DNA of 51,641 nt from Thermoanaerobaculia bacterium (GTDB taxonomy: Bacteria; Acidobacteriota; Thermoanaerobaculia; Gp7-AA8): contig JADGNY010000035.1 in the NCBI GenBank assembly GCA_017883235.1, positions 1-51,641 on the forward strand. The letters are read 5' to 3'. Both the position numbers and the translations under genes were made by a program. Every line of letters begins with the position of its first letter. The first letter of the stretch is position 1. Positions 1 to 51,641 of the stretch are shown in pieces. Below the pieces are notes generated by a model that was not told where the DNA came from, searched no databases, and was given only the letters and a program-made list of their open reading frames with translations.

Positions 1-24
1 GGACGCCTGAGGTGGGCAGAGGCG

Positions 25-825
25 CTACACGAAGCGCGGCTCCCGCTTCTCGAGAAACGCCTTGAGGCCTTCGGGAAAATTCGGGCTGGCGGCGTTGTCG
101 ATCTGGGCCAGGCGCTCGGCCTCGAGCTGATCCGCGAGCGAGCGCGCCCCACTCTGATTCATGAGCGCCTTCATCCGCCCGAGCGCCGAGGCAGGCCCGG
201 CAGCGAGCCGCCCGGCAATCTTCGCGGCCTCCTCCTCCAGGACCTCCGGCGCAACCACCCAGTTGATGAGGCCCCAGCTCTGCGCCGTCGCGGCGTCGAT
301 CTGGGTGGGGAGCATCGCCAGCTCGCAAGCCCGGGCGTACCCCACCTGGCGCGGGAGAAAATAGGTCCCGCCACCGTCCGGCGACAGGCCCAGCTTCACG
401 AATGCCTGCGTGAAGCGTGTTCCCGCCGCGGCCAGCCGCAGATCGCAGGCCAACATCACATTGAAGGCGACGCCGGCGACGGCTCCCTGGACGACGGCCA
501 GGACTGGCTTGGGAATCTCGCGGATCGCCAGGACCATCTGATGGAACGCGGCGAGCGGCGCCTGGAAGTAGGCGGCCCGGTCTTTCCCCTGCTCGACGTC
601 GCTCGACATCTCGCGCACGTCGCCCCCAACCGAGAACACCCGCCCAGCGCCGCGGAGGACCACGGCGCGAACCTCCTCGGAGCGACGGAAGCTCTCGAGC
701 GTTTCGAGGAACTGATTCGCCAGCTCCAGGTCGAACGCGTTCATACGGTCAGCGCGATTGAGCGTGATGTGTCCGATCTTTCCTTCGACGCGCCGGGTCA
801 CTGCCCCCTCGGAAGTCCTTTCCAT
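25..825 (-). CDS. Enoyl-CoA hydratase/isomerase family protein
   Basis: Crotonase-superfamily protein of 266 residues, acting on acyl-CoA thioesters in the cytoplasm (beta-oxidation, or phenylacetate-type degradation). The reading frame is open further upstream, but I chose the ATG at 825 because GGAGAGGAGG lies about 6 bases before it. The oxyanion-hole region GAVAGVAFNVMLACDLRLAA is near residues 114-133. The second acidic position is Asp150 in GLSPDGGGTYFLPR, where true hydratases usually have Glu; Asp here is common in PaaG-like isomerases. The family is certain and the exact substrate unknown. The gene stands alone beside the scrambled region to its right. Confidence 0.88.
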   Translation of the reverse strand: MERTSEGAVTRRVEGKIGHITLNRADRMNAFDLELANQFLETLESFRRSEEVRAVVLRGAGRVFSVGGDVREMSSDVEQGKDRAAYFQAPLAAFHQMVLAIREIPKPVLAVVQGAVAGVAFNVMLACDLRLAAAGTRFTQAFVKLGLSPDGGGTYFLPRQVGYARACELAMLPTQIDAATAQSWGLINWVVAPEVLEEEAAKIAGRLAAGPASALGRMKALMNQSGARSLADQLEAERLAQIDNAASPNFPEGLKAFLEKREPRFV

Positions 826-942
826 GACTGCCTCCTCTCCACGCAAAGGCCCAGAGTAGAGGTGACAGGGCTCTCGCGGCAAGAGCCCGAGGTCAGGCGC
901 CTGGCATGGAATTCGTGTCAGGAGCCAGGAGCCAGTGGGGCC

Positions 943-968
943 GGGCCTTCGTTTTTCGTTTTCAACGC
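943..968. repeat. 26-bp direct repeat, copy A
   Basis: The sequence GGGCCTTCGTTTTTCGTTTT followed by CAACGC is identical at 943-968 and 4057-4082, same strand. Copy A sits at the truncated end of the sensor kinase fragment. Copy B sits just outside the glgP 3' end. The two bracket the integron remnant. Confidence 0.85.
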
Positions 969-1180
969 CGCAGTCTGGCGATCGTTGAACGCGACCGATG
1001 ACGATGCGTTCTCGCCGATGATGCCTGCCAGCGTATCGACGTCGCGCAGCACCTCGCCGCGAAACGTGACGCGGTCGTAGGCGGCAAGCGCGGCCAGAGT
1101 CAGCAGCAGCGCGGCCAGGCTGTCAGCATGAACCCGGTCATGAGCTTGCTGCGGATCGAGAGATCGCGGAACGAGGACAT
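943..1180 (-). pseudogene. Truncated N-terminus of a CHASE8-type sensor histidine kinase
   Basis: Read from the ATG at 1180 on the minus strand: MSSFRDLSIRSKLMTGFMLT, then a hydrophobic helix (LAALLLTLAALAAYDRV) and a segment with TLAGIIGENASSSVAFNDRQ. This is the membrane anchor and start of the periplasmic sensor domain of CHASE8-type hybrid kinases. The frame shifts near 1120-1130 between the start and the helix, and the protein stops at about 75 residues with no HAMP, HisKA or ATPase domain. The break coincides with a 26-bp sequence (943-968) that recurs at 4057-4082. Clearly a remnant; the family call rests on the helix and the IIGENA/FND pattern. Confidence 0.7.
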
Positions 1181-1275
1181 GTGGGGTGTGTGGCGTTAGT
1201 TTATCGGTATCGGGGTCGCGCGGTCTCGCGGTTGCGGGGTCTCGCGGTGGGGTAAGACGAGCCGGGGCCGATGTG

Positions 1276-1298
1276 GCACAGACACTCTTGTCTGTGCC
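1276..1298. repeat. 23-bp palindromic repeat (CACAGAC...GTCTGTG), copy 1
   Basis: GCACAGACACTCTTGTCTGTGCC without its middle five bases is a perfect palindrome (GGCACAGAC / GTCTGTGCC type arms). The same element occurs twice more, at 41735-41757 and 41816-41838. Translated, it gives the string TDKSVCAT, which I recall from many unrelated bacterial genomes, so it is probably a widely dispersed REP-like element. Function unknown. Confidence 0.75.
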
Positions 1299-1332
1299 GG
1301 CTCTCGCCACGACTCCGATCGCGAGCCGTCAT

Positions 1333-1380
1333 CGATTGCCGAATACGCGCGATATCTGGAAGATCAAGCCAGCAATGATC
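1333..1380 (+). pseudogene. glgP 3'-end fragment A (plus orientation)
   Basis: The stretch encodes a run like TRDIWKIKPAMIA, matching the glgP C-terminus ARDIWQIKPAVIG (residues about 811-823 of the intact gene at 4217-6712). Two bases are missing relative to glgP, so the upstream residues fall in another frame. It lies directly against fragment B, which has the opposite orientation, so this is rearranged debris and not a gene. Confidence 0.7.
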
Positions 1381-1381
1381 G

Positions 1382-1450
1382 CGCGCTGCTGCGTTTCGAG
1401 ATACGGGCGAGATCGGAGAGGTGAACGTACTCGTCGCGGCGCTGAGGAAC
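1382..1450 (-). pseudogene. glgP fragment B (minus orientation)
   Basis: About 68 bp that match intact glgP at roughly 4383-4452 (coding for SASDEYVHLADLAPYLETQQ), same strand as the intact gene, with at least two single-base deletions. The opposite strand happens to be open as a 63-codon GTG frame (1421-1612), but the match to antisense glgP argues against a real gene there. Confidence 0.7.
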
Positions 1451-1755
1451 TTTGGCTACCATGTCGCGCACGGCGAAGAAAACTACTCCGTCGCCGACGC
1501 TACGCTCAATACGCTGGAGCGCAACCGACAAGTATTCCGCTATCGCGACGCTGAGGGCCGAATCACGCGTCAGTCGAACCCGAACTGCTTGGGCAACATC
1601 GCCAACATCTGAGCATGGGCGAAACGTCCTCGGTATGACGGACCCGCAGCGTTACGCCGTGGCGCGGCTCGGCAACCGCGTCTACCTCGGTGTGTTCCAT
1701 TCGATCGCCGCGGCAAAATGCCGAAGGTCTCATCTGGACACTGACCCACTGCTGA

Positions 1756-1914
1756 CGCACGATCCAGGAGTTCCTTATGCACTCTGACGTCAAGACGACC
1801 ATAATTTACACGCACGTCCTCGGGCTGGGCGTGTCGAGGGTGGAACGGTGGGCTACGAACGTTCGGCGACCTGTGCAAGGAATGCACTCGTCATCGCCGA
1901 TCTCTCAACCTTGA
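1756..1914 (+). pseudogene. C-terminal remnant of an integron-type tyrosine recombinase
   Basis: From 1756 the plus strand reads RTIQEFLMHSDVKTTIIYTH then VLGLGVSRVER, ending at a TGA at 1912. This matches the C-terminal catalytic segment of integron integrases and related tyrosine recombinases ([23 protein letters not shown] type): the His of the LLGH box is His at 1780, and the nucleophilic Tyr is at 1807. Just upstream (about 1731-1755) there are traces such as HL and TD in shifted frames, so only about 30 recognisable residues survive. It reads toward the attC-flanked genes on its right, as in integrons whose integrase has the same direction as the cassettes. Inactive for certain. The integron assignment is supported by the attC at 2846-2944; a generic phage integrase is the alternative. 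Confidence 0.72.
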
Positions 1915-2800
1915 CGTGGCTGTATCCACAGTTATCTAGTGTCGCTCGGATCAACCGACTGTCGGCAGAGCAACCTGCAATCACCTTAACGATCGGCATT
2001 CGCGTGTCATCGGGGTTAGCACTGCGTACGGGAATTTCGATGTACGGCCGACCATCGGATCGAACTCCGACCCGCTCCTTCTCGTGAGGATCGTCACCCA
2101 AGAGAAACACCGTGCGCCATTCCCGCTCAACGCTCCAACTCTCATCCTTTAGAGAAATCGAGTGATGCATGAGATGCGAACAGAGCTTGACTGCTAGCAC
2201 CTGAACGAGGACGTCGTGAATGTCATACCCGAAACGGTTTATATATGGAACCAGAACGGTCCTCGTCGCGGTAATCAAGGCTCGAAGCAGCTCAGCCTGT
2301 TCGCCAAGCGTATACGTGACTTTAGCGATGTGGTAGCTTGCGTCTTCCGAGCTATCTGGACCCATACGTTTAGTATCGAATACGACTGCCACTCCGTCAC
2401 CAGTGGTGCCATACCGATTCCACAACTTGGCTGAATCCTGAAGTACGCTAAACGACGATACAAAGTATTGAATCGCGTTGTCAGCGTGATAGTTTAAGTT
2501 GAACCGGCAGAAGTCGAAAAAGTCCGACGCGCTGTCATGTCGCTGCATGTCCTGTTCCAGAAGATCATTCGTGATCGTACGACCGTGGCGCATTTCCGTT
2601 GAGTCGTTCAGATAACGGAAATGCGACATTCGAAAGTTGCCAGCCCCCAAAATTGCCGCTAGCGACTCAATAGACGTATAGTGCACAATTTCAGGCGGAT
2701 GTCGCCAATACCTCTCGAAGAGCGGTCCAAGCAACAGTGCATCAAGCTGTTGAACTAACGTTGGAATCTGAGGTATCGCCTCACGTCTCGCGAACGGCAC
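1853..2800 (-). CDS. DUF2971 family protein, probable integron cassette gene
   Basis: Family hallmarks are an early HYTSIESLAAIL segment, then FRMSHFRYLNDSTEM, then KLWNRYGTTGDGVAVVFD and a later ESWSVEREWR. The molecular function of DUF2971 proteins is not established. No ATG exists before the family region. The frame is open to a TTG at 2902, but that start would lie inside the attC loop, so I chose the GTG at 2800 (about 315 residues); neither has a clear ribosome binding site. The gene runs opposite to the usual cassette direction, with its stop at 1853 beside a GGTGGGC sequence (1846-1852) that could be the degenerate left cassette boundary. Codon use is less GC-rich than neighbours, consistent with transfer. 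Confidence 0.72.
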   Translation of the reverse strand: MPFARREAIPQIPTLVQQLDALLLGPLFERYWRHPPEIVHYTSIESLAAILGAGNFRMSHFRYLNDSTEMRHGRTITNDLLEQDMQRHDSASDFFDFCRFNLNYHADNAIQYFVSSFSVLQDSAKLWNRYGTTGDGVAVVFDTKRMGPDSSEDASYHIAKVTYTLGEQAELLRALITATRTVLVPYINRFGYDIHDVLVQVLAVKLCSHLMHHSISLKDESWSVEREWRTVFLLGDDPHEKERVGVRSDGRPYIEIPVRSANPDDTRMPIVKVIAGCSADSRLIRATLDNCGYSHVKVERSAMTSAFLAQVAERS

Positions 2801-2845
2801 GGTGTCAGTGTAGCAGCTAATGTTCCATGAGCGCTTGAGCACGCG

Positions 2846-2944
2846 GCCCAACTCTTCGCTCGAGCGGACTTCGGCCCGCAGCTCTGGTAGGCTGCCCTGC
2901 AAGAGCTGCGGCGGGCCGAAGCCGCTCAGCTTTAACCGTTAGCC
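2846..2944 (+). other. Candidate integron attC recombination site
   Basis: The left end is GCCCAAC (2846-2852), a perfect RYYYAAC core. The right end is GTTAGCC (2938-2944), one mismatch from GTTRRRY. Between them are long imperfect arms: AGCGGACTTCGGCCC-GCAGCTCT (2863-2885) pairs with 2902-2926, with one extra A (2868) in the left arm and a three-base bulge in the right arm. Unpaired spacers of 10 and 11 bases separate the arms from the cores. An extra base in the left arm is the known polarity signal of attC sites, and it makes the plus strand the top strand. The next element boundary (GGCTAAC at 3979) is the exact complement of GTTAGCC, as expected for one excisable cassette. Confidence 0.8.
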
Positions 2945-2989
2945 AGACTTGCCGCGGCGGCCCAAGGAGCTTATCTTCACGCTAAACGT

Positions 2990-3973
2990 ATGAGCCAGCG
3001 CCCTACTCTCGTCACGCTTGCACTCCTTCTCATGCTCATCGCTGGTAACGCCCGCGCCCAATCAAGTCGTGAGCGCAACTTTCAGACCTGTTTGTCAGGC
3101 AGGTACCCGGCTCTCTGCAATCGGACACTCCTCACACCAGAACAGGCCAAGCAGGCAACTCTCGCGGAAAAGCGCGAGAACCTGAAGACTTGCATGACCG
3201 GCCGATATCCAAGTTTGTGCGATCACGACCGACTTGCCGAAGATGAGAGAGCGGCAGTTGCCGCCGCAGAGCACCGCGAAAACGTTCGGACCTGTTTAAC
3301 CGGCAAATATCCGGCTCTTTGCAACCACTCGCTACTCACACCTGAGGAGCGCCCTCGGGTGCAAGCCGCTGAATCAGCCGAGAATTTGCGGATCTGTCTT
3401 GATGGTCGATTCCCTGGTTTATGCAACCGGTCACTTCTCTCAAACGACCAAGAGGAGATGGTAGTTGCTGCCGAAGCACGAGCTGCGCCGGCGCGCCGAA
3501 AACTGGAGGCCGCGGTTGCAGCCCGTCGCTCCTCAGGTGACTGCGACTCTCATTCCATCGAGGCAATCGAAGGCGACGGTAAGATCATCAAACTCGACGA
3601 CGGTTCCATGTGGGAAGTAGACGACGTCGATACCGTCACAACGTCCATCTGGCTGGCGGCCTCGGAGGCGGTTGTCTGCCGCGGCAGAATGATCAACTCA
3701 GACGATGACGAGAGCGTTGGAGTAACTCCGGTTGGTCGCGTTGGGTCAGCCACCAAGACATCCAGTAGCCGGCCAAGCTACGTCGTTCAGGCTGCGGCCA
3801 ACGACGAAACCTTTGTCATTAACGATGAGATTTTTAAAGCGAAAACCTACTGCTTCAACTTCGAAAAGGGCGATCGCGTTATTTTCGTCTCAGGCTCGCC
3901 AAATGGCAGCTGCTCCTCAGCACAGTTGCTCAACCTTCGCACCGAGAAGATGTGCAGCGTTTGGTGCGAGTAA
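2990..3973 (+). CDS. Secreted Cys-repeat protein, second integron cassette gene
   Basis: 327 residues with a clear Sec signal peptide (LALLLMLIAGNARA, cleavage near residue 23). The mature protein begins with four repeats of about 35 residues, each with a pair of cysteines spaced as TCL-x-GRYP-x-LCN and ending LLTPEE or similar (residues about 31-165). Then come a basic, Ala-rich linker and a beta-rich C-terminal part with IKLDDGSMWEVDDVDTV (about residues 196-212) and several further cysteines up to the last CSVWCE. I do not recognise a named family. The paired cysteines in an exported protein suggest disulfides. It sits between a full attC and a half attC, so it is the natural cargo of a cassette in the normal orientation. 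Confidence 0.85.
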   Translation: MSQRPTLVTLALLLMLIAGNARAQSSRERNFQTCLSGRYPALCNRTLLTPEQAKQATLAEKRENLKTCMTGRYPSLCDHDRLAEDERAAVAAAEHRENVRTCLTGKYPALCNHSLLTPEERPRVQAAESAENLRICLDGRFPGLCNRSLLSNDQEEMVVAAEARAAPARRKLEAAVAARRSSGDCDSHSIEAIEGDGKIIKLDDGSMWEVDDVDTVTTSIWLAASEAVVCRGRMINSDDDESVGVTPVGRVGSATKTSSSRPSYVVQAAANDETFVINDEIFKAKTYCFNFEKGDRVIFVSGSPNGSCSSAQLLNLRTEKMCSVWCE

Positions 3974-3978
3974 CCCCT

Positions 3979-4010
3979 GGCTAACTCTGCGCTGAACCGG
4001 ACTTGGAGCC
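3979..4010 (+). other. Truncated attC site (left half only)
   Basis: GGCTAAC at 3979-3985 starts a sequence (AACTCTGCGCTGAACCGGAC) that closely parallels the left half of the attC at 2846 (AACTCTTCGCTCGAGCGGAC). The core is the exact reverse complement of GTTAGCC at 2938-2944, as expected at the two ends of one cassette. No right arm or GTT core follows, so the site was cut off near 4010, where the array ends. Confidence 0.72.
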
Positions 4011-4056
4011 GCATGTTGCTGAGTCCCGAGTGCGATACAGGAGAGCGAGTGAGGCT

Positions 4057-4082
4057 GGGCCTTCGTTTTTCGTTTTCAACGC
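4057..4082. repeat. 26-bp direct repeat, copy B
   Basis: Identical to 943-968. It lies in the 243-bp gap (3974-4216) between the cassette gene and glgP. Apart from the half attC and this repeat I see nothing else in that gap. Confidence 0.85.
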
Positions 4083-4216
4083 GGTCGCTCCACAGTTGGT
4101 AGCGCCATCATCCATTCCGAGTTCGTAGGTCGATTTTCTCTACCCGGCGCGGATTCCTCGGTGATGGCGTTCAGTCCGAGGGATCCTCGGTCGCGTTGCA
4201 GTGCGGCGGCTTCGAA

Positions 4217-6712
4217 TTAATCCAACGCCGCGTGCGCGAAGCTCCCAATCACGGCCGGCTTGATCTGCCAGATATCCCGCGCGTACTCGGCGATCGTGCG
4301 ATCCGAGGAGAATTTCCCCATTCGGGCGATATTCAGCAGCGACTTGCGGCTCCACTGGCCGCGGTCGAGCCACGCCTCGTCGACGCGCTGCTGCGTTTCG
4401 AGATAGGGGGCGAGATCGGCGAGGTGGACGTACTCGTCGCTGGCGCTGAGGAGCTTGGAGACGATGGGGCGGAAGATGTCTTTGTCGCCTCGGGAGAAAT
4501 GGCCCGCGGCGATGGTGTCGACGACACGGCGAACGTTGCGGCTCGCGCCCATGTAGTGCTCGGGGTGATAGCCGGTCCGGATCAGTGACGACACTTCCTC
4601 GGCGCGCAGGCCGAAGATGAAAATGTTCTCCTCGCCTACCTCGTCACGGATCTCGATGTTCGCTCCGTCGAGCGTTCCGATCGTCAGCGCGCCGTTGAGT
4701 GCCAGCTTCATGTTGCCGGTTCCTGACGCTTCTTTCCCGGCCGTGGAGATCTGCTCGCTCAATTCCGCCGCCGGGATGATTGCCTCGGCCAGCGTGACGC
4801 GGTAGTCGGGGAGGAAGACCACGCGGATCCAGTCGCGCGTGCGCGGGTCGGCATTCACCACCTCGCCGACCGAGTGAATCAATTTGATGATCAGCTTGGC
4901 CATGAAGTAGCCGGGAGCGGCTTTGCCGGCGAAGTAGAACGTGCGCGGCACCAGCGGCTCCTTCTGATCCTCGGCGAGCTGCCAGTAGCGGTCGACGACG
5001 TGGAGGATGTTGAGCAACTGCCGCTTGTACTCGTGCATCCGCTTCACCTGCACGTCGAACATCGAGTTTGGATCGACGATGACGCCGGTCAGCTCCTTCG
5101 TCAACTGCGCGAGCGCCAGCTTGTTGCGGCTCTTCACGGCATGGAGCCGGTCGAGCAGTCCGGCATCGTCGGCAAACAGCTCCAGGCGCCGCAGCTCGTC
5201 GAGGTTACGGATCCAGCCGTCTCCGATGGCCCGCGTGATGAGCGACGCCAGCGGACGATTGGCTTGCAGCAGCCAGCGGCGCGGCGTTACGCCGTTGGTC
5301 TTGTTGTTGAAACGCTCCGGGTAGAGCTTGTAAAACTCCGGCGCCAGCGTCGTCCGCACCAGCTCCGAATGCAGCGCGGCCACTCCGTTTATGGAGTGGC
5401 TGCCGGCCATGGCCAGGTTTCCCATCCGTACATTGCGCCGGTCGCTGTCGTCGATGAGCGAGACCCTCTTCTGCATGGCCGCGTCGCCTGGAAAGCGCCG
5501 TTCGACCTCGGCGACCAGCCGCCGGTTGATCTCCTGCATGATCTGCAGGTGGCGCGGCAGCAGCCGCCCGAGCAAATCGAACGGCCATTTCTCGAGCGCC
5601 TCCGGCAGCAGCGTGTGGTTGGTATAGCCGCACGTGGCTACCGTGAGGGCCCAGGCCTGCTCCCACGGAAGGCCGTAGTCGTCGATGAACATCCGCATCA
5701 GCTCCACCACGGTGAGCGCAGGGTGCGTGTCGTTCAGTTGGATGGCGACCTTCGACGGGAACTCATCGAACGAGTCATGCGTCTCGCGATAACGCTTCAT
5801 GATGTCGCGCACCGAACACGCCACCAGGAAGTACTCCTGCAACAGACGCAGCTCCCGCCCCCGGTCGACCAGGTCGGAGGGATAGAGGATCTTCGAGATG
5901 GCCTCGGTGTTGATCTTGTGCTGCACGGCGGCGATGTAGTCGCCCGAGTTGAAGATGCCGATGTCGAACTCGTCGGACGAGCGCGCGGTGTAGAGCCGCA
6001 GCACATTCACAGTCTGCCCGCCGTAGCCGACGATCGGCATGTCATGCGGCACGCCGACGATGATCTTGTAGTCGACCCACGACGGCTTGTAGACGCCGTC
6101 GACGGTGGTGTGGGCGATGGCGCCGTAGACCGGGACGGAGATGGCGTCGTCGGCACGGTCGACGAGCCAGGGAGATCCCTCCTCGTCGAGCCAGTGATCG
6201 GGCTTTTCATGCTGGTAGCCGTTGACGAAGGTCTGGCGAAAGAGGCCGAACTCATAGTTGATGCCGTAACCGAAGCCGGGGAGGTTCTGCGATGCCAGGG
6301 AGTCGAGGAAGCAGGCCGCCAGGCGGCCGAGGCCGCCGTTGCCGAGGGCGGCATCGTGCTCGAGAGAGCGAAGCTCCTCCAGATCGGCGCCGAGCTCGGC
6401 GATGATCGACTTGGCCTCGTCGTACAGCTCGAGGTTGGTCAGATTGTTCCCGAGGGCCCGGCCCATGAGGAACTCCATCGAAAGGTAATAGAGCCGCTTG
6501 GAGTCCTGATCGCGATACCGCCGCTCCGTCTCCCGCATGGCATCGAGCATCGGCCGGCGGACGGCGATCGAGAGCGCGTGCAGCCGCTCCCGCATCGACG
6601 CCTCCTGCCAGACCTTCCCCCGCGCAAAGCGGAGAAAGGCCTCGATGCCTTCACGAAGGTGCACGAAACCGCGGGAGATGCTGCTTTCGGATGGGGAAGC
6701 TACCGGGCGCAT
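4217..6712 (-). CDS. glgP: Glycogen/starch/alpha-glucan phosphorylase
   Basis: 831 residues, full length for the family (E. coli enzyme about 815). It releases glucose-1-phosphate from alpha-1,4-glucan by phosphorolysis with pyridoxal phosphate in the cytoplasm. The PLP-binding Lys is Lys669 in EASGTGNMKLALNG. Other signatures are YYLSMEFLMGRALGNNL near residue 77, LNDTHPAL in the middle, and the terminal DIWQIKPA. The start is the first ATG (6712); no strong ribosome binding site is seen. Its 3' end has been copied and broken at 1333-1450. It appears monocistronic, with a palindrome-rich 550-bp gap upstream. Confidence 0.95.
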   Translation of the reverse strand: MRPVASPSESSISRGFVHLREGIEAFLRFARGKVWQEASMRERLHALSIAVRRPMLDAMRETERRYRDQDSKRLYYLSMEFLMGRALGNNLTNLELYDEAKSIIAELGADLEELRSLEHDAALGNGGLGRLAACFLDSLASQNLPGFGYGINYEFGLFRQTFVNGYQHEKPDHWLDEEGSPWLVDRADDAISVPVYGAIAHTTVDGVYKPSWVDYKIIVGVPHDMPIVGYGGQTVNVLRLYTARSSDEFDIGIFNSGDYIAAVQHKINTEAISKILYPSDLVDRGRELRLLQEYFLVACSVRDIMKRYRETHDSFDEFPSKVAIQLNDTHPALTVVELMRMFIDDYGLPWEQAWALTVATCGYTNHTLLPEALEKWPFDLLGRLLPRHLQIMQEINRRLVAEVERRFPGDAAMQKRVSLIDDSDRRNVRMGNLAMAGSHSINGVAALHSELVRTTLAPEFYKLYPERFNNKTNGVTPRRWLLQANRPLASLITRAIGDGWIRNLDELRRLELFADDAGLLDRLHAVKSRNKLALAQLTKELTGVIVDPNSMFDVQVKRMHEYKRQLLNILHVVDRYWQLAEDQKEPLVPRTFYFAGKAAPGYFMAKLIIKLIHSVGEVVNADPRTRDWIRVVFLPDYRVTLAEAIIPAAELSEQISTAGKEASGTGNMKLALNGALTIGTLDGANIEIRDEVGEENIFIFGLRAEEVSSLIRTGYHPEHYMGASRNVRRVVDTIAAGHFSRGDKDIFRPIVSKLLSASDEYVHLADLAPYLETQQRVDEAWLDRGQWSRKSLLNIARMGKFSSDRTIAEYARDIWQIKPAVIGSFAHAALD

Positions 6713-6719
6713 GGGTCAT

Positions 6720-7265
6720 TATGGCGCTTCGCGCGTTGTCTGCGCTGGTCTGCGCTTCGCGCGTTGTCTGCGGCTTCACCGCGTTGTCAGTTGTCTGCGC
6801 TGCGGCGCGTGGTCTTCTTGACCTCCTGTCCGGATTCAACCAACCACTTGAACCGATTAGCCAGCATTTCTCACAGTATTGCTTCGCTTCTCGCCACGCC
6901 CTTTCGTCGAGAGTCCTTCTCCCCGCGCGGTTTTTTTGCGGGGGGAGAAGGTGCCGACAGGCGGATGAGGGGGGCGTATACGCTATATGCACGATGTACC
7001 GACGCTGGTACGAAAGCGATTGAAGCGTCGCGTTACGTCCACGTGAAACGCCCCCTCATCCGCCTTCGGCACCTTCTCCCCCGCAAGAAACCGCGGGGGA
7101 GAAGGGCTCTCGACGGGGTACAGGGTGCCGACGATTCCAGTGAGAGTCTGAGAAATGCCGGGGGTTAGCCGCCAAAGACTGGCAAACTTGAATAATGACC
7201 ACGCGCGCCGCAGCGCAGACAACCAACAACGCGGCGGAGCCGCAGACAACGCGCTTCGCGCAGTT
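6720..7265. repeat. Nested inverted-repeat block
   Basis: Fills the gap between glgP and the S9 peptidase. The outer arms (about 6722-6815 and 7196-7263) are made of GCGCGTTGTCTGCG-type units and are reverse complements. The inner arms (about 6908-6976 and 7050-7118) carry CTTCTCCCC, GCGG, GGTGCCGA and GGCGGATGAGGGG and their complements. The core 6977-7049 holds no gene that I can see. Both arm types are of the kind scattered through intergenic DNA of such genomes. Function unknown; on either strand the transcript would fold into one very large hairpin, lying between two minus-strand genes. Confidence 0.75.
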
Positions 7266-9639
7266 ACAACCCCTCAAACAACTTCAGAATCCTCTTGTAC
7301 TCATCCGCCCAGCTCGTCGGTTGGACGAAGCCGTGGTTCTCGACCGGGTACGGCGCCAGCTCCCAGTTCGTCTTGCGCAGCTCGATCAGGCGCTGGGCCA
7401 CGCGGACGCTGTCCTGGAAATGCACGTTCGTATCGACCATGCCGTGGCAGATCAGCAGGCGTCCTTTCAATCCCTGCGCGAAGTAGATCGGCGACGACTT
7501 CCGGTAGGCCTCGGCGTCGTTCTGCGGGAGGTTGAGGATGTTCGATGTGTACCCGTTGTTGTAGGCCGCCCAATCGGTCACGGGACGCAACGCGGCTCCG
7601 GCCGCGAAGACGTCGGGCGTGGTGAACATCGCCATCAGCGTGATGAAGCCGCCATAGCTGCCGCCGTAGATGCCGATCCTTTTCGGATCGACGCCGTGTT
7701 GCTTCACCAGCCAGTGCGCGGCATCGACGTGATCGTCGAGGTCCTTCCCGCCCATGTGCCGGTAGATGGCCGTGCGCCAATCGCGTCCGTAGCCGCGGGA
7801 GCCGCGGTAGTCGATGTCGAGCACGAGGTAGCCCTTCGACATCAGCAGGTGATGAAACATGTACTCGCGCGCGTAACTCGACCAGAAGCGGTTGACGTTC
7901 TGGAGATAACCGGCGCCGTGGACGAAGATGACGGCCCGCCCGCCGTGCTTCCAGTTGGCGGGTTTGTAGATGCGCGCCGGCACCTCGACGCCGTCGCGTG
8001 CGGGAACGTTCACGATCGGGACGTCGAGCCAGGCGTAGTGCGCGAAATCGGGAGCGGGCGACGTCGTGACGCGAGTGCCGCTGACGTAAAGCTCCGGCGG
8101 CTTGTTCGTGTACGAGTAGACGTTTGCGATGGCATTGCCGTCCGGCGAGACCACCGCCGCGTTTTCGCCCGGCATCGATGTCAGTTTCGTCGATGCACCG
8201 CCGGCGACCGGGATTCGGTAGAGGTGGCGAACGAACGGGCTCTCTTCGCTGGTGGTGAGGTAGAACGATTTCCTGTCGTCTGACAGCGTCACGGCGTCGA
8301 CTTCCCACTTGCCGCTGGTGAGTTGCTTCGGCGCGCCGCCGGCGTGACCGACCGTGTAGAGATGCATCCAACCCGTCGCTTCCGAGAGGTAGTAGATCGT
8401 CTCGTTGTTTGCCCACCCGAACGACTGCGCATCGGCGAAACGGAGCCAGTCGTCGTCGTGCATCGTGACGATCGTTCGCCCCTTCGCCGTGGCCGGATCG
8501 AAGTCCATGATCCAGGCGTCTTTGTTATCCGAGGAGCGGACCACGACGAAGGCGTGCTTGCCGTCCTCCGACCAGATCGGCGCGCGCAGGCTGACCTCGC
8601 GCTCCTTCGGCTCGCTCTTCTCGGTTTTCTGCTCGGTTCCTTTCCCCTGCTCCTCGGGCGGCGCGCCGGTCACGCTCTTCTGCGCCTCCGCGGGCGGCGC
8701 GATCGGTTTGAGGCCGTGGTCGAACCACTTGACCTCGCCATTCATGGCGTTGACGACCGCGATGCGCGACGGCGGCTGGGCATCGCCCACTTTCTCCCGG
8801 CCGGGAATCGTGTCGGTGTAGACCGCCTCGGTGATGTAGTTCGGAACGATGGTCTTCTTGGCCTTGTCCGATTCGTTGTTGATGACCAGGACCAGGTACT
8901 TGCCGTCAGGCGTCAGCCGGGCGTTCACGACGGTCTGCTTCTTGTCGAGTTTGAACGGTTTGATGGGATGCTCGCGTTTCCGTTTCGCTTCGTCTTCTTC
9001 GCGCTTCTTCGCGCGGCGGTCGACGATGTCGAGCAGCTTCCGCTCTTCGCCCTTGATGTACTCCTGGCTGGGCGTCCCTTTCTTCGCGGCGTCATCCCAG
9101 AGGGTGACGTTCGGGCCTTTGTCGTCGGGCGCGACGATGTTCGTGAGCTGCGTCAGCGAACCGCTGACGGTGTCGATGGCGAAGACGTTGTTGGCGCGGA
9201 CGAAGGTCACCCGCGTCTCGTCGAAGGTGAACTGCGGCGCCGACTCGATGTCGGTGGTCTGCGTCAGCGCGCGACGCTTGCCGGTAGCGGAGTCCCACAG
9301 GAAGACGTCGCCCTCATCGAGATAGACAGCGCGATGCTTGTCGCGCGTCCACTGCGCGTTCGCCGGGGGCGCGTCCTTCTTCTCCTCGTCGCTGAGCTTG
9401 CGAAGGCCGCTGCCGTCGCGATTGACGACGTACGTGTCGCGATCGTGTTCCAGCGTGTCGCTGTACAGCTTCCACGAGAAGTAAACGTGCTGCCCATCCG
9501 GCGCCCACCGCACCTCCTCGGGCGTCCACCCGAAGAGCCCCGGTCCGCGCATGATGTTGTCGATGGAGAGGTCGAACTGCTGTGCCGCGGCGGCAAGCGC
9601 GACCGCGATGAAGAGAAGAGCGACGGCGATACGTTTCAT
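7264..9639 (-). CDS. Secreted S9 family prolyl oligopeptidase-type peptidase
   Basis: 791 residues. Residues 1-19 form a signal peptide (VALLFIAVALAAAAQ), so the enzyme is exported. The N-terminal 500 or so residues are beta-propeller-like repeats (WAPDGQHVYFSW, VSPDGNAIANVYS), with a very charged Lys/Glu insertion around KKREEDEAKRKREH. The C-terminal alpha/beta hydrolase domain has the full triad: Ser661 in GGSYGG, Asp736 in HGMVDTNVHFQD and His769 in PVENHGF. Family members cleave short peptides or act as dipeptidyl or acylaminoacyl peptidases; the exact specificity cannot be read. A monocistronic, nutrient-scavenging role is an inference. Confidence 0.92.
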   Translation of the reverse strand: MKRIAVALLFIAVALAAAAQQFDLSIDNIMRGPGLFGWTPEEVRWAPDGQHVYFSWKLYSDTLEHDRDTYVVNRDGSGLRKLSDEEKKDAPPANAQWTRDKHRAVYLDEGDVFLWDSATGKRRALTQTTDIESAPQFTFDETRVTFVRANNVFAIDTVSGSLTQLTNIVAPDDKGPNVTLWDDAAKKGTPSQEYIKGEERKLLDIVDRRAKKREEDEAKRKREHPIKPFKLDKKQTVVNARLTPDGKYLVLVINNESDKAKKTIVPNYITEAVYTDTIPGREKVGDAQPPSRIAVVNAMNGEVKWFDHGLKPIAPPAEAQKSVTGAPPEEQGKGTEQKTEKSEPKEREVSLRAPIWSEDGKHAFVVVRSSDNKDAWIMDFDPATAKGRTIVTMHDDDWLRFADAQSFGWANNETIYYLSEATGWMHLYTVGHAGGAPKQLTSGKWEVDAVTLSDDRKSFYLTTSEESPFVRHLYRIPVAGGASTKLTSMPGENAAVVSPDGNAIANVYSYTNKPPELYVSGTRVTTSPAPDFAHYAWLDVPIVNVPARDGVEVPARIYKPANWKHGGRAVIFVHGAGYLQNVNRFWSSYAREYMFHHLLMSKGYLVLDIDYRGSRGYGRDWRTAIYRHMGGKDLDDHVDAAHWLVKQHGVDPKRIGIYGGSYGGFITLMAMFTTPDVFAAGAALRPVTDWAAYNNGYTSNILNLPQNDAEAYRKSSPIYFAQGLKGRLLICHGMVDTNVHFQDSVRVAQRLIELRKTNWELAPYPVENHGFVQPTSWADEYKRILKLFEGL

Positions 9640-9672
9640 GGCCGCGTATCGTAATCGCTGGGACCGCGCAGA

Positions 9673-9888
9673 TTAGCGGGGCTTTTCGGAATGACCCTGT
9701 TTGTTTAGGGCATCGATAGCCTCATCGATCGTCAGATCAGCGAAGAGATCCCTGCGCTCTTCCGTGTAATCGCCATAGCCGGTGTCGTACTGCATCATGA
9801 ATCGCATCGCTCCCGCCGGTCCAAGGCGCTCGGTCAGAGCCTGCCAACCTTCCCTGCGAATCTGATACAGCGACATAGAGGTACTCAT
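9673..9888 (-). CDS. Small protein, probable antitoxin partner of the PIN toxin
   Basis: 71 residues (MSTSMSLYQIRREGWQALTE at the start, then FMMQYDTGYGDYTEERRDLF). Proteins of this type, with a QFETG/GDYT-like centre, are commonly encoded next to PIN-domain genes, so an antitoxin role is likely, although no DNA-binding domain is obvious. It starts 16 bases after the PIN stop. A second ATG at 9876 is possible. The order here (toxin first, partner second) is the reverse of the commonest type II layout. Confidence 0.65.
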   Translation of the reverse strand: MSTSMSLYQIRREGWQALTERLGPAGAMRFMMQYDTGYGDYTEERRDLFADLTIDEAIDALNKQGHSEKPR

Positions 9889-9903
9889 GAGGTGTCCTTC
9901 CTT

Positions 9904-10344
9904 CTATTTCTCGTCGAATGCGATCGGGCTGACCACTTCGACAGCCAGGTGTTCGCGATGCCGCAAGCCTAACTTTACGAGCCGGTCATCTGTGGTTACA
10001 AACCACCGTGCTGCAGCAGCTTCAGCGAACGCCAGATGCAGCCCGTCAAGAGTACGGAACCCTAGAGCGCAAAGCGCACTTCCCCGAGCAGTGATCGCCG
10101 GACTTGTCTCGACAGAAATCGCGGCGGCCTGAAGCCATGACCGAACTGTAAGTCGCCGTTCTTCGCGCCGATTCCGGTCGTTTTCCAAATCGTGGACGGA
10201 CGAATGCACGAGATCGACTTCCCCTTTTTCTGCCATAGCAAAAATTGCGGCGACGGCCTCGGTCTCTCTGCGGATCCTCTCCACCGTCCCGTCGTCGAAA
10301 GAACGTTTTAGACAGCAGAGATCGAGATAGACGATGTTGCTCAC
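9904..10344 (-). CDS. PIN-domain protein, probable VapC-like ribonuclease toxin
   Basis: 146 residues. It has the PIN signature: Asp8 in IVYLDLCCLKRSFDD, the central ERRLTVRSWL region, GFRTLDGLHLAFAEA with the second Asp, and FVTTDDRLV with the closing acidic pair. PIN toxins are Mg-dependent RNases. The GTG start at 10344 overlaps the pxpA stop in a GTGA junction, so its translation is probably coupled to pxpA. The downstream small gene at 9673-9888 is the likely antitoxin. Confidence 0.85.
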   Translation of the reverse strand: MSNIVYLDLCCLKRSFDDGTVERIRRETEAVAAIFAMAEKGEVDLVHSSVHDLENDRNRREERRLTVRSWLQAAAISVETSPAITARGSALCALGFRTLDGLHLAFAEAAAARWFVTTDDRLVKLGLRHREHLAVEVVSPIAFDEK

Positions 10345-11060
10345 GAGACGATCGTACTCCCGCCGATATCGCTACAGCATCTCCGAATCGCCCGCAGCCT
10401 CTCCACCGCATGCTCCATATCCGCATGAACGCAGATGGTGTCGAAGGGAACGCTGATCTGCGTCCCATCGCGGGCGATGACGGCCCCCTCGTTCGCCAGC
10501 AGCGCCGCCTGCGCGGCGGCTTCGGCGATGGTGAGGAGCGAGCCGGGCTCGCCGCGGGAGACGAGAGAGCCGTCGGGGTTGTAGCGGCGGTCGGCGAAGG
10601 CTTCCCGGATGACGGGTGTACCGGCGGCGCGGGCGGCGGCGGCCATCTGGGATGAATCGCTGCAGACGATCGGCAGCTTCGGGTCGACGTCGCGGATCGC
10701 CGCGATCAGGTTCTCCGCCAGGGCCCGGTCTTTGTGCGCATCGTTGTAGAGCGCGCCGTGCGGTTTGACGTGATGCAAGGGTCCGGCGATGTCCTGCAGC
10801 GCGGTGATCTGTTCGATGAGCGTGGCGCGCAATGCATCCGGCGGCATCGACATCGACTTGCGGCCGAAGTTTGCGCGGTCGGGGTACGACGGGTGAGCGC
10901 CGATGTGGGTGCCGAGCTCGCGGGCGCGGCTGGCCGCGTGCGTCATTGAATCGGCGTCGCCGTAGTGACCGCCGCAGGCAACGTTCGCCGACGTGATCAG
11001 CGGCCAGATCTCCGGTTCGTCCGGAGCGCCTTCGCCGAGGTCGGCACTGAGATCGATCAC
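10341..11060 (-). CDS. pxpA: 5-oxoprolinase subunit A (LamB/YcsF family)
   Basis: 239 residues starting IDLSADLGEG, the family's N-terminal signature. Further conserved pieces are SANVACGGHYGD, LGTHIGAHPSYPDR, VKPHGALYND and FADRRYNPDGSLVSR. PxpA works with PxpB and PxpC to hydrolyse 5-oxoproline to glutamate with ATP; pxpB and pxpC are not in this window. I chose the GTG at 11060, which overlaps the stop of the upstream transporter in a GTGA junction; the longer frame upstream belongs to no protein. It is coupled in turn to the PIN gene at its 3' end. Confidence 0.92.
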   Translation of the reverse strand: MIDLSADLGEGAPDEPEIWPLITSANVACGGHYGDADSMTHAASRARELGTHIGAHPSYPDRANFGRKSMSMPPDALRATLIEQITALQDIAGPLHHVKPHGALYNDAHKDRALAENLIAAIRDVDPKLPIVCSDSSQMAAAARAAGTPVIREAFADRRYNPDGSLVSRGEPGSLLTIAEAAAQAALLANEGAVIARDGTQISVPFDTICVHADMEHAVERLRAIRRCCSDIGGSTIVS

Positions 11061-12262
11061 AATTCGGCTCCTTTCGTTTCGGGCAGCAGCCACACCAGGA
11101 TTCCTCCGAGCGCGAAGAAGAGCGCCGCGCAGGTGATCACGAGAGCGAAGCTGTACGTCTGCGAGGCCATGCCGATGAGCAGCGGCGCCGCGGCTGAGGC
11201 CAGACGGCCGCCGTTGTAACAGAAACCCTGCGCGCCGGCGCGGATGCGGGTCGGGAAAAGCTCCGCGAGCATGGCTCCGAAGAGCGAGAAATAGCCGTGC
11301 ACGAAGAAGCCGAGCAGCGGCCCGAGGGTCAGCAGCAACATCGGCGTCCGCGCGTAGAAGGCGAATAGGGGGACCAGAAGCGTCGCCGCGATCATGAAGA
11401 ACGTGAAGGCGGGGCGGCGTCCGATCCGGTCGGCGATCCAGCCGAAGCTGATGTAGCCGAAGAACGCCCCCACCTGCAGCGCGATCAGCCATTTAGCGGA
11501 TGTCGTCACGGTCAGTCCCGCGCCGCCCTTGGCGATCGGTGTGGCCAGGAACGCGGGGAGCCACGACGTCACGCCCCAGTAGGCGACGAGCACGCTGCTG
11601 GAGAGCAGTGTTGCGATGACGGTCCGGCGCAGGAACGGCGGCGCGAACATCTCACTCCAGCGCGACGCCTCGCGCGGCCGGTCGCGCCAGACGGTTGGCT
11701 CCTCCACGCCGCGCCGGATGAAAAACGCCGCGATGGCCGGAAGCGCGCCGATGAGAAAGAGCATGCGCCAACTGTGGTGAGCGAGAATCAGCGCCGAGGC
11801 CCCTGCGGCGATGAGCGCTCCGATCGCCCATCCGGCCTGCATCAAACCCATGGCCTTGCCGCGATGCTCGGCTGGCCACGTTTCCGCCACCAGCACCGAG
11901 CCGCACGACCATTCGCCCCCCATCCCCAGTCCGACGGCGATGCGCCAAGCCACGAGCTGCCAGAGCGTTACGCTGGTGGCCAGGCCCGCGGTCGCGGCGG
12001 AGTAGAGAAGGATCGAGAACGTCAGGGCTCGCACGCGTCCGAGGCGGTCGGCGAGACGCCCGAAAACCATGCCGCCAATGGCGCCGGCGATGAGCGCCAC
12101 CGAGGTGAGCGCCCCCATCGTCCCGTTGGAGAGACGGAACTCCTCCCGGATCGGAATGACCGCGAAGCTGAAGAGGAGAAAGTCCATCGCGTCGAGCATC
12201 CACCCGGCTTGGGCGGCGAAGAGCGCACGCCAGGCGCGGCGGTCGACATCGAAAATGGACAT
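11057..12262 (-). CDS. MFS transporter (aromatic-acid/sugar-acid symporter-like)
   Basis: 401 residues, 12 hydrophobic segments. It has the MFS loop motif GRLADRLGRVRA near residue 70 and a second copy in the C-terminal half (GWIADRIGRRPA). The N-terminal DAMDFLLFSFAV and VEEPTVW after helix 6 resemble the AAHS/sialate-type subgroup of proton symporters. Its stop overlaps the start of pxpA, so uptake of a substrate linked to 5-oxoproline is a reasonable inference, not proven. It starts at the ATG 12262. Confidence 0.88.
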   Translation of the reverse strand: MSIFDVDRRAWRALFAAQAGWMLDAMDFLLFSFAVIPIREEFRLSNGTMGALTSVALIAGAIGGMVFGRLADRLGRVRALTFSILLYSAATAGLATSVTLWQLVAWRIAVGLGMGGEWSCGSVLVAETWPAEHRGKAMGLMQAGWAIGALIAAGASALILAHHSWRMLFLIGALPAIAAFFIRRGVEEPTVWRDRPREASRWSEMFAPPFLRRTVIATLLSSSVLVAYWGVTSWLPAFLATPIAKGGAGLTVTTSAKWLIALQVGAFFGYISFGWIADRIGRRPAFTFFMIAATLLVPLFAFYARTPMLLLTLGPLLGFFVHGYFSLFGAMLAELFPTRIRAGAQGFCYNGGRLASAAAPLLIGMASQTYSFALVITCAALFFALGGILVWLLPETKGAEL

Positions 12263-12365
12263 CCAGTGAGTTTATCCCGAGCGTATCCCAAGCCGCAGAA
12301 TCGAAGGGATGAGAACCGGCGGCCGAAGCGCGGGGCGCAGGCTCCGGGCCAACTGTCCAGTCCTC

Positions 12366-12475
12366 GGAGAGGATCTGGATTTGGAAGGAAAAGCTCCGAT
12401 TTGACGAAAAAAACTCGGATTTCAAACAACAGATGCCGATTCCGGACAAAAGTTCAGGAATCCGGACAAAGTTCA
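12366..12475 (-). repeat. Degenerate 20-21 bp periodic repeat
   Basis: On the minus strand the sequence divides into successive units of 20-21 bases, each starting GAATC or AATC and carrying a T-run in the middle: GAATCCTGAACTTTTGTCCG, then units with AATCGGCATCTG, AATCCGAG-T-run and AATCGGAGCTTTT. Related units occur at 13085-13145 and in the array at 47229-47476. No coding function is evident. Confidence 0.6.
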
Positions 12476-12516
12476 GTTGGACCAAGCCGCCTGTCGGCGG
12501 CGGCTGCGCGGAGTAA

Positions 12517-12815
12517 CAGTCTCCCGGAGGTCGCTAACAGCCTACCGGAGGTCGTTAACAGCCTACCGCACCGTCGGTCCCACGTTCCTCCGCCTGTGTG
12601 TCGTGTTCCTCCGCCCTGGTGTCGCGTTCCTCCGCCCGCGTGTCGCGTTCCTCCGCCTGTGTGTCGTGTTCCTCCGCCCTGGTGTCGCGTTCCTCCGCCC
12701 TGGTGTCGCGTTCCTCCGCCCTGGTGTCGCGTTCCTCCGCCCTGGTGTCGCGTTCCTCCGCCCGCGTGTCGTGTTACTCCGCCTGTGTGTCGTGTTCCTC
12801 CGCCGGTGGTGCGGC
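12517..12815. repeat. 21-bp tandem repeat array
   Basis: Eleven consecutive 21-bp units start at 12585 and every 21 bases to 12795. Each begins TTCCTCCGCC and ends in one of three variants (CTGGTGTCGCG, CGCGTGTCGCG, TGTGTGTCGTG). Before them are two and a half copies of another 21-bp unit, AACAGCCTACCGGAGGTCGTT (12517-12572). Because 21 is a multiple of three, several frames on both strands stay open and appear as GGGTRHQ-type or LRPGVAF-type repeat peptides. No start signal, conserved product or neighbour supports translation, so I call it non-coding. Confidence 0.85.
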
Positions 12816-13084
12816 GAACGCCGCCGGTGTACCTATGACATCCTGAAACGGGATGGCTAAACTTCCTGATAGGCCAACTGACGAGCCGGAGCGCTGGATA
12901 GTGCCGGGTGCTCGTCAATGCGGGAGTCGAGTTGTACTCCTCCTGCCGTGGGCTCCCGGAGTGCGCACTCTGGGAATCATCAACCGGAAGGTCTCGGCGT
13001 GAAGAACCGCGCTGTGGGCTACGTAGATTTCGCCGCTCCGCGGCTTGGCGCGACCGGCCCCTCTCGCGCCGGTTTGCATGATTC
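12816..13084. other. Intergenic stretch without a gene
   Basis: Between the 21-bp array and the next short repeat I see only a GC-rich hairpin (GGCGGC type, about 12803-12830) and no coding frame with a recognisable product. The whole gap between the MFS gene and holA (12263-13214) contains no gene that I can support. Confidence 0.6.
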
Positions 13085-13145
13085 TCGCGAATCCGTATAA
13101 AAGATCAGGATTCGAATAAAAGATTCCGTTTTCGAATGGTTCCAT
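13085..13145 (-). repeat. Short copy of the GAATC/CTTTT periodic repeat
   Basis: On the minus strand GAATCTTTTATTC, then GAATCCTGATCTTTTATACG, then GATTCGCGAGAATC. The 20-base unit differs at only three positions from the one in the 12366-12475 block and is close to the core of the 47229-47476 array. Confidence 0.6.
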
Positions 13146-13214
13146 TCCGCGGGCGGGCCTTCGAAGCAGCCGGGATGTTCCCCTTGACGACGAGCTGGTC
13201 CCCCGCGCGGGCTC

Positions 13215-14594
13215 TCATCCCCGGAGCCGCTGCAACAGGAACGTCTCGATCCCGAGGTCGGCCGGAATCCCGCCCGACTTCCTTTTGATCTCCAGATCGG
13301 CCAGCGCGGCAAGCGCCCGGAAGAGACTCGCTTCGCTCTGGTTCCGCGCCGCCTCCCACTTCTTGTGCAGCGGGAAGGGATGCGGTTTCTGGCGCACGAG
13401 GCCGTTGGCCTTGAGCGACTCGCCGAGGCGGTCGGCCAGCGTGTCCTTGAAACGGTTGTAGTTCATCGGCGCCTTGAGGTCGATGCGCTGCGTCCTGGCG
13501 AACGAGACGATGCCGATCATCTGGCGCACTTCGTCAGCCAGCGGAAAGAGGAACTTGCCGTACTGGATGTCCAGCGGCGCTTTCGGATCTTCGCGGCGGG
13601 CCTGGGCGACGAGGTCGCGCAGCTTGGCGATCGCTTCGATGATCTTCCCCTCGGTGAAGAGCGAGCCGAATTCGTAGCGGGCACCGCCTTCGACCGTAGC
13701 CACCTCGTGCTCGACCATCTCGGCGGTGACGCGTCCCCCCGCGCCGGCGAGCGTCGCCAACCGCTCGGCCTCGGAGACGGCGATGCGGAGGTCCGGGACC
13801 TCTTTCGAGAACTTGTCCGCGAGCAGACGCTCGATGCCCAGGCGTTGACGCAGCACCATCAGCGCCTTTCCGTCGAAACGGACCCGCGCTTCTTCGGCGA
13901 CGTCCGCAATGGCACGCTCGAGGGCGCCGGCGTAGGTCTCGCGCGTCAGGTCCATCACCACGACCGCTCCGTTGCGGTCGATGAGATCGACGGTGGCTGA
14001 CTGGCGCGGCACTTCGCCGCTGCGCATCAGAAGGTACGTGTTCGGAGCACCACCGCGGGTGATGGCCTCGGTGAGTAGGGCAGCATCGTCTTCGCCGCGG
14101 GACGCTTTCTTCCCCGTCGTCCGGCAGAAGGCGAGCATGTCGGTGAGCACGGGATCGAGTCCGACGCCGAGTGCCGTGGCGATCTGCTTGTCGGTCATCT
14201 CGAAATCGGCGGCGACCAGGCCGAGAACGTGGAGCAGTTTGGCCGCGGATGACGAACGCTTCTTGTCGGTCTTGGCCGACTTCCAATCCGCAACCGCTTT
14301 GTCGAACAGCGAGGTCAGCTCTTTCGCCGAGACGAAGGCGTTGACCTCGGAGATGAGGATCAGCCGCCCGGAGCCGAAGAGCGACATCGTCCGGTACGAG
14401 TCGAGGATGGCAGCCAGTTCACTGCCGGCCTCGTATCCTTCGACCGCCAGCCCCGGCTTCGCCGCAACGATGGCGTCGCGCAGATCATGAAAGGCATCCT
14501 CGGCGAGAAAGTCGCTCGACCCGCCGACGAGGATTACCGGCGGGATCCTGCCCTCGGCGATCTGGGCGAGTATGGCGGTTAGCGGTTTGGGCAT
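13215..14594 (-). CDS. holA: DNA polymerase III subunit delta (clamp-loader subunit)
   Basis: 459 residues. The start (LTAILAQIAEGRIPPVILVG then FLAEDAFHDLRDAI) and TMSLFGSGRLILISEV match the AAA-like N-terminal domain of HolA, and the C-terminal half (FSKEVPDLRIAVSEAERLAT, FEFGSLF-like, ADEVRQMIGIV, RALAALADLEIKRKSGG) fits its helical collar domain. It loads the beta clamp onto DNA. The protein is about 100 residues longer than usual, through an insertion after residue 95 or so that includes DKKRSSSAAKLLHVLGLVAA. Start ATG 14594. Divergent sequence, so moderately sure. Confidence 0.78.
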   Translation of the reverse strand: MPKPLTAILAQIAEGRIPPVILVGGSSDFLAEDAFHDLRDAIVAAKPGLAVEGYEAGSELAAILDSYRTMSLFGSGRLILISEVNAFVSAKELTSLFDKAVADWKSAKTDKKRSSSAAKLLHVLGLVAADFEMTDKQIATALGVGLDPVLTDMLAFCRTTGKKASRGEDDAALLTEAITRGGAPNTYLLMRSGEVPRQSATVDLIDRNGAVVVMDLTRETYAGALERAIADVAEEARVRFDGKALMVLRQRLGIERLLADKFSKEVPDLRIAVSEAERLATLAGAGGRVTAEMVEHEVATVEGGARYEFGSLFTEGKIIEAIAKLRDLVAQARREDPKAPLDIQYGKFLFPLADEVRQMIGIVSFARTQRIDLKAPMNYNRFKDTLADRLGESLKANGLVRQKPHPFPLHKKWEAARNQSEASLFRALAALADLEIKRKSGGIPADLGIETFLLQRLRG

Positions 14595-14605
14595 TCGAGA
14601 TAGGC

Positions 14606-14713
14606 GAATGTTGAATGTTCAATGTTGAATGTTGAGTGTTCAATGTGGCTTCGCATCGCTCGCGTTCGTCCACTCATTCAACATTCAACATTGAACATTC
14701 AACATTCAACATT
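14606..14713. repeat. Inverted repeat of (TTGAATG)n heptamers
   Basis: The left arm 14606-14648 is built from GAATGTTGAATGTTCAATG units and the right arm 14673-14713 from their complement, separated by about 25 bases. It lies between the DksA-like gene and holA. The element can form a stem of about 40 bp. Similar heptamer palindromes occur in intergenic DNA of other bacteria (my recollection); function unknown. Confidence 0.85.
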
Positions 14714-14717
14714 AGAA

Positions 14718-14750
14718 AAACAAAAGGGGAGCGCACCACGCGCCCCCCTT
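14718..14750 (-). terminator. Probable rho-independent terminator of the DksA-like gene
   Basis: On the minus strand AAGGGGGGCGCG and its near-complement CGCTCCCCTT flank a short loop and are followed by TTTTGTTTTTC. It is placed about 25-55 bases after the stop at 14774. Confidence 0.7.
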
Positions 14751-14773
14751 GAAGTGATCGACAGAACCCAACC

Positions 14774-15142
14774 CTACGAAAGAAGTCCCTTCTCCTGCAG
14801 CTCCTGGCAATCGATGCAGAACGGCGTCCAGGGGACGGCGGAGAGGCGTTTGTCGCCGATCGTGGCGCCGCAGTTCGTGCAGGCGCCGTACGTCTCGTTG
14901 TCGAGGCGGCGGAAGGCCTCGTCGATCAGCATGAGGAGGTTGCGCTCGCCGTCGGACAGCGAGAAGTTCAGCTCTTTCGAGTAGGCGCTGGCCGCCTTGT
15001 CCGCGAGATCCTGGATGCCGTCGTCGGTGTTCGTGCCGGCTTGTTTGTCTCGCTGAAACGCATCGAGAAGCTCGTTCTGCTTCTTGCGGAGCGAGACGAT
15101 GTGATCCTGATACGGATTCGCTTTTTCTTTTGTCTTTACCAT
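14774..15142 (-). CDS. TraR/DksA family zinc-finger transcriptional regulator
   Basis: 122 residues: a Lys-rich start, a coiled-coil N-terminal half (IVSLRKKQNELLDAFQRDK), then a C4 zinc finger with CTNC and CIDC (residues about 88-112). The ETYGACTNCGATIGDKRLSA segment is typical. DksA-family proteins bind the RNA polymerase secondary channel and modulate initiation, often with ppGpp. The Asp tip residues of canonical DksA are not clear, so I leave out the symbol. A terminator follows; rlmH is 30 bases upstream in the same direction. Confidence 0.88.
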   Translation of the reverse strand: MVKTKEKANPYQDHIVSLRKKQNELLDAFQRDKQAGTNTDDGIQDLADKAASAYSKELNFSLSDGERNLLMLIDEAFRRLDNETYGACTNCGATIGDKRLSAVPWTPFCIDCQELQEKGLLS

Positions 15143-15172
15143 CGCTTTTGCCGTGTTCGAGCCTGGCTCTCC

Positions 15173-15643
15173 TTACTTGTGGTACGGAATGTTCCGGATC
15201 AACGTGCAGGCGCGGTAGATCTGTTCCAACAGGACCACCCTGGCCAGTTGATGCGGGAGCGTCATGGCCGAGAGGCTGAGGACGTCATCGGCGCGTTGCC
15301 GGACGGACTGGTCGAGTCCGACGTCCCCACCCATGACGAATATGACGCCGTGAGGCTGGTCGATCATCAATCGTTCCAGCCACTTGGCAAACTTCAAAGA
15401 ATCGATCGACCGGCCCCGTTCGTCGAGGGCGACCACATGCCCTTGTTCAGGAATCGCGCGCAACAGCAGCGCCGAATGGGCGCGCATGATAGCCACATCA
15501 CTCTCGGTCTGTCTACCGCGCCGCGGGGCAACCTCGATGATCTCGATGGGAAAGAAATGCCTGATCCGGCTGAAGTAGCGCTCCGCGACGGCGGCGAGCC
15601 CGGCGTCGGCGGTGGAGCGGGGCCAGAGGAGGCTTAGTTTCAT
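15173..15643 (-). CDS. rlmH: 23S rRNA (pseudouridine1915-N3)-methyltransferase
   Basis: 156 residues, normal for RlmH, a SPOUT-fold methyltransferase that modifies helix 69 of 23S rRNA in the 70S ribosome. Signatures: VVALDERGRSIDSLKFAKWL, the AdoMet-binding knot FVMGGDVGL, SLSAMTLPHQLARVVLLEQI and the C-terminal end RNIPYHK. Start ATG 15643. The gene is commonly near rsfS and nadD, as here. Confidence 0.94.
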   Translation of the reverse strand: MKLSLLWPRSTADAGLAAVAERYFSRIRHFFPIEIIEVAPRRGRQTESDVAIMRAHSALLLRAIPEQGHVVALDERGRSIDSLKFAKWLERLMIDQPHGVIFVMGGDVGLDQSVRQRADDVLSLSAMTLPHQLARVVLLEQIYRACTLIRNIPYHK

Positions 15644-15665
15644 GGGTAGTTTTGGGTGTGGGATC

Positions 15666-15747
15666 GTTGTTGGTTGTCGGTTATCGGTTGTCAGTTGTCA
15701 AAATCTGTGCTGCTGACGACCTGACAACCGATAACCGACAACCAACC
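15666..15747. repeat. Inverted repeat of (GGTTGTC)n heptamers
   Basis: GGTTGTCGGTTATCGGTTGTCA (15672-15693) and its perfect complement (about 15722-15743) are separated by about 28 bases, between the regulator gene and rlmH. It can form a 22-bp stem. Single arms of the same heptamers occur at 17285-17320 inside nadD and at 47093-47117. Confidence 0.85.
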
Positions 15748-15749
15748 GC

Positions 15750-16679
15750 CTACTCAATCCCATACCGCCTCCTCTTCTCCAGCAGCGTCTTACGATTGAT
15801 GCCGAGGATCTTTGCGGCGCGGCTGTAGTTCGACCTGGTCTGGCGCAGGATCTCGCGGATGTAGCGGGATTCGAGGTCGTCGAGCGTCCATTGGTTTCGG
15901 CTGGCCGATGCCACGAAGTCGGCGGTGAAAGGAGGAAGCGCCGCCGGCGTGATCACGTCACTTTCCTCCACGAGTGTGGCTCGTTCGATCACGTTGCGCA
16001 GCTCCCGGATGTTTCCCGGCCACTCGTGCTCGACGAGCATCTGCATGGCCTCGGCGTCGATGCCGCGCCTGCGGCGGGCCAGAAAGGACGTGGCGAGCCG
16101 CGGGATGTCCTGGCGCCGCTCGCGCAAAGGGGGGATTGTCAGCGTGACGACGTTGATCCGGTAAAGGAGGTCGCGCCGCAGCCCGGCCAGCAATTCGTCG
16201 GCCGGGGTACTCGATGACGAGATGACGCGCCCGTCGAGCGAGAGGGTCTGATTGCCGCCGAGGCGTGTGAAACGCTTCTCTTGGATGGCGCGGAGCAGCT
16301 TCGCCTGCAGGGCCGGTGTGAGGGAGGCGATGTCATCGAAATAGACCGTTCCCCCCTTCACCGCCTCGAGCTTGCCGAGCTTGCGCGACTGCGCGTCGGT
16401 GAACGTCCCCTTTTCAAAGCCGAACAGCTCGGATTCGAACAGTTCGGCCGGAATGCCCGCGCAGTCGATCTTGACGAACGGCTTGCCGCGCCGCTTGCCA
16501 CAGGCGTGAATGGCTTCGGCCAGGTAGTCCTTGCCGGTGCCCGACTCACCGAGGAGGAGGAGATTGACGTCGTGGTCGAGGACCTTCTCCACCGTCCGCA
16601 GGAGCGTTCGCATCGAGGCGCTCCTCGTGCGGACGAAGTCCTTGAGGACGCGGTTACGACGTTTTCTTGCGGCGGACAT
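15750..16679 (-). CDS. AAA+ sigma-54-activator-like regulator with altered motifs
   Basis: 309 residues: no receiver domain, a short basic N-terminus, a central AAA+ domain (Walker A GESGTGKD at 44-51, arginine-finger region RRDLLYRINV) and a Fis-type HTH at the end (YSRAAKILGINRKTLLEKRR). The sigma-54-contacting loop GAFTGA reads GTFTDA at 91-96, and the Walker B acidic pair DE reads DD in VYFDDIA. It may therefore be a poor or non-canonical sigma-54 activator. Its ATG lies 26 bases inside the 3' end of rsfS, so it is probably translated from the same mRNA. A later start at Met23 would avoid the overlap. Confidence 0.85.
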   Translation of the reverse strand: MSAARKRRNRVLKDFVRTRSASMRTLLRTVEKVLDHDVNLLLLGESGTGKDYLAEAIHACGKRRGKPFVKIDCAGIPAELFESELFGFEKGTFTDAQSRKLGKLEAVKGGTVYFDDIASLTPALQAKLLRAIQEKRFTRLGGNQTLSLDGRVISSSSTPADELLAGLRRDLLYRINVVTLTIPPLRERRQDIPRLATSFLARRRRGIDAEAMQMLVEHEWPGNIRELRNVIERATLVEESDVITPAALPPFTADFVASASRNQWTLDDLESRYIREILRQTRSNYSRAAKILGINRKTLLEKRRRYGIE

Positions 16680-17052
16680 TCACCGGTGCTGCTTCCTCGC
16701 TGAACTCCGCCGTGACGTTCGGTGCATCGCCCCACAGGCGCTCCAGGCCGTAGAAGCGGCGGCAGTCCTCGGTGAATACGTGGAAGATGAAGTCGCCGTA
16801 GTCGAGCAGGATCCAGCGGCCGGGCGTGGCCCCTTCGACGAGCAGCGGCTTGACGCGGTCATCCTCGCGGAGCTTGTCGACGACGCTGTCGGCAATGGCC
16901 TGCGCCTGCCGCTCCGAGGTGGCCGAGCACAGAAGGAAGTAATCGGCGATCGAGGTGAGCTCCGAAACCGCCAGAACGTCGAGGTCGATTGCTTTCTTGT
17001 CGAGTGCCGCGGAGACCGCGGTGCGCACGCGGTGATGAATGGGATCGTTCAA
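16654..17052 (-). CDS. rsfS: Ribosome silencing factor
   Basis: 132 residues. Core RsfS features: KKAIDLDVLAVSELTSIADY then FLLCSATSERQAQAIAD, and GRWILLDYGDFIFHVFTEDC-RRFY-LERLWGDA. RsfS binds L14 on the 50S subunit and blocks subunit joining under starvation. The TTG at 17052 overlaps the nadD stop in a TTGA junction. The C-terminus (about 25 residues, EEAAPVNVRRKKTS) is an extra basic tail. The nadD-rsfS-rlmH order is conserved in many bacteria. Confidence 0.93.
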   Translation of the reverse strand: MNDPIHHRVRTAVSAALDKKAIDLDVLAVSELTSIADYFLLCSATSERQAQAIADSVVDKLREDDRVKPLLVEGATPGRWILLDYGDFIFHVFTEDCRRFYGLERLWGDAPNVTAEFSEEAAPVNVRRKKTS

Positions 17053-17771
17053 GGTTGGCCCTCTTTGTACAAGCCGTAATGGTGAATGTAACGCGAGACG
17101 AGTGGATCGACAAACGCGTCGATCGGCTCACCAGCGCGGACACGGCGGCGGATTTCGGTAGAGGAAATGGGGACGGTGGGGTTGTGGGCGAAGAGAAGGT
17201 TGGGCTTCGCGGGTGTCGGGAGTCGGGAGTCGGGAGTCGGAGATGGTGAAGGGCCATCGGTTGCCGCTCCGACGCGCGTTCTCAGGTTGTCGGTTGTCGG
17301 TTGTCGGTTGCCGGCAGTTGGAGCGTGCGAGGAGCCGTCGTCTCCGACCCCCGACCCCCGACCCCCGACCCCCGATCGCGAAAGCACCACGAAGCGTGCG
17401 AGCTGGAAAAGTCTCTCCGGATCTTTCCAGCGATCGAGATCGGCGACGTTGTCATCCCCGATGATCCAGTCGAACGCCGCGCCCGGGTACTGGCGATGGA
17501 GCTCGTCGAGTGTGTCGACGCTGTAGGAGATCCCGCCGCGATCGAGCTCGATCGGGGAGACGTAGAGCATGTCGTAGTCGCGGATCGCCAGCGCGGCCAT
17601 GGCGAAACGGTGAGCCCCCGACGCCGCATCCAGATGGGTCTTGAATGGCTGTCGCCAGGCAGGGATGTAGAGCACGCGGTCCCATTGCAGTTCCTCGCGG
17701 GCGGCGAGGACAGGATCGAGGTGTCCGCGATGGAAGGGATCGAAGGTACCGCCGCAGATGCCGATTCTCAT
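17049..17771 (-). CDS. nadD: Nicotinate-nucleotide adenylyltransferase with a repeat-derived insertion
   Basis: 240 residues. Converts nicotinate mononucleotide and ATP to deamido-NAD. Signatures: GICGGTFDPFHRGHL at the N-terminus, DWIIGDDNVADLDRWKDP in the middle and PISSTEIRRRVRAG near the end. Between FVVLSR (126-132) and NLLFAHNP (191-198) lies a block of about 55 residues rich in Gly, Ser, Pro and Thr that normal NadD lacks. It is encoded by tandem GGGAGTC/GACCCCC heptamers (17207-17376), in frame. The catalytic parts on both sides are intact, so the enzyme is probably active, with a disordered loop. The start ATG overlaps the obg stop (ATGA). Confidence 0.9.
   Translation of the reverse strand: MRIGICGGTFDPFHRGHLDPVLAAREELQWDRVLYIPAWRQPFKTHLDAASGAHRFAMAALAIRDYDMLYVSPIELDRGGISYSVDTLDELHRQYPGAAFDWIIGDDNVADLDRWKDPERLFQLARFVVLSRSGVGGRGSGVGDDGSSHAPTAGNRQPTTDNLRTRVGAATDGPSPSPTPDSRLPTPAKPNLLFAHNPTVPISSTEIRRRVRAGEPIDAFVDPLVSRYIHHYGLYKEGQP
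17207..17376. repeat. Heptamer inverted repeat carried inside nadD
   Basis: GTCGGGAGTCGGGAGTCGGG-type units at 17215-17240 face CCGACCCCCGACCCCCGACC-type units at 17344-17376, forming an imperfect inverted repeat. A single run of GGTTGTC units lies between them (17285-17315). The element length keeps the nadD frame open. Confidence 0.8.
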
Positions 17772-18817
17772 ATCGCGGGATGCTGGAGGATCGCTGCCTC
17801 CTCGGCATCGTGAAGCTCGGGGATCACACGATTCACTCTCACGAAGCGCGCCAGCATGCGCACGAGATCGCGCACGCCGTCTCCGGCGACGGCCGAGATC
17901 TCGTAGTAGTCGTAGCCGTTCTTCGCGGCGTACGCGCGTACTTTCCCGGAGTTCCCCGGCACGGCGGAATCGAGCTTCGAGCCGCAGATGATGCGCGGCT
18001 TCCTGGCCAGCAGCTCGGAGTAGCGCTCCAGTTCGTGAGCGACGACTTCGGCATCGGCGTCGGGTGTCTCGTTCGCGGAGAGATCGACGAGATGCACCAG
18101 AACCGAGCAGCGTTCGACATGGCGAAGGAAGCGGTCGCCGAGGCCGTGGCCCTCGTGGGCCCCTTCGATGAGGCCGGGGATGTCGGCGACGACGAAGGTC
18201 TCGTTGTCGTCGGCGCGTACAACGCCGAGGTTCGGGATGAGCGTGGTGAACGGGTAGTCGGCGATCTTCGGTTTGGCCGCGCTGATGACAGAGATGAGCG
18301 TCGACTTGCCGGCGTTCGGGAGTCCGACCAGACCGACGTCGGCGATGAGTTTCAGCTCGATGGAGAGCTCGCGCTCGTCGCCGGCGTTGCCATCCTGCGC
18401 GAAGCGGGGCGCCTGGCGGGTGGCGGTGGCGAAGTGCTGATTTCCCCATCCGCCGCGGCCGCCCTTGGCCACGAGGACGCGCTCCCCGCCGTGGGAGAGA
18501 TCGGCGATCAATTCGCCTGTCGTCGAGTCGCGAACGACGGAGCCGATCGGCAGGGCGATGGTGATGTCGTCGCCGTCATATCCGGAGCAGTTCGATCCCA
18601 TGCCGTGCTGGCCGCGGCCAGCCTTCCACTCGCGCTGAAACTGCAGGTGGTAGAGGGTGTTGTAGCTGCTGGAGGCGACGATCCAGACAGAGCCGCCCGC
18701 ACCGCCGTCGCCGCCGGAAGGGCCGCCTTTCGGGACGAACTTCTCGCGTCGAAAGGCGATGCAGCCTTTCCCGCCGTCTCCGGCTTTGACGCGAATCGTT
18801 GCCTGATCGATGAACAT
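17768..18817 (-). CDS. obgE: GTPase Obg/CgtA
   Basis: 349 residues. The N-terminal Obg fold is glycine-rich (VKAGDGGKGCIAFRREKFVP then GGPSGGDGGAGGSVW), followed by the G domain with GLPNAGKSTLISVISAAKPK, the switch ADYPFTTLIPNLG, and DIPGLIEGAHEG. It acts in 50S subunit assembly and stress signalling. There is no C-terminal OCT domain, as in many shorter homologs. I start it at the ATG 18817 (MFIDQATIRV), the family's normal beginning; the longer frame upstream is spurious. The classical rplU-rpmA-obg order is kept. Confidence 0.95.
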   Translation of the reverse strand: MFIDQATIRVKAGDGGKGCIAFRREKFVPKGGPSGGDGGAGGSVWIVASSSYNTLYHLQFQREWKAGRGQHGMGSNCSGYDGDDITIALPIGSVVRDSTTGELIADLSHGGERVLVAKGGRGGWGNQHFATATRQAPRFAQDGNAGDERELSIELKLIADVGLVGLPNAGKSTLISVISAAKPKIADYPFTTLIPNLGVVRADDNETFVVADIPGLIEGAHEGHGLGDRFLRHVERCSVLVHLVDLSANETPDADAEVVAHELERYSELLARKPRIICGSKLDSAVPGNSGKVRAYAAKNGYDYYEISAVAGDGVRDLVRMLARFVRVNRVIPELHDAEEAAILQHPAI

Positions 18818-18847
18818 AGCTTTAGAAGGTGCGAACGGTGCGCCAGA

Positions 18848-18880
18848 TAAAACACAAAACGCCGCTCCGAGGAGCGGCGT
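18848..18880 (-). terminator. Hairpin with T-tract between rpmA and obg
   Basis: On the minus strand ACGCCGCTCC, TCGG loop region and GGAGCGGCGT form a perfect stem followed by TTTTGTGTTTT. It sits 23-55 bases after the rpmA stop and about 30 bases before the obg start, so it may attenuate transcription into obg. Confidence 0.8.
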
Positions 18881-18902
18881 CGTCACAACGGCGATGAATG
18901 GA

Positions 18903-19160
18903 TTACTCGGCGGGGGTAACGCTGATGAAACGTCCGCGCTGACCCTTGTCGTGGAAATTCACGATGCCGTCGACCTTGGCGAAGAGCGTGTGGTCGCGGC
19001 CGATGCCGACGTTCACGCCGGGATAGAAGCGGGTGCCCCGTTGTCTCACCAGAATTGAGCCGCCGGTGACGAACTGTCCGGCGAAGCGCTTCACGCCGAG
19101 CATTTTCGGCTGCGAATCGCGGCCGTTGCGCGACGAGCCCTGTCCTTTTTTATGAGCCAT
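18903..19160 (-). CDS. rpmA: 50S ribosomal protein L27
   Basis: 85 residues: starts [19 protein letters not shown], then [20 protein letters not shown] and the C-terminal [14 protein letters not shown]. Full length for L27, whose N-terminus reaches the peptidyl transferase centre. ATG at 19160. It lies 10 bases after rplU. Confidence 0.97.
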
Positions 19161-19170
19161 GGCTGTCTCC

Positions 19171-19488
19171 TTAGAGGTTGATGCTGTCGATGCGAAGCTC
19201 GACCAGATCCTGACGATGCCCGTGCTTGCGCTTCGTGTGATTCTTGCGGCGTTTCTTCTTGAAGACGATGATCTTGTCGCCACGCATCTCGCGGACGACG
19301 GTGGCGGCGACGGATGCACCGCTGACCATCGGGCCACCGACCTTCGGCTGATCGCCGCCGACCATCAGCACTTCGTTGAACGTGACTTTTTCCTGGTCAG
19401 CGTTGCTGAGCACATCGCGCTCGACGAAGAGAGTCTCGCCTTGCGCAACCCGATACTGCTTTCCACCGGAACGGATGATGGCGTACAC
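19171..19488 (-). CDS. rplU: 50S ribosomal protein L21
   Basis: 105 residues starting [17 protein letters not shown], the standard L21 beginning, and containing [19 protein letters not shown] near the C-terminus. I chose the GTG at 19488 because TGGAGGTC is six bases upstream and the family starts exactly there. First gene of the rplU-rpmA-obg-nadD-rsfS run. Confidence 0.96.
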
Positions 19489-19601
19489 GAATGACCTCCA
19501 GGAAAAAGAGACGCTTTCTAACACACGACGAGAAGACGGTCAATCGGCGTGGACTGGAGCAAACCACGGAGGAGAGAGCGCATATTCCTTGCCAGCGAGG
19601 C

Positions 19602-21236
19602 TCAGAACCTCACGACCTGCGTTGCCATTCCGATGGCCTCGGTGGTGGCGTCGCGAACGGCGACGACGACGCGATCCCGATCGCCTTTGCGGACCTTGAT
19701 GGCATTGCGATAGACGAGGATACCGTTCAGATCGGGAGTTCCCGACTTGAAGCCCGGGGTCAGCGAAAAAGTCGATGCCACCAGATTCTTGCCTGTCTCG
19801 CCGAAGACGGAAATGTAGACGACGACCTTCGCACCAACACCAATCCTGCCGGGCAAAAACTGAAGGTTTCGGAATGGCACCTTCACTTCGATCGGCAGCG
19901 TGATGACGTCACGGTTGGTCTGCGGTGTCCCAAACGCCAGTGTCACCGGCAGATCGTTGGGCTGCATCGCCGCTGCGGTTGGCGAGGTCATCGCCCGGGC
20001 GAGCTGAGTTGAGGTCGGACTGCTGCTGTAGCCGTTCCGGTATTCGAGCGAGAAATCGCCCTTCTGCTTCAGGCGCACGCTGATCGCGTGGTATTTGCCG
20101 TCATCCCGATGTGCCGGCGAGTATCCGAGCGAGTAGAAGGTCGATGACGCCGTATCGAACTCCTGCACGGAACGAGCGGGGTCATTGCTCCCCACGAAAC
20201 GTCCGCCGGTCTCTTTGGCGAGCCAGAACACCGCCGAGTTGTTGGTCGACGGGGCGACGTCGCCCGATACGTCACCCGGAGCATCGAGTCCCTGAACGTT
20301 CCAGATGTAGAAGCTTACGCCGGAGGAGTTCGCCTCCTGCACGATCGATTGACGAAGAGTCTGGACGTACTTCCGGGTCTCCCACATGCTGCCGGCGCCC
20401 GGCCCAAAGCCACGGGTTGCAACCCCGACGCCTCCTGGTGATTCATCGACCAACAGCGGATCCGTAAATCCGGGATCGCCCGTCAGAAGAAGGATGATCT
20501 TGCGTCCCGAGGTGCTGGCGAAGCCACGGACGGCATCGAGATAGGCCGGCACGATGAACTTCACAGCGATGGACTGTTCGGCATCCGACGACGACGCCGC
20601 GTGCTCCAGCCGTTGTGCGTAGTCGCCATCGAAGGCTGACCAGCCCGCTTTCTGGACGTCGGGAGACGACGACAGTCCAGCCTCCCGCGTGGCCTCGAAG
20701 GTTGTTGCCCCCTCCCGCCTCGTTCCAATCTTGCGGATGATCTCCAGCGCTTCGTGAATGGCGTTCTTGTCCGAAGTCAGCGGCAACACGAGCGTGATGC
20801 CTCGTCCGATGACGCCGATCGACCATTCGTAGTCGCCGTGAAAGCGATCGGTGATCATGGCCTCGAGGTTCTTCAGAGCGAGATCGCGTTGGTGACGGGT
20901 CGTATGGCCGTTGTCGACGAGGACGAGAACCTTGCGCCGGAAGCGAGGATCGGGCGGTTCGACCGGCACAGAGGGAGTAGCCGCCGTCGTCGCCACCGGC
21001 ACGCTCGTCCGCGTCTCCTCGGAAGCATAGAAATTCGTGATGGTCTGACGCCGGCCGTCTTCGAAGATCTCAAAGTCGTCTCGCGTCAGGTTGGGCACCG
21101 GTTTGCCTTTCGACGTGACCGTGACGTCGACATTGACGATGCGGACGTCGATCGTTTCCGAGACCTGCGCGGCCAGCGTGGTCGCACAGAGTAATGATGT
21201 CGCTGCGATGAGACCTTTCATGAGGAGACCTTTCAT
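19602..21236 (-). CDS. Secreted VWFA-related (TIGR03436-type) protein
   Basis: 544 residues with a signal peptide (LIAATSLLCATTLAAQ). Then come the family N-terminus (VRIVNVDVTVTSKGKPVPNL, TRDDFEIFEDGRRQTITNF) and a von Willebrand A-like domain from about residue 100 to 330 (VLVLVDNGHTT, GRKIILLLTGDPG). The MIDAS Asp is Asp108, but the usual DxSxS is DNGHT. The C-terminal part (YHAISVRLKQKGDFSLEYRN, VAVRDATTEAIGMATQVVRF) is the family's beta-sandwich-like end. Function unknown; these proteins are known from Acidobacteriota. The ATG overlaps the stop of the next VWFA gene (ATGA); an internal ATG at 21221 is also possible. Confidence 0.88.
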   Translation of the reverse strand: MKGLLMKGLIAATSLLCATTLAAQVSETIDVRIVNVDVTVTSKGKPVPNLTRDDFEIFEDGRRQTITNFYASEETRTSVPVATTAATPSVPVEPPDPRFRRKVLVLVDNGHTTRHQRDLALKNLEAMITDRFHGDYEWSIGVIGRGITLVLPLTSDKNAIHEALEIIRKIGTRREGATTFEATREAGLSSSPDVQKAGWSAFDGDYAQRLEHAASSSDAEQSIAVKFIVPAYLDAVRGFASTSGRKIILLLTGDPGFTDPLLVDESPGGVGVATRGFGPGAGSMWETRKYVQTLRQSIVQEANSSGVSFYIWNVQGLDAPGDVSGDVAPSTNNSAVFWLAKETGGRFVGSNDPARSVQEFDTASSTFYSLGYSPAHRDDGKYHAISVRLKQKGDFSLEYRNGYSSSPTSTQLARAMTSPTAAAMQPNDLPVTLAFGTPQTNRDVITLPIEVKVPFRNLQFLPGRIGVGAKVVVYISVFGETGKNLVASTFSLTPGFKSGTPDLNGILVYRNAIKVRKGDRDRVVVAVRDATTEAIGMATQVVRF

Positions 21237-22732
21237 TGGCCGATTTTAATCCGCTGCTTGACGACGCCGACGGCGTCGGTCAGTTGATCGTGGATGGCCA
21301 CGACGATGGTGTGTGCGGTGCCGGGGGTTAATCGAACGAGAGCCGTATGCGTCAGCTCTCCGTGGTTGGTCGGTTCGTCGCGAGGAGCATGAGCCCTGGT
21401 GGCGAAAGACTGCACACCAAGCGTCTTTCCATCTCCGTCGAAGACCGAGATGAACAGGGTGACACGGGCCTCATTGCCTGAGCGGGTGGGCACGAACTGC
21501 AGGAACCTCAGCGGGACCGTGATCGCGACCGGCAGGAGCAGAACGCCATCCTTCTCTTTTTGAGCTTCGCTCGTCCTGACCGTCAGCGGAATCGACGACG
21601 CCTGCATCGTCGCCGCATGCGGTGTGGCGAGAGTCCGCGCCAACTGCACTCCGATGGGCAGCGCGCCATAGCCGTCGCGGTACTGCAGATCGTACGAGCC
21701 GGGTCCTTTCAGGCGAACCGTGATGCGGTGGTACTTGTTGTCTTCCGGATGACTGGGGTGATAGGCCATCGAATAGAAATTCGAGGTCAGCTCCTCGAAC
21801 TTGCGAAAAGACAGTTCCGGGGAATTGCCGGCGAGCAAGCCGCCGCCGGTCTCGCGTCCCGTCCAGTAAAGCGCGCTGGCCACGGGGCCTGAGCTCAATC
21901 CTTCCGGATCGATGATGTAGAAGCTCACGTGGTCCTCATTGGCTTCGTGGATCAGCTCATCACGGAATGTCATCAGCTTCCGCTTGGGACCGCGGCCCAT
22001 GATGGCGCCGATATCCGCGTGGTTGATCACCTCGCCGAGACTGCTCGACAGCATGAGGACGATCTTCTTCCCTTCGCTGCCGGCAAATGCGTGCATGGCG
22101 TCGAGCAGAGCGCGGAACGAGAGGACGGAATAGGTCGGATCGTTTCCTGCATCGCGGAAATCGGCATACGGCATGCGGATATCGAGACTCACGGGCGGCT
22201 CACCGGCGGAGGTCGGCCACCTGCCGTCGTGGCGCAGGGCCTCGAGAGCGGCATGAATCCGCGCTTTGTCCGAGGTGAGCGGCAGGATGACTCTCATCTC
22301 CATCGCGGCAATGGCGATCGACCAGTCGTATTCGCCACTCGTGAAGCGGTCGTCGATGAACTGCTCCAGTTTTTCGAGTGTGCGATTGCGGTTGATCTTG
22401 GAGGTATGGACGTAGTCGACGACGACCAGCACCTTTCGCCGGAAACGCTCATCGACGACGGGCCGCGCCCCAGGCGTTGGCGTCGTGACGTCACCGGTGT
22501 TGGCCGCCACGGCCGGAGTGTTCTCGACCGCATAGAAGTTCGTGATCGTCTGCGGCACACCATCTTCGAGCACCTCGAAGTCGTCGCGTGTCAGACCGCG
22601 CACCAGGTGGCTCCGGGAGGTCACGGTCACATCGACATTGACCAGCGTGACGTCGATCTTCTCAGTGAGATCCTGGCTGTACGCGGCGGCAGCGATGAGG
22701 ATGAAGAGCGAAGCGATGATCGACGCGCGCAT
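21233..22732 (-). CDS. Secreted VWFA-related (TIGR03436-type) protein
   Basis: 499 residues starting MRASIIASLFILIAAAAYSQ (signal peptide). The open frame extends further upstream, but that part overlaps a remnant of another gene. The N-terminal domain is VTLVNVDVTVTSRSHLVRGL then TRDDFEVLEDG; the VWA-like region has VVVDYVHTSKINRNRTLEKL and KIVLMLSSSLGEV. It is very close to the gene at 30002-31513: QLARTLATPHAATMQASSIP is identical in both. So these two are recent duplicates, now on either side of the receptor/phosphatase genes. Translationally coupled to the following VWFA gene. Confidence 0.88.
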   Translation of the reverse strand: MRASIIASLFILIAAAAYSQDLTEKIDVTLVNVDVTVTSRSHLVRGLTRDDFEVLEDGVPQTITNFYAVENTPAVAANTGDVTTPTPGARPVVDERFRRKVLVVVDYVHTSKINRNRTLEKLEQFIDDRFTSGEYDWSIAIAAMEMRVILPLTSDKARIHAALEALRHDGRWPTSAGEPPVSLDIRMPYADFRDAGNDPTYSVLSFRALLDAMHAFAGSEGKKIVLMLSSSLGEVINHADIGAIMGRGPKRKLMTFRDELIHEANEDHVSFYIIDPEGLSSGPVASALYWTGRETGGGLLAGNSPELSFRKFEELTSNFYSMAYHPSHPEDNKYHRITVRLKGPGSYDLQYRDGYGALPIGVQLARTLATPHAATMQASSIPLTVRTSEAQKEKDGVLLLPVAITVPLRFLQFVPTRSGNEARVTLFISVFDGDGKTLGVQSFATRAHAPRDEPTNHGELTHTALVRLTPGTAHTIVVAIHDQLTDAVGVVKQRIKIGQ

Positions 22733-22745
22733 CAGGATCGCTGTG

Positions 22746-22918
22746 CTAGAAACGCACGATCTCCGACTTGATGCCGACGGCGTCTGTGACCTGATCGTGG
22801 ACGGCCACCACGATGCGATACGGCGTGCCCTTGCGCAACCGAAGGGCATGCTGCTCGACGAAATCGCCTTTGCTCTCCGAGCCGCTCTTTGCGTGTGCTT
22901 CGCGCATTGTGCGGAACG
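22746..22918 (-). pseudogene. C-terminal remnant of a sixth VWFA-related gene
   Basis: The minus strand reads TMREAHAKSGSESKGDFVEQ, then ALRLRKGTPYRIVVAVHDQV, TDAVGIKSEIVRF and a TAG stop (22746-22748). It lines up directly with the last 55 residues of the intact neighbour at 22954-24594 (GDFVDSHELLVKPGASYRVV, TDAIGIASQNIRF). No start or upstream part is present, so it is left from unequal recombination or deletion of a tandem copy. Confidence 0.85.
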
Positions 22919-22953
22919 TTCAGCAAACATCAGATGACGACGCATCAATCTCC

Positions 22954-24594
22954 CTAAAAACGAATGTTCTGTGAGGCGATCCCGATGGCATCGGTGACCT
23001 GATCATGGACGCCGACGACGACGCGATACGAAGCGCCAGGCTTGACCAGCAACTCGTGACTGTCGACGAAATCGCCGTCGGATTCCGTTCCGGTGGCGGC
23101 GCGCGCTTCCCGGGTGTAATGCGTTCCCGTGATTTCATGACCCCGTTCGTCGAAGACGTCAAAGAAGAGATCGACCCGCGCCACGGACACATTGCCGGTC
23201 GGGATGAACTGGAGGTTCTTTGCAGCTACCGTCGCGTGCAGGGGAACGACGACACCACCATCACGGGGCGAGCTCGCGCCCGTCACGAGGCTGACCGGGA
23301 TCGACAACCGTTGCATCGAGGTACCGAGCGGCGATTGCATGGCCCTGATCAACTGCACCGTCACCGGAACGCTCGAATAACCGGTGCGGTACTGCAATTG
23401 GTATCCGGAGCGTTTCAGCTCCACTTTGATGGTGTGGTACTTGCCGTCGTCGCCGTGAACCGGCTTGTAGGCAAGCGAGTAGAAACTGGATGAGGCGCGG
23501 TCGAACTCCTCGAGTGAGTGCTCGACTGAGTTGCCCGGCATGAGACGGCCGCCGGTCTCACGAGCGACCCAGTACATCGAGGCAAACTCGCTCGATCCGC
23601 CCGGCCCGAAGCCCTGGCCGGTATGGGATGACGCGTCGCTGTCCGACGCAAGACCTTCGCTGTTGACGATGTAAAAACTCACATTCGACGCATTCGCCTC
23701 GTGGATGAGGAGATTGCGCAACCGCGTCATCCGAGCCATTCCGGAGGCGACTGCAGCGGCGCCGCTGACCGACGAACGCCCGCTGGCGGCAAGGGGGCTG
23801 ATGCCGCTATCCAGTCCGAGGCTGCCCGTGACGAGAAGGATGATCTTCCGGCCAGGGGCACCTGCGAACGAGCGGATCGCGTCGCGAATGGCCTCAATCG
23901 TCGCTGCCGCATCGGCCTCGGTTTGAAAACGCGCACCAAGCTCAGCCATCGTCGACATCGTGTCGTCCGACAAAGTGTCAGACCTTCCGGTCAGACCGGA
24001 CGGTCCCGGGGCATCGAAAGAGCTCACCGTGGCCAGCCGGGCGACATCCTCTTCGGCTCGCCGCGGGTTGGCGACGATTCTGCGGATCGCGGCAATCGTC
24101 TCGTGAAGTTTCTCCTTATCAGAGGTCAGCGGGAGCATCAGCCGCGCTTTGTCGGTGACGAGAGCGACCGACCAGTCGTAGGTTCCACCGGTGAAACGGT
24201 CGTCGACGAAGCGCTCCAGCGCAGCGAGGGCGCGGTCGCGGTTGTACATCGTGACGTGCCTGTTGTCGACGATCACGAGCACCTTTCTGCGGAAGCGCTC
24301 GTCGGTGGGATCGGCGAGGACGGAATCGGGAGTTGAGGGCGTCGCGGTCGCCGCGGTCACTTTTCGGATTGGACTCGCAGGCGGCTCGACGGCGTAGAAG
24401 TTCGAAATCGGCTGAGCAACACCGTCTTCGAAAATCCTGAAATCGTCGCGCGTCAGTCCGCGTGCGGGCGCGCCATGCGAGGTGACGGTTAGGTCCACGT
24501 TGACGAGTGATACGTCGATTCTTTCGGTGAGCGATTGTGCGAACAAGGAGCTCGTCGCAACAAGAAGGACCGCAAGAACGAGGGTCTTTGGCAT
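22954..24594 (-). CDS. Secreted VWFA-related (TIGR03436-type) protein
   Basis: 546 residues from the ATG at 24594 (MPKTLVLAVLLVATSSLFAQ, signal peptide), with GAGGAGAGAG just upstream as ribosome binding site. Family N-terminus: VSLVNVDLTVTSHGAPARGL, TRDDFRIFEDG. VWA-like region: VLVIVDNRHVTMYNRDRALA, IILLVTGSLGLDSG. C-terminus: YRVVVGVHDQVTDAIGIASQ. The MIDAS serines are again missing. Head gene of the minus-strand VWFA run; the terminator at 24742-24776 separates it from the upstream TonB receptor. Confidence 0.88.
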   Translation of the reverse strand: MPKTLVLAVLLVATSSLFAQSLTERIDVSLVNVDLTVTSHGAPARGLTRDDFRIFEDGVAQPISNFYAVEPPASPIRKVTAATATPSTPDSVLADPTDERFRRKVLVIVDNRHVTMYNRDRALAALERFVDDRFTGGTYDWSVALVTDKARLMLPLTSDKEKLHETIAAIRRIVANPRRAEEDVARLATVSSFDAPGPSGLTGRSDTLSDDTMSTMAELGARFQTEADAAATIEAIRDAIRSFAGAPGRKIILLVTGSLGLDSGISPLAASGRSSVSGAAAVASGMARMTRLRNLLIHEANASNVSFYIVNSEGLASDSDASSHTGQGFGPGGSSEFASMYWVARETGGRLMPGNSVEHSLEEFDRASSSFYSLAYKPVHGDDGKYHTIKVELKRSGYQLQYRTGYSSVPVTVQLIRAMQSPLGTSMQRLSIPVSLVTGASSPRDGGVVVPLHATVAAKNLQFIPTGNVSVARVDLFFDVFDERGHEITGTHYTREARAATGTESDGDFVDSHELLVKPGASYRVVVGVHDQVTDAIGIASQNIRF

Positions 24595-24741
24595 GGGGGC
24601 TCTCTCCTCTTCCGTGTTCGTTGCGCTGCCGTACACGTGCCACGGCGGAAAGGATATTCCCGCTTTTGCTTCAACAGGTTACGCAAGAGCCGGGACCGGC
24701 GGCGGCCTTCGACACTCCTCCGGCGGGGACAAGCTGTCCCG

Positions 24742-24776
24742 AAAACACTACGGGGCGCCTCGCGGCGCCCCGTAGT
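24742..24776 (-). terminator. Rho-independent terminator of the TonB receptor gene
   Basis: ACTACGGGGCGCC and its complement GGCGCCCCGTAGT form a stem of at least 12 bp with a short CGCG loop region. On the minus strand it is followed by GTTTTC, 22 bases after the stop at 24798. Confidence 0.8.
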
Positions 24777-24797
24777 CAACAAACGATGAGTTGCGGA

Positions 24798-27700
24798 TCA
24801 GAAGGTGATGCGAACGCCGAGCTGTGCCAGACGCTGCTCGCCTTGTCCCGGATCGCCGGCGAATGTGCCTAGACTGTTGAATGTGGTGATTGTGCACTTT
24901 CCGAACGTCGCCGGGACAGCGGGATCGGTACCGACCGCGCAGTTGCCGTTGAAGTTCGCGGGGTTCTTCGAGTTGAGGAGATTGAAGATCTCGCCGATCA
25001 CTTCCACGCCGTAGTTGTGGAAGAACTTGAACTCCTTCGCCAGCCGGACGTCGAACTGGGAGAAGGAGGGGCCGCGCAGGCTGTTGACGTGCGTCACGCC
25101 CGGCGCGAGGTCAAAGTTGTAACCGTCTGCGCACTGCCCCACGGTCCCCGTCGGTCCGCAACTGATGTCGGCACCGGCCCACTCGGTGTACGGCGTGCCG
25201 GAGTGATAGCGGAAGATGCCGGAGGCGTTGATGCCGAGCGGCGCGCGGTAGAGGCCACTGAGGGTTACGCGATGCTTTTGATCGGTGTTCAGCGGTCCCA
25301 CACATGCGCCGCAGAGAGGATCGTAGGGGTCGATGCTCTGATCGCGCACGGTGCGCAGGTCGCCCTGATGGCCGGCGTCGGTGATTCGGAACTCGTCCGC
25401 GCCCGCGAGCACGTTACCGGTCGTATGGGACCACGTGTAGAAGCCTTGCAGCTCAAACTGCGTTCCGAGCCGCGCATGGCCGCCGATGTTCACGCCGTTG
25501 TACTTCGCGAAGCCCTGGCCATCCCAGATGCGGAAGCTGCCGAAGGCCGGGAAGCGGCGGCATCCGGTGGCTGGGCAGACGCCGATGTTCGCTGTCGTCG
25601 GATCGAACGGGTTCCCGCGGAATCGGAACGGAATGTCCTTGTAGTTTATGTGCGATCCGTCGATGTTCAGTCCGAGCCACGGATTGACTTGCCACGAGTA
25701 CCCGAGCGATACCTGATCGGAGTAGGGCGTGGCCAGAGTCGGTGAGGCGACTTCGGTCGGAGGGTTGACGGAGGTTCCACCGGCCTGCTGGTTCGGCGGC
25801 AGGGGCTGGCCGGGCTGGAAGACGCTGCCGTTGGCGTTCTTGATGCCGCTCCCGTCATGGAATGCGTAACTTTGTCCGTACGTCGATTGCACGGCGACGG
25901 CGGGGAAGAGGATCGTGGCGTTGGTGTAGGGGAAGTCGAAGTAACGGCCGACACCGCCGCGGACGATATTCTTCGAATCGCCGGTCAGGTCGTAGGTGAA
26001 GCCGAGGCGCGGCCCCCAGTTGTTCGTGTCGTTCTTCAGTTTGCCGCCTTGGCCGCCCTGGAACGCTTTCAGATAGGGATCGTTGTATTTCGTCTGCGTC
26101 GACAGCGTCTGCCAGATCGGGTTTGAGGTCTGGTTCAGATCGAATCCTTTCCAGAGGTCGTAGCGAAGCCCCACATTGAGCGTCAGCTTCCTATTGAAGG
26201 AGATGTCGTCCTGCCCGTAATAGTTGAATTGCTTGATGGGCGTGTTGTACCCGGCGAATCCGCTGAAGATTGCGATATCGACGACAGGCGAGCCCTTCAC
26301 GTTGTCGCGCAACGTGTACTGGCCCGAGGTTCCCGTGGAGAAGTCGCCGCCGAGAAGAGGCTCGTCGATGTAGTTCGCGCCGACTTTAAAGTCATGGCGC
26401 ATCTGTCCCAGCGTCGACGACCAGGCAAAGTCGTCTTTGTACTGCCGCTTGATCTGCGTGGTCGTCTGGGGCGTATTGATGCTCTGCCCCACGCTGACAC
26501 CGCTGGGATAAATGAGGGCGGGGTCATTCGAGGTAGGCAGGATGGCGTTCTTGAAGTGGGTATCCTGGAAGATGAAGTCGTTGACCTTGTTCGAACCGAT
26601 CTGCCAGGTGTGGCCGAGCAGAATGGAGTGATAGTCGTTCGTCAAGGTTCCGAGGGCGGTCGGAAGAATGATCGGACTGGCGCCGTAGATGTCGGAGTTG
26701 CGCTGGTAGCCGTAGCGCACCTGCAGGAACTGCGTGGCGTTCGGGTCGGCGCTCATCTTCGCGGTCACCAGGTTGTCTTTGAATGGTGTGGGAACGGCCT
26801 GACCCTGAAACTCCGGATAGATCGGCGGCAGCGGCTTGCCGGTGCTGTCATTGCCGGGAATCGTGTTAATGACGTAATTCGTGCGCCGCTCGAGCCTCTC
26901 GGCGGTGGCGAAGAAGTGGATCCTGTCGCGGATGATCGGGCCGCCGACCGAGGCGCCATACTGATCCCGTCGATACGGCGACTTGCCGGCACCGGACAGT
27001 TTCTCGGTCTGGGTCTCCTCATTGAGGCTCTTGTCGCGATAAAACTCGTAGGCGCTTCCCTCGAGACTGTTCGTCCCGGACTTTGTCACGACCGTCAGAA
27101 CGCCCCCGGTGGTGCGGCCGTATTCGGCCTTGTACTGCTGCGTCTGGATGTTGAACTCCTGAACGGCTTCGATGTTGTAGTTCTGCAGCGCGCCGCCGAT
27201 GGTGTCGTCGGTGTTGTCACCTCCATCGACGAGGAAGTTGACGTTGCGTCCGCTGCCGCCGGCGAGGGCGATGGTGAGCTGGCCGGGCTTGGTCGGATCG
27301 CTGTTGACCGAGAGCGTCGTTCCCGGTGCGAGCGAGCCGAGGTTCGCGAACTGGCGGCCGTTCAGCGGAAGGTTTGCAATCTCGCGCTGGCTGATGACGG
27401 TGCCGACGGCCGGCGTCGTCTCGATCAGCGGCGACGCCGCGGTGACGGTGATCTGCTCCTTCACGCTGGCCTGCCTGAGCGTGATGTTGAGCGACCGGTC
27501 AGACGAGACGTTGACCTCGACGGTTCGCGTCGTGACCGAGCCGAAGCCGGCCAGATCGGCTGTAACGTCGTATGTGCCGGCCGGCAGCGACGCGAAACGG
27601 TAGCTGCCGTCCGTCTCCGAGATGACGGTGCGATTGAATCCGGTGGCGTTGTTCGTCGCGGTGATCGTGACGCCCGGAAGTGCGCCACCACTCGCGTCGC

Positions 27701-27800
27701 TGACATGGCCGGAGAGCGATCCGGCGTTGGTCTGCGCAAAGGTGAGCTGCGGCAGAAGAAGAACGAGGAGACCGACGAGGAGCAGGGAACGAGAACGCAC
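24798..27800 (-). CDS. Oar-like TonB-dependent outer-membrane receptor
   Basis: 1000 residues. Signal peptide (LLVGLLVLLLPQLTFAQ), a carboxypeptidase-regulatory-like beta-sandwich at about 28-110 (GSLSGHVSDASGGALPGVTI), then a plug-like region (NLPLNGRQFANLGSLAPGTT, NVNFLVDGGDN, EYGRTTGGVLTVVTKSGTN at about 225-245). A long beta-barrel region ends in LGVRITF, with a terminal aromatic residue as in outer-membrane proteins. The substrate is unknown; large families of these occur in Acidobacteriota. Start GTG 27800 with AGGAGGT seven bases upstream. Flanked by a VWFA gene and a phosphatase/TPR gene in the same direction. Confidence 0.9.
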   Translation of the reverse strand: MRSRSLLLVGLLVLLLPQLTFAQTNAGSLSGHVSDASGGALPGVTITATNNATGFNRTVISETDGSYRFASLPAGTYDVTADLAGFGSVTTRTVEVNVSSDRSLNITLRQASVKEQITVTAASPLIETTPAVGTVISQREIANLPLNGRQFANLGSLAPGTTLSVNSDPTKPGQLTIALAGGSGRNVNFLVDGGDNTDDTIGGALQNYNIEAVQEFNIQTQQYKAEYGRTTGGVLTVVTKSGTNSLEGSAYEFYRDKSLNEETQTEKLSGAGKSPYRRDQYGASVGGPIIRDRIHFFATAERLERRTNYVINTIPGNDSTGKPLPPIYPEFQGQAVPTPFKDNLVTAKMSADPNATQFLQVRYGYQRNSDIYGASPIILPTALGTLTNDYHSILLGHTWQIGSNKVNDFIFQDTHFKNAILPTSNDPALIYPSGVSVGQSINTPQTTTQIKRQYKDDFAWSSTLGQMRHDFKVGANYIDEPLLGGDFSTGTSGQYTLRDNVKGSPVVDIAIFSGFAGYNTPIKQFNYYGQDDISFNRKLTLNVGLRYDLWKGFDLNQTSNPIWQTLSTQTKYNDPYLKAFQGGQGGKLKNDTNNWGPRLGFTYDLTGDSKNIVRGGVGRYFDFPYTNATILFPAVAVQSTYGQSYAFHDGSGIKNANGSVFQPGQPLPPNQQAGGTSVNPPTEVASPTLATPYSDQVSLGYSWQVNPWLGLNIDGSHINYKDIPFRFRGNPFDPTTANIGVCPATGCRRFPAFGSFRIWDGQGFAKYNGVNIGGHARLGTQFELQGFYTWSHTTGNVLAGADEFRITDAGHQGDLRTVRDQSIDPYDPLCGACVGPLNTDQKHRVTLSGLYRAPLGINASGIFRYHSGTPYTEWAGADISCGPTGTVGQCADGYNFDLAPGVTHVNSLRGPSFSQFDVRLAKEFKFFHNYGVEVIGEIFNLLNSKNPANFNGNCAVGTDPAVPATFGKCTITTFNSLGTFAGDPGQGEQRLAQLGVRITF

Positions 27801-27853
27801 TGTGTACCTCCTGTTAGGACCGTTTGTGATTTCCGTGAATATAACGCAAAGGA

Positions 27854-29893
27854 TTACCGACGTAACTGCGGGGACAATCTTCCGAGGAGCGTCCGCGCCG
27901 CCTCACGCTGCGGCGCGTACTCGCGAGATGGAGGAAGGCGAGCCAGAAGGCGATGCAGTTCCGCCGCCGCGGCCCCGGAATCGCCTGCGACCTGCAAGGC
28001 GATGGCGCGGTTGAGCTGCGCCTCGTAGTAGTCCGGCCCGATCTGCAGCGCGGCGTCGAAATATGGGATCGCTTCCCGCGCCCGCCCGCCCGCGACGAGG
28101 AGTGCTCCCAGTCCGTTCAAGGGATCGGCGTAGCGCGGCGCGAGCTCGATCGCTTTCCGGTATGCCTCCGACGCTTCAGTATCCCGGTTCATGGCGCGGA
28201 GGGCGTTGCCGAGGTTGTTGTACGCGCGCGCGTTGCGTGAATCGCCGGCGATGGTGGCCCTGAATTCCCGTTCCGCCGCGGTCATGTCTCCCGCTTCCGC
28301 CAGCGCCGCTCCTCGGATGTTGTGGATCTCCGGACGGCCCGGATCCCGTTTCGCCGCCTCGGCGAGTGCGGCCGCACCCTCTTTTCCATTGCCGCTCTCT
28401 TCGAGCGCGGCGGCGAGGTTGTACCAGGCGTCGGCGTCGTTCGGTGCCAGCGCGACGGCCTGACGATAGAGAGCGATGGCGCGAGGGACGTCCCCACTCT
28501 GACGTAGCGCGCGTGCGAGGGTCTCGCGGAAGACGTGATTCGACGGATCGTCGCGCACGATCTGCTCGAGCGGTGCGACTGCGTCGCGCGGGCGGCCGGC
28601 GTTGATCGTGGCCGTCGCTTCTTCAAAGGTCCGAAAGAGAGACGACACTGTTTTGGGATCCCGCTTCGTCCCGCCGGTTGATCCAGCCGGCGCGACGTAT
28701 CCGAGGCTGGCCAGCTTCGCGCGCGTCTCCGCATCGACCGTCGCTGGTGATGAGACGACCGCCGTGGCGCGAAGCTGATCGAGCCGGCTGCTCAGATCGC
28801 GGTATGCGCGCCGCTCGTTCACCAACACGTTTACGGTCTCTCCCGGATCATGTTGCAGGTCGTAGAGCTCAGGGGAAGGCCCGGAGATTACTTTCGTAGC
28901 CGACAGCCGCACCGACGCCAATTCGCTCCACCCGAACGTGGCCGGATATTGCGTCTCGGCGTAGACGGGCGCCGCCGTGGGCTCGTGTCCGGCGCGAAGA
29001 TCAGAAGAGAGGTCGCGCCCGTCCGCCGGCTTCGGGAACGGAACGCCGGCCAGGGCGGCAACCGTCGGCGCGAGATCAACGGTGCTGACAGGTGTACGGA
29101 TCACGCGAGGATCGAGCGAGGGAACGGACACGATCATGGGAACATGCAGGGTTGGCTCGTACAACAGCAGACCGTGAGTCAGTTCGCCATGCTCGCCGAG
29201 CGCTTCACCGTGATCCCCGACGACCACGACGATCGTGTTGCCGCGATCGACCGCGGCAAGGAGTCGCGCAACCTGGGCATCGACGTAGGCAACTTCGCCA
29301 TCGTACGTTTGCGGGTAGGGCGGCGGCGGCGCGTAGGGCGCGTGAGCGTCGTACAGATGGACCCAGGCGAAGAAGGGCCGGGCGTGGCTCTGGCGCAGCC
29401 AGGCCAGGGCGCGGTCGACGACTTCGCCGCCCCGGCGCTCCGCTTCGAATGTACCGCTGCTTTCGCCGGCGTCGCGGACGATCTCGTCGTCATATCGGTC
29501 GAATCCGCGGTCGAGGCCGAAACGATGGTCGAGGATGAACGAGCCGACGAAGGCGCCGGTGCGGTAGCCGGCGCGACGGAACGTGGTCGCCAGTGTGTCG
29601 CAGTTCGCCGGGAAGGAACCGCTGCCGTTGTTGCGCAGACCGTGATGCAGCGGCAGCAAGCCCGAAAGCAGCGATGCGTGAGCCGGAAGTGTCAGGGGAA
29701 CAGGAGAGTCTGCCGATTCGAACTGGACTCCCTCCTTCGCAAGGCGGGCCAGTGTCGGAGCACCAGGGCCGATACGATCAGCGCGGAAGGTGTCGATCGA
29801 GATGAAGAGGACGCTGAGCGGTGGCGAAGGTGCCTTCGGACAGGCGATGACAAAGAGGGCACAGAGAAGAAGCGCGATGCGGCGACGGAGCAC
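27854..29893 (-). CDS. Sulfatase-like lipoprotein with TPR tail
   Basis: About 679 residues. From the GTG at 29893 the N-terminus (RRRIALLLCALFVIAC) is a lipoprotein signal with Cys18. Next is an alkaline-phosphatase/sulfatase fold: metal site VLFISIDTFRADRIG, VVVVGDHGEALGEHGELTHG, LYDLQHDPGETVN. At the place of the formylglycine motif C/S-x-P-x-R it has LTLPAH, so the modified Cys/Ser and Arg are absent and Thr may be the nucleophile. From about residue 425 there are five or six TPR units (DAWYNLAAALEESGNGKEGA, ARAYNNLGNALRAMNRDTEA, GDSGAAAAELHRLLARL). A GTG at 29908 is an alternative start. The substrate is unknown. Confidence 0.82.
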   Translation of the reverse strand: MLRRRIALLLCALFVIACPKAPSPPLSVLFISIDTFRADRIGPGAPTLARLAKEGVQFESADSPVPLTLPAHASLLSGLLPLHHGLRNNGSGSFPANCDTLATTFRRAGYRTGAFVGSFILDHRFGLDRGFDRYDDEIVRDAGESSGTFEAERRGGEVVDRALAWLRQSHARPFFAWVHLYDAHAPYAPPPPYPQTYDGEVAYVDAQVARLLAAVDRGNTIVVVVGDHGEALGEHGELTHGLLLYEPTLHVPMIVSVPSLDPRVIRTPVSTVDLAPTVAALAGVPFPKPADGRDLSSDLRAGHEPTAAPVYAETQYPATFGWSELASVRLSATKVISGPSPELYDLQHDPGETVNVLVNERRAYRDLSSRLDQLRATAVVSSPATVDAETRAKLASLGYVAPAGSTGGTKRDPKTVSSLFRTFEEATATINAGRPRDAVAPLEQIVRDDPSNHVFRETLARALRQSGDVPRAIALYRQAVALAPNDADAWYNLAAALEESGNGKEGAAALAEAAKRDPGRPEIHNIRGAALAEAGDMTAAEREFRATIAGDSRNARAYNNLGNALRAMNRDTEASEAYRKAIELAPRYADPLNGLGALLVAGGRAREAIPYFDAALQIGPDYYEAQLNRAIALQVAGDSGAAAAELHRLLARLPPSREYAPQREAARTLLGRLSPQLRR

Positions 29894-29969
29894 AGGGCCA
29901 TTCTGCACGATCGATCTGGAGATGGGTGCAGCAGTGATGCGACACGGAAAATCATTATTGAAGGCGCTC
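29888..29969. promoter_or_regulatory. Duplicated divergent control region, copy 1
   Basis: Shares GAGCAC, TTCTGCACG-TCGAT, ACGGAAAATC and ATTATTGAAGGCGCT, in order and at similar spacing, with 31679-31767. Copy 1 lies between the minus-strand sulfatase-like gene and the plus-strand VWFA gene. A promoter role is inferred from position; I could not fix -35 and -10 boxes. Confidence 0.5.
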
Positions 29970-30001
29970 TTAGCATCACAAAATGCATTACGATCGTCTA
30001 G

Positions 30002-31513
30002 ATGCTTGGAGGTCGCCTGAAGGTCGTTACACTCGTCTTCTTCGTCCTCGCTGTCTCCGCGCACGCTCAGGATCTCGTCGAGAAGATCGACGTCACTCGG
30101 GTCAACGTCGACGTCACGGTGACCTCGAGGAGCCACCCGGTCCGCGGACTGAGTCGCGACGACTTCGAAGTTCTCGAAGACGGGAAACTGCAGACGATCA
30201 CGAACTTCTACGCCGTTGAAAATGCCGCGACGGTAGAGGATAGTGAAGGCGTTGTGACCCCCGCGAGGCCGGTCGCTCCTGTTGTCGACAGCCGTTTCCG
30301 CCGGAAAGTGTTCGTCGTCGTCGACTACGTCCACACCACAAAGATCAATCGCAATCGGGCGCTCGAACAACTCGAGCAATTCATCGACGACCATTTCACT
30401 GCTGGCGAGTACGACTGGTCGATTGCCACCGCGGGCATGGACCTGCGCATCATTCTCCCGCTCACCTCGGACAAGGCACTCATCCACAGCGCCATCGAGG
30501 CCATGCGCCACGACGCGAGGTGGCAGGCCTCCGCCGAGGAGCAACCCGTGAGCCTCAATGTCCGACTCCCCTTCGACGATCCTGCGGTCGCCAAAGGAGA
30601 TCCCACATACATGATCCTGTCATTTCATGCCGTTCGCGACGCGGTGCGCGCCTTCGCAGGAACCGAAGGAAAGAAGGTCGTGCTTCTGCTGTCAGGCGGC
30701 CTCTCAGGCGGCTACAAAGGGTTGATCCATCAGGCTGACGTTGGCGCGATCCTCGGCTCGGACGCGCCACGGAAGTTGATGACGTTCCGGGATGAGCTCA
30801 TTCATGAAGCCAATGCGTCCAATCTCAACCTGTACGTCATCAACCCGGAAGGTTTGGACACCATCGAGATCAAAGGCGAGCTGTATTGGATGGGACACGA
30901 AACCGGAGGTAGTTTCTTCGCCGGTAACAATCCGGCGGTCTCGCTTCGGAGGTTCGATGAGCTCTCTTCCAACTTCTACTCGCTGGCGTATCGACCCAGC
31001 CATCCCGAAGACTACAGGTATCACCGACTCACGGTGCGTCTGAAGAACCCGGGATCGTACGAGCTCCAGTACCGCGATGGCTATGGCGCTCTGCCGATCC
31101 AGGCGCAACTGGCGCGAACCCTGGCGACGCCGCATGCGGCGACGATGCAGGCCTCGTCGATTCCGCTTACGTTCAAAACGGGAGTGGCGCGAGAGGGGAA
31201 GGACGCCGCGATGCTCCTGCCGGTGGCGATTACCGTCCCGCTTCGTTACCTGCAATTCGTGCCCGCGCGCACTGGCAGCGAAGCGCGCGTCTTCCTTTTC
31301 ATCTCCGTGTTCGACGAGGATGGAAAGACCCTGGGAGTGCAGAGTTTCGCAACCAGAGCGCATGCCCGCCACGATGAACCGACCAACCACGGAGAGCTGA
31401 CTCATACGGCTCTCATTCGATTGAACCCGGGAACCGTTCACACGATCGTCGTGGCGATTCACGACGAGATCACGGACGCTGTCGGTGTGTTGAAGCAACG
31501 CGTCGAGTTCTAG
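30002..31513 (+). CDS. Secreted VWFA-related (TIGR03436-type) protein
   Basis: 503 residues. Signal peptide VVTLVFFVLAVSAHAQ, then VTRVNVDVTVTSRSHPVRGL, SRDDFEVLEDGKLQTITNFY. The VWA-like part has VVVDYVHTTKINRNRALEQL and KVVLLLSGGLSGG. C-terminus VAIHDEITDAVGVLKQRVEF. It is the sister of the gene at 21233-22732, on the opposite strand. The ATG at 30002 directly follows TCTAG and has no ribosome binding site; GGAGG lies inside the first codons, so the true start is uncertain by a few residues. Confidence 0.87.
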   Translation: MLGGRLKVVTLVFFVLAVSAHAQDLVEKIDVTRVNVDVTVTSRSHPVRGLSRDDFEVLEDGKLQTITNFYAVENAATVEDSEGVVTPARPVAPVVDSRFRRKVFVVVDYVHTTKINRNRALEQLEQFIDDHFTAGEYDWSIATAGMDLRIILPLTSDKALIHSAIEAMRHDARWQASAEEQPVSLNVRLPFDDPAVAKGDPTYMILSFHAVRDAVRAFAGTEGKKVVLLLSGGLSGGYKGLIHQADVGAILGSDAPRKLMTFRDELIHEANASNLNLYVINPEGLDTIEIKGELYWMGHETGGSFFAGNNPAVSLRRFDELSSNFYSLAYRPSHPEDYRYHRLTVRLKNPGSYELQYRDGYGALPIQAQLARTLATPHAATMQASSIPLTFKTGVAREGKDAAMLLPVAITVPLRYLQFVPARTGSEARVFLFISVFDEDGKTLGVQSFATRAHARHDEPTNHGELTHTALIRLNPGTVHTIVVAIHDEITDAVGVLKQRVEF

Positions 31514-31678
31514 GGCTATCGATCTGGGTTTGAGTGCCAGTCGGCCAGCTATCCGTTCTAGCGTCGGGCGACCGTTCGTCTTGGGCCTGAGGCTCGTGAA
31601 GGGGCAGCCGGGCTATCTGGTTCCGTGATTTAGAAATGCGCTTGGGTTGAAATAATTATCAGGACGTCCGCACCGATC
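31514..31678. other. Intergenic stretch after the VWFA gene
   Basis: No open frame with a recognisable product, and no clear terminator after the VWFA stop. The following 31679-31767 is the second copy of the control region; from 31768 to 32006 there is a long leader before the TonB receptor, ending in TTAGGAGAAAG as ribosome binding site. Confidence 0.5.
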
Positions 31679-31767
31679 GAGCACCGCCCACTTCTGCACG
31701 GTCGATATTGGAAATCTGGGAAGTCATCAATGATACGAACGGAAAATCCGAATTATTGAAGGCGCTA
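31679..31767. promoter_or_regulatory. Duplicated divergent control region, copy 2
   Basis: About 89 bp similar to 29888-29969, with the order GAGCAC, CTTCTGCACGGTCGAT, ACGGAAAATCCG and AATTATTGAAGGCGCT kept. It precedes the second TonB receptor by about 240 bases. Shared control of the VWFA gene at 30002 and this receptor is a reasonable inference. Confidence 0.5.
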
Positions 31768-32006
31768 CCTCCCACCGGACGAGCCCGGCTTGCGCTAACT
31801 CTCTAAAAATACTACGCTCGCGGCGCCTCGGGCTTCGGCGAGCTTAGCGGCAGCGTGCATGCACGTTTCCCCAATCGCACCAGTCCGCAAAAGGTAGCGC
31901 TCGGTCAGCATTCAAGCAATCACAGGGGGTACGCCACCCCTCGAAGTGAATCAGGGTTCGAACGCAGTCAAACCGCAGTCCAAGAAGGGTTAGGAGAAAG
32001 AACGAA

Positions 32007-35000
32007 ATGCATTTACAAAAGTTTCGAGTTGCCACGCTGCTCGCGATGGTGCTCCTCGTCGCCGTCGGCGCGTATGCGCAGACCGGCCAGACGGGCGCCA
32101 TCGAGGGCACAGTCAAACAGGCAGGGACCGCTCTTCCCGGTGTGACCGTGGAGGTCCGCTCCTCAGCTCTTCAGGGAGTTCGGACCGGAGTGACGGATGG
32201 AGGCGGAAACTTCCGCTTCACCCTTCTTCCGACCGGCTACTACACCGTGACGGCTACGTTGTCCGGTTTCAACACGGTCACGCAGAACAGCGTCAAGGTC
32301 GAGCTGAACCACACGGTCTCGCTCGACGTTGTCATGAGTCCGTCTGCGTCGGCCACGATCACCGTGACCGGCGCCGCGCCGGTCGTCGACGTCACGTCGA
32401 ACGTGCAAGGCGCGAACATCACCTCCGAGACGATGCAGTCGCTTCCTCTCGGCCGCAATTTCGTGGCAGCGGCGCAGATCGCTCCGGGGACGAACGCTGA
32501 CGCGCGAGGAACGACGGTGTACGGTTCCTCAGGCCTCGAGAACTCGTATGTCATCGACGGTCTGAACACGACCGGCATCGGGTTCGGTGCACAGGTCAAG
32601 CTCGTGAACACCGACTTCATCAGTGAAGTGGAAGCGCTGACCGGCGGACTACCCGCCGAGTATGGCCGCATGACCGGTGGCGCGATCAACGCCGTCACCA
32701 AGAGCGGTTCGAACGAATTTCATGGCGACGTCTTCGGATACGACAGCGGCGGCAGCCTCAATTCTGACAACACCAACGCCAGCAAGCTCCCGACTTCGTC
32801 CACCACGGTCGCAAGCATCAATCGCCAGTACGATGCAGGCGTCGATCTCGGTGGCTACATCATGAAGGATCGTCTCTGGTTCTTCGGCGCGTATGACCGC
32901 GTCAACGAGACGGACCTGAGCACACGAATCAACAGCCCGCTCCTCGTTTCGGGTTTCCCGACGATCGGGGTCGGAACGGGACTCACGAGCAAACTGGGCC
33001 GCGACCTCTACGCCGGCAAACTCAGCCTGGCGCTCACCTCGAGCCACCTCATCAATCTGTCGGTCCTCGGCGATCCCTCATCGAACGCAGGCGCCATCTT
33101 CGCGATCGCCGGCGAGCCCAGCACCTACACCGGCGTGAACAAAATCGGCAGCAACGACTTCGTCGGCCGCTACTCCGGCGTCTTCGGAACCAACTGGAAC
33201 GTCAACGCCACCGCCGGCCGCCATCATGAGCTGAACACGCTCACCGGTCCGGGCTCGACGATTCCTCTGATCATCGACCGCACCCAGGTTCCTTCCGTCC
33301 GCTTCGGCGGATTCGGACTCTTTACGAACCAGGACTACAAGCGCGACACCGGCAAGCTCGACGTCAGCGCCTTCTTCGGAAGCCACCAGTTCAAAGTCGG
33401 TGGCGACCTCGAAGACCAGACCGCCGTCAATGCCAACACCGAGAGCGGTGGCGCGTCGCTTCAGAAGCGTTGCAGCGTGGCGGTCGTGAACAATGTCTGC
33501 CCGGCGAACGGGCTGGTCTATTACACGCACGAAGCTTACCTGGACGACAGGCATGCCGGCTTCAACGCCAACGACCCGACGACGTTCGCGGCCGCCCTCG
33601 TCAATCCGCTCGCGTCCGCACCCAAGGACAAGAACAAATCGCTGTACATCCAGGATTCGTGGAAGGTGCTCACCAACCTCACCCTCAATCTCGGCTACCG
33701 CTGGGAAGAGCAGCAGGTCGGCAGCCGCGACGGGACGAACGCGATCGATCTGAAGCATGACACCGCACCGCGCATCGGCGCCATCTGGGATCCGATGAAC
33801 AACGGCCGCAGCAAGGTCTATGCGAACTACGGCCGCTTCTATGAAGCGATCCCGATGGACATCAACCTCCGCGCCTTCGGCGGAGAACTGACGATCGACG
33901 TCAACAATCAGGACCCAAAGGCGACGGACTTCACCCCGGATCCGCTCACGCCGGCGTTGAAGGGAACGGCCCGCTACCGCCTCCTCGGCGGCTCCGCTCT
34001 TCTCGAGCCGGTCGACCCGAACCTCAAGGGACAGTACATCGACGAGTACCTCCTCGGCGGCGACTATGAAATCGCGTCGAACCTCGCCGTTGGCATCAAG
34101 TACACCTACCGGAATCTCGGCAACGTGATCGAGGACTTCCTCATCGGCAGCACCGGTGAGTATCTGATTGCTAATCCAGGAGTCGGTACCGGTGCCACCG
34201 GCACCACGTTCCTCGGTGACGTCGTCCAGTACGGCAAGGCGCAACGCAAGTACAAGGGCATCGAGGTTCACGCTGAGAAGCGCTTCAGCAACAACTACCA
34301 GTTCTTCACCAGCTACGTCTGGTCGCAGCTTAAGGGCAACTACGACGGTACGTTCCAGGCGTCGACGGGACAGGCTGATCCGAACATCAACTCAGCGTTC
34401 GACTACGCCGACTTCCTCGTCAACAACAACGGCTTCCTGAGCAACGACCGCACGCACGTCGTGAAGTTTTATGGCTCCTACACCTTATCGAACGGCTTCG
34501 CTAAAGGCCTCGACGTCGGTGTCGGTGCACACTGGGAGTCCGGCGTTCCTCTGACCGCTCAGGGGTATTCCGTTACCTATCGCAACTTCGAGTACTACCT
34601 GACCACGCGCGGAGCGCTCGGTCGTGGTCCGTCGGACTATGAAGCCGACATCCATGCCGGCTTCCCGATCCCGGTCGGTGGCTCGCATGTGAGCCTTCTG
34701 CTCGACGTGTTCAACATCTTCAACCGGCAGTCCGCCACGAATCTCGATCAGCGTTACAACCAGTCGGGCGATCCAGCGTGCACCGGCATTCCGTACAAGC
34801 CGCCAGTAAATAATGTGCCTCAGCCGGCGTCGCCGAGCAACCTCTGCAACACTGACGGTGGTCTTCTGAATATCGCTGGAACGACCAAGGTCTTCCTCCC
34901 GCTGACAAACCTAACCCCTTCGAATCCCTCGTTCCTCAAAGCAGGCACGACCTTCACGGGCGTTCGCAGCATTCGGTTCGGAGCTCGCTGGACGTTCTAA
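32007..35000 (+). CDS. Oar-like TonB-dependent outer-membrane receptor
   Basis: 997 residues. Signal peptide (LLAMVLLVAVGAYAQ), carboxypeptidase-regulatory-like domain at about 30-110 (GAIEGTVKQAGTALPGVTVE, LLPTGYYTVTATLSGF), plug region (LPLGRNFVAAAQIAPGT, SYVIDGLNTTGIGFG, EYGRMTGGAINAVTKSGSNE) and a long barrel ending RSIRFGARWTF. Compared with the receptor at 24798 the plug has more of the typical DGLN motif. Start ATG 32007 with AGGAGAAAG eight bases upstream. Substrate unknown. A strong terminator follows. Confidence 0.92.
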   Translation: MHLQKFRVATLLAMVLLVAVGAYAQTGQTGAIEGTVKQAGTALPGVTVEVRSSALQGVRTGVTDGGGNFRFTLLPTGYYTVTATLSGFNTVTQNSVKVELNHTVSLDVVMSPSASATITVTGAAPVVDVTSNVQGANITSETMQSLPLGRNFVAAAQIAPGTNADARGTTVYGSSGLENSYVIDGLNTTGIGFGAQVKLVNTDFISEVEALTGGLPAEYGRMTGGAINAVTKSGSNEFHGDVFGYDSGGSLNSDNTNASKLPTSSTTVASINRQYDAGVDLGGYIMKDRLWFFGAYDRVNETDLSTRINSPLLVSGFPTIGVGTGLTSKLGRDLYAGKLSLALTSSHLINLSVLGDPSSNAGAIFAIAGEPSTYTGVNKIGSNDFVGRYSGVFGTNWNVNATAGRHHELNTLTGPGSTIPLIIDRTQVPSVRFGGFGLFTNQDYKRDTGKLDVSAFFGSHQFKVGGDLEDQTAVNANTESGGASLQKRCSVAVVNNVCPANGLVYYTHEAYLDDRHAGFNANDPTTFAAALVNPLASAPKDKNKSLYIQDSWKVLTNLTLNLGYRWEEQQVGSRDGTNAIDLKHDTAPRIGAIWDPMNNGRSKVYANYGRFYEAIPMDINLRAFGGELTIDVNNQDPKATDFTPDPLTPALKGTARYRLLGGSALLEPVDPNLKGQYIDEYLLGGDYEIASNLAVGIKYTYRNLGNVIEDFLIGSTGEYLIANPGVGTGATGTTFLGDVVQYGKAQRKYKGIEVHAEKRFSNNYQFFTSYVWSQLKGNYDGTFQASTGQADPNINSAFDYADFLVNNNGFLSNDRTHVVKFYGSYTLSNGFAKGLDVGVGAHWESGVPLTAQGYSVTYRNFEYYLTTRGALGRGPSDYEADIHAGFPIPVGGSHVSLLLDVFNIFNRQSATNLDQRYNQSGDPACTGIPYKPPVNNVPQPASPSNLCNTDGGLLNIAGTTKVFLPLTNLTPSNPSFLKAGTTFTGVRSIRFGARWTF

Positions 35001-35025
35001 GCAATCCGTTTCATCGTTGTATCCT

Positions 35026-35055
35026 GAGGGCCCCGTTCGCGGGGCCCTCTTTTTT
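35026..35055 (+). terminator. Rho-independent terminator abutting the next start codon
   Basis: GAGGGCCCCG, loop TTCG and CGGGGCCCTC make a perfect 10-bp stem followed by six T. It ends one base before the ATG at 35056 of the next gene. Confidence 0.9.
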
Positions 35056-37434
35056 ATGCGCTCCCGATCTCTCCTCATCCTCATAGCAGCCGCAGCCGCC
35101 GGCGCACTCATCGCCCTCTTCGTCAGGACGCAGCCTTCAGGATGTGCCTCGGTGTTTCGACGCGCCGGCTCGATCGCCGCCCGCCGCCAGCGCCTTTACC
35201 TGCGTCCGCTCCCCTCCGGCGAGCGATGTTGCGTCACGCTCGTCGCGGGCCGCCTCGCATTCGACTCTTCCCTGATTGCCACGACCGCCTCTGCTGATGA
35301 AGTGCCGCTCCGAATCCATTTCACCTATGACCTGCCGGATACGATTCCGACGGATTGGCCGCAAGGCGACTGGTGCAGTTCGCTCCGAGCTCGTGTTCAG
35401 GCAGGCGTCGATCAGGCGTCGCGCCGCGACTCGGCTGATGCCATCATGGCTGACCGGCGCGCCGCTGGAGACCGCATCGCTGCAGCCGTCGAGCGCGAAC
35501 TGCAACAGGCCGGCGTCCGCGTTGACACGGTCTCGGCACGCCTCGATCTTCCGGCCGGCTTCGAACGGCTGCGCATCGTGCCTGAAGTTGCAAAACTGAC
35601 GCACAACACACCACCGGTCATCTTCGTCGGCCTCGACGGCGCCGACTGGCAACTCCTCGACGACTACATGGCCAGTGGATCGATGCCGAACCTGAAGCAA
35701 CTCGTCGCCGGCGGCGCGGGAGGCGTCCTGGAGACCGACTATCCACCACTCTCCCCACTGGTCTGGACGACGATGATGACGGGCGTTGGTCCGCTCGATC
35801 ATGCCATTCTCGACTTCACCCGCTTCAACCCTTACACGAAGGAGAAGGAGCCGATCACGAGCGACGAGCGCCGCGTGCCCGCCATCTGGAACATGCTGAC
35901 GTTCGCAGGAAAGCAGACCGCTGTCCTCGGGCTCTGGGCCACGTACGCAGCTGAGCCAGTTCACGGACTGAATGTCTCGGACCGCCTCTTCACCTTCCTC
36001 TATTCCGACGTCGACAAACCGGCTGGCATCGTCTGGCCCCCGTCGCGGCAGTCATGGTCCGAACACACTCTGGCCGACGCGGAAGCGACCACCGATGTTC
36101 GCCGGATGCGCCAATACCTGCCGGCGCTCACCGACGACGAATTCGCAGCGCTTTCGAAACGACAGAATCCGTACGCCGACCCGCCCGCCGCCCTGCGACG
36201 CATCCTCGTCGAGACCGAGGTCTACCGTCGCCTCGGCGAGGCATACCTCGATTCACGAAGCACCTTGCCCGACCTGACAATCGTCTACCTTCAGGGAACG
36301 GACACCGTCGGTCACGTTTTTGCTCCCTTCGCGCCGCCCAAGCAGCCTCAGGTCTCACAGCCCGACTATGACCTCTACAGCGGCGTGCCGGCACGCTATT
36401 TTCACGAGATCGACGATCTTCTCGGCTTCTATGCGGCGCTGGCGGAACAGAAGGGCGCAACGCTCATGATCGCCTCCGATCACGGCTTCTTCTGGCGTGA
36501 CGGACGACCGACTCAGATCTCGAGCACCGCAACCGCGACCGCCGCAAAGTGGCATCGTAAAGAAGGGATCTATCTCATCAAAGGTGCCGGCATCGCCGCG
36601 GCGCCGGGACACCCACTGCGGGGGAGCGTGCGGCAGGTTTGCGCCACCCTTCTCGCGCTCACGGGAATGCCGGCCGTTGCCGGATCGCAACCGCCACTGC
36701 CTGGTGCGCCATCCGGCGCGGCATCATTCGTCTACGGACAGCACTTTGTTCGCGCTGCGTCGCCACCACCCCCAGCCAGCGGCCGCGCCGCCTCCGAGGA
36801 GATCGCCAAGCTGCGCGCACTCGGCTACATCGGCTCGAAGGAGTCCGCGCGCTCCGCGGCCGGTTCCAGCAGCGACACGAAGACCGCCGGCGCATTCAAC
36901 AACGAGGGACTCATTCTCAGGAACGAGCATCGTACCGACGACGCCGTCAAGGCGTTCGATCGCGCGCTGACCATCGATCCACGGTACGCGTCGGCAATGT
37001 GGAACGAGAGCGAGACCTTGTTCAACGCCAATCGCGACCTCGATCGCGCCGACAGCCTCCTCGTCGCAGCGCTTCAGAACGGGCTCACCGACGCCATCAC
37101 CTTCGTCGTCTCACGCTCGATCGCCTACGAGCGACAACACCGAGGGGATCGCAGTCTCAAACTGCTCAACGCTGCCGTCGGCGTCGCACCGAACGAATCC
37201 GAGCTGCACATGTTTCGCGGTCGCTACCGGATGGAGGCACACGACTGCAGCGGCGCACTCGAGGACTTTCGTTCAGCAGAGGCTGAGCGCCCGAACGTGG
37301 CCCTCGGATACACGTCCGCGGCTCTGGCGCAAATGTGTCTCGGTGACGACGCTGCAGCGCGAAGCAGCATCGAGCAGTCGCTGCAACTCGATCCGAACCA
37401 GCCGGTGTTGCGGAAGATGCTGGAACAGCGGTAG
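35056..37434 (+). CDS. Membrane-anchored alkaline-phosphatase-superfamily protein with TPR tail
   Basis: 792 residues. An N-terminal anchor (LLILIAAAAAGALIALFV) is followed at about 40-175 by a segment resembling an SPFH/band-7 domain (VPLRIHFTYDLPD, AAAVERELQQAGVRVDTVSA). The catalytic domain has Asp194 in VGLDGADW, Thr238 in PLSPLVWTTMMTG as likely nucleophile, LQGTDTVGHVFAPF, and ASDHGFFW. It is a type I phosphodiesterase/pyrophosphatase-like fold. From about residue 600 there are TPR repeats (NNEGLILRNEHRTDDAVKAF, GYTSAALAQMCLGDDAAARS). The start codon directly follows the T-tract of a terminator and has no ribosome binding site, so expression depends on read-through or an internal start. 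Confidence 0.82.
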   Translation: MRSRSLLILIAAAAAGALIALFVRTQPSGCASVFRRAGSIAARRQRLYLRPLPSGERCCVTLVAGRLAFDSSLIATTASADEVPLRIHFTYDLPDTIPTDWPQGDWCSSLRARVQAGVDQASRRDSADAIMADRRAAGDRIAAAVERELQQAGVRVDTVSARLDLPAGFERLRIVPEVAKLTHNTPPVIFVGLDGADWQLLDDYMASGSMPNLKQLVAGGAGGVLETDYPPLSPLVWTTMMTGVGPLDHAILDFTRFNPYTKEKEPITSDERRVPAIWNMLTFAGKQTAVLGLWATYAAEPVHGLNVSDRLFTFLYSDVDKPAGIVWPPSRQSWSEHTLADAEATTDVRRMRQYLPALTDDEFAALSKRQNPYADPPAALRRILVETEVYRRLGEAYLDSRSTLPDLTIVYLQGTDTVGHVFAPFAPPKQPQVSQPDYDLYSGVPARYFHEIDDLLGFYAALAEQKGATLMIASDHGFFWRDGRPTQISSTATATAAKWHRKEGIYLIKGAGIAAAPGHPLRGSVRQVCATLLALTGMPAVAGSQPPLPGAPSGAASFVYGQHFVRAASPPPPASGRAASEEIAKLRALGYIGSKESARSAAGSSSDTKTAGAFNNEGLILRNEHRTDDAVKAFDRALTIDPRYASAMWNESETLFNANRDLDRADSLLVAALQNGLTDAITFVVSRSIAYERQHRGDRSLKLLNAAVGVAPNESELHMFRGRYRMEAHDCSGALEDFRSAEAERPNVALGYTSAALAQMCLGDDAAARSSIEQSLQLDPNQPVLRKMLEQR

Positions 37435-37542
37435 GGAACGAAGCGCGATCGAGCCGCCTGGAACGGCGCTCCGTCCTGACGGGCGCGCAGAACTACCACA
37501 GGACGTCTCCTGCGCCATCTTGCGCTGGACTGTGTCGACGCC

Positions 37543-39204
37543 CTACAGACTCACGTCCTTGACTGAGCTGCCCATCTCGTTCGACAGATCATCGCGAAGC
37601 GTAATGGCCAGAGTGAACTCTCCCTTCTTCAGGCGTACGTTCAGGCTGTAGCGGAAGGGGTCAGCCGCGGCATCGTGCTGCGCTTTCGAGAGCGAGACCT
37701 CCTGCAGCTGGTGGTGAAATCCGACGATCTGTCCGTTGTGATCGAAGATCGAGATGTAGATGTGGACCCGTCCGACGAAGCCGCCGTCCCGCGGGAGCAT
37801 GGTGACGCGTGCGATCGGCAGTACGGCGGTCAGCGGAACGACGATCCTCTGCTCGGACGTTCTGGGATGCCCGAGGTTCACCTGAACGGGCAGCACTCCG
37901 GTCGGCACATCGAAGGTCATGCGTGCGTGAAGCATCTGTTCGAGCCGATCGTCCGAAGTGAGATCGTAGTAACCGGCACGGTTGGCAACGTGAACTCCCG
38001 GGCGCTTCACGTGCACTTTGATGTGGTGATAGTGGCGGTCGCCGCTGTGATCGGGTGAATAGCCCAAGGAGTAGAAATTCTCGGTCTGGGCCTCGATGAC
38101 ACCGAATGAATGCCCGACATCAGCGGAGGGCAGATAAACGCCGCCAGTGCTGAGTGCGATCGAGAGCGGCACTGAATCGACGTTAGTGGTATCGATGGGG
38201 TCGTTGCCGCCGCCGCGTTGAAAGAAGTTGGGCGATGACATGTCGATCCCGGAGGAAGCGTTTTCGACGTCATGTTGCGGCGCTTGCATACCGCGGGCCC
38301 TGGCGTTCACGATGTGAATCGTGAAATTCGCGGCGTTGGCTTCCTGCGAGATGGCGTCGACGATTTTCGCCTTCTCGATCTGCATGGCGCGCATGGCCTG
38401 GTCGTTCTCTTTCTGGTACGCCGAGAAGGCCGTGTTGTCCTCCATCCCGCCGGTGAGGAGGATCATGTACTTCTTCCCTTCGTCAGCCGTGTGGGCGCGC
38501 GCCACCTCAACCACGGCGCGAGCTGTGTTCTGAAGCGAGGCAATGCTCTGAAACGTCTGCTCGCGCGACTGAAACCGCACCGTCTGCGAGAAATCGTAGG
38601 CGTCCGTCTGCATGTCCAGTTGTTTGCGCGTCCGGTCAGAGAGGATCGAGCGATCGATGTCATGCTCGCCCGTGTACGTCGGCATGTGCTCGATCTTGCC
38701 GATCGCAGCATCGATCAGCGCCCTCTGGTTCGTAAACGGTTGCACGATCTGAAGCGTGTGCCCGATCGCGGCCACCGCCCAGTCGTAGTCGCCGGCGTAA
38801 ACGGTGTTGAGCTGCTTCTCGAAAGCCCGCAACGCCGAGTTCCGCTCGAGGTTGCCGATAAAATTGTTGTCGACGAGCAGGATGATCTTCCGCCGCACTC
38901 TCTCAGGCGGCGCCACCGGGGTGCCGGTTGCGACGGCCGTCGGCGCCGAATCCCGCATCAGCGCTTTCTCGATCACGGAGAAGTTCGTGACCTTCACCAG
39001 CTTGCCGTCTTCGAAGATCTCGAAGTCGTCCCTGCCCAGGTCCATGACAGGCTTGCCATGGCGATCGGTCACCGTCACATCGACGTTGACCACGTTGACG
39101 TCAACGTGCGCGGTGAGCGGAGGCAGCGGCCCGAAGTTTTGTCCGAAGATTGACGGGGCGACGATAAAGGCGAACGACACAACCGCGGTCAGCAACCGGC
39201 GCAT
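37543..39204 (-). CDS. Secreted VWFA-related (TIGR03436-type) protein, divergent
   Basis: 553 residues. Signal peptide LLTAVVSFAFIVAPSIFGQ, then VNVVNVDVTVTDRHGKPVMD, GRDDFEIFEDGKLVKVTNFS. VWA-like part: KIILLVDNNFIGNLERNSAL, KYMILLTGGMEDNTAF. The C-terminal part (RVTMLPRDGGFVGRVHIYIS) ends SSVKDVSL and is less like the other four copies. The MIDAS pattern reads DNNFI. Function unknown. It is convergent with the phosphatase/TPR gene; the 108-bp gap between them shows no clear terminator. Confidence 0.86.
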   Translation of the reverse strand: MRRLLTAVVSFAFIVAPSIFGQNFGPLPPLTAHVDVNVVNVDVTVTDRHGKPVMDLGRDDFEIFEDGKLVKVTNFSVIEKALMRDSAPTAVATGTPVAPPERVRRKIILLVDNNFIGNLERNSALRAFEKQLNTVYAGDYDWAVAAIGHTLQIVQPFTNQRALIDAAIGKIEHMPTYTGEHDIDRSILSDRTRKQLDMQTDAYDFSQTVRFQSREQTFQSIASLQNTARAVVEVARAHTADEGKKYMILLTGGMEDNTAFSAYQKENDQAMRAMQIEKAKIVDAISQEANAANFTIHIVNARARGMQAPQHDVENASSGIDMSSPNFFQRGGGNDPIDTTNVDSVPLSIALSTGGVYLPSADVGHSFGVIEAQTENFYSLGYSPDHSGDRHYHHIKVHVKRPGVHVANRAGYYDLTSDDRLEQMLHARMTFDVPTGVLPVQVNLGHPRTSEQRIVVPLTAVLPIARVTMLPRDGGFVGRVHIYISIFDHNGQIVGFHHQLQEVSLSKAQHDAAADPFRYSLNVRLKKGEFTLAITLRDDLSNEMGSSVKDVSL

Positions 39205-39308
39205 GAAACCCCCTGACGTTCAGTGACGGATTGTACGTCCGCTGGTGACGTATGGGGGTGGTGGCCCGATACGAGCTGTTCCGTATGCGTAACAACAGCC
39301 GGCGGACG

Positions 39309-40832
39309 CTACAGCGGAATGTTGCCGTGCTTTTTGGGCGGGTTCCGGTCGCGCTTGTTCCGCAGCATGGCGAAGGCCGTGATCAGCTTGCGGCGGGTGA
39401 AGCGCGGCTCGATGATCTCGTCGACGTAACCGCGCTCCGCGGCGATGTAGGGGTTGGCGAATTTTTCCTTGTACTCGGCGATCTTCTCGTCGCGGTCTTT
39501 GGCGCCCTTGTAAAGAATGTTGACCGCTCCTTCGGCTCCCATCACAGCAATCTCCGCGGTCGGGTAGGCGAAGTTCATATCGGCGCGGATGTGCTTCGAG
39601 TTCATCACGCAGTACGCGCCGCCGTAAGCCTTTCGCGTGATGACCGTGATCTTCGGGACGGTCGCTTCGGCAAGCGCATAGAGCAGCTTGGCGCCGTGGA
39701 TGATGATGCCGCCGTACTCCTGATCCGTTCCCGGCAGGAATCCCGGGACGTCTTCGAGCACGAGCAGGGGGACGTTGAAGGCGTCGCAGAAACGGACGAA
39801 GCGCGCTCCTTTGCGCGAGGCGTTGATGTCCAGCACACCGGCCAGGAAGGCGGGCTGGTTGGCGACCACGCCCACCGGGTGGCCGTTCAGCCGGATGAAG
39901 CCGACCACGAGATTGCGTGCGAAGTGCTGGTGCACCTCCAGGAAGTGGCCCTCGTCCGCGACGGTCCGGATCAGATCGCGGATTTCGTACGGCTGGTTCG
40001 GCGAATCAGGGATGAAGTCGTCGAGCTGCGCGTCGACGCGGTTGACGTCATCGGTGGTGGAGGCACGGGGAGGCTCCTCCATGTTGTTCGACGGTACGAA
40101 CGACAGCAACTCGCGGATCGTAGCCAGGCAGTCTTCGTCCGATTCCGCCGCGAAGTGGGCAACCCCCGAGGTCTGATTGTGCGTGTCGGCGCCGCCGAGC
40201 TTCTCCTTGGTCACCTCTTCGTGCGTGACCGTGCGGATTACGTCGGGACCGGTGACGAACATATAGCTCGTCTTTTTCACCATCAGGATGAAGTCGGTGA
40301 TGGCGGGCGAGTAGACCGCGCCGCCCGCGCACGGCCCCATGATCGCGGAGATCTGGGGCACCACGCCGGAAGCGAGCGTGTTGCGGAGAAAGATGTCGGC
40401 ATAGCCGCCGAGGGAAACGACGCCTTCCTGGATGCGCGCGCCGCCCGAGTCGTTGAGGCCGACGATGGGCGCGCCGTTCTTCATGGCCAGATCCATGATC
40501 TTCACGATCTTCGCGGCGTGCGTTTCGGAGAGCGAGCCGCCGAAGACAGTGAAGTCCTGCGCGTACGCATAGACCAGCCGGCCGCCGATCGTGCCATAGC
40601 CGGTGACGACGCCGTCGCCGGGGATGCGCTGCTTTTCCATCCCGAAGTCGGTGGAGCGGTGGACGACGAGCTGGTCGAGCTCCTGGAACGAGCCGGGATC
40701 GAAGAGAAGGGCGATCCGTTCGCGGGCGGTCTTCTTACCTTCGGCGTGCTGGCGCTCGATGCGTTTCTCGCCGCCGCCAAGCTCGCTCTGGCGTTTCCGG
40801 TTCTCCAGCTCCTGAATGTCCTGTTCGATCAC
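39309..40832 (-). CDS. Acyl-CoA carboxylase carboxyltransferase (beta) subunit
   Basis: 507 residues, the usual length of propionyl/methylmalonyl-CoA carboxyltransferases. Two crotonase-like halves: [20 protein letters not shown] and [14 protein letters not shown] in the first, [20 protein letters not shown] and [14 protein letters not shown] in the second. It transfers carboxyl from carboxybiotin to an acyl-CoA; the biotin carboxylase partner is not in the window. The GTG at 40832 overlaps the stop of the DUF507-like gene (GTGA). Last gene of the kinase-tldD-tldE operon. Propionyl-CoA is the most likely substrate, by similarity. Confidence 0.92.
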
Positions 40833-41095
40833 AGTGTGAAGTTCCGTTCCGCGGCCACTCGTCTCATGGCATCCGCGACTTCGCCCCCGGAGGGCTCGCG
40901 GGTGCCGATCGATTTCGCCAGCCGGATACGCGCTTCCGATTCGATGGCGTCATAGGCGGCGAAGTTCTCCTCGAGAGTCCTGGTGACGACGTCGATCCCT
41001 ATCTCGGCGTCACCAAACTCGACGAGGCCGCGGTCTTCCAGCCGGTTGACGATCGACCGCGCCAGAAATTCAATTTGTCGAATGCTCGTGGCCAT
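40829..41095 (-). CDS. DUF507-like small protein
   Basis: 88 residues, mostly helical and charged ([34 protein letters not shown]). The pattern of an early [14 protein letters not shown] followed by an acidic helix and EA-R-R resembles DUF507 proteins; function unknown. It lies between the TldE-like gene (14-base gap) and the carboxyltransferase (GTGA overlap), so it is cotranscribed. Confidence 0.65.
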
Positions 41096-41108
41096 CAGAG
41101 CGGCGATT

Positions 41109-41954
41109 CTAAAGCATCATCTCGACGCCGAACGAACCAGCTGCATGGGGGTACCACGTTGGCTCGCCGCGGGAGACGGCGCCGATGCGTGTTGCATCGA
41201 CCGTCGTGGGGTAGACCTCATCACCGTCGACGCAGAGAACCCGAAGGGTCGTCCCGGCAACAGGTGCCAGCAGCGCCACCGCGACCGGTGCGCTCGAATC
41301 GATGCTGCCGAACGGGAGCGCGCGGATGTTGAGCCATGCCCTAACGGGCCGCACCGCGTAACCGGGCCGGTACCAGTTCGGCGGCGGATCGGACGTGACG
41401 GCGCGTGTCTCGATCGGCTGCCCCTTGCCGTCAAATCCGCCGCCGGTCTGCTCCATCGCCAGCTCGCCGGCAAGAGCCGGCAGTAGAGCGGCGGAGACAT
41501 TCGGCGCGAGCCGTATGCGCGATGGTGCAGCGCGCTCATCACCGGCGCGGGCCAGGGCGGCGGCGACCGTTTCGATGACCGTTCTGTCGAACGAAGCGAG
41601 GTCGATCAGGACGCGCAGCGGCGGGTTGATGAGCGCGACGTGGACCCGTCGCGATTCCTCGGTCCAGATGACTCCATTGGTTTGGTGTTGGGCGATGCCG
41701 GCAGAGACGATCAGACGTTCGACATGAGAACGCCGCACAGACAAGAGTATCTGTGCCACAAAGGCCTCCACTGTTGGCCCAGCACCTTCCAGAATCGAAA
41801 CCTCGGATGTATGTTGCACAGACACTCTTGTCTGTGCCGGTTTGGCCCGAAACACGCCATCGGTCTCGCTGGCCTCCCCCGCCTCTTCGACGTGAATGGT
41901 CACGCCGTTCTCGTAGCGGACCACGCGCCCCCATTTGCGATAGACGTCGGTCAT
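41109..41954 (-). CDS. Short TldE/PmbA-like protein
   Basis: 281 residues, partner of the adjacent TldD-like gene by position (ATGA overlap) and by general layout; primary-sequence similarity to PmbA/TldE is weak. TldD/TldE pairs form a heterodimeric metalloprotease that trims peptides and unfolded substrates. Two 23-bp palindromes (41735-41757 and 41816-41838) are translated in frame as FVAQILLSVRR and PAQTRVSVQHT near residues 66-76 and 38-48. There is no HExxxH, as expected for the non-catalytic partner. About half the usual 440-residue length. Confidence 0.6.
   Translation of the reverse strand: MTDVYRKWGRVVRYENGVTIHVEEAGEASETDGVFRAKPAQTRVSVQHTSEVSILEGAGPTVEAFVAQILLSVRRSHVERLIVSAGIAQHQTNGVIWTEESRRVHVALINPPLRVLIDLASFDRTVIETVAAALARAGDERAAPSRIRLAPNVSAALLPALAGELAMEQTGGGFDGKGQPIETRAVTSDPPPNWYRPGYAVRPVRAWLNIRALPFGSIDSSAPVAVALLAPVAGTTLRVLCVDGDEVYPTTVDATRIGAVSRGEPTWYPHAAGSFGVEMML
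41735..41757. repeat. 23-bp palindromic repeat, copy 2, inside the TldE-like gene
   Basis: GCACAGACAAGAGTATCTGTGC plus C; same element as 1276-1298, in inverse orientation to copy 3. The 41758-41815 segment between the two copies codes for about 19 residues. Confidence 0.8.
41816..41838. repeat. 23-bp palindromic repeat, copy 3, inside the TldE-like gene
   Basis: Identical to 1276-1298 (GCACAGACACTCTTG then TCTGTGCC). Translated in frame on the minus strand. Confidence 0.85.
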
Positions 41955-42799
41955 GTGAACGCATCCGTGATCATCACCGGCGCGTGGGAGGCCACGTAGA
42001 GCTCCTGCCCCTCGCGCGAACAGATTACGCCGGGGTACCGGACCGGTTCGCCCGCGGCGCCGGCGAGCGCGGCGGCAATCTCGGCCCGGGTGCGCCGAAT
42101 GGTGAACGGGCCGGCTGTGGAGACGGCGACGTCGATCGTGACGATGTCCGAGACCGGATCGTAGGCTCCTCCGGCGATGAGCTGGACTTCGATGTGCTGG
42201 CTGGGCGGCGCAAATGGCGCTCCCGTCTGCCGGGCGACGAGATGCTTCATCCTCGGCAGCGGCGCGTCACGGAACGTCTCACGACGCGTTACGAGCGGCG
42301 CGTCGACCGAAAGCCAGGACGGCCACGAAACGGGTGCGGAGCCACGTTCGTTCGGGTGACCGATGGCCTCATGAAGCAGCACCGCGGCCGATCCGTTCTG
42401 CCAGACGATCGGCAACGAGCGGAACGACATTGCCGGTTTCGCGTCAGCGAGCATGCGCAACAACGCCGAATCGATCGGCGCATCGGCCGGGGTCGTCACA
42501 ACCGAGACGCCGCCGATCGATATGGTCATGGTCGTCTCGACAGACTCGACGCCGTTCTCGCGAGTGGCGCGCACAACCGTCCGTACGCGCGCGTCGCCGC
42601 GCAGCGCGGCGATCGCCGGCGTAACGGCGTCGATGGCATCGTCGCAGGCTCGCACGAGGCGTGGGTCGCGGGCGTCGGTGGCATCGATCACCTGACCGTG
42701 CTGCCGCGCCTGGCCGTGCATCAATCGCGACTCCATCAGCGTGCCGCGGAGCCATAACTCGTCGCGCGAGGCAATGGCGAAGGTCGATGTGGCGGTCAA
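41951..42799 (-). CDS. Short TldD-like metalloprotease
   Basis: 282 residues. It keeps the zinc-binding helix HEAIGH (143-148) in AAVLLHEAIGHPNE, a following PRMKHLVA (TldD: PRMTN), and a C-terminal Cys near residue 260 in ICSREGQELYVASHAP, which corresponds to the third metal ligand CGK-GQ of TldD. The N-terminal domain of standard TldD (about 480 residues) is much reduced. Predicted to cleave peptides as a heterodimer with the next gene product. The TTG start at 42799 overlaps the kinase stop (TTGA). Confidence 0.72.
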   Translation of the reverse strand: MTATSTFAIASRDELWLRGTLMESRLMHGQARQHGQVIDATDARDPRLVRACDDAIDAVTPAIAALRGDARVRTVVRATRENGVESVETTMTISIGGVSVVTTPADAPIDSALLRMLADAKPAMSFRSLPIVWQNGSAAVLLHEAIGHPNERGSAPVSWPSWLSVDAPLVTRRETFRDAPLPRMKHLVARQTGAPFAPPSQHIEVQLIAGGAYDPVSDIVTIDVAVSTAGPFTIRRTRAEIAAALAGAAGEPVRYPGVICSREGQELYVASHAPVMITDAFT

Positions 42800-44850
42800 T
42801 TGAACTGGTAGTCGACCTTTTTCGACTTCGGGTCGAAGGTCACCACGAGCCTGCGGTTCACGCCGGGCTCGAAGTTCTGGGCGGTCAGCTTGCGGTGCTC
42901 GTTCACGCTGAGCGACGGGATCACCACCCAGACCTCGAGGTCGGCATTCTTGGCGGGAAACTCTTTGGTCACGTTCACCTGGCGCGGTGAACGTTTGTGG
43001 AAGAAACGGCTCTCGGTGTAGAGGTTCTCTCGCGCTACCTCATCGGCGCCTGCTCGAACGACGATGTATCCGTCAGCCACGGTGCTGTTGAACACTGTCG
43101 TCAGCGAGGCGGGACCACTCGGAGTCTGTGGCGCCGGCTGAACCGGGTGTGTGGTCGTAACCGGATGTCCCGGGGTCGAAGCAACCGTTTGCGTTGGACG
43201 CGGCTGTGTGCTCGTCCGCGCGCCGCGCTCCGCGGCTCTTTCGGACTTCACGCGCTGATCTTCCTGCTGGGCGAGCTTGAGATATTGCGCGGTGGGATCG
43301 GAGCTTGGATTCAGATGGAACGATTCCTCGAAGAGCGGGATGGCCTCGGCGAACTTTTTCTGGTTATAGAGCGCCAGCCCTTCATCGAACTTCTGCTGCG
43401 CCGTGGTGAGCACCTGCCGGCCCGCTTCATCGTGCTGCCGGATCTGCGACAGTTTCTGCATCAGGCCGAGGATCGCCGGCGAGCGCGGCGCTAGTTTCAG
43501 AAGCTGCTCGTACTGCGCGTAGGCATCGTTGACGCGGCCGTCGCGGATCAGCCGATTCCCCTCGTTACGGAGGCTTCGTTCTTTCGCGACCTTGGCCTCG
43601 GCGACCTTATCGACGGCCGGAACCGAGACTTTCTTCGCACTCATCACGATCATCAGGACGACCAGTGCGGCCAGAAGCACGCCGGCGATGGCGATGAAGA
43701 GGATCGGGTCGATGCGCTGTTTCCAGATCGGCGGCCCGGCCGGCTTCGGTGGTTTGACCGGCTTCACCGCGGAGGAAGGTACGGCAGGTTGCCGGGTTAC
43801 CGCGGGACTGGAATTCGTGTCGACCGGCTGCGGCGACTCCTGCGTCTTGCCGGGAGCATCGGCCTCCGGGAAAGGGATCTCCATCGTCGGCAGCTTGTCG
43901 TGGTCTCCGCGCGTCAGGACGGTGGCGTCGGCAAACATCGGTTCAGACGACCGGACCGGCCGCTCGCCGCGGAGTACCGCGCGCAGGGCATTGGCCATGT
44001 CTTTGCCGCGCTGATACCGCTTCGACGGATCTTTCTCCAGACATTGCGTAACGACAACCCCGAAGCCTTCGGGGATCGTCGGATTGATGTCGTGCAGCGG
44101 CGGAAACGGCTCGTGGACGATCTTGTACGAGATCGACGTCAGCGAATCGCCGCCGAACGGCTTGCGATGGGTAAGGCATTCGTAGAGGCAGATGCCGAGG
44201 GAAAAGATGTCGCTGCGGCCGTCGACCGGGGTTCCCTTGATCTGCTCGGGCGCCATGTAGTTAGGCGTGCCGAGAAACTGGCCGGTCGTCGTCAGATTGG
44301 CCACACCGGACGTGATCTTGGCGATGCCGAAGTCGGTGATCTTGGCGCGGTTGCCTTCGAGAAGAATGATGTTGGCCGGCTTTACATCGCGATGAACGAT
44401 CCCTTTTGCGTGCGCGAAATCGAGGCCCTCGGCTATCTGGGCGATGATGTCGGCGGCCTGCTCGAATGACAGCGGCCGGCCCTGCGCCAGCATCTCTTTG
44501 AGGTTCTGCCCCTCGACGTACTCCATGGCGATGAACGACATCCCCGAGGGTTCGTCCTGACCGATGTCGTGAACGGTGACGATCGACGGATGGTTGAGGA
44601 TGCCGGCCGCCTGCGCTTCGCGGACGAAGCGCGCCTGGAACTCGCGGATGTCCTCATCATCGGCATGCGCCGACGGGCGAATGGTCTTCAGTGCCACGAG
44701 CCGGCCGATGAGCGGGTCTTTCGCCAGATAGACGATTCCCATCGCTCCCTTGCCGAGCTCGCGAACGATCTCATACCGGCCGAGCTTCACCTGGTTCCGC
44801 TCTCCCCCCGCGTCAGCTCCCGATTCGATGGGAGATGCGTGAGCCGTCAA
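42796..44850 (-). CDS. Membrane-bound PknB-type Ser/Thr protein kinase
   Basis: 684 residues. Kinase domain at about 26-300: Gly-rich loop LGKGAMG, Lys55 in VALKTI, Asp155 in HRDVKPAN, DFG at 173-175, and APEQ at 200-203, all intact. A Pro-rich linker (about 335-375) leads to one transmembrane helix (383-404, ILFIAIAGVLLAALVVLMIV). The rest lies outside, with TPR-like helices (EGLALYNQKKFAEAIPLFEE) and a C-terminal beta-rich end. Start TTG 44850, with GGAGGT seven bases upstream. First gene of the operon with the TldD/TldE-like pair. Confidence 0.93.
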   Translation of the reverse strand: MTAHASPIESGADAGGERNQVKLGRYEIVRELGKGAMGIVYLAKDPLIGRLVALKTIRPSAHADDEDIREFQARFVREAQAAGILNHPSIVTVHDIGQDEPSGMSFIAMEYVEGQNLKEMLAQGRPLSFEQAADIIAQIAEGLDFAHAKGIVHRDVKPANIILLEGNRAKITDFGIAKITSGVANLTTTGQFLGTPNYMAPEQIKGTPVDGRSDIFSLGICLYECLTHRKPFGGDSLTSISYKIVHEPFPPLHDINPTIPEGFGVVVTQCLEKDPSKRYQRGKDMANALRAVLRGERPVRSSEPMFADATVLTRGDHDKLPTMEIPFPEADAPGKTQESPQPVDTNSSPAVTRQPAVPSSAVKPVKPPKPAGPPIWKQRIDPILFIAIAGVLLAALVVLMIVMSAKKVSVPAVDKVAEAKVAKERSLRNEGNRLIRDGRVNDAYAQYEQLLKLAPRSPAILGLMQKLSQIRQHDEAGRQVLTTAQQKFDEGLALYNQKKFAEAIPLFEESFHLNPSSDPTAQYLKLAQQEDQRVKSERAAERGARTSTQPRPTQTVASTPGHPVTTTHPVQPAPQTPSGPASLTTVFNSTVADGYIVVRAGADEVARENLYTESRFFHKRSPRQVNVTKEFPAKNADLEVWVVIPSLSVNEHRKLTAQNFEPGVNRRLVVTFDPKSKKVDYQFN

Positions 44851-44978
44851 TGATACCTCCCCTACGTCAGCACGCTGACGCGACTCGCTTGTTGGTTCGT
44901 GGGATTCCGTTGGGGAGCTTCATTTTAAATTATGATTCACCTCCTTTTTTGTGAAATCCCCATGCGAGGACGGTCAAC
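44851..44978. promoter_or_regulatory. Divergent intergenic region with AT-rich centre
   Basis: 128 bp between the kinase (minus) and the EF-G-like gene (plus), containing CATTTTAAATTATGATTC at about 44920-44938. It must hold the promoters of both genes; the AT-rich patch is the likely core, but no box pair can be fixed with confidence. Confidence 0.4.
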
Positions 44979-47075
44979 ATGAAGGTCTACTCGGGTTCTG
45001 AGATCCGGAATGTGGCGGTAGTGGGCCACAACGACACCGGAAAAACGTCGCTCGTTACGCAACTGCTGTTCAACGCCGGCGCCATCACGCGTCTCGGCAG
45101 GATCGACGACGGGACGACCGTCACCGACTTCGATCAGGACGAGATCGACCGCAAACACTCGATCTCCACGGCCGTGGCATTCGCCGAGTGGCAGAACACG
45201 AAAATCAATCTGATCGACACACCCGGCTTCGGCATCTTCGTGATGGAGACGCGCACGGCGATGCGCGTCGTCGACGCGGCGGCCATCGTCGTCAGCGGCG
45301 TCACCGGCGTCGAAGTCTCGACCGAGCGGGTCTGGAAGTTCGCCGAGGAGTTCGAGCTTCCGAGCATCATCGTCATCAACAAGATGGACCGCGAGCGCGC
45401 CTCGTTCACCCGCACGCTCGAGGCGCTGCAGAAGAAGTTCGGCAAGAACGTCGTCCCCATCCAGCTTCCGATCGGCGAGGAGAAAGACTTCACCGGCGTC
45501 ATCGATCTGGTGTCGATGACGGCCTGGAAGTATGCCGCCGACGGTTCAGGCAAGTATGAGAAGACCGACATCCCAGCCAACCAGAAGAGCGAAGCGGATG
45601 ACTGGCGGGCGCAACTGATCGAGAAAGTGGCCGAAGGCGATGAGACGCTGATGGAGCGCTTCTTCGATCAGGGCGGCCTCTCCCAGGAGGAGTTGCTCGA
45701 CGGCCTCAAACGCGAAGTCGGGCATCATCAGATCTTCCCGGTCGTCCTCGATTCGGCCTCCCACAACATCGGCGGGCACGCCATCCTCGATGCGATCGTG
45801 GCGCTTCTTCCGCCGGCCGACGAGAGGAAGACGATCGACGGCAAAGACAGGAAAGGGGAGACGATCACCTTCGATCGCCGCGCTGAAGCCTTTCCGTCCG
45901 CGCTCGTATTCAAGACCTTCTCCGATCCCTTCTCCGGCCGCGTCTCGCTGTTCCGCGTCTACTCCGGCACGTTCCAGTCGGACCACACGTACTGGAACAC
46001 CACAAAGGACCACGAAGAGCGCGTCGGCAAACTGCAGCTCATCCAGGGCAAGCAGCAGGTTGCGGTTCCGGAGCTGAAGGCCGGTGACATCGGCGCGGTG
46101 GCGAAGCTGAAGGACGTCCACACCGGCGACACGCTGGCCACGAATCAGCATCCCATCGTGCTCGAGCACATCCACTATCCCGAAGCGGCAATCTCGTTCG
46201 CGGTCGAGGCGAAAGCCCGCGGCGATGAAGACAAGCTCGGCGTGGCTATCGGCCGCATCATCGAGGAAGACCCCTCGATCAAGTTCGGCCGCGACGAGCA
46301 GACCAAAGAGTTCCTCATCTCCGGCCAGGGACAGCTTCACGTCGAGATCGTCGTCTCCAAGCTGAAGAAGAAGTACGGCGTCGACGTGATTCTTCATCCG
46401 CCGAAAGTGCCGTACCGCGAGACGATCACCAAGCCGGCCGACGCCCATGGGCGACACAAGAAGCAGTCCGGCGGCCACGGACAGTTTGCCGACTGCAAGA
46501 TCACGGTCGAGCCGTTGCCGCGCGGTGGCGACTTCGAGTTCGTCGACGAGATCTTTGGCGGCTCGATCCCCCGCCAGTACATCCCGGCCGTCGAGAAGGG
46601 GATTCAGGACGCGCGGAAGAAGGGCTTCCTGGCCGGCTTCCCGATGGTCGATTTCCGCGTCCGCCTCAAGGATGGGCAATACCACGACGTCGACTCCTCG
46701 GAAATGGCCTTCAAGATCGCCGGATCGCTGGCCTATCAACAGGCCATGGAACAGGCCCGGGCCACGATCCTCGAGCCGATCATGCACGTCGACATCACCG
46801 CCCCGGCCGAGTACATCGGCGACATCATGGGCGACCTGAACTCACGCCGCGGGCGCGTCGAAGGGGTCGATGCGGACGGGGACGCGCAGACCGTGAAAGC
46901 GCGCGTACCGCTCGCGGAAATGCTCACCTACGGATCGACGCTCCGCTCGATCACCCAGGGCCGCGGAAGCTTCCACATGGAGTCTTCCCACTACGAGGAA
47001 GTGCCGCGAAGCCTGCAGGAGAAGGTGATTAGCGAGGCGAAGAGGCTGCAGGCGGAGCATCAGGCGGCGCACTGA
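44979..47075 (+). CDS. Elongation factor G paralog (EF-G2 type)
   Basis: 698 residues, full EF-G length. G domain: P-loop GHNDTGKTSL (16-25) instead of the canonical GHIDAGKTT, DTPGFGIFVMETRTAMRVV, and NKMDRERASF. Domains II-V follow (FSGRVSLFRVYSGTF, SGQGQLHVEIV, GGHGQFADCKI, ILEPIMHVDITAPAEYIGDI). The altered P-loop and the isolated position, away from rpsL-rpsG-tuf, suggest a second EF-G, possibly specialised for ribosome recycling or another condition. GTP-driven translocation or recycling on the ribosome. Divergent to the kinase. Confidence 0.9.
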   Translation: MKVYSGSEIRNVAVVGHNDTGKTSLVTQLLFNAGAITRLGRIDDGTTVTDFDQDEIDRKHSISTAVAFAEWQNTKINLIDTPGFGIFVMETRTAMRVVDAAAIVVSGVTGVEVSTERVWKFAEEFELPSIIVINKMDRERASFTRTLEALQKKFGKNVVPIQLPIGEEKDFTGVIDLVSMTAWKYAADGSGKYEKTDIPANQKSEADDWRAQLIEKVAEGDETLMERFFDQGGLSQEELLDGLKREVGHHQIFPVVLDSASHNIGGHAILDAIVALLPPADERKTIDGKDRKGETITFDRRAEAFPSALVFKTFSDPFSGRVSLFRVYSGTFQSDHTYWNTTKDHEERVGKLQLIQGKQQVAVPELKAGDIGAVAKLKDVHTGDTLATNQHPIVLEHIHYPEAAISFAVEAKARGDEDKLGVAIGRIIEEDPSIKFGRDEQTKEFLISGQGQLHVEIVVSKLKKKYGVDVILHPPKVPYRETITKPADAHGRHKKQSGGHGQFADCKITVEPLPRGGDFEFVDEIFGGSIPRQYIPAVEKGIQDARKKGFLAGFPMVDFRVRLKDGQYHDVDSSEMAFKIAGSLAYQQAMEQARATILEPIMHVDITAPAEYIGDIMGDLNSRRGRVEGVDADGDAQTVKARVPLAEMLTYGSTLRSITQGRGSFHMESSHYEEVPRSLQEKVISEAKRLQAEHQAAH

Positions 47076-47092
47076 TTTGCGCTTCGCGCGTT

Positions 47093-47117
47093 GTCGGTTA
47101 TCGGTTACCGGTTGTCT
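47093..47117. repeat. Single run of GGTTGTC/GGTTATC heptamers
   Basis: GTTGTCGGTTATCGGTTACCGG shortly after the EF-G stop, related to the arms at 15672-15743 but without a complement here. Confidence 0.6.
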
Positions 47118-47228
47118 GAGGCGCTACGCAGGCAACTTTTACCGATTTTGCGGCGTCTATGATGCTGATCGTGACAAAAATCATCAGTCCGATGACTTCA
47201 GCGATGTCATCGATGTCATCCGCGATTG

Positions 47229-47476
47229 ACGATTTGTCATCGCTCGATTCGAAATCGGCATCTTTTAAGACGATTTGTCATCGCTCGATTCGAAATCGGC
47301 ATCTTTTAAGACGATTTGTCATCGTCCGATTCGAAATCGGCATTCTTTTAAGACGATTTGTCATCGTCCGATTCGAAATCGGCATTCTTCTAAGACGATT
47401 TGTCATCGTCCGATTCGAAATCGGCATCTTTTAAGACGATTCGTCATCGTCCGATTCGAAATCGGCATCTTTTGAG
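47229..47476. repeat. Six-copy 41-42 bp tandem repeat
   Basis: Copies start at 47229, 47270, 47311, 47353, 47395 and 47436. Each is ACGATTTGTCATCG, then CCGATTCGAAATCGG (a hairpin-forming palindrome; CTCGATT in the first two copies), then CATCTTTTAAG. There are no unique spacers, so it is not a CRISPR. It fills the convergent gap between EF-G and the sigma-54 activator. A partly related lead-in of ATGTCATCG units lies at 47181-47228. Frames that run through it give only repeat peptides. Confidence 0.9.
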
Positions 47477-47527
47477 ACGACGCCGTCATCTCCGATGCGG
47501 AATGCTCGACGATGCTAGGACGCCGCA

Positions 47528-50500
47528 CTACCTCGTCCGCACGAGAATCCCCAGCTCGCGGATCTGATACGCCAGCGCCTGGCGGGACATGTTCAGCGAG
47601 GCCGCGGCACGGTTCTGGTTGCCGTTGGCCTGCACGAGCGATTTCTCGATCAGCTCGCGGCGGAAGCGCGTCACGGCGTCCTGATACGAGCTGACGCCGG
47701 CGCCGGAGCGGACGGCCGCACTGCGCATCCGCTCGGGAAGATGTTCGACATCGATGGCCGCCGCTTCGCCGGCCAACGCATGCGCGGCGCGGATCGTGTT
47801 CTGCAGCTCGCGGACGTTGCCGGGCCACCGGTAGGAGAGGAACACTGACTCGGCATCAGCAGTAAGCCTCGATGGTCCGCCGCGGCTCTTCTCCCGCTCC
47901 TTTGCCAGGAAGTGCGCGGCCAGCATCGGGACGTCGGTTGGGCGGTCGCGCAGCGGCGGGAGGGCGATCTCGATTCCTCCGATGCGGTAGTAGAGATCCT
48001 CGCGGAAGTGCCCGTCTTCGACCGCCGATTCCAGCTTGCGGTTCGTGGCACTGACGATGCGGACGTCCGCGGAGCGGTTGACCGTATCGCCGACGCGGCG
48101 GAACTCCCCTTCCTGCAGAAAGCGAAGGAGCTTGGCTTGCGCGGACAGCGGCATCTCTCCGATCTCGTCGAGAAAGAGGGTTCCGCCGTCGCTGGTCTCG
48201 ATCAGACCTGCGCGATCGCGGTCGGCGCCGGTAAATGCGCCGCGCACGTGTCCGAACAGCTCGCTCTCGATCAGGTTTTCAGGCAGGGCCGCGCAGTTGA
48301 CCGGGGTGAATGTCTTACCGCGCCGCGGCGAGTGCCGGTGCACGGCGCGTGCGACCAGCTCCTTGCCGGTGCCGGACTCCCCAAGGATGCAGACCGGCAC
48401 GTCGCGGCGTGCCACGCGCGTGACCAGGGTAAAGATCTCCCGCATGGCTGGCGAGTCTCCGATCATTCCGTCGATCGACTCGCTCTTCGCGGCGGTCACG
48501 CTCTCGTTCTGTTCGATGACGCGGCGCATGCGGTGATGCTCGGCCCGCGTGCGGAAGAGCGCCGCCAGCGCATCGCGCGATTCCGGCGCCCAGGAGCTGA
48601 TCCCATCGACAAAGAGCAGCTCGCGATCGCTGCAGATGATCCAGTCTGTCCCGGCGCCGGCCGCGATGACGTCGAGCTCCGCGGCGGAGAGAGGAGGGAG
48701 CGACCCGATCTCCTGCCACTGCCCAAGGCGATTGCGTGTGGCGAAACGCCAGGAGGTGGGGACGAAATCGCGCCCGCTGAATGGAAACTCGCGGATCGCC
48801 GCATCGCACAGGAATCGCAGCTCCCCCGCCGATGCACTCGTCTCGCGCCTCGGCAGATCGATCTTCATCTCCGCGGCAAGCGATGCGGCAACGTCGGTGA
48901 GGCCGCGGCCGAGCGCATCGCGAAAACGCTTCAGTTTCTGCGAGCCGGTGGTGGCCTCGCCGAGGCCGGCGCTTCCACCATCGCGGCGGATGCGCATGGC
49001 GTCGTACCGTTTCCGCAGTTCGATATTGCCCGAGTTGCCATTCGCACGTAGCGGTGTATCGCGCCCTTCGATCCAATCGATCTCGTCGAGGATCAGCGCC
49101 GCCGCTTCGCGCATCTGCGGCGCGACGTCCGCGTCCATGATCACCTGCGCGGTACGCACGGCCTCTGCGAAGCGGCCGCGCGAGAAGTCGAGATGCGCGG
49201 AGAGAAGGTCGAGCTCACGGAGGCGCCGCTCATCACCGGTGCCTCGGAAGAAATGCCGCAGGCGCTGAAGCTGCTGCGTCGCGTGCGCCCACTGTCCGTC
49301 GTCGGCAGCGAGATAGGTGAGGATGAAGAGGATACCTCCGGCCGCACGGTCGCCCTGCGTTTCCTCCACGAGTGTCAGCGTACGCAGCGCCTCATCGCGT
49401 GCTTCCGGCCAGGAGCCGGCAGTGAAGAGGATGTAGATCCTGTCGAGCGCCGCATCGATCCGCTCGGCCACGCAACGGGCGCGATCGAGCGATTCAGCCG
49501 CGTGACGAGCCGCGGCATCGAGATCGCCGCGCGATAGTGCGAGGTAGGTAGCCAGCCGCGCCGCGAGGTAATGATCGGGCGGCGGGGCGTCGTCACCGGC
49601 GACACCGGACTCGTACGCGAGCAACGCGCGTTGATAGGCAAGCCGCGCATGATCCTCATTCGTCGAAGGCGCGCAGGCGTCCAGTGCGGCCCGCATGTCG
49701 TCATACCTGGACTCGAGATAGAAGAGATCAGCACGCAGAAGCTCGGCTTCGAACGGACGAACGGCCATCCGATTGAGCCGGGCCAGCGCCGGGCCGTAGT
49801 CACCCATGCGCCGCTCGATATGGGCGTCGATCAACGCGCGCGCGTCGCCGGTCAGAATGTGCGCGGCGCCGCGCGCATCGCGGTAGCGCCCGCCCTCGAT
49901 CAACGCGCGGGCGAGCACCTCGGCCAGCTTTGGAGTCAAGGCGTGACGCGGCAAGTCTCGCAATACCGGCAACGCCTGGGATGGCGAAGTCCGTTCCAGC
50001 AAGTCTGCCGCGCCTCGTGGATCGCCGGCATCGATCAACAGCGAAGCGGCCGCGGCGAGGTCTCCCGTCGTCTCCGTCAGCACCTCCGCGGCCACTCTGC
50101 AAAGCGTCGGCTGTGAGCTGGCTGGGATCAGACGCCTGGCCGCATCGCGCACGGCTTCCGAGGAGAAGACGAAATGGTCGTCATCGACCGTCGTAACCCC
50201 TTCGACGACGAGATCCTCCATTCCTTCCCCGAACATGAGCTTCCGGAAAAACGCCGACGCAACGTCGATGCGAACCCGCGTGCCGAGGAGTGCGATGACC
50301 GCGATGTAGGAACGGAGCGGCTCGCGCAACGAAGCGAGTACCGGCACGTGATCGCCGGTGGGAAGTTCTCCGGTATCGAGAAAGCGCGAAAAGGCCTCTG
50401 ACTCGATGAAGGCCTCGAGCCAGGCCCGGTTCTCGATCCGCGCCTCCACCTCCCGGCGTGCGCTGAGGAAGGGAGCCACGACGAAGTAGCGCGACGGCGG

Positions 50501-51403
50501 CAGATCGACCTCACCGCGGTCGGCGGCGATCCAGATACCGGCGCCGGCGGCTTCGAGCATCTCGATGACGCGGGACGAGGCCGGGTCGAACCGGTCGCGA
50601 TTGACTACGGAGAAGATCAGCCGCTGCCGCGATGCCGCCTCGACGACGCGTTCCGCGATCTCGCTCTCGCCGCGTTTGTCGAGCGGCCCGGCGATCGCGG
50701 CGAGCGCGCTGATTGCAGAGTAGCGCTGCAGTGGCGAGCCATCCGTCCCCACTTCCAGTACTTGCTCGCCTCCCAGTGAGGCCGCCGCTCGGATGACGTC
50801 GTTCGCGCCGCTCCCCCGGAAGCTCCGCGTCTTTCCGCGCAGGACTTCGTTGAGTGCCTCCGGACCGGGTGACGCGATCTCGCCCCATGCGGCGGCGCGC
50901 ATCCAGCGGAGGTCGGCCGCCGCGTCGCCGCGCAGCCGGGCCTCGATTTCCAGATAGACCGATTCCGCCCGGCCCCACGACTGACGCAGCGACTCGACCG
51001 CCGGCGCGCCGACCGACTCGGCGAACTGCTGGATGACGGTCAGCGTCGGCGGCGTCTCGTCCTCCACCGCCCGAGCTCCGACGCGCACGAGGCGGCAGTC
51101 GTTCCCCCGCTTCCGGACCACTGCCCATTCGGCCGGATCGTGCCCGGTATCGGAAAAGCCAGCGAAGTGAAGCAACGCCTGATGTGCCGCGAACTGCCCG
51201 ACCAGCGAGAGTTGGTCCCTCGCCCCGAGCTCTCCCGCGTCGCCAAGCGGCATCGCCTCGAGCGAAAACGATGGCGAACACCCGTCGAACCACGGCAGTG
51301 TCGAATGACGTAGCGTGGAGATGATGGCGCGGTCCCACCCGAATGCACCGAGGTCAATCTCGATCGCAGGCCGCGAACGACGGCCGGAGCCGCGCATGGA
51401 CAT
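47528..51403 (-). CDS. Large sigma-54-dependent activator with TPR-rich sensory region
   Basis: 1291 residues. The C-terminal AAA+ domain (about 980-1215) is canonical: Walker A GESGTGKE at 1008-1015, GAFTGA at 1055-1060, Walker B GTLFLDEIGEM. A Fis-type HTH ends the protein (NQNRAAASLNMSRQALAYQI). Residues 1 to about 450 are not recognisable; the middle (450-800) is alpha-helical with TPR-like pairs (AAASLLIDAGDPRGAADLLE, ARLATYLALSRGDLDAAARH), resembling MalT/LuxR-type regulators. It would open sigma-54 promoters on a protein or metabolite signal sensed by the N-terminal part. Start ATG 51403; a second ATG lies two codons later. Confidence 0.88.
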   Translation of the reverse strand: MSMRGSGRRSRPAIEIDLGAFGWDRAIISTLRHSTLPWFDGCSPSFSLEAMPLGDAGELGARDQLSLVGQFAAHQALLHFAGFSDTGHDPAEWAVVRKRGNDCRLVRVGARAVEDETPPTLTVIQQFAESVGAPAVESLRQSWGRAESVYLEIEARLRGDAAADLRWMRAAAWGEIASPGPEALNEVLRGKTRSFRGSGANDVIRAAASLGGEQVLEVGTDGSPLQRYSAISALAAIAGPLDKRGESEIAERVVEAASRQRLIFSVVNRDRFDPASSRVIEMLEAAGAGIWIAADRGEVDLPPSRYFVVAPFLSARREVEARIENRAWLEAFIESEAFSRFLDTGELPTGDHVPVLASLREPLRSYIAVIALLGTRVRIDVASAFFRKLMFGEGMEDLVVEGVTTVDDDHFVFSSEAVRDAARRLIPASSQPTLCRVAAEVLTETTGDLAAAASLLIDAGDPRGAADLLERTSPSQALPVLRDLPRHALTPKLAEVLARALIEGGRYRDARGAAHILTGDARALIDAHIERRMGDYGPALARLNRMAVRPFEAELLRADLFYLESRYDDMRAALDACAPSTNEDHARLAYQRALLAYESGVAGDDAPPPDHYLAARLATYLALSRGDLDAAARHAAESLDRARCVAERIDAALDRIYILFTAGSWPEARDEALRTLTLVEETQGDRAAGGILFILTYLAADDGQWAHATQQLQRLRHFFRGTGDERRLRELDLLSAHLDFSRGRFAEAVRTAQVIMDADVAPQMREAAALILDEIDWIEGRDTPLRANGNSGNIELRKRYDAMRIRRDGGSAGLGEATTGSQKLKRFRDALGRGLTDVAASLAAEMKIDLPRRETSASAGELRFLCDAAIREFPFSGRDFVPTSWRFATRNRLGQWQEIGSLPPLSAAELDVIAAGAGTDWIICSDRELLFVDGISSWAPESRDALAALFRTRAEHHRMRRVIEQNESVTAAKSESIDGMIGDSPAMREIFTLVTRVARRDVPVCILGESGTGKELVARAVHRHSPRRGKTFTPVNCAALPENLIESELFGHVRGAFTGADRDRAGLIETSDGGTLFLDEIGEMPLSAQAKLLRFLQEGEFRRVGDTVNRSADVRIVSATNRKLESAVEDGHFREDLYYRIGGIEIALPPLRDRPTDVPMLAAHFLAKEREKSRGGPSRLTADAESVFLSYRWPGNVRELQNTIRAAHALAGEAAAIDVEHLPERMRSAAVRSGAGVSSYQDAVTRFRRELIEKSLVQANGNQNRAAASLNMSRQALAYQIRELGILVRTR

Positions 51404-51482
51404 GTAATTAGGTGAGGATTGGCGGGGGGATTTCCCTACCCATGAGGATCAGGATTGGGCCTAAACAGGGTTTGGACGTTTT

Positions 51483-51641
51483 GCCGGCGAAGCCGGCTTG
51501 AGATCGTAGCCCCCGGTTTCAACCGGGGGTTCGAGGGCGCCCCCGGATTGCAAGCCCGCTTTAGCGGGCGACAGAATCCGAGGTGCATTCCGCGGGGACG
51601 TCCGCACCTGCCTGTTCTGTCGCCCGCTAAAGCGGGCTCGC
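51483..51641. repeat. Cluster of intergenic hairpin repeats
   Basis: GCCGGCGAAGCCGGC (51483-51497), CCCCCGGTTTCAACCGGGGG (51510-51529) and AGCCCGCTTTAGCGGGC (51553-51569) are perfect or near-perfect palindromes. The last, with GACAGAA, recurs inverted at 51615-51638, so the two copies could form a long stem. The window ends inside this cluster; no gene is seen in 51404-51641. Confidence 0.8.

Follow-up and report, generated by a model that had tools for sequence, protein, structure and literature searches.

In the SusC/SusD (RagA/RagB) systems of Bacteroidetes, the gene for a TonB receptor lies beside that for a TPR-containing lipoprotein, and SusC itself has an N-terminal domain of the CarboxypepD_reg type. 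The partner proteins SusD and RagB are described as being built from TPRs (PMC2954216, PMC11817032). A second system of relevance is that of Myxococcus xanthus, for which Oar and TonB are described as necessary for the secretion of PopC (PMC6434023). Here we describe a block of genes of an Acidobacteriota bacterium, located within a window of 51,641 nucleotides (the whole stretch of DNA that was analyzed), that resembles both systems. As in M. xanthus Oar, an N-terminal PF13620 domain precedes an outer-membrane TBDT barrel in the receptors O1 and O2; the portions of the PopC paper available to us make no mention of a linked AlkP/TPR partner. As in SusC/SusD, a receptor with a CarboxypepD_reg-type N-terminus (O1) adjoins a TPR protein with a lipobox by sequence (S1). 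This is a likeness rather than membership: neither S1 nor D2, the second TPR protein of the block, gave a SusD-family Pfam match at E <= 0.01, and, unlike in SusC/SusD, an AlkP enzyme with a TPR tail serves as the partner and VWFA genes are present in addition.

A search of titles and abstracts found no description of an Oar, AlkP-TPR and VWFA gene set, nor did we find in the literature a described role for the S1-like, D2-like, Oar-like or VWFA families in Acidobacteriota. A paper on Solibacter paralogues (PMC3174227) gives vWA and TonB plug paralogues in the part available to us; the terms Oar, sulfatase and tetratricopeptide were without match in that part.

Gene content and layout of the block

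The block contains five VWFA proteins and two each of Oar-like TonB receptors and exported AlkP-superfamily/TPR proteins. The sequence-only reading had named these same genes, and matches to TIGR03436 and Pfam bear out the assignment, with some starts corrected.

18906..19488, minus strand: conserved flank, rpmA (L27, by Pfam) and its neighbor rplU (L21, named from sequence and position)
19602..21236, minus strand: V1, exported VWFA protein (TIGR03436), 544 aa, hydrophobic N-terminal segment with LAAQ as its last residues
21233..22732, minus strand: V2, exported VWFA protein (TIGR03436 score), 499 aa, 4-bp overlap with V1
22954..24594, minus strand: V3, exported VWFA protein (TIGR03436 score), 546 aa
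24798..27800, minus strand: O1, Oar-like TonB-dependent receptor, CarboxypepD_reg and outer-membrane barrel (Pfam), 1000 aa
27854..29908, minus strand: S1, AlkP-superfamily (sulfatase/NPP-like) protein with TPR tail (Pfam), putative lipoprotein with lipobox FVIAC, 684 aa
29909..30001, strand not applicable: S1-V4 divergent intergenic region, 93 bp
30002..31513, plus strand: V4, exported VWFA protein (TIGR03436 score), 503 aa
32007..35000, plus strand: O2, Oar-like TonB-dependent receptor (Pfam), 997 aa
35056..37434, plus strand: D2, hydrophobic anchor at the N-terminus, weakly supported SPFH-like region, AlkP (Phosphodiest) domain and TPR tail, 792 aa
37543..39204, minus strand: V5, exported VWFA protein (TIGR03436 score), 553 aa, convergent to D2
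39309..40832, minus strand: conserved flank, carboxyl transferase (PF01039)

The genes are arranged as a leftward group S1-O1-V3-V2-V1, a divergent group V4-O2-D2 and a convergent V5. Starts for S1, V2, V3 and D2 were picked by comparison with relatives; that of S1 is probably the GTG at 29908 instead of the open reading frame start at 30544, and those of V2, V3 and D2 probably lie at 22732, 24594 and 35056, respectively. The region between S1 and V4 holds one sigma-70-like sequence on the minus strand (29981-29954), a consensus match only. V2 and V4 share 69% identity and are close local paralogues. O1 and O2 are 35% identical over approximately 300 N-terminal residues, and the likeness of S1 to D2 is mostly confined to the TPR part. 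By this measure the O1/O2 and S1/D2 pairs are old and divergent, so a single recent duplication does not account for the symmetry between the halves, which rules out a recent inverted duplication of the whole block.

Both O1 and O2 matched PF13620 and the barrel families PF25183 and PF00593 over the Pfam cut-offs, and thus show the combination of a PF13620/PF13715 N-terminal domain and a TBDT barrel that characterizes the Oar type. The PF07715 plug domain reached 20.1 bits in O2, below the cut-off of 23.9, and gave no match in O1. The block VWFA proteins scored 152, 132, 160, 134 and 170 bits against TIGR03436 (acidobact_VWFA), all five over its curated cut-off of 81.25 bits; none had a Pfam family match at E <= 0.01. 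Among the 26 VWFA genes of this genome that exceed the TIGR03436 cut-off, the five on this contig form the largest cluster.

Recurrent linkage of Oar-like and AlkP/TPR genes

The sequence-only reading had suggested a test of whether the three gene types co-occur in other genomes more often than by chance. For the Oar and AlkP/TPR genes this proved to be the case. Among 61 stretches anchored on high-scoring S1-like genes, an Oar-like gene lay no more than 5 kb away in 48, compared to 9.4 expected from a generous baseline that takes in all first-look Oar candidates, these being used because scored Oar matches comprised the best 14 or so per genome. Linkage was observed in all eight families sampled, in 46/58 stretches when three from the window's own genome were left out, and in 18/22 stretches outside the window's family; the linked Oar was on the same strand in 40/48. 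In some of the 13 stretches with no Oar in reach, the contig was short. The 61 stretches were drawn from the top-scoring portion of the 758 S1-like matches counted in 60 genomes, and linkage may be lower among relatives with weaker scores. Two weaker sulfatase matches of this genome (C95 and C202) were left out of the count; C95 was under the threshold and had no Oar in its stretch. By comparison, 20 arbitrary control stretches (278.5 kb, from the window's family only) contained one Oar, one S1-like and no VWFA gene. The pairing weakens outside the class, with 14/78 S1-like genes linked to an Oar, and in G022, a genome from another family of the same class, in which at least 2/9 were near one.

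The D2-like genes behave similarly. At least 23 of 68, the window's own D2 being one of the 23, had an Oar within 5 kb, always on the same strand and in 19 cases with the Oar upstream; the 68 are what remains of 75 matches once 7 further fragments of genes in the count were removed. A convergent VWFA gene was within 5 kb of at least 8/68, and the Oar-D2-VWFA arrangement was found again in another family. Because Oar genes are linked to S1-like and D2-like genes alike, the Oar and AlkP/TPR genes make up the core of the cassette, paired far above chance.

Support for the co-location of VWFA genes is weaker. These lay within 5 kb of the S1-like gene in 10/61 stretches, with 13 genes by hand count vs. 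3.2 expected, a baseline that is slightly low as it derives from the best 30 matches per genome. All three gene types occurred together in 8/61 S1-anchored stretches, from five families. Clustering of the neighbors at 65 loci gave the same ranking: S1-like genes at 65, Oar at 51, VWFA at 13 and a CarboxypepD-TPR protein at 11, followed by flank genes at no more than 10 loci each. All 60 genomes searched, which belong to one class and include the window's own, had S1-like (weak in about five), Oar-like and VWFA matches; for D2-like matches the figure was 41/60.

Distances between Oar proteins were correlated with those between their partners (r = 0.745, 47 pairs; 0/2000 shuffles as high), and neighboring pairs thus share a history; such a correlation is also expected from joint duplication without interaction. 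In the Oar tree, linked Oars are spread over several clades, and the linked label is mildly clustered (7 changes vs. 10.5 when shuffled, with 2/500 shuffles as low); 10 of the 11 unlinked entries came from the window's own genome, which is a sampling bias.

AlkP/TPR proteins and a candidate transport unit

S1 matched PF00884, PF01663 and TPR families. In an alignment of its N-terminus with 2gsn, the solved structure of a Xanthomonas nucleotide pyrophosphatase, Thr falls on Thr, the nucleophile of that enzyme. This position was occupied by Thr in 95/95 readable S1-like proteins (97 in all), the first metal Asp was kept in 95/96 readable proteins, and the Asp-His of the DHG motif was present in 97/97. 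By sequence, S1 has an intact AlkP site: its Thr and its conserved Asp and His residues match the nucleophile and metal ligands expected of an NPP/AlkP phosphoesterase. A formylglycine sulfatase (PF00884) has Cys or Ser at the nucleophile position. Because this position is Thr, the S1-like proteins are not classical sulfatases, and a simple sulfatase identity for S1 is ruled out. S1 shares AlkP-superfamily profiles with NPPs and PF00884 sulfatases but differs from both in its TPR tail, which follows an LGY-type linker. A lipobox was recognized in 61/97 S1-like proteins by a crude pattern (7 unread).

D2 matched PF01663 and TPR families. The D2-like genes of the block's locus type keep the DHG motif (7/7) and the Asp/His set (7/7), and have either Ser or Thr close to where the nucleophile would be, whereas the unlinked paralogues have lost the DHG Asp (15/15). 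This difference in catalytic residues coincides with a split into two kinds of D2 and may reflect a single event. A Band_7 (SPFH) domain was matched at E <= 0.05 in 9/21 D2 relatives (best 3.3e-5; 22.7 bits in L011, below the cut-off of 23.6), and no Band_7 Pfam match was obtained in the N-terminal fragment of D2 itself. In an AF2 model, the SPFH-like region of D2 consists of strands followed by helices, mostly at pLDDT 67-88. The AlkP part was modeled poorly (mean pLDDT 52.5 from 3 sequences), and the fold-search matches shown for D2 were to TPR proteins.

In our preferred reading, to which we assign a probability of roughly 40%, the block holds one type of unit in two divergent copies. Each would combine an Oar-like TonB-dependent outer-membrane transporter and its own exported AlkP/TPR partner, with VWFA proteins as additions. 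The best description of this unit would be a TonB-dependent transport or processing system with a TPR-tailed phosphoesterase partner, resembling SusC/SusD in function and not in sequence. Energized by TonB, the Oar barrel would carry cargo through the outer membrane. By docking on the receptor or on the cargo, comparable to the TPR-built SusD lid on SusC, the TPR tail would keep the metal-dependent AlkP domain at the channel and so allow it to cut or transfer a phosphoester on the cargo. The partner would take two forms, a lipoprotein (S1) and a membrane-anchored protein (D2). Against this, D2 has an N-terminal anchor and no lipobox, which would put it at the inner membrane and not where a lid would sit. 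The VWFA proteins may be exported accessories, acting in binding or as scaffolds, that influence which cargo or partner is chosen.

The sequence-only reading had also spoken of a modifying enzyme, which is a reasonable, if putative, label for the AlkP/TPR proteins. Alternatively, these may act as phosphotransferases or phosphodiesterases on lipid or LPS, with the Oar a neighbor only through shared regulation. The Thr at the nucleophile position and membership of the AlkP family agree with such envelope modification, and the recurrent location next to housekeeping genes (rplU, along with what we read as RNase III and Era genes) suggests a core envelope role. However, the Oar pairing has survived repeated duplication at many sites, an outcome for which shared regulation by itself is a poor explanation, and we consider this alternative unlikely.

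A different role for the receptor is suggested by the PopC precedent in M. xanthus. The Oar would then export protein, with the VWFA proteins (or the AlkP lipoproteins) as cargo or displayed at the surface and the TPR tails as periplasmic chaperones of the cargo. Consistent with secretion or surface display, no nutrient-locus catabolic enzyme, glycoside hydrolases included, was recognized among 20 gene families found in at least 6 loci (read from sequence, part scanned), a result on which we also rejected a PUL-type nutrient-utilization locus. The block VWFA proteins have simple export signals by sequence with no lipobox seen by eye, and VWFA genes adjoin Oar/AlkP units in two separate clades. 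Against this reading, one genome (G016) has only the AlkP/TPR and Oar genes at the site of the block, and the VWFA genes fetched from the window's own genome are mostly far from Oar and AlkP genes. Secretion is possible but would not be our expectation; import with processing is slightly favored as the direction of transport.

The recurrent pairing points to an unstudied outer-membrane system. The statistically strong partnership provides the first concrete context for the S1-like, D2-like, Oar and VWFA genes, offers a reason for the AlkP-TPR fusions, and suggests a new type of partner for TonB-dependent transporters. More broadly, and tentatively, such a system could be widespread in Acidobacteriota, a TPR-tailed phosphoesterase having taken the role of SusD, such that a TonB-driven channel carries an enzyme lid that cuts phosphoesters from crossing macromolecules, with paralogues for different cargo specificities and VWFA proteins as repeatedly recruited accessory subunits; we consider this extension doubtful.

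VWFA proteins and variation at the site

Gene content at the site of the block, between the carboxyltransferase gene and rplU, differs between genomes. This variation, along with the local duplication evident in V2/V4, could mean that three expanded families gathered at a tolerant insertion site with no functional link. We find this improbable, because the same partners are found together, far above expectation, at different sites and in different families. The proposal that all three types form one system is partly supported; the VWFA genes are an optional part, recruited at least twice.

The sequence-only reading had proposed, by way of example, a surface adhesion or capture complex, which would have VWFA proteins as adhesins. 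The predicted structure of V5 supports a VWA fold (Z approximately 17 against a VWA domain, 171 residues aligned, rmsd 2.8 Å; mean pLDDT of the model 62), and this fold and the export signals are compatible with adhesion. The metal-site motif of MIDAS domains is DxSxS. This motif was absent from all 14 VWFA proteins of the block's clade in an alignment read by eye, the first Asp being invariant (14/14) and the other motif residues not. A MIDAS-type adhesion role is thus disfavored for this clade, and adhesion, with VWFA as an optional part, seems quite unlikely as the function of the locus. Relative to the TIGR03436 family at large, the block's clade is distinguished by the lack of the MIDAS serines and by mostly adjoining Oar/AlkP genes. 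The convergent arrangement of V5 and D2 was seen again in other genomes.

Layout of the block and its forms in relatives

The window, contig C19, belongs to a 6.9-Mb genome assembled in 246 contigs. Named relatives found were limited to two contigs of metagenome-assembled Acidobacteriota, one of them labelled 'gp7 AA9'. Nine genes lie between a carboxyltransferase gene and rpmA with its putative rplU neighbour, and 93 bp separate the divergent S1 and V4.

Carboxyltransferase gene, flank: 39309-40832
rpmA and the neighbour read as rplU, flank: about 18906-19488
Leftward: S1 (exported AlkP-superfamily protein with TPR tail), O1 (Oar-like receptor), V3, V2, V1 (VWFA proteins)
Rightward: V4 (VWFA protein), O2 (Oar-like receptor), D2 (anchored AlkP/TPR protein of PDE type)
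Convergent to D2: V5 (VWFA protein)

The carboxyltransferase-rplU site carries differing gene subsets in other genomes of the family.

Gene order at the same site in relatives (AlkP, S1-like; PDE, D2-like; V, VWFA)
G001: V-PDE-Oar, then AlkP-Oar-V-V
G002: PDE-Oar, then AlkP-Oar-V, all on one contig
G004: Oar-PDE and a small exported protein of the G012 kind
G012: AlkP-Oar-Oar and a small exported protein
G016: AlkP-Oar only

Because two more VWFA genes directly follow the carboxyltransferase gene at the end of another G002 contig, we infer that this site is one locus split by assembly. AlkP-Oar was the smallest form seen, and both the VWFA genes and the second Oar-D2 pair appear to have been added to it. 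A Ser/Thr kinase with TPR repeats is encoded at 42796-44850 in the window; its family occurs in 9 of 65 clustered loci, flanking the carboxyltransferase-rplU site.

Linkage of the AlkP/TPR, Oar and VWFA genes

Linkage was examined in 61 stretches around high-scoring S1-like genes (model score of at least 450). Fifty-eight were picked from the better-scoring of 758 matches before their Oar positions were known; three (L022, L039, L040) came from the window's own genome, with Oar neighbours known beforehand. The sample excludes the window itself and stretches chosen by D2 or VWFA matches. An Oar-like gene was found within 5 kb of the S1-like gene in 48/61 stretches (46/58 without the own-genome stretches), on the same strand in 40 of the 48, compared to a chance expectation of 9.4/61 when every first-look candidate is counted as an Oar. 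Each of the eight families sampled had at least one Oar-linked stretch. As a control, 20 arbitrary stretches from the window's family (278.5 kb) contained one Oar, no VWFA and one S1-like gene. VWFA genes were within 5 kb of the S1-like gene in 10/61 stretches (nine on the same strand), together with an Oar in eight; the 13 genes seen by hand count exceed the 3.2 expected, a slightly low baseline since at most 30 VWFA genes were counted per genome.

The co-location noted in the sequence-only reading is thus non-random for Oar with S1-like genes and, more weakly, for VWFA genes, which are present in a minority of loci. At least 2 of 9 S1-like genes were near an Oar in G022, a genome of the same class, and at least 14 of 78 in other classes (16 genomes with S1-like genes, among the Oar matches listed). 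The partnership is therefore clear among S1-like genes close to the type in the window, and weaker among more distant ones. Distances between Oar receptors correlated with those between their partners (r = 0.745 for 47 pairs, against at most 0.149 in 2000 shuffles), which would also be expected for pairs duplicating together.

At least 23 of 68 D2-like genes, the window's own included, had an Oar within 5 kb, all on the same strand and with the Oar upstream in 19. A convergent VWFA gene lay within 5 kb of at least 8 of the 68. Among these eight are genes of a different family, in G021, G027 and G054, arranged in the order of O2-D2-V5.

On a tree of 46 VWFA proteins (V1, more than 5 kb from S1, scored as unlinked), 24 of 25 AlkP-linked members fell in two clades, the window's and one found at Oar-AlkP-AlkP loci of several families, often with a CarboxypepD/TPR protein. 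AlkP linkage required 8 changes, compared to 15.4 when shuffled (0/500 as low), indicating separate recruitment of VWFA genes in two clades. Strong members of the window's clade (>570 bits) numbered 18 in 20 genomes, own included, the search being run outside G013-G017. Thirteen were beside Oar/AlkP genes of the window's locus type, two (G002 C35) probably so, and three elsewhere (G000 C87, G001 C240).

A small exported CarboxypepD_reg/TPR protein, its N-terminal domain of the Oar receptor type, was encoded in 11/61 S1-anchored stretches (for example L039 11333-12394, L103 5708-6766 and L142 5208-6173); some of these loci adjoin a gene read as RNase III.

Active sites and VWFA fold

The nucleophile position of S1-like proteins was Thr in all 95 readable of 97, the first metal Asp was kept in 95/96 readable, and Asp-His of the DHG active-site motif was present in 97/97. 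When S1 is aligned to a nucleotide pyrophosphatase whose structure is known, the two Thr residues coincide. From family knowledge, these features argue for a phosphoesterase or phosphotransferase; a formylglycine sulfatase is disfavoured by the Thr. S1 carries a lipobox; among the S1-like proteins, a crude pattern detected one in 61/97, with 7 unread.

D2 consists of an N-terminal hydrophobic anchor, a weak-SPFH region (Band_7 match at E <= 0.05 in 9/21 relatives; strands then helices in the predicted structure), an AlkP domain and TPRs. The DHG motif was intact in 7/7 D2-like genes of the window's locus type, whereas unlinked paralogues had lost the Asp in 15/15 and the His in 7/15. Paralogues away from Oar (L011 8743-11184; L079-L092) keep their TPRs and are likely pseudo-enzymes. 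Linked and unlinked genes look like two clades, so site loss may have been one event, but the motif pattern ties an intact site to the Oar/VWFA neighbourhood.

The predicted structure of V5 (mean pLDDT 62) shows a VWA fold, with 171 residues aligned at 2.8 A and a Z of about 17. The DxSxS motif of the MIDAS metal site was absent in all 14 VWFA proteins of the window's clade, in which the first Asp is invariant. Classic metal-dependent adhesion, one form of the surface adhesion or capture role given as an example in the sequence-only reading, is therefore not favoured.

Candidate function

The most likely candidate function is TonB-dependent transport across the outer membrane, with a TPR-tailed phosphoesterase as the transporter's partner. 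Such a unit would be functionally parallel to SusC/SusD, in which the SusD/RagB partners are TPR-built (excerpts of PMC2954216 and PMC11817032). A Pfam search of S1 and D2 (E <= 0.01) gave no SusD family match, which places the Oar-AlkP/TPR set outside that family. The main rival reading is protein secretion by Oar, as Oar is required for protein secretion in M. xanthus (excerpt of PMC6434023). No description of an Oar, AlkP/TPR and VWFA gene set was found in the open-licence literature, and a prior description may exist elsewhere.

Two tandem arrays were also observed in the window. About six 41-bp copies (96% match) containing palindromes lie at 47228-47480, between an EF-G-like gene and a large sigma-54 activator gene, and a 21-bp/63-bp array, in which the 21-bp unit is repeated about 11 times, lies at 12583-12808.
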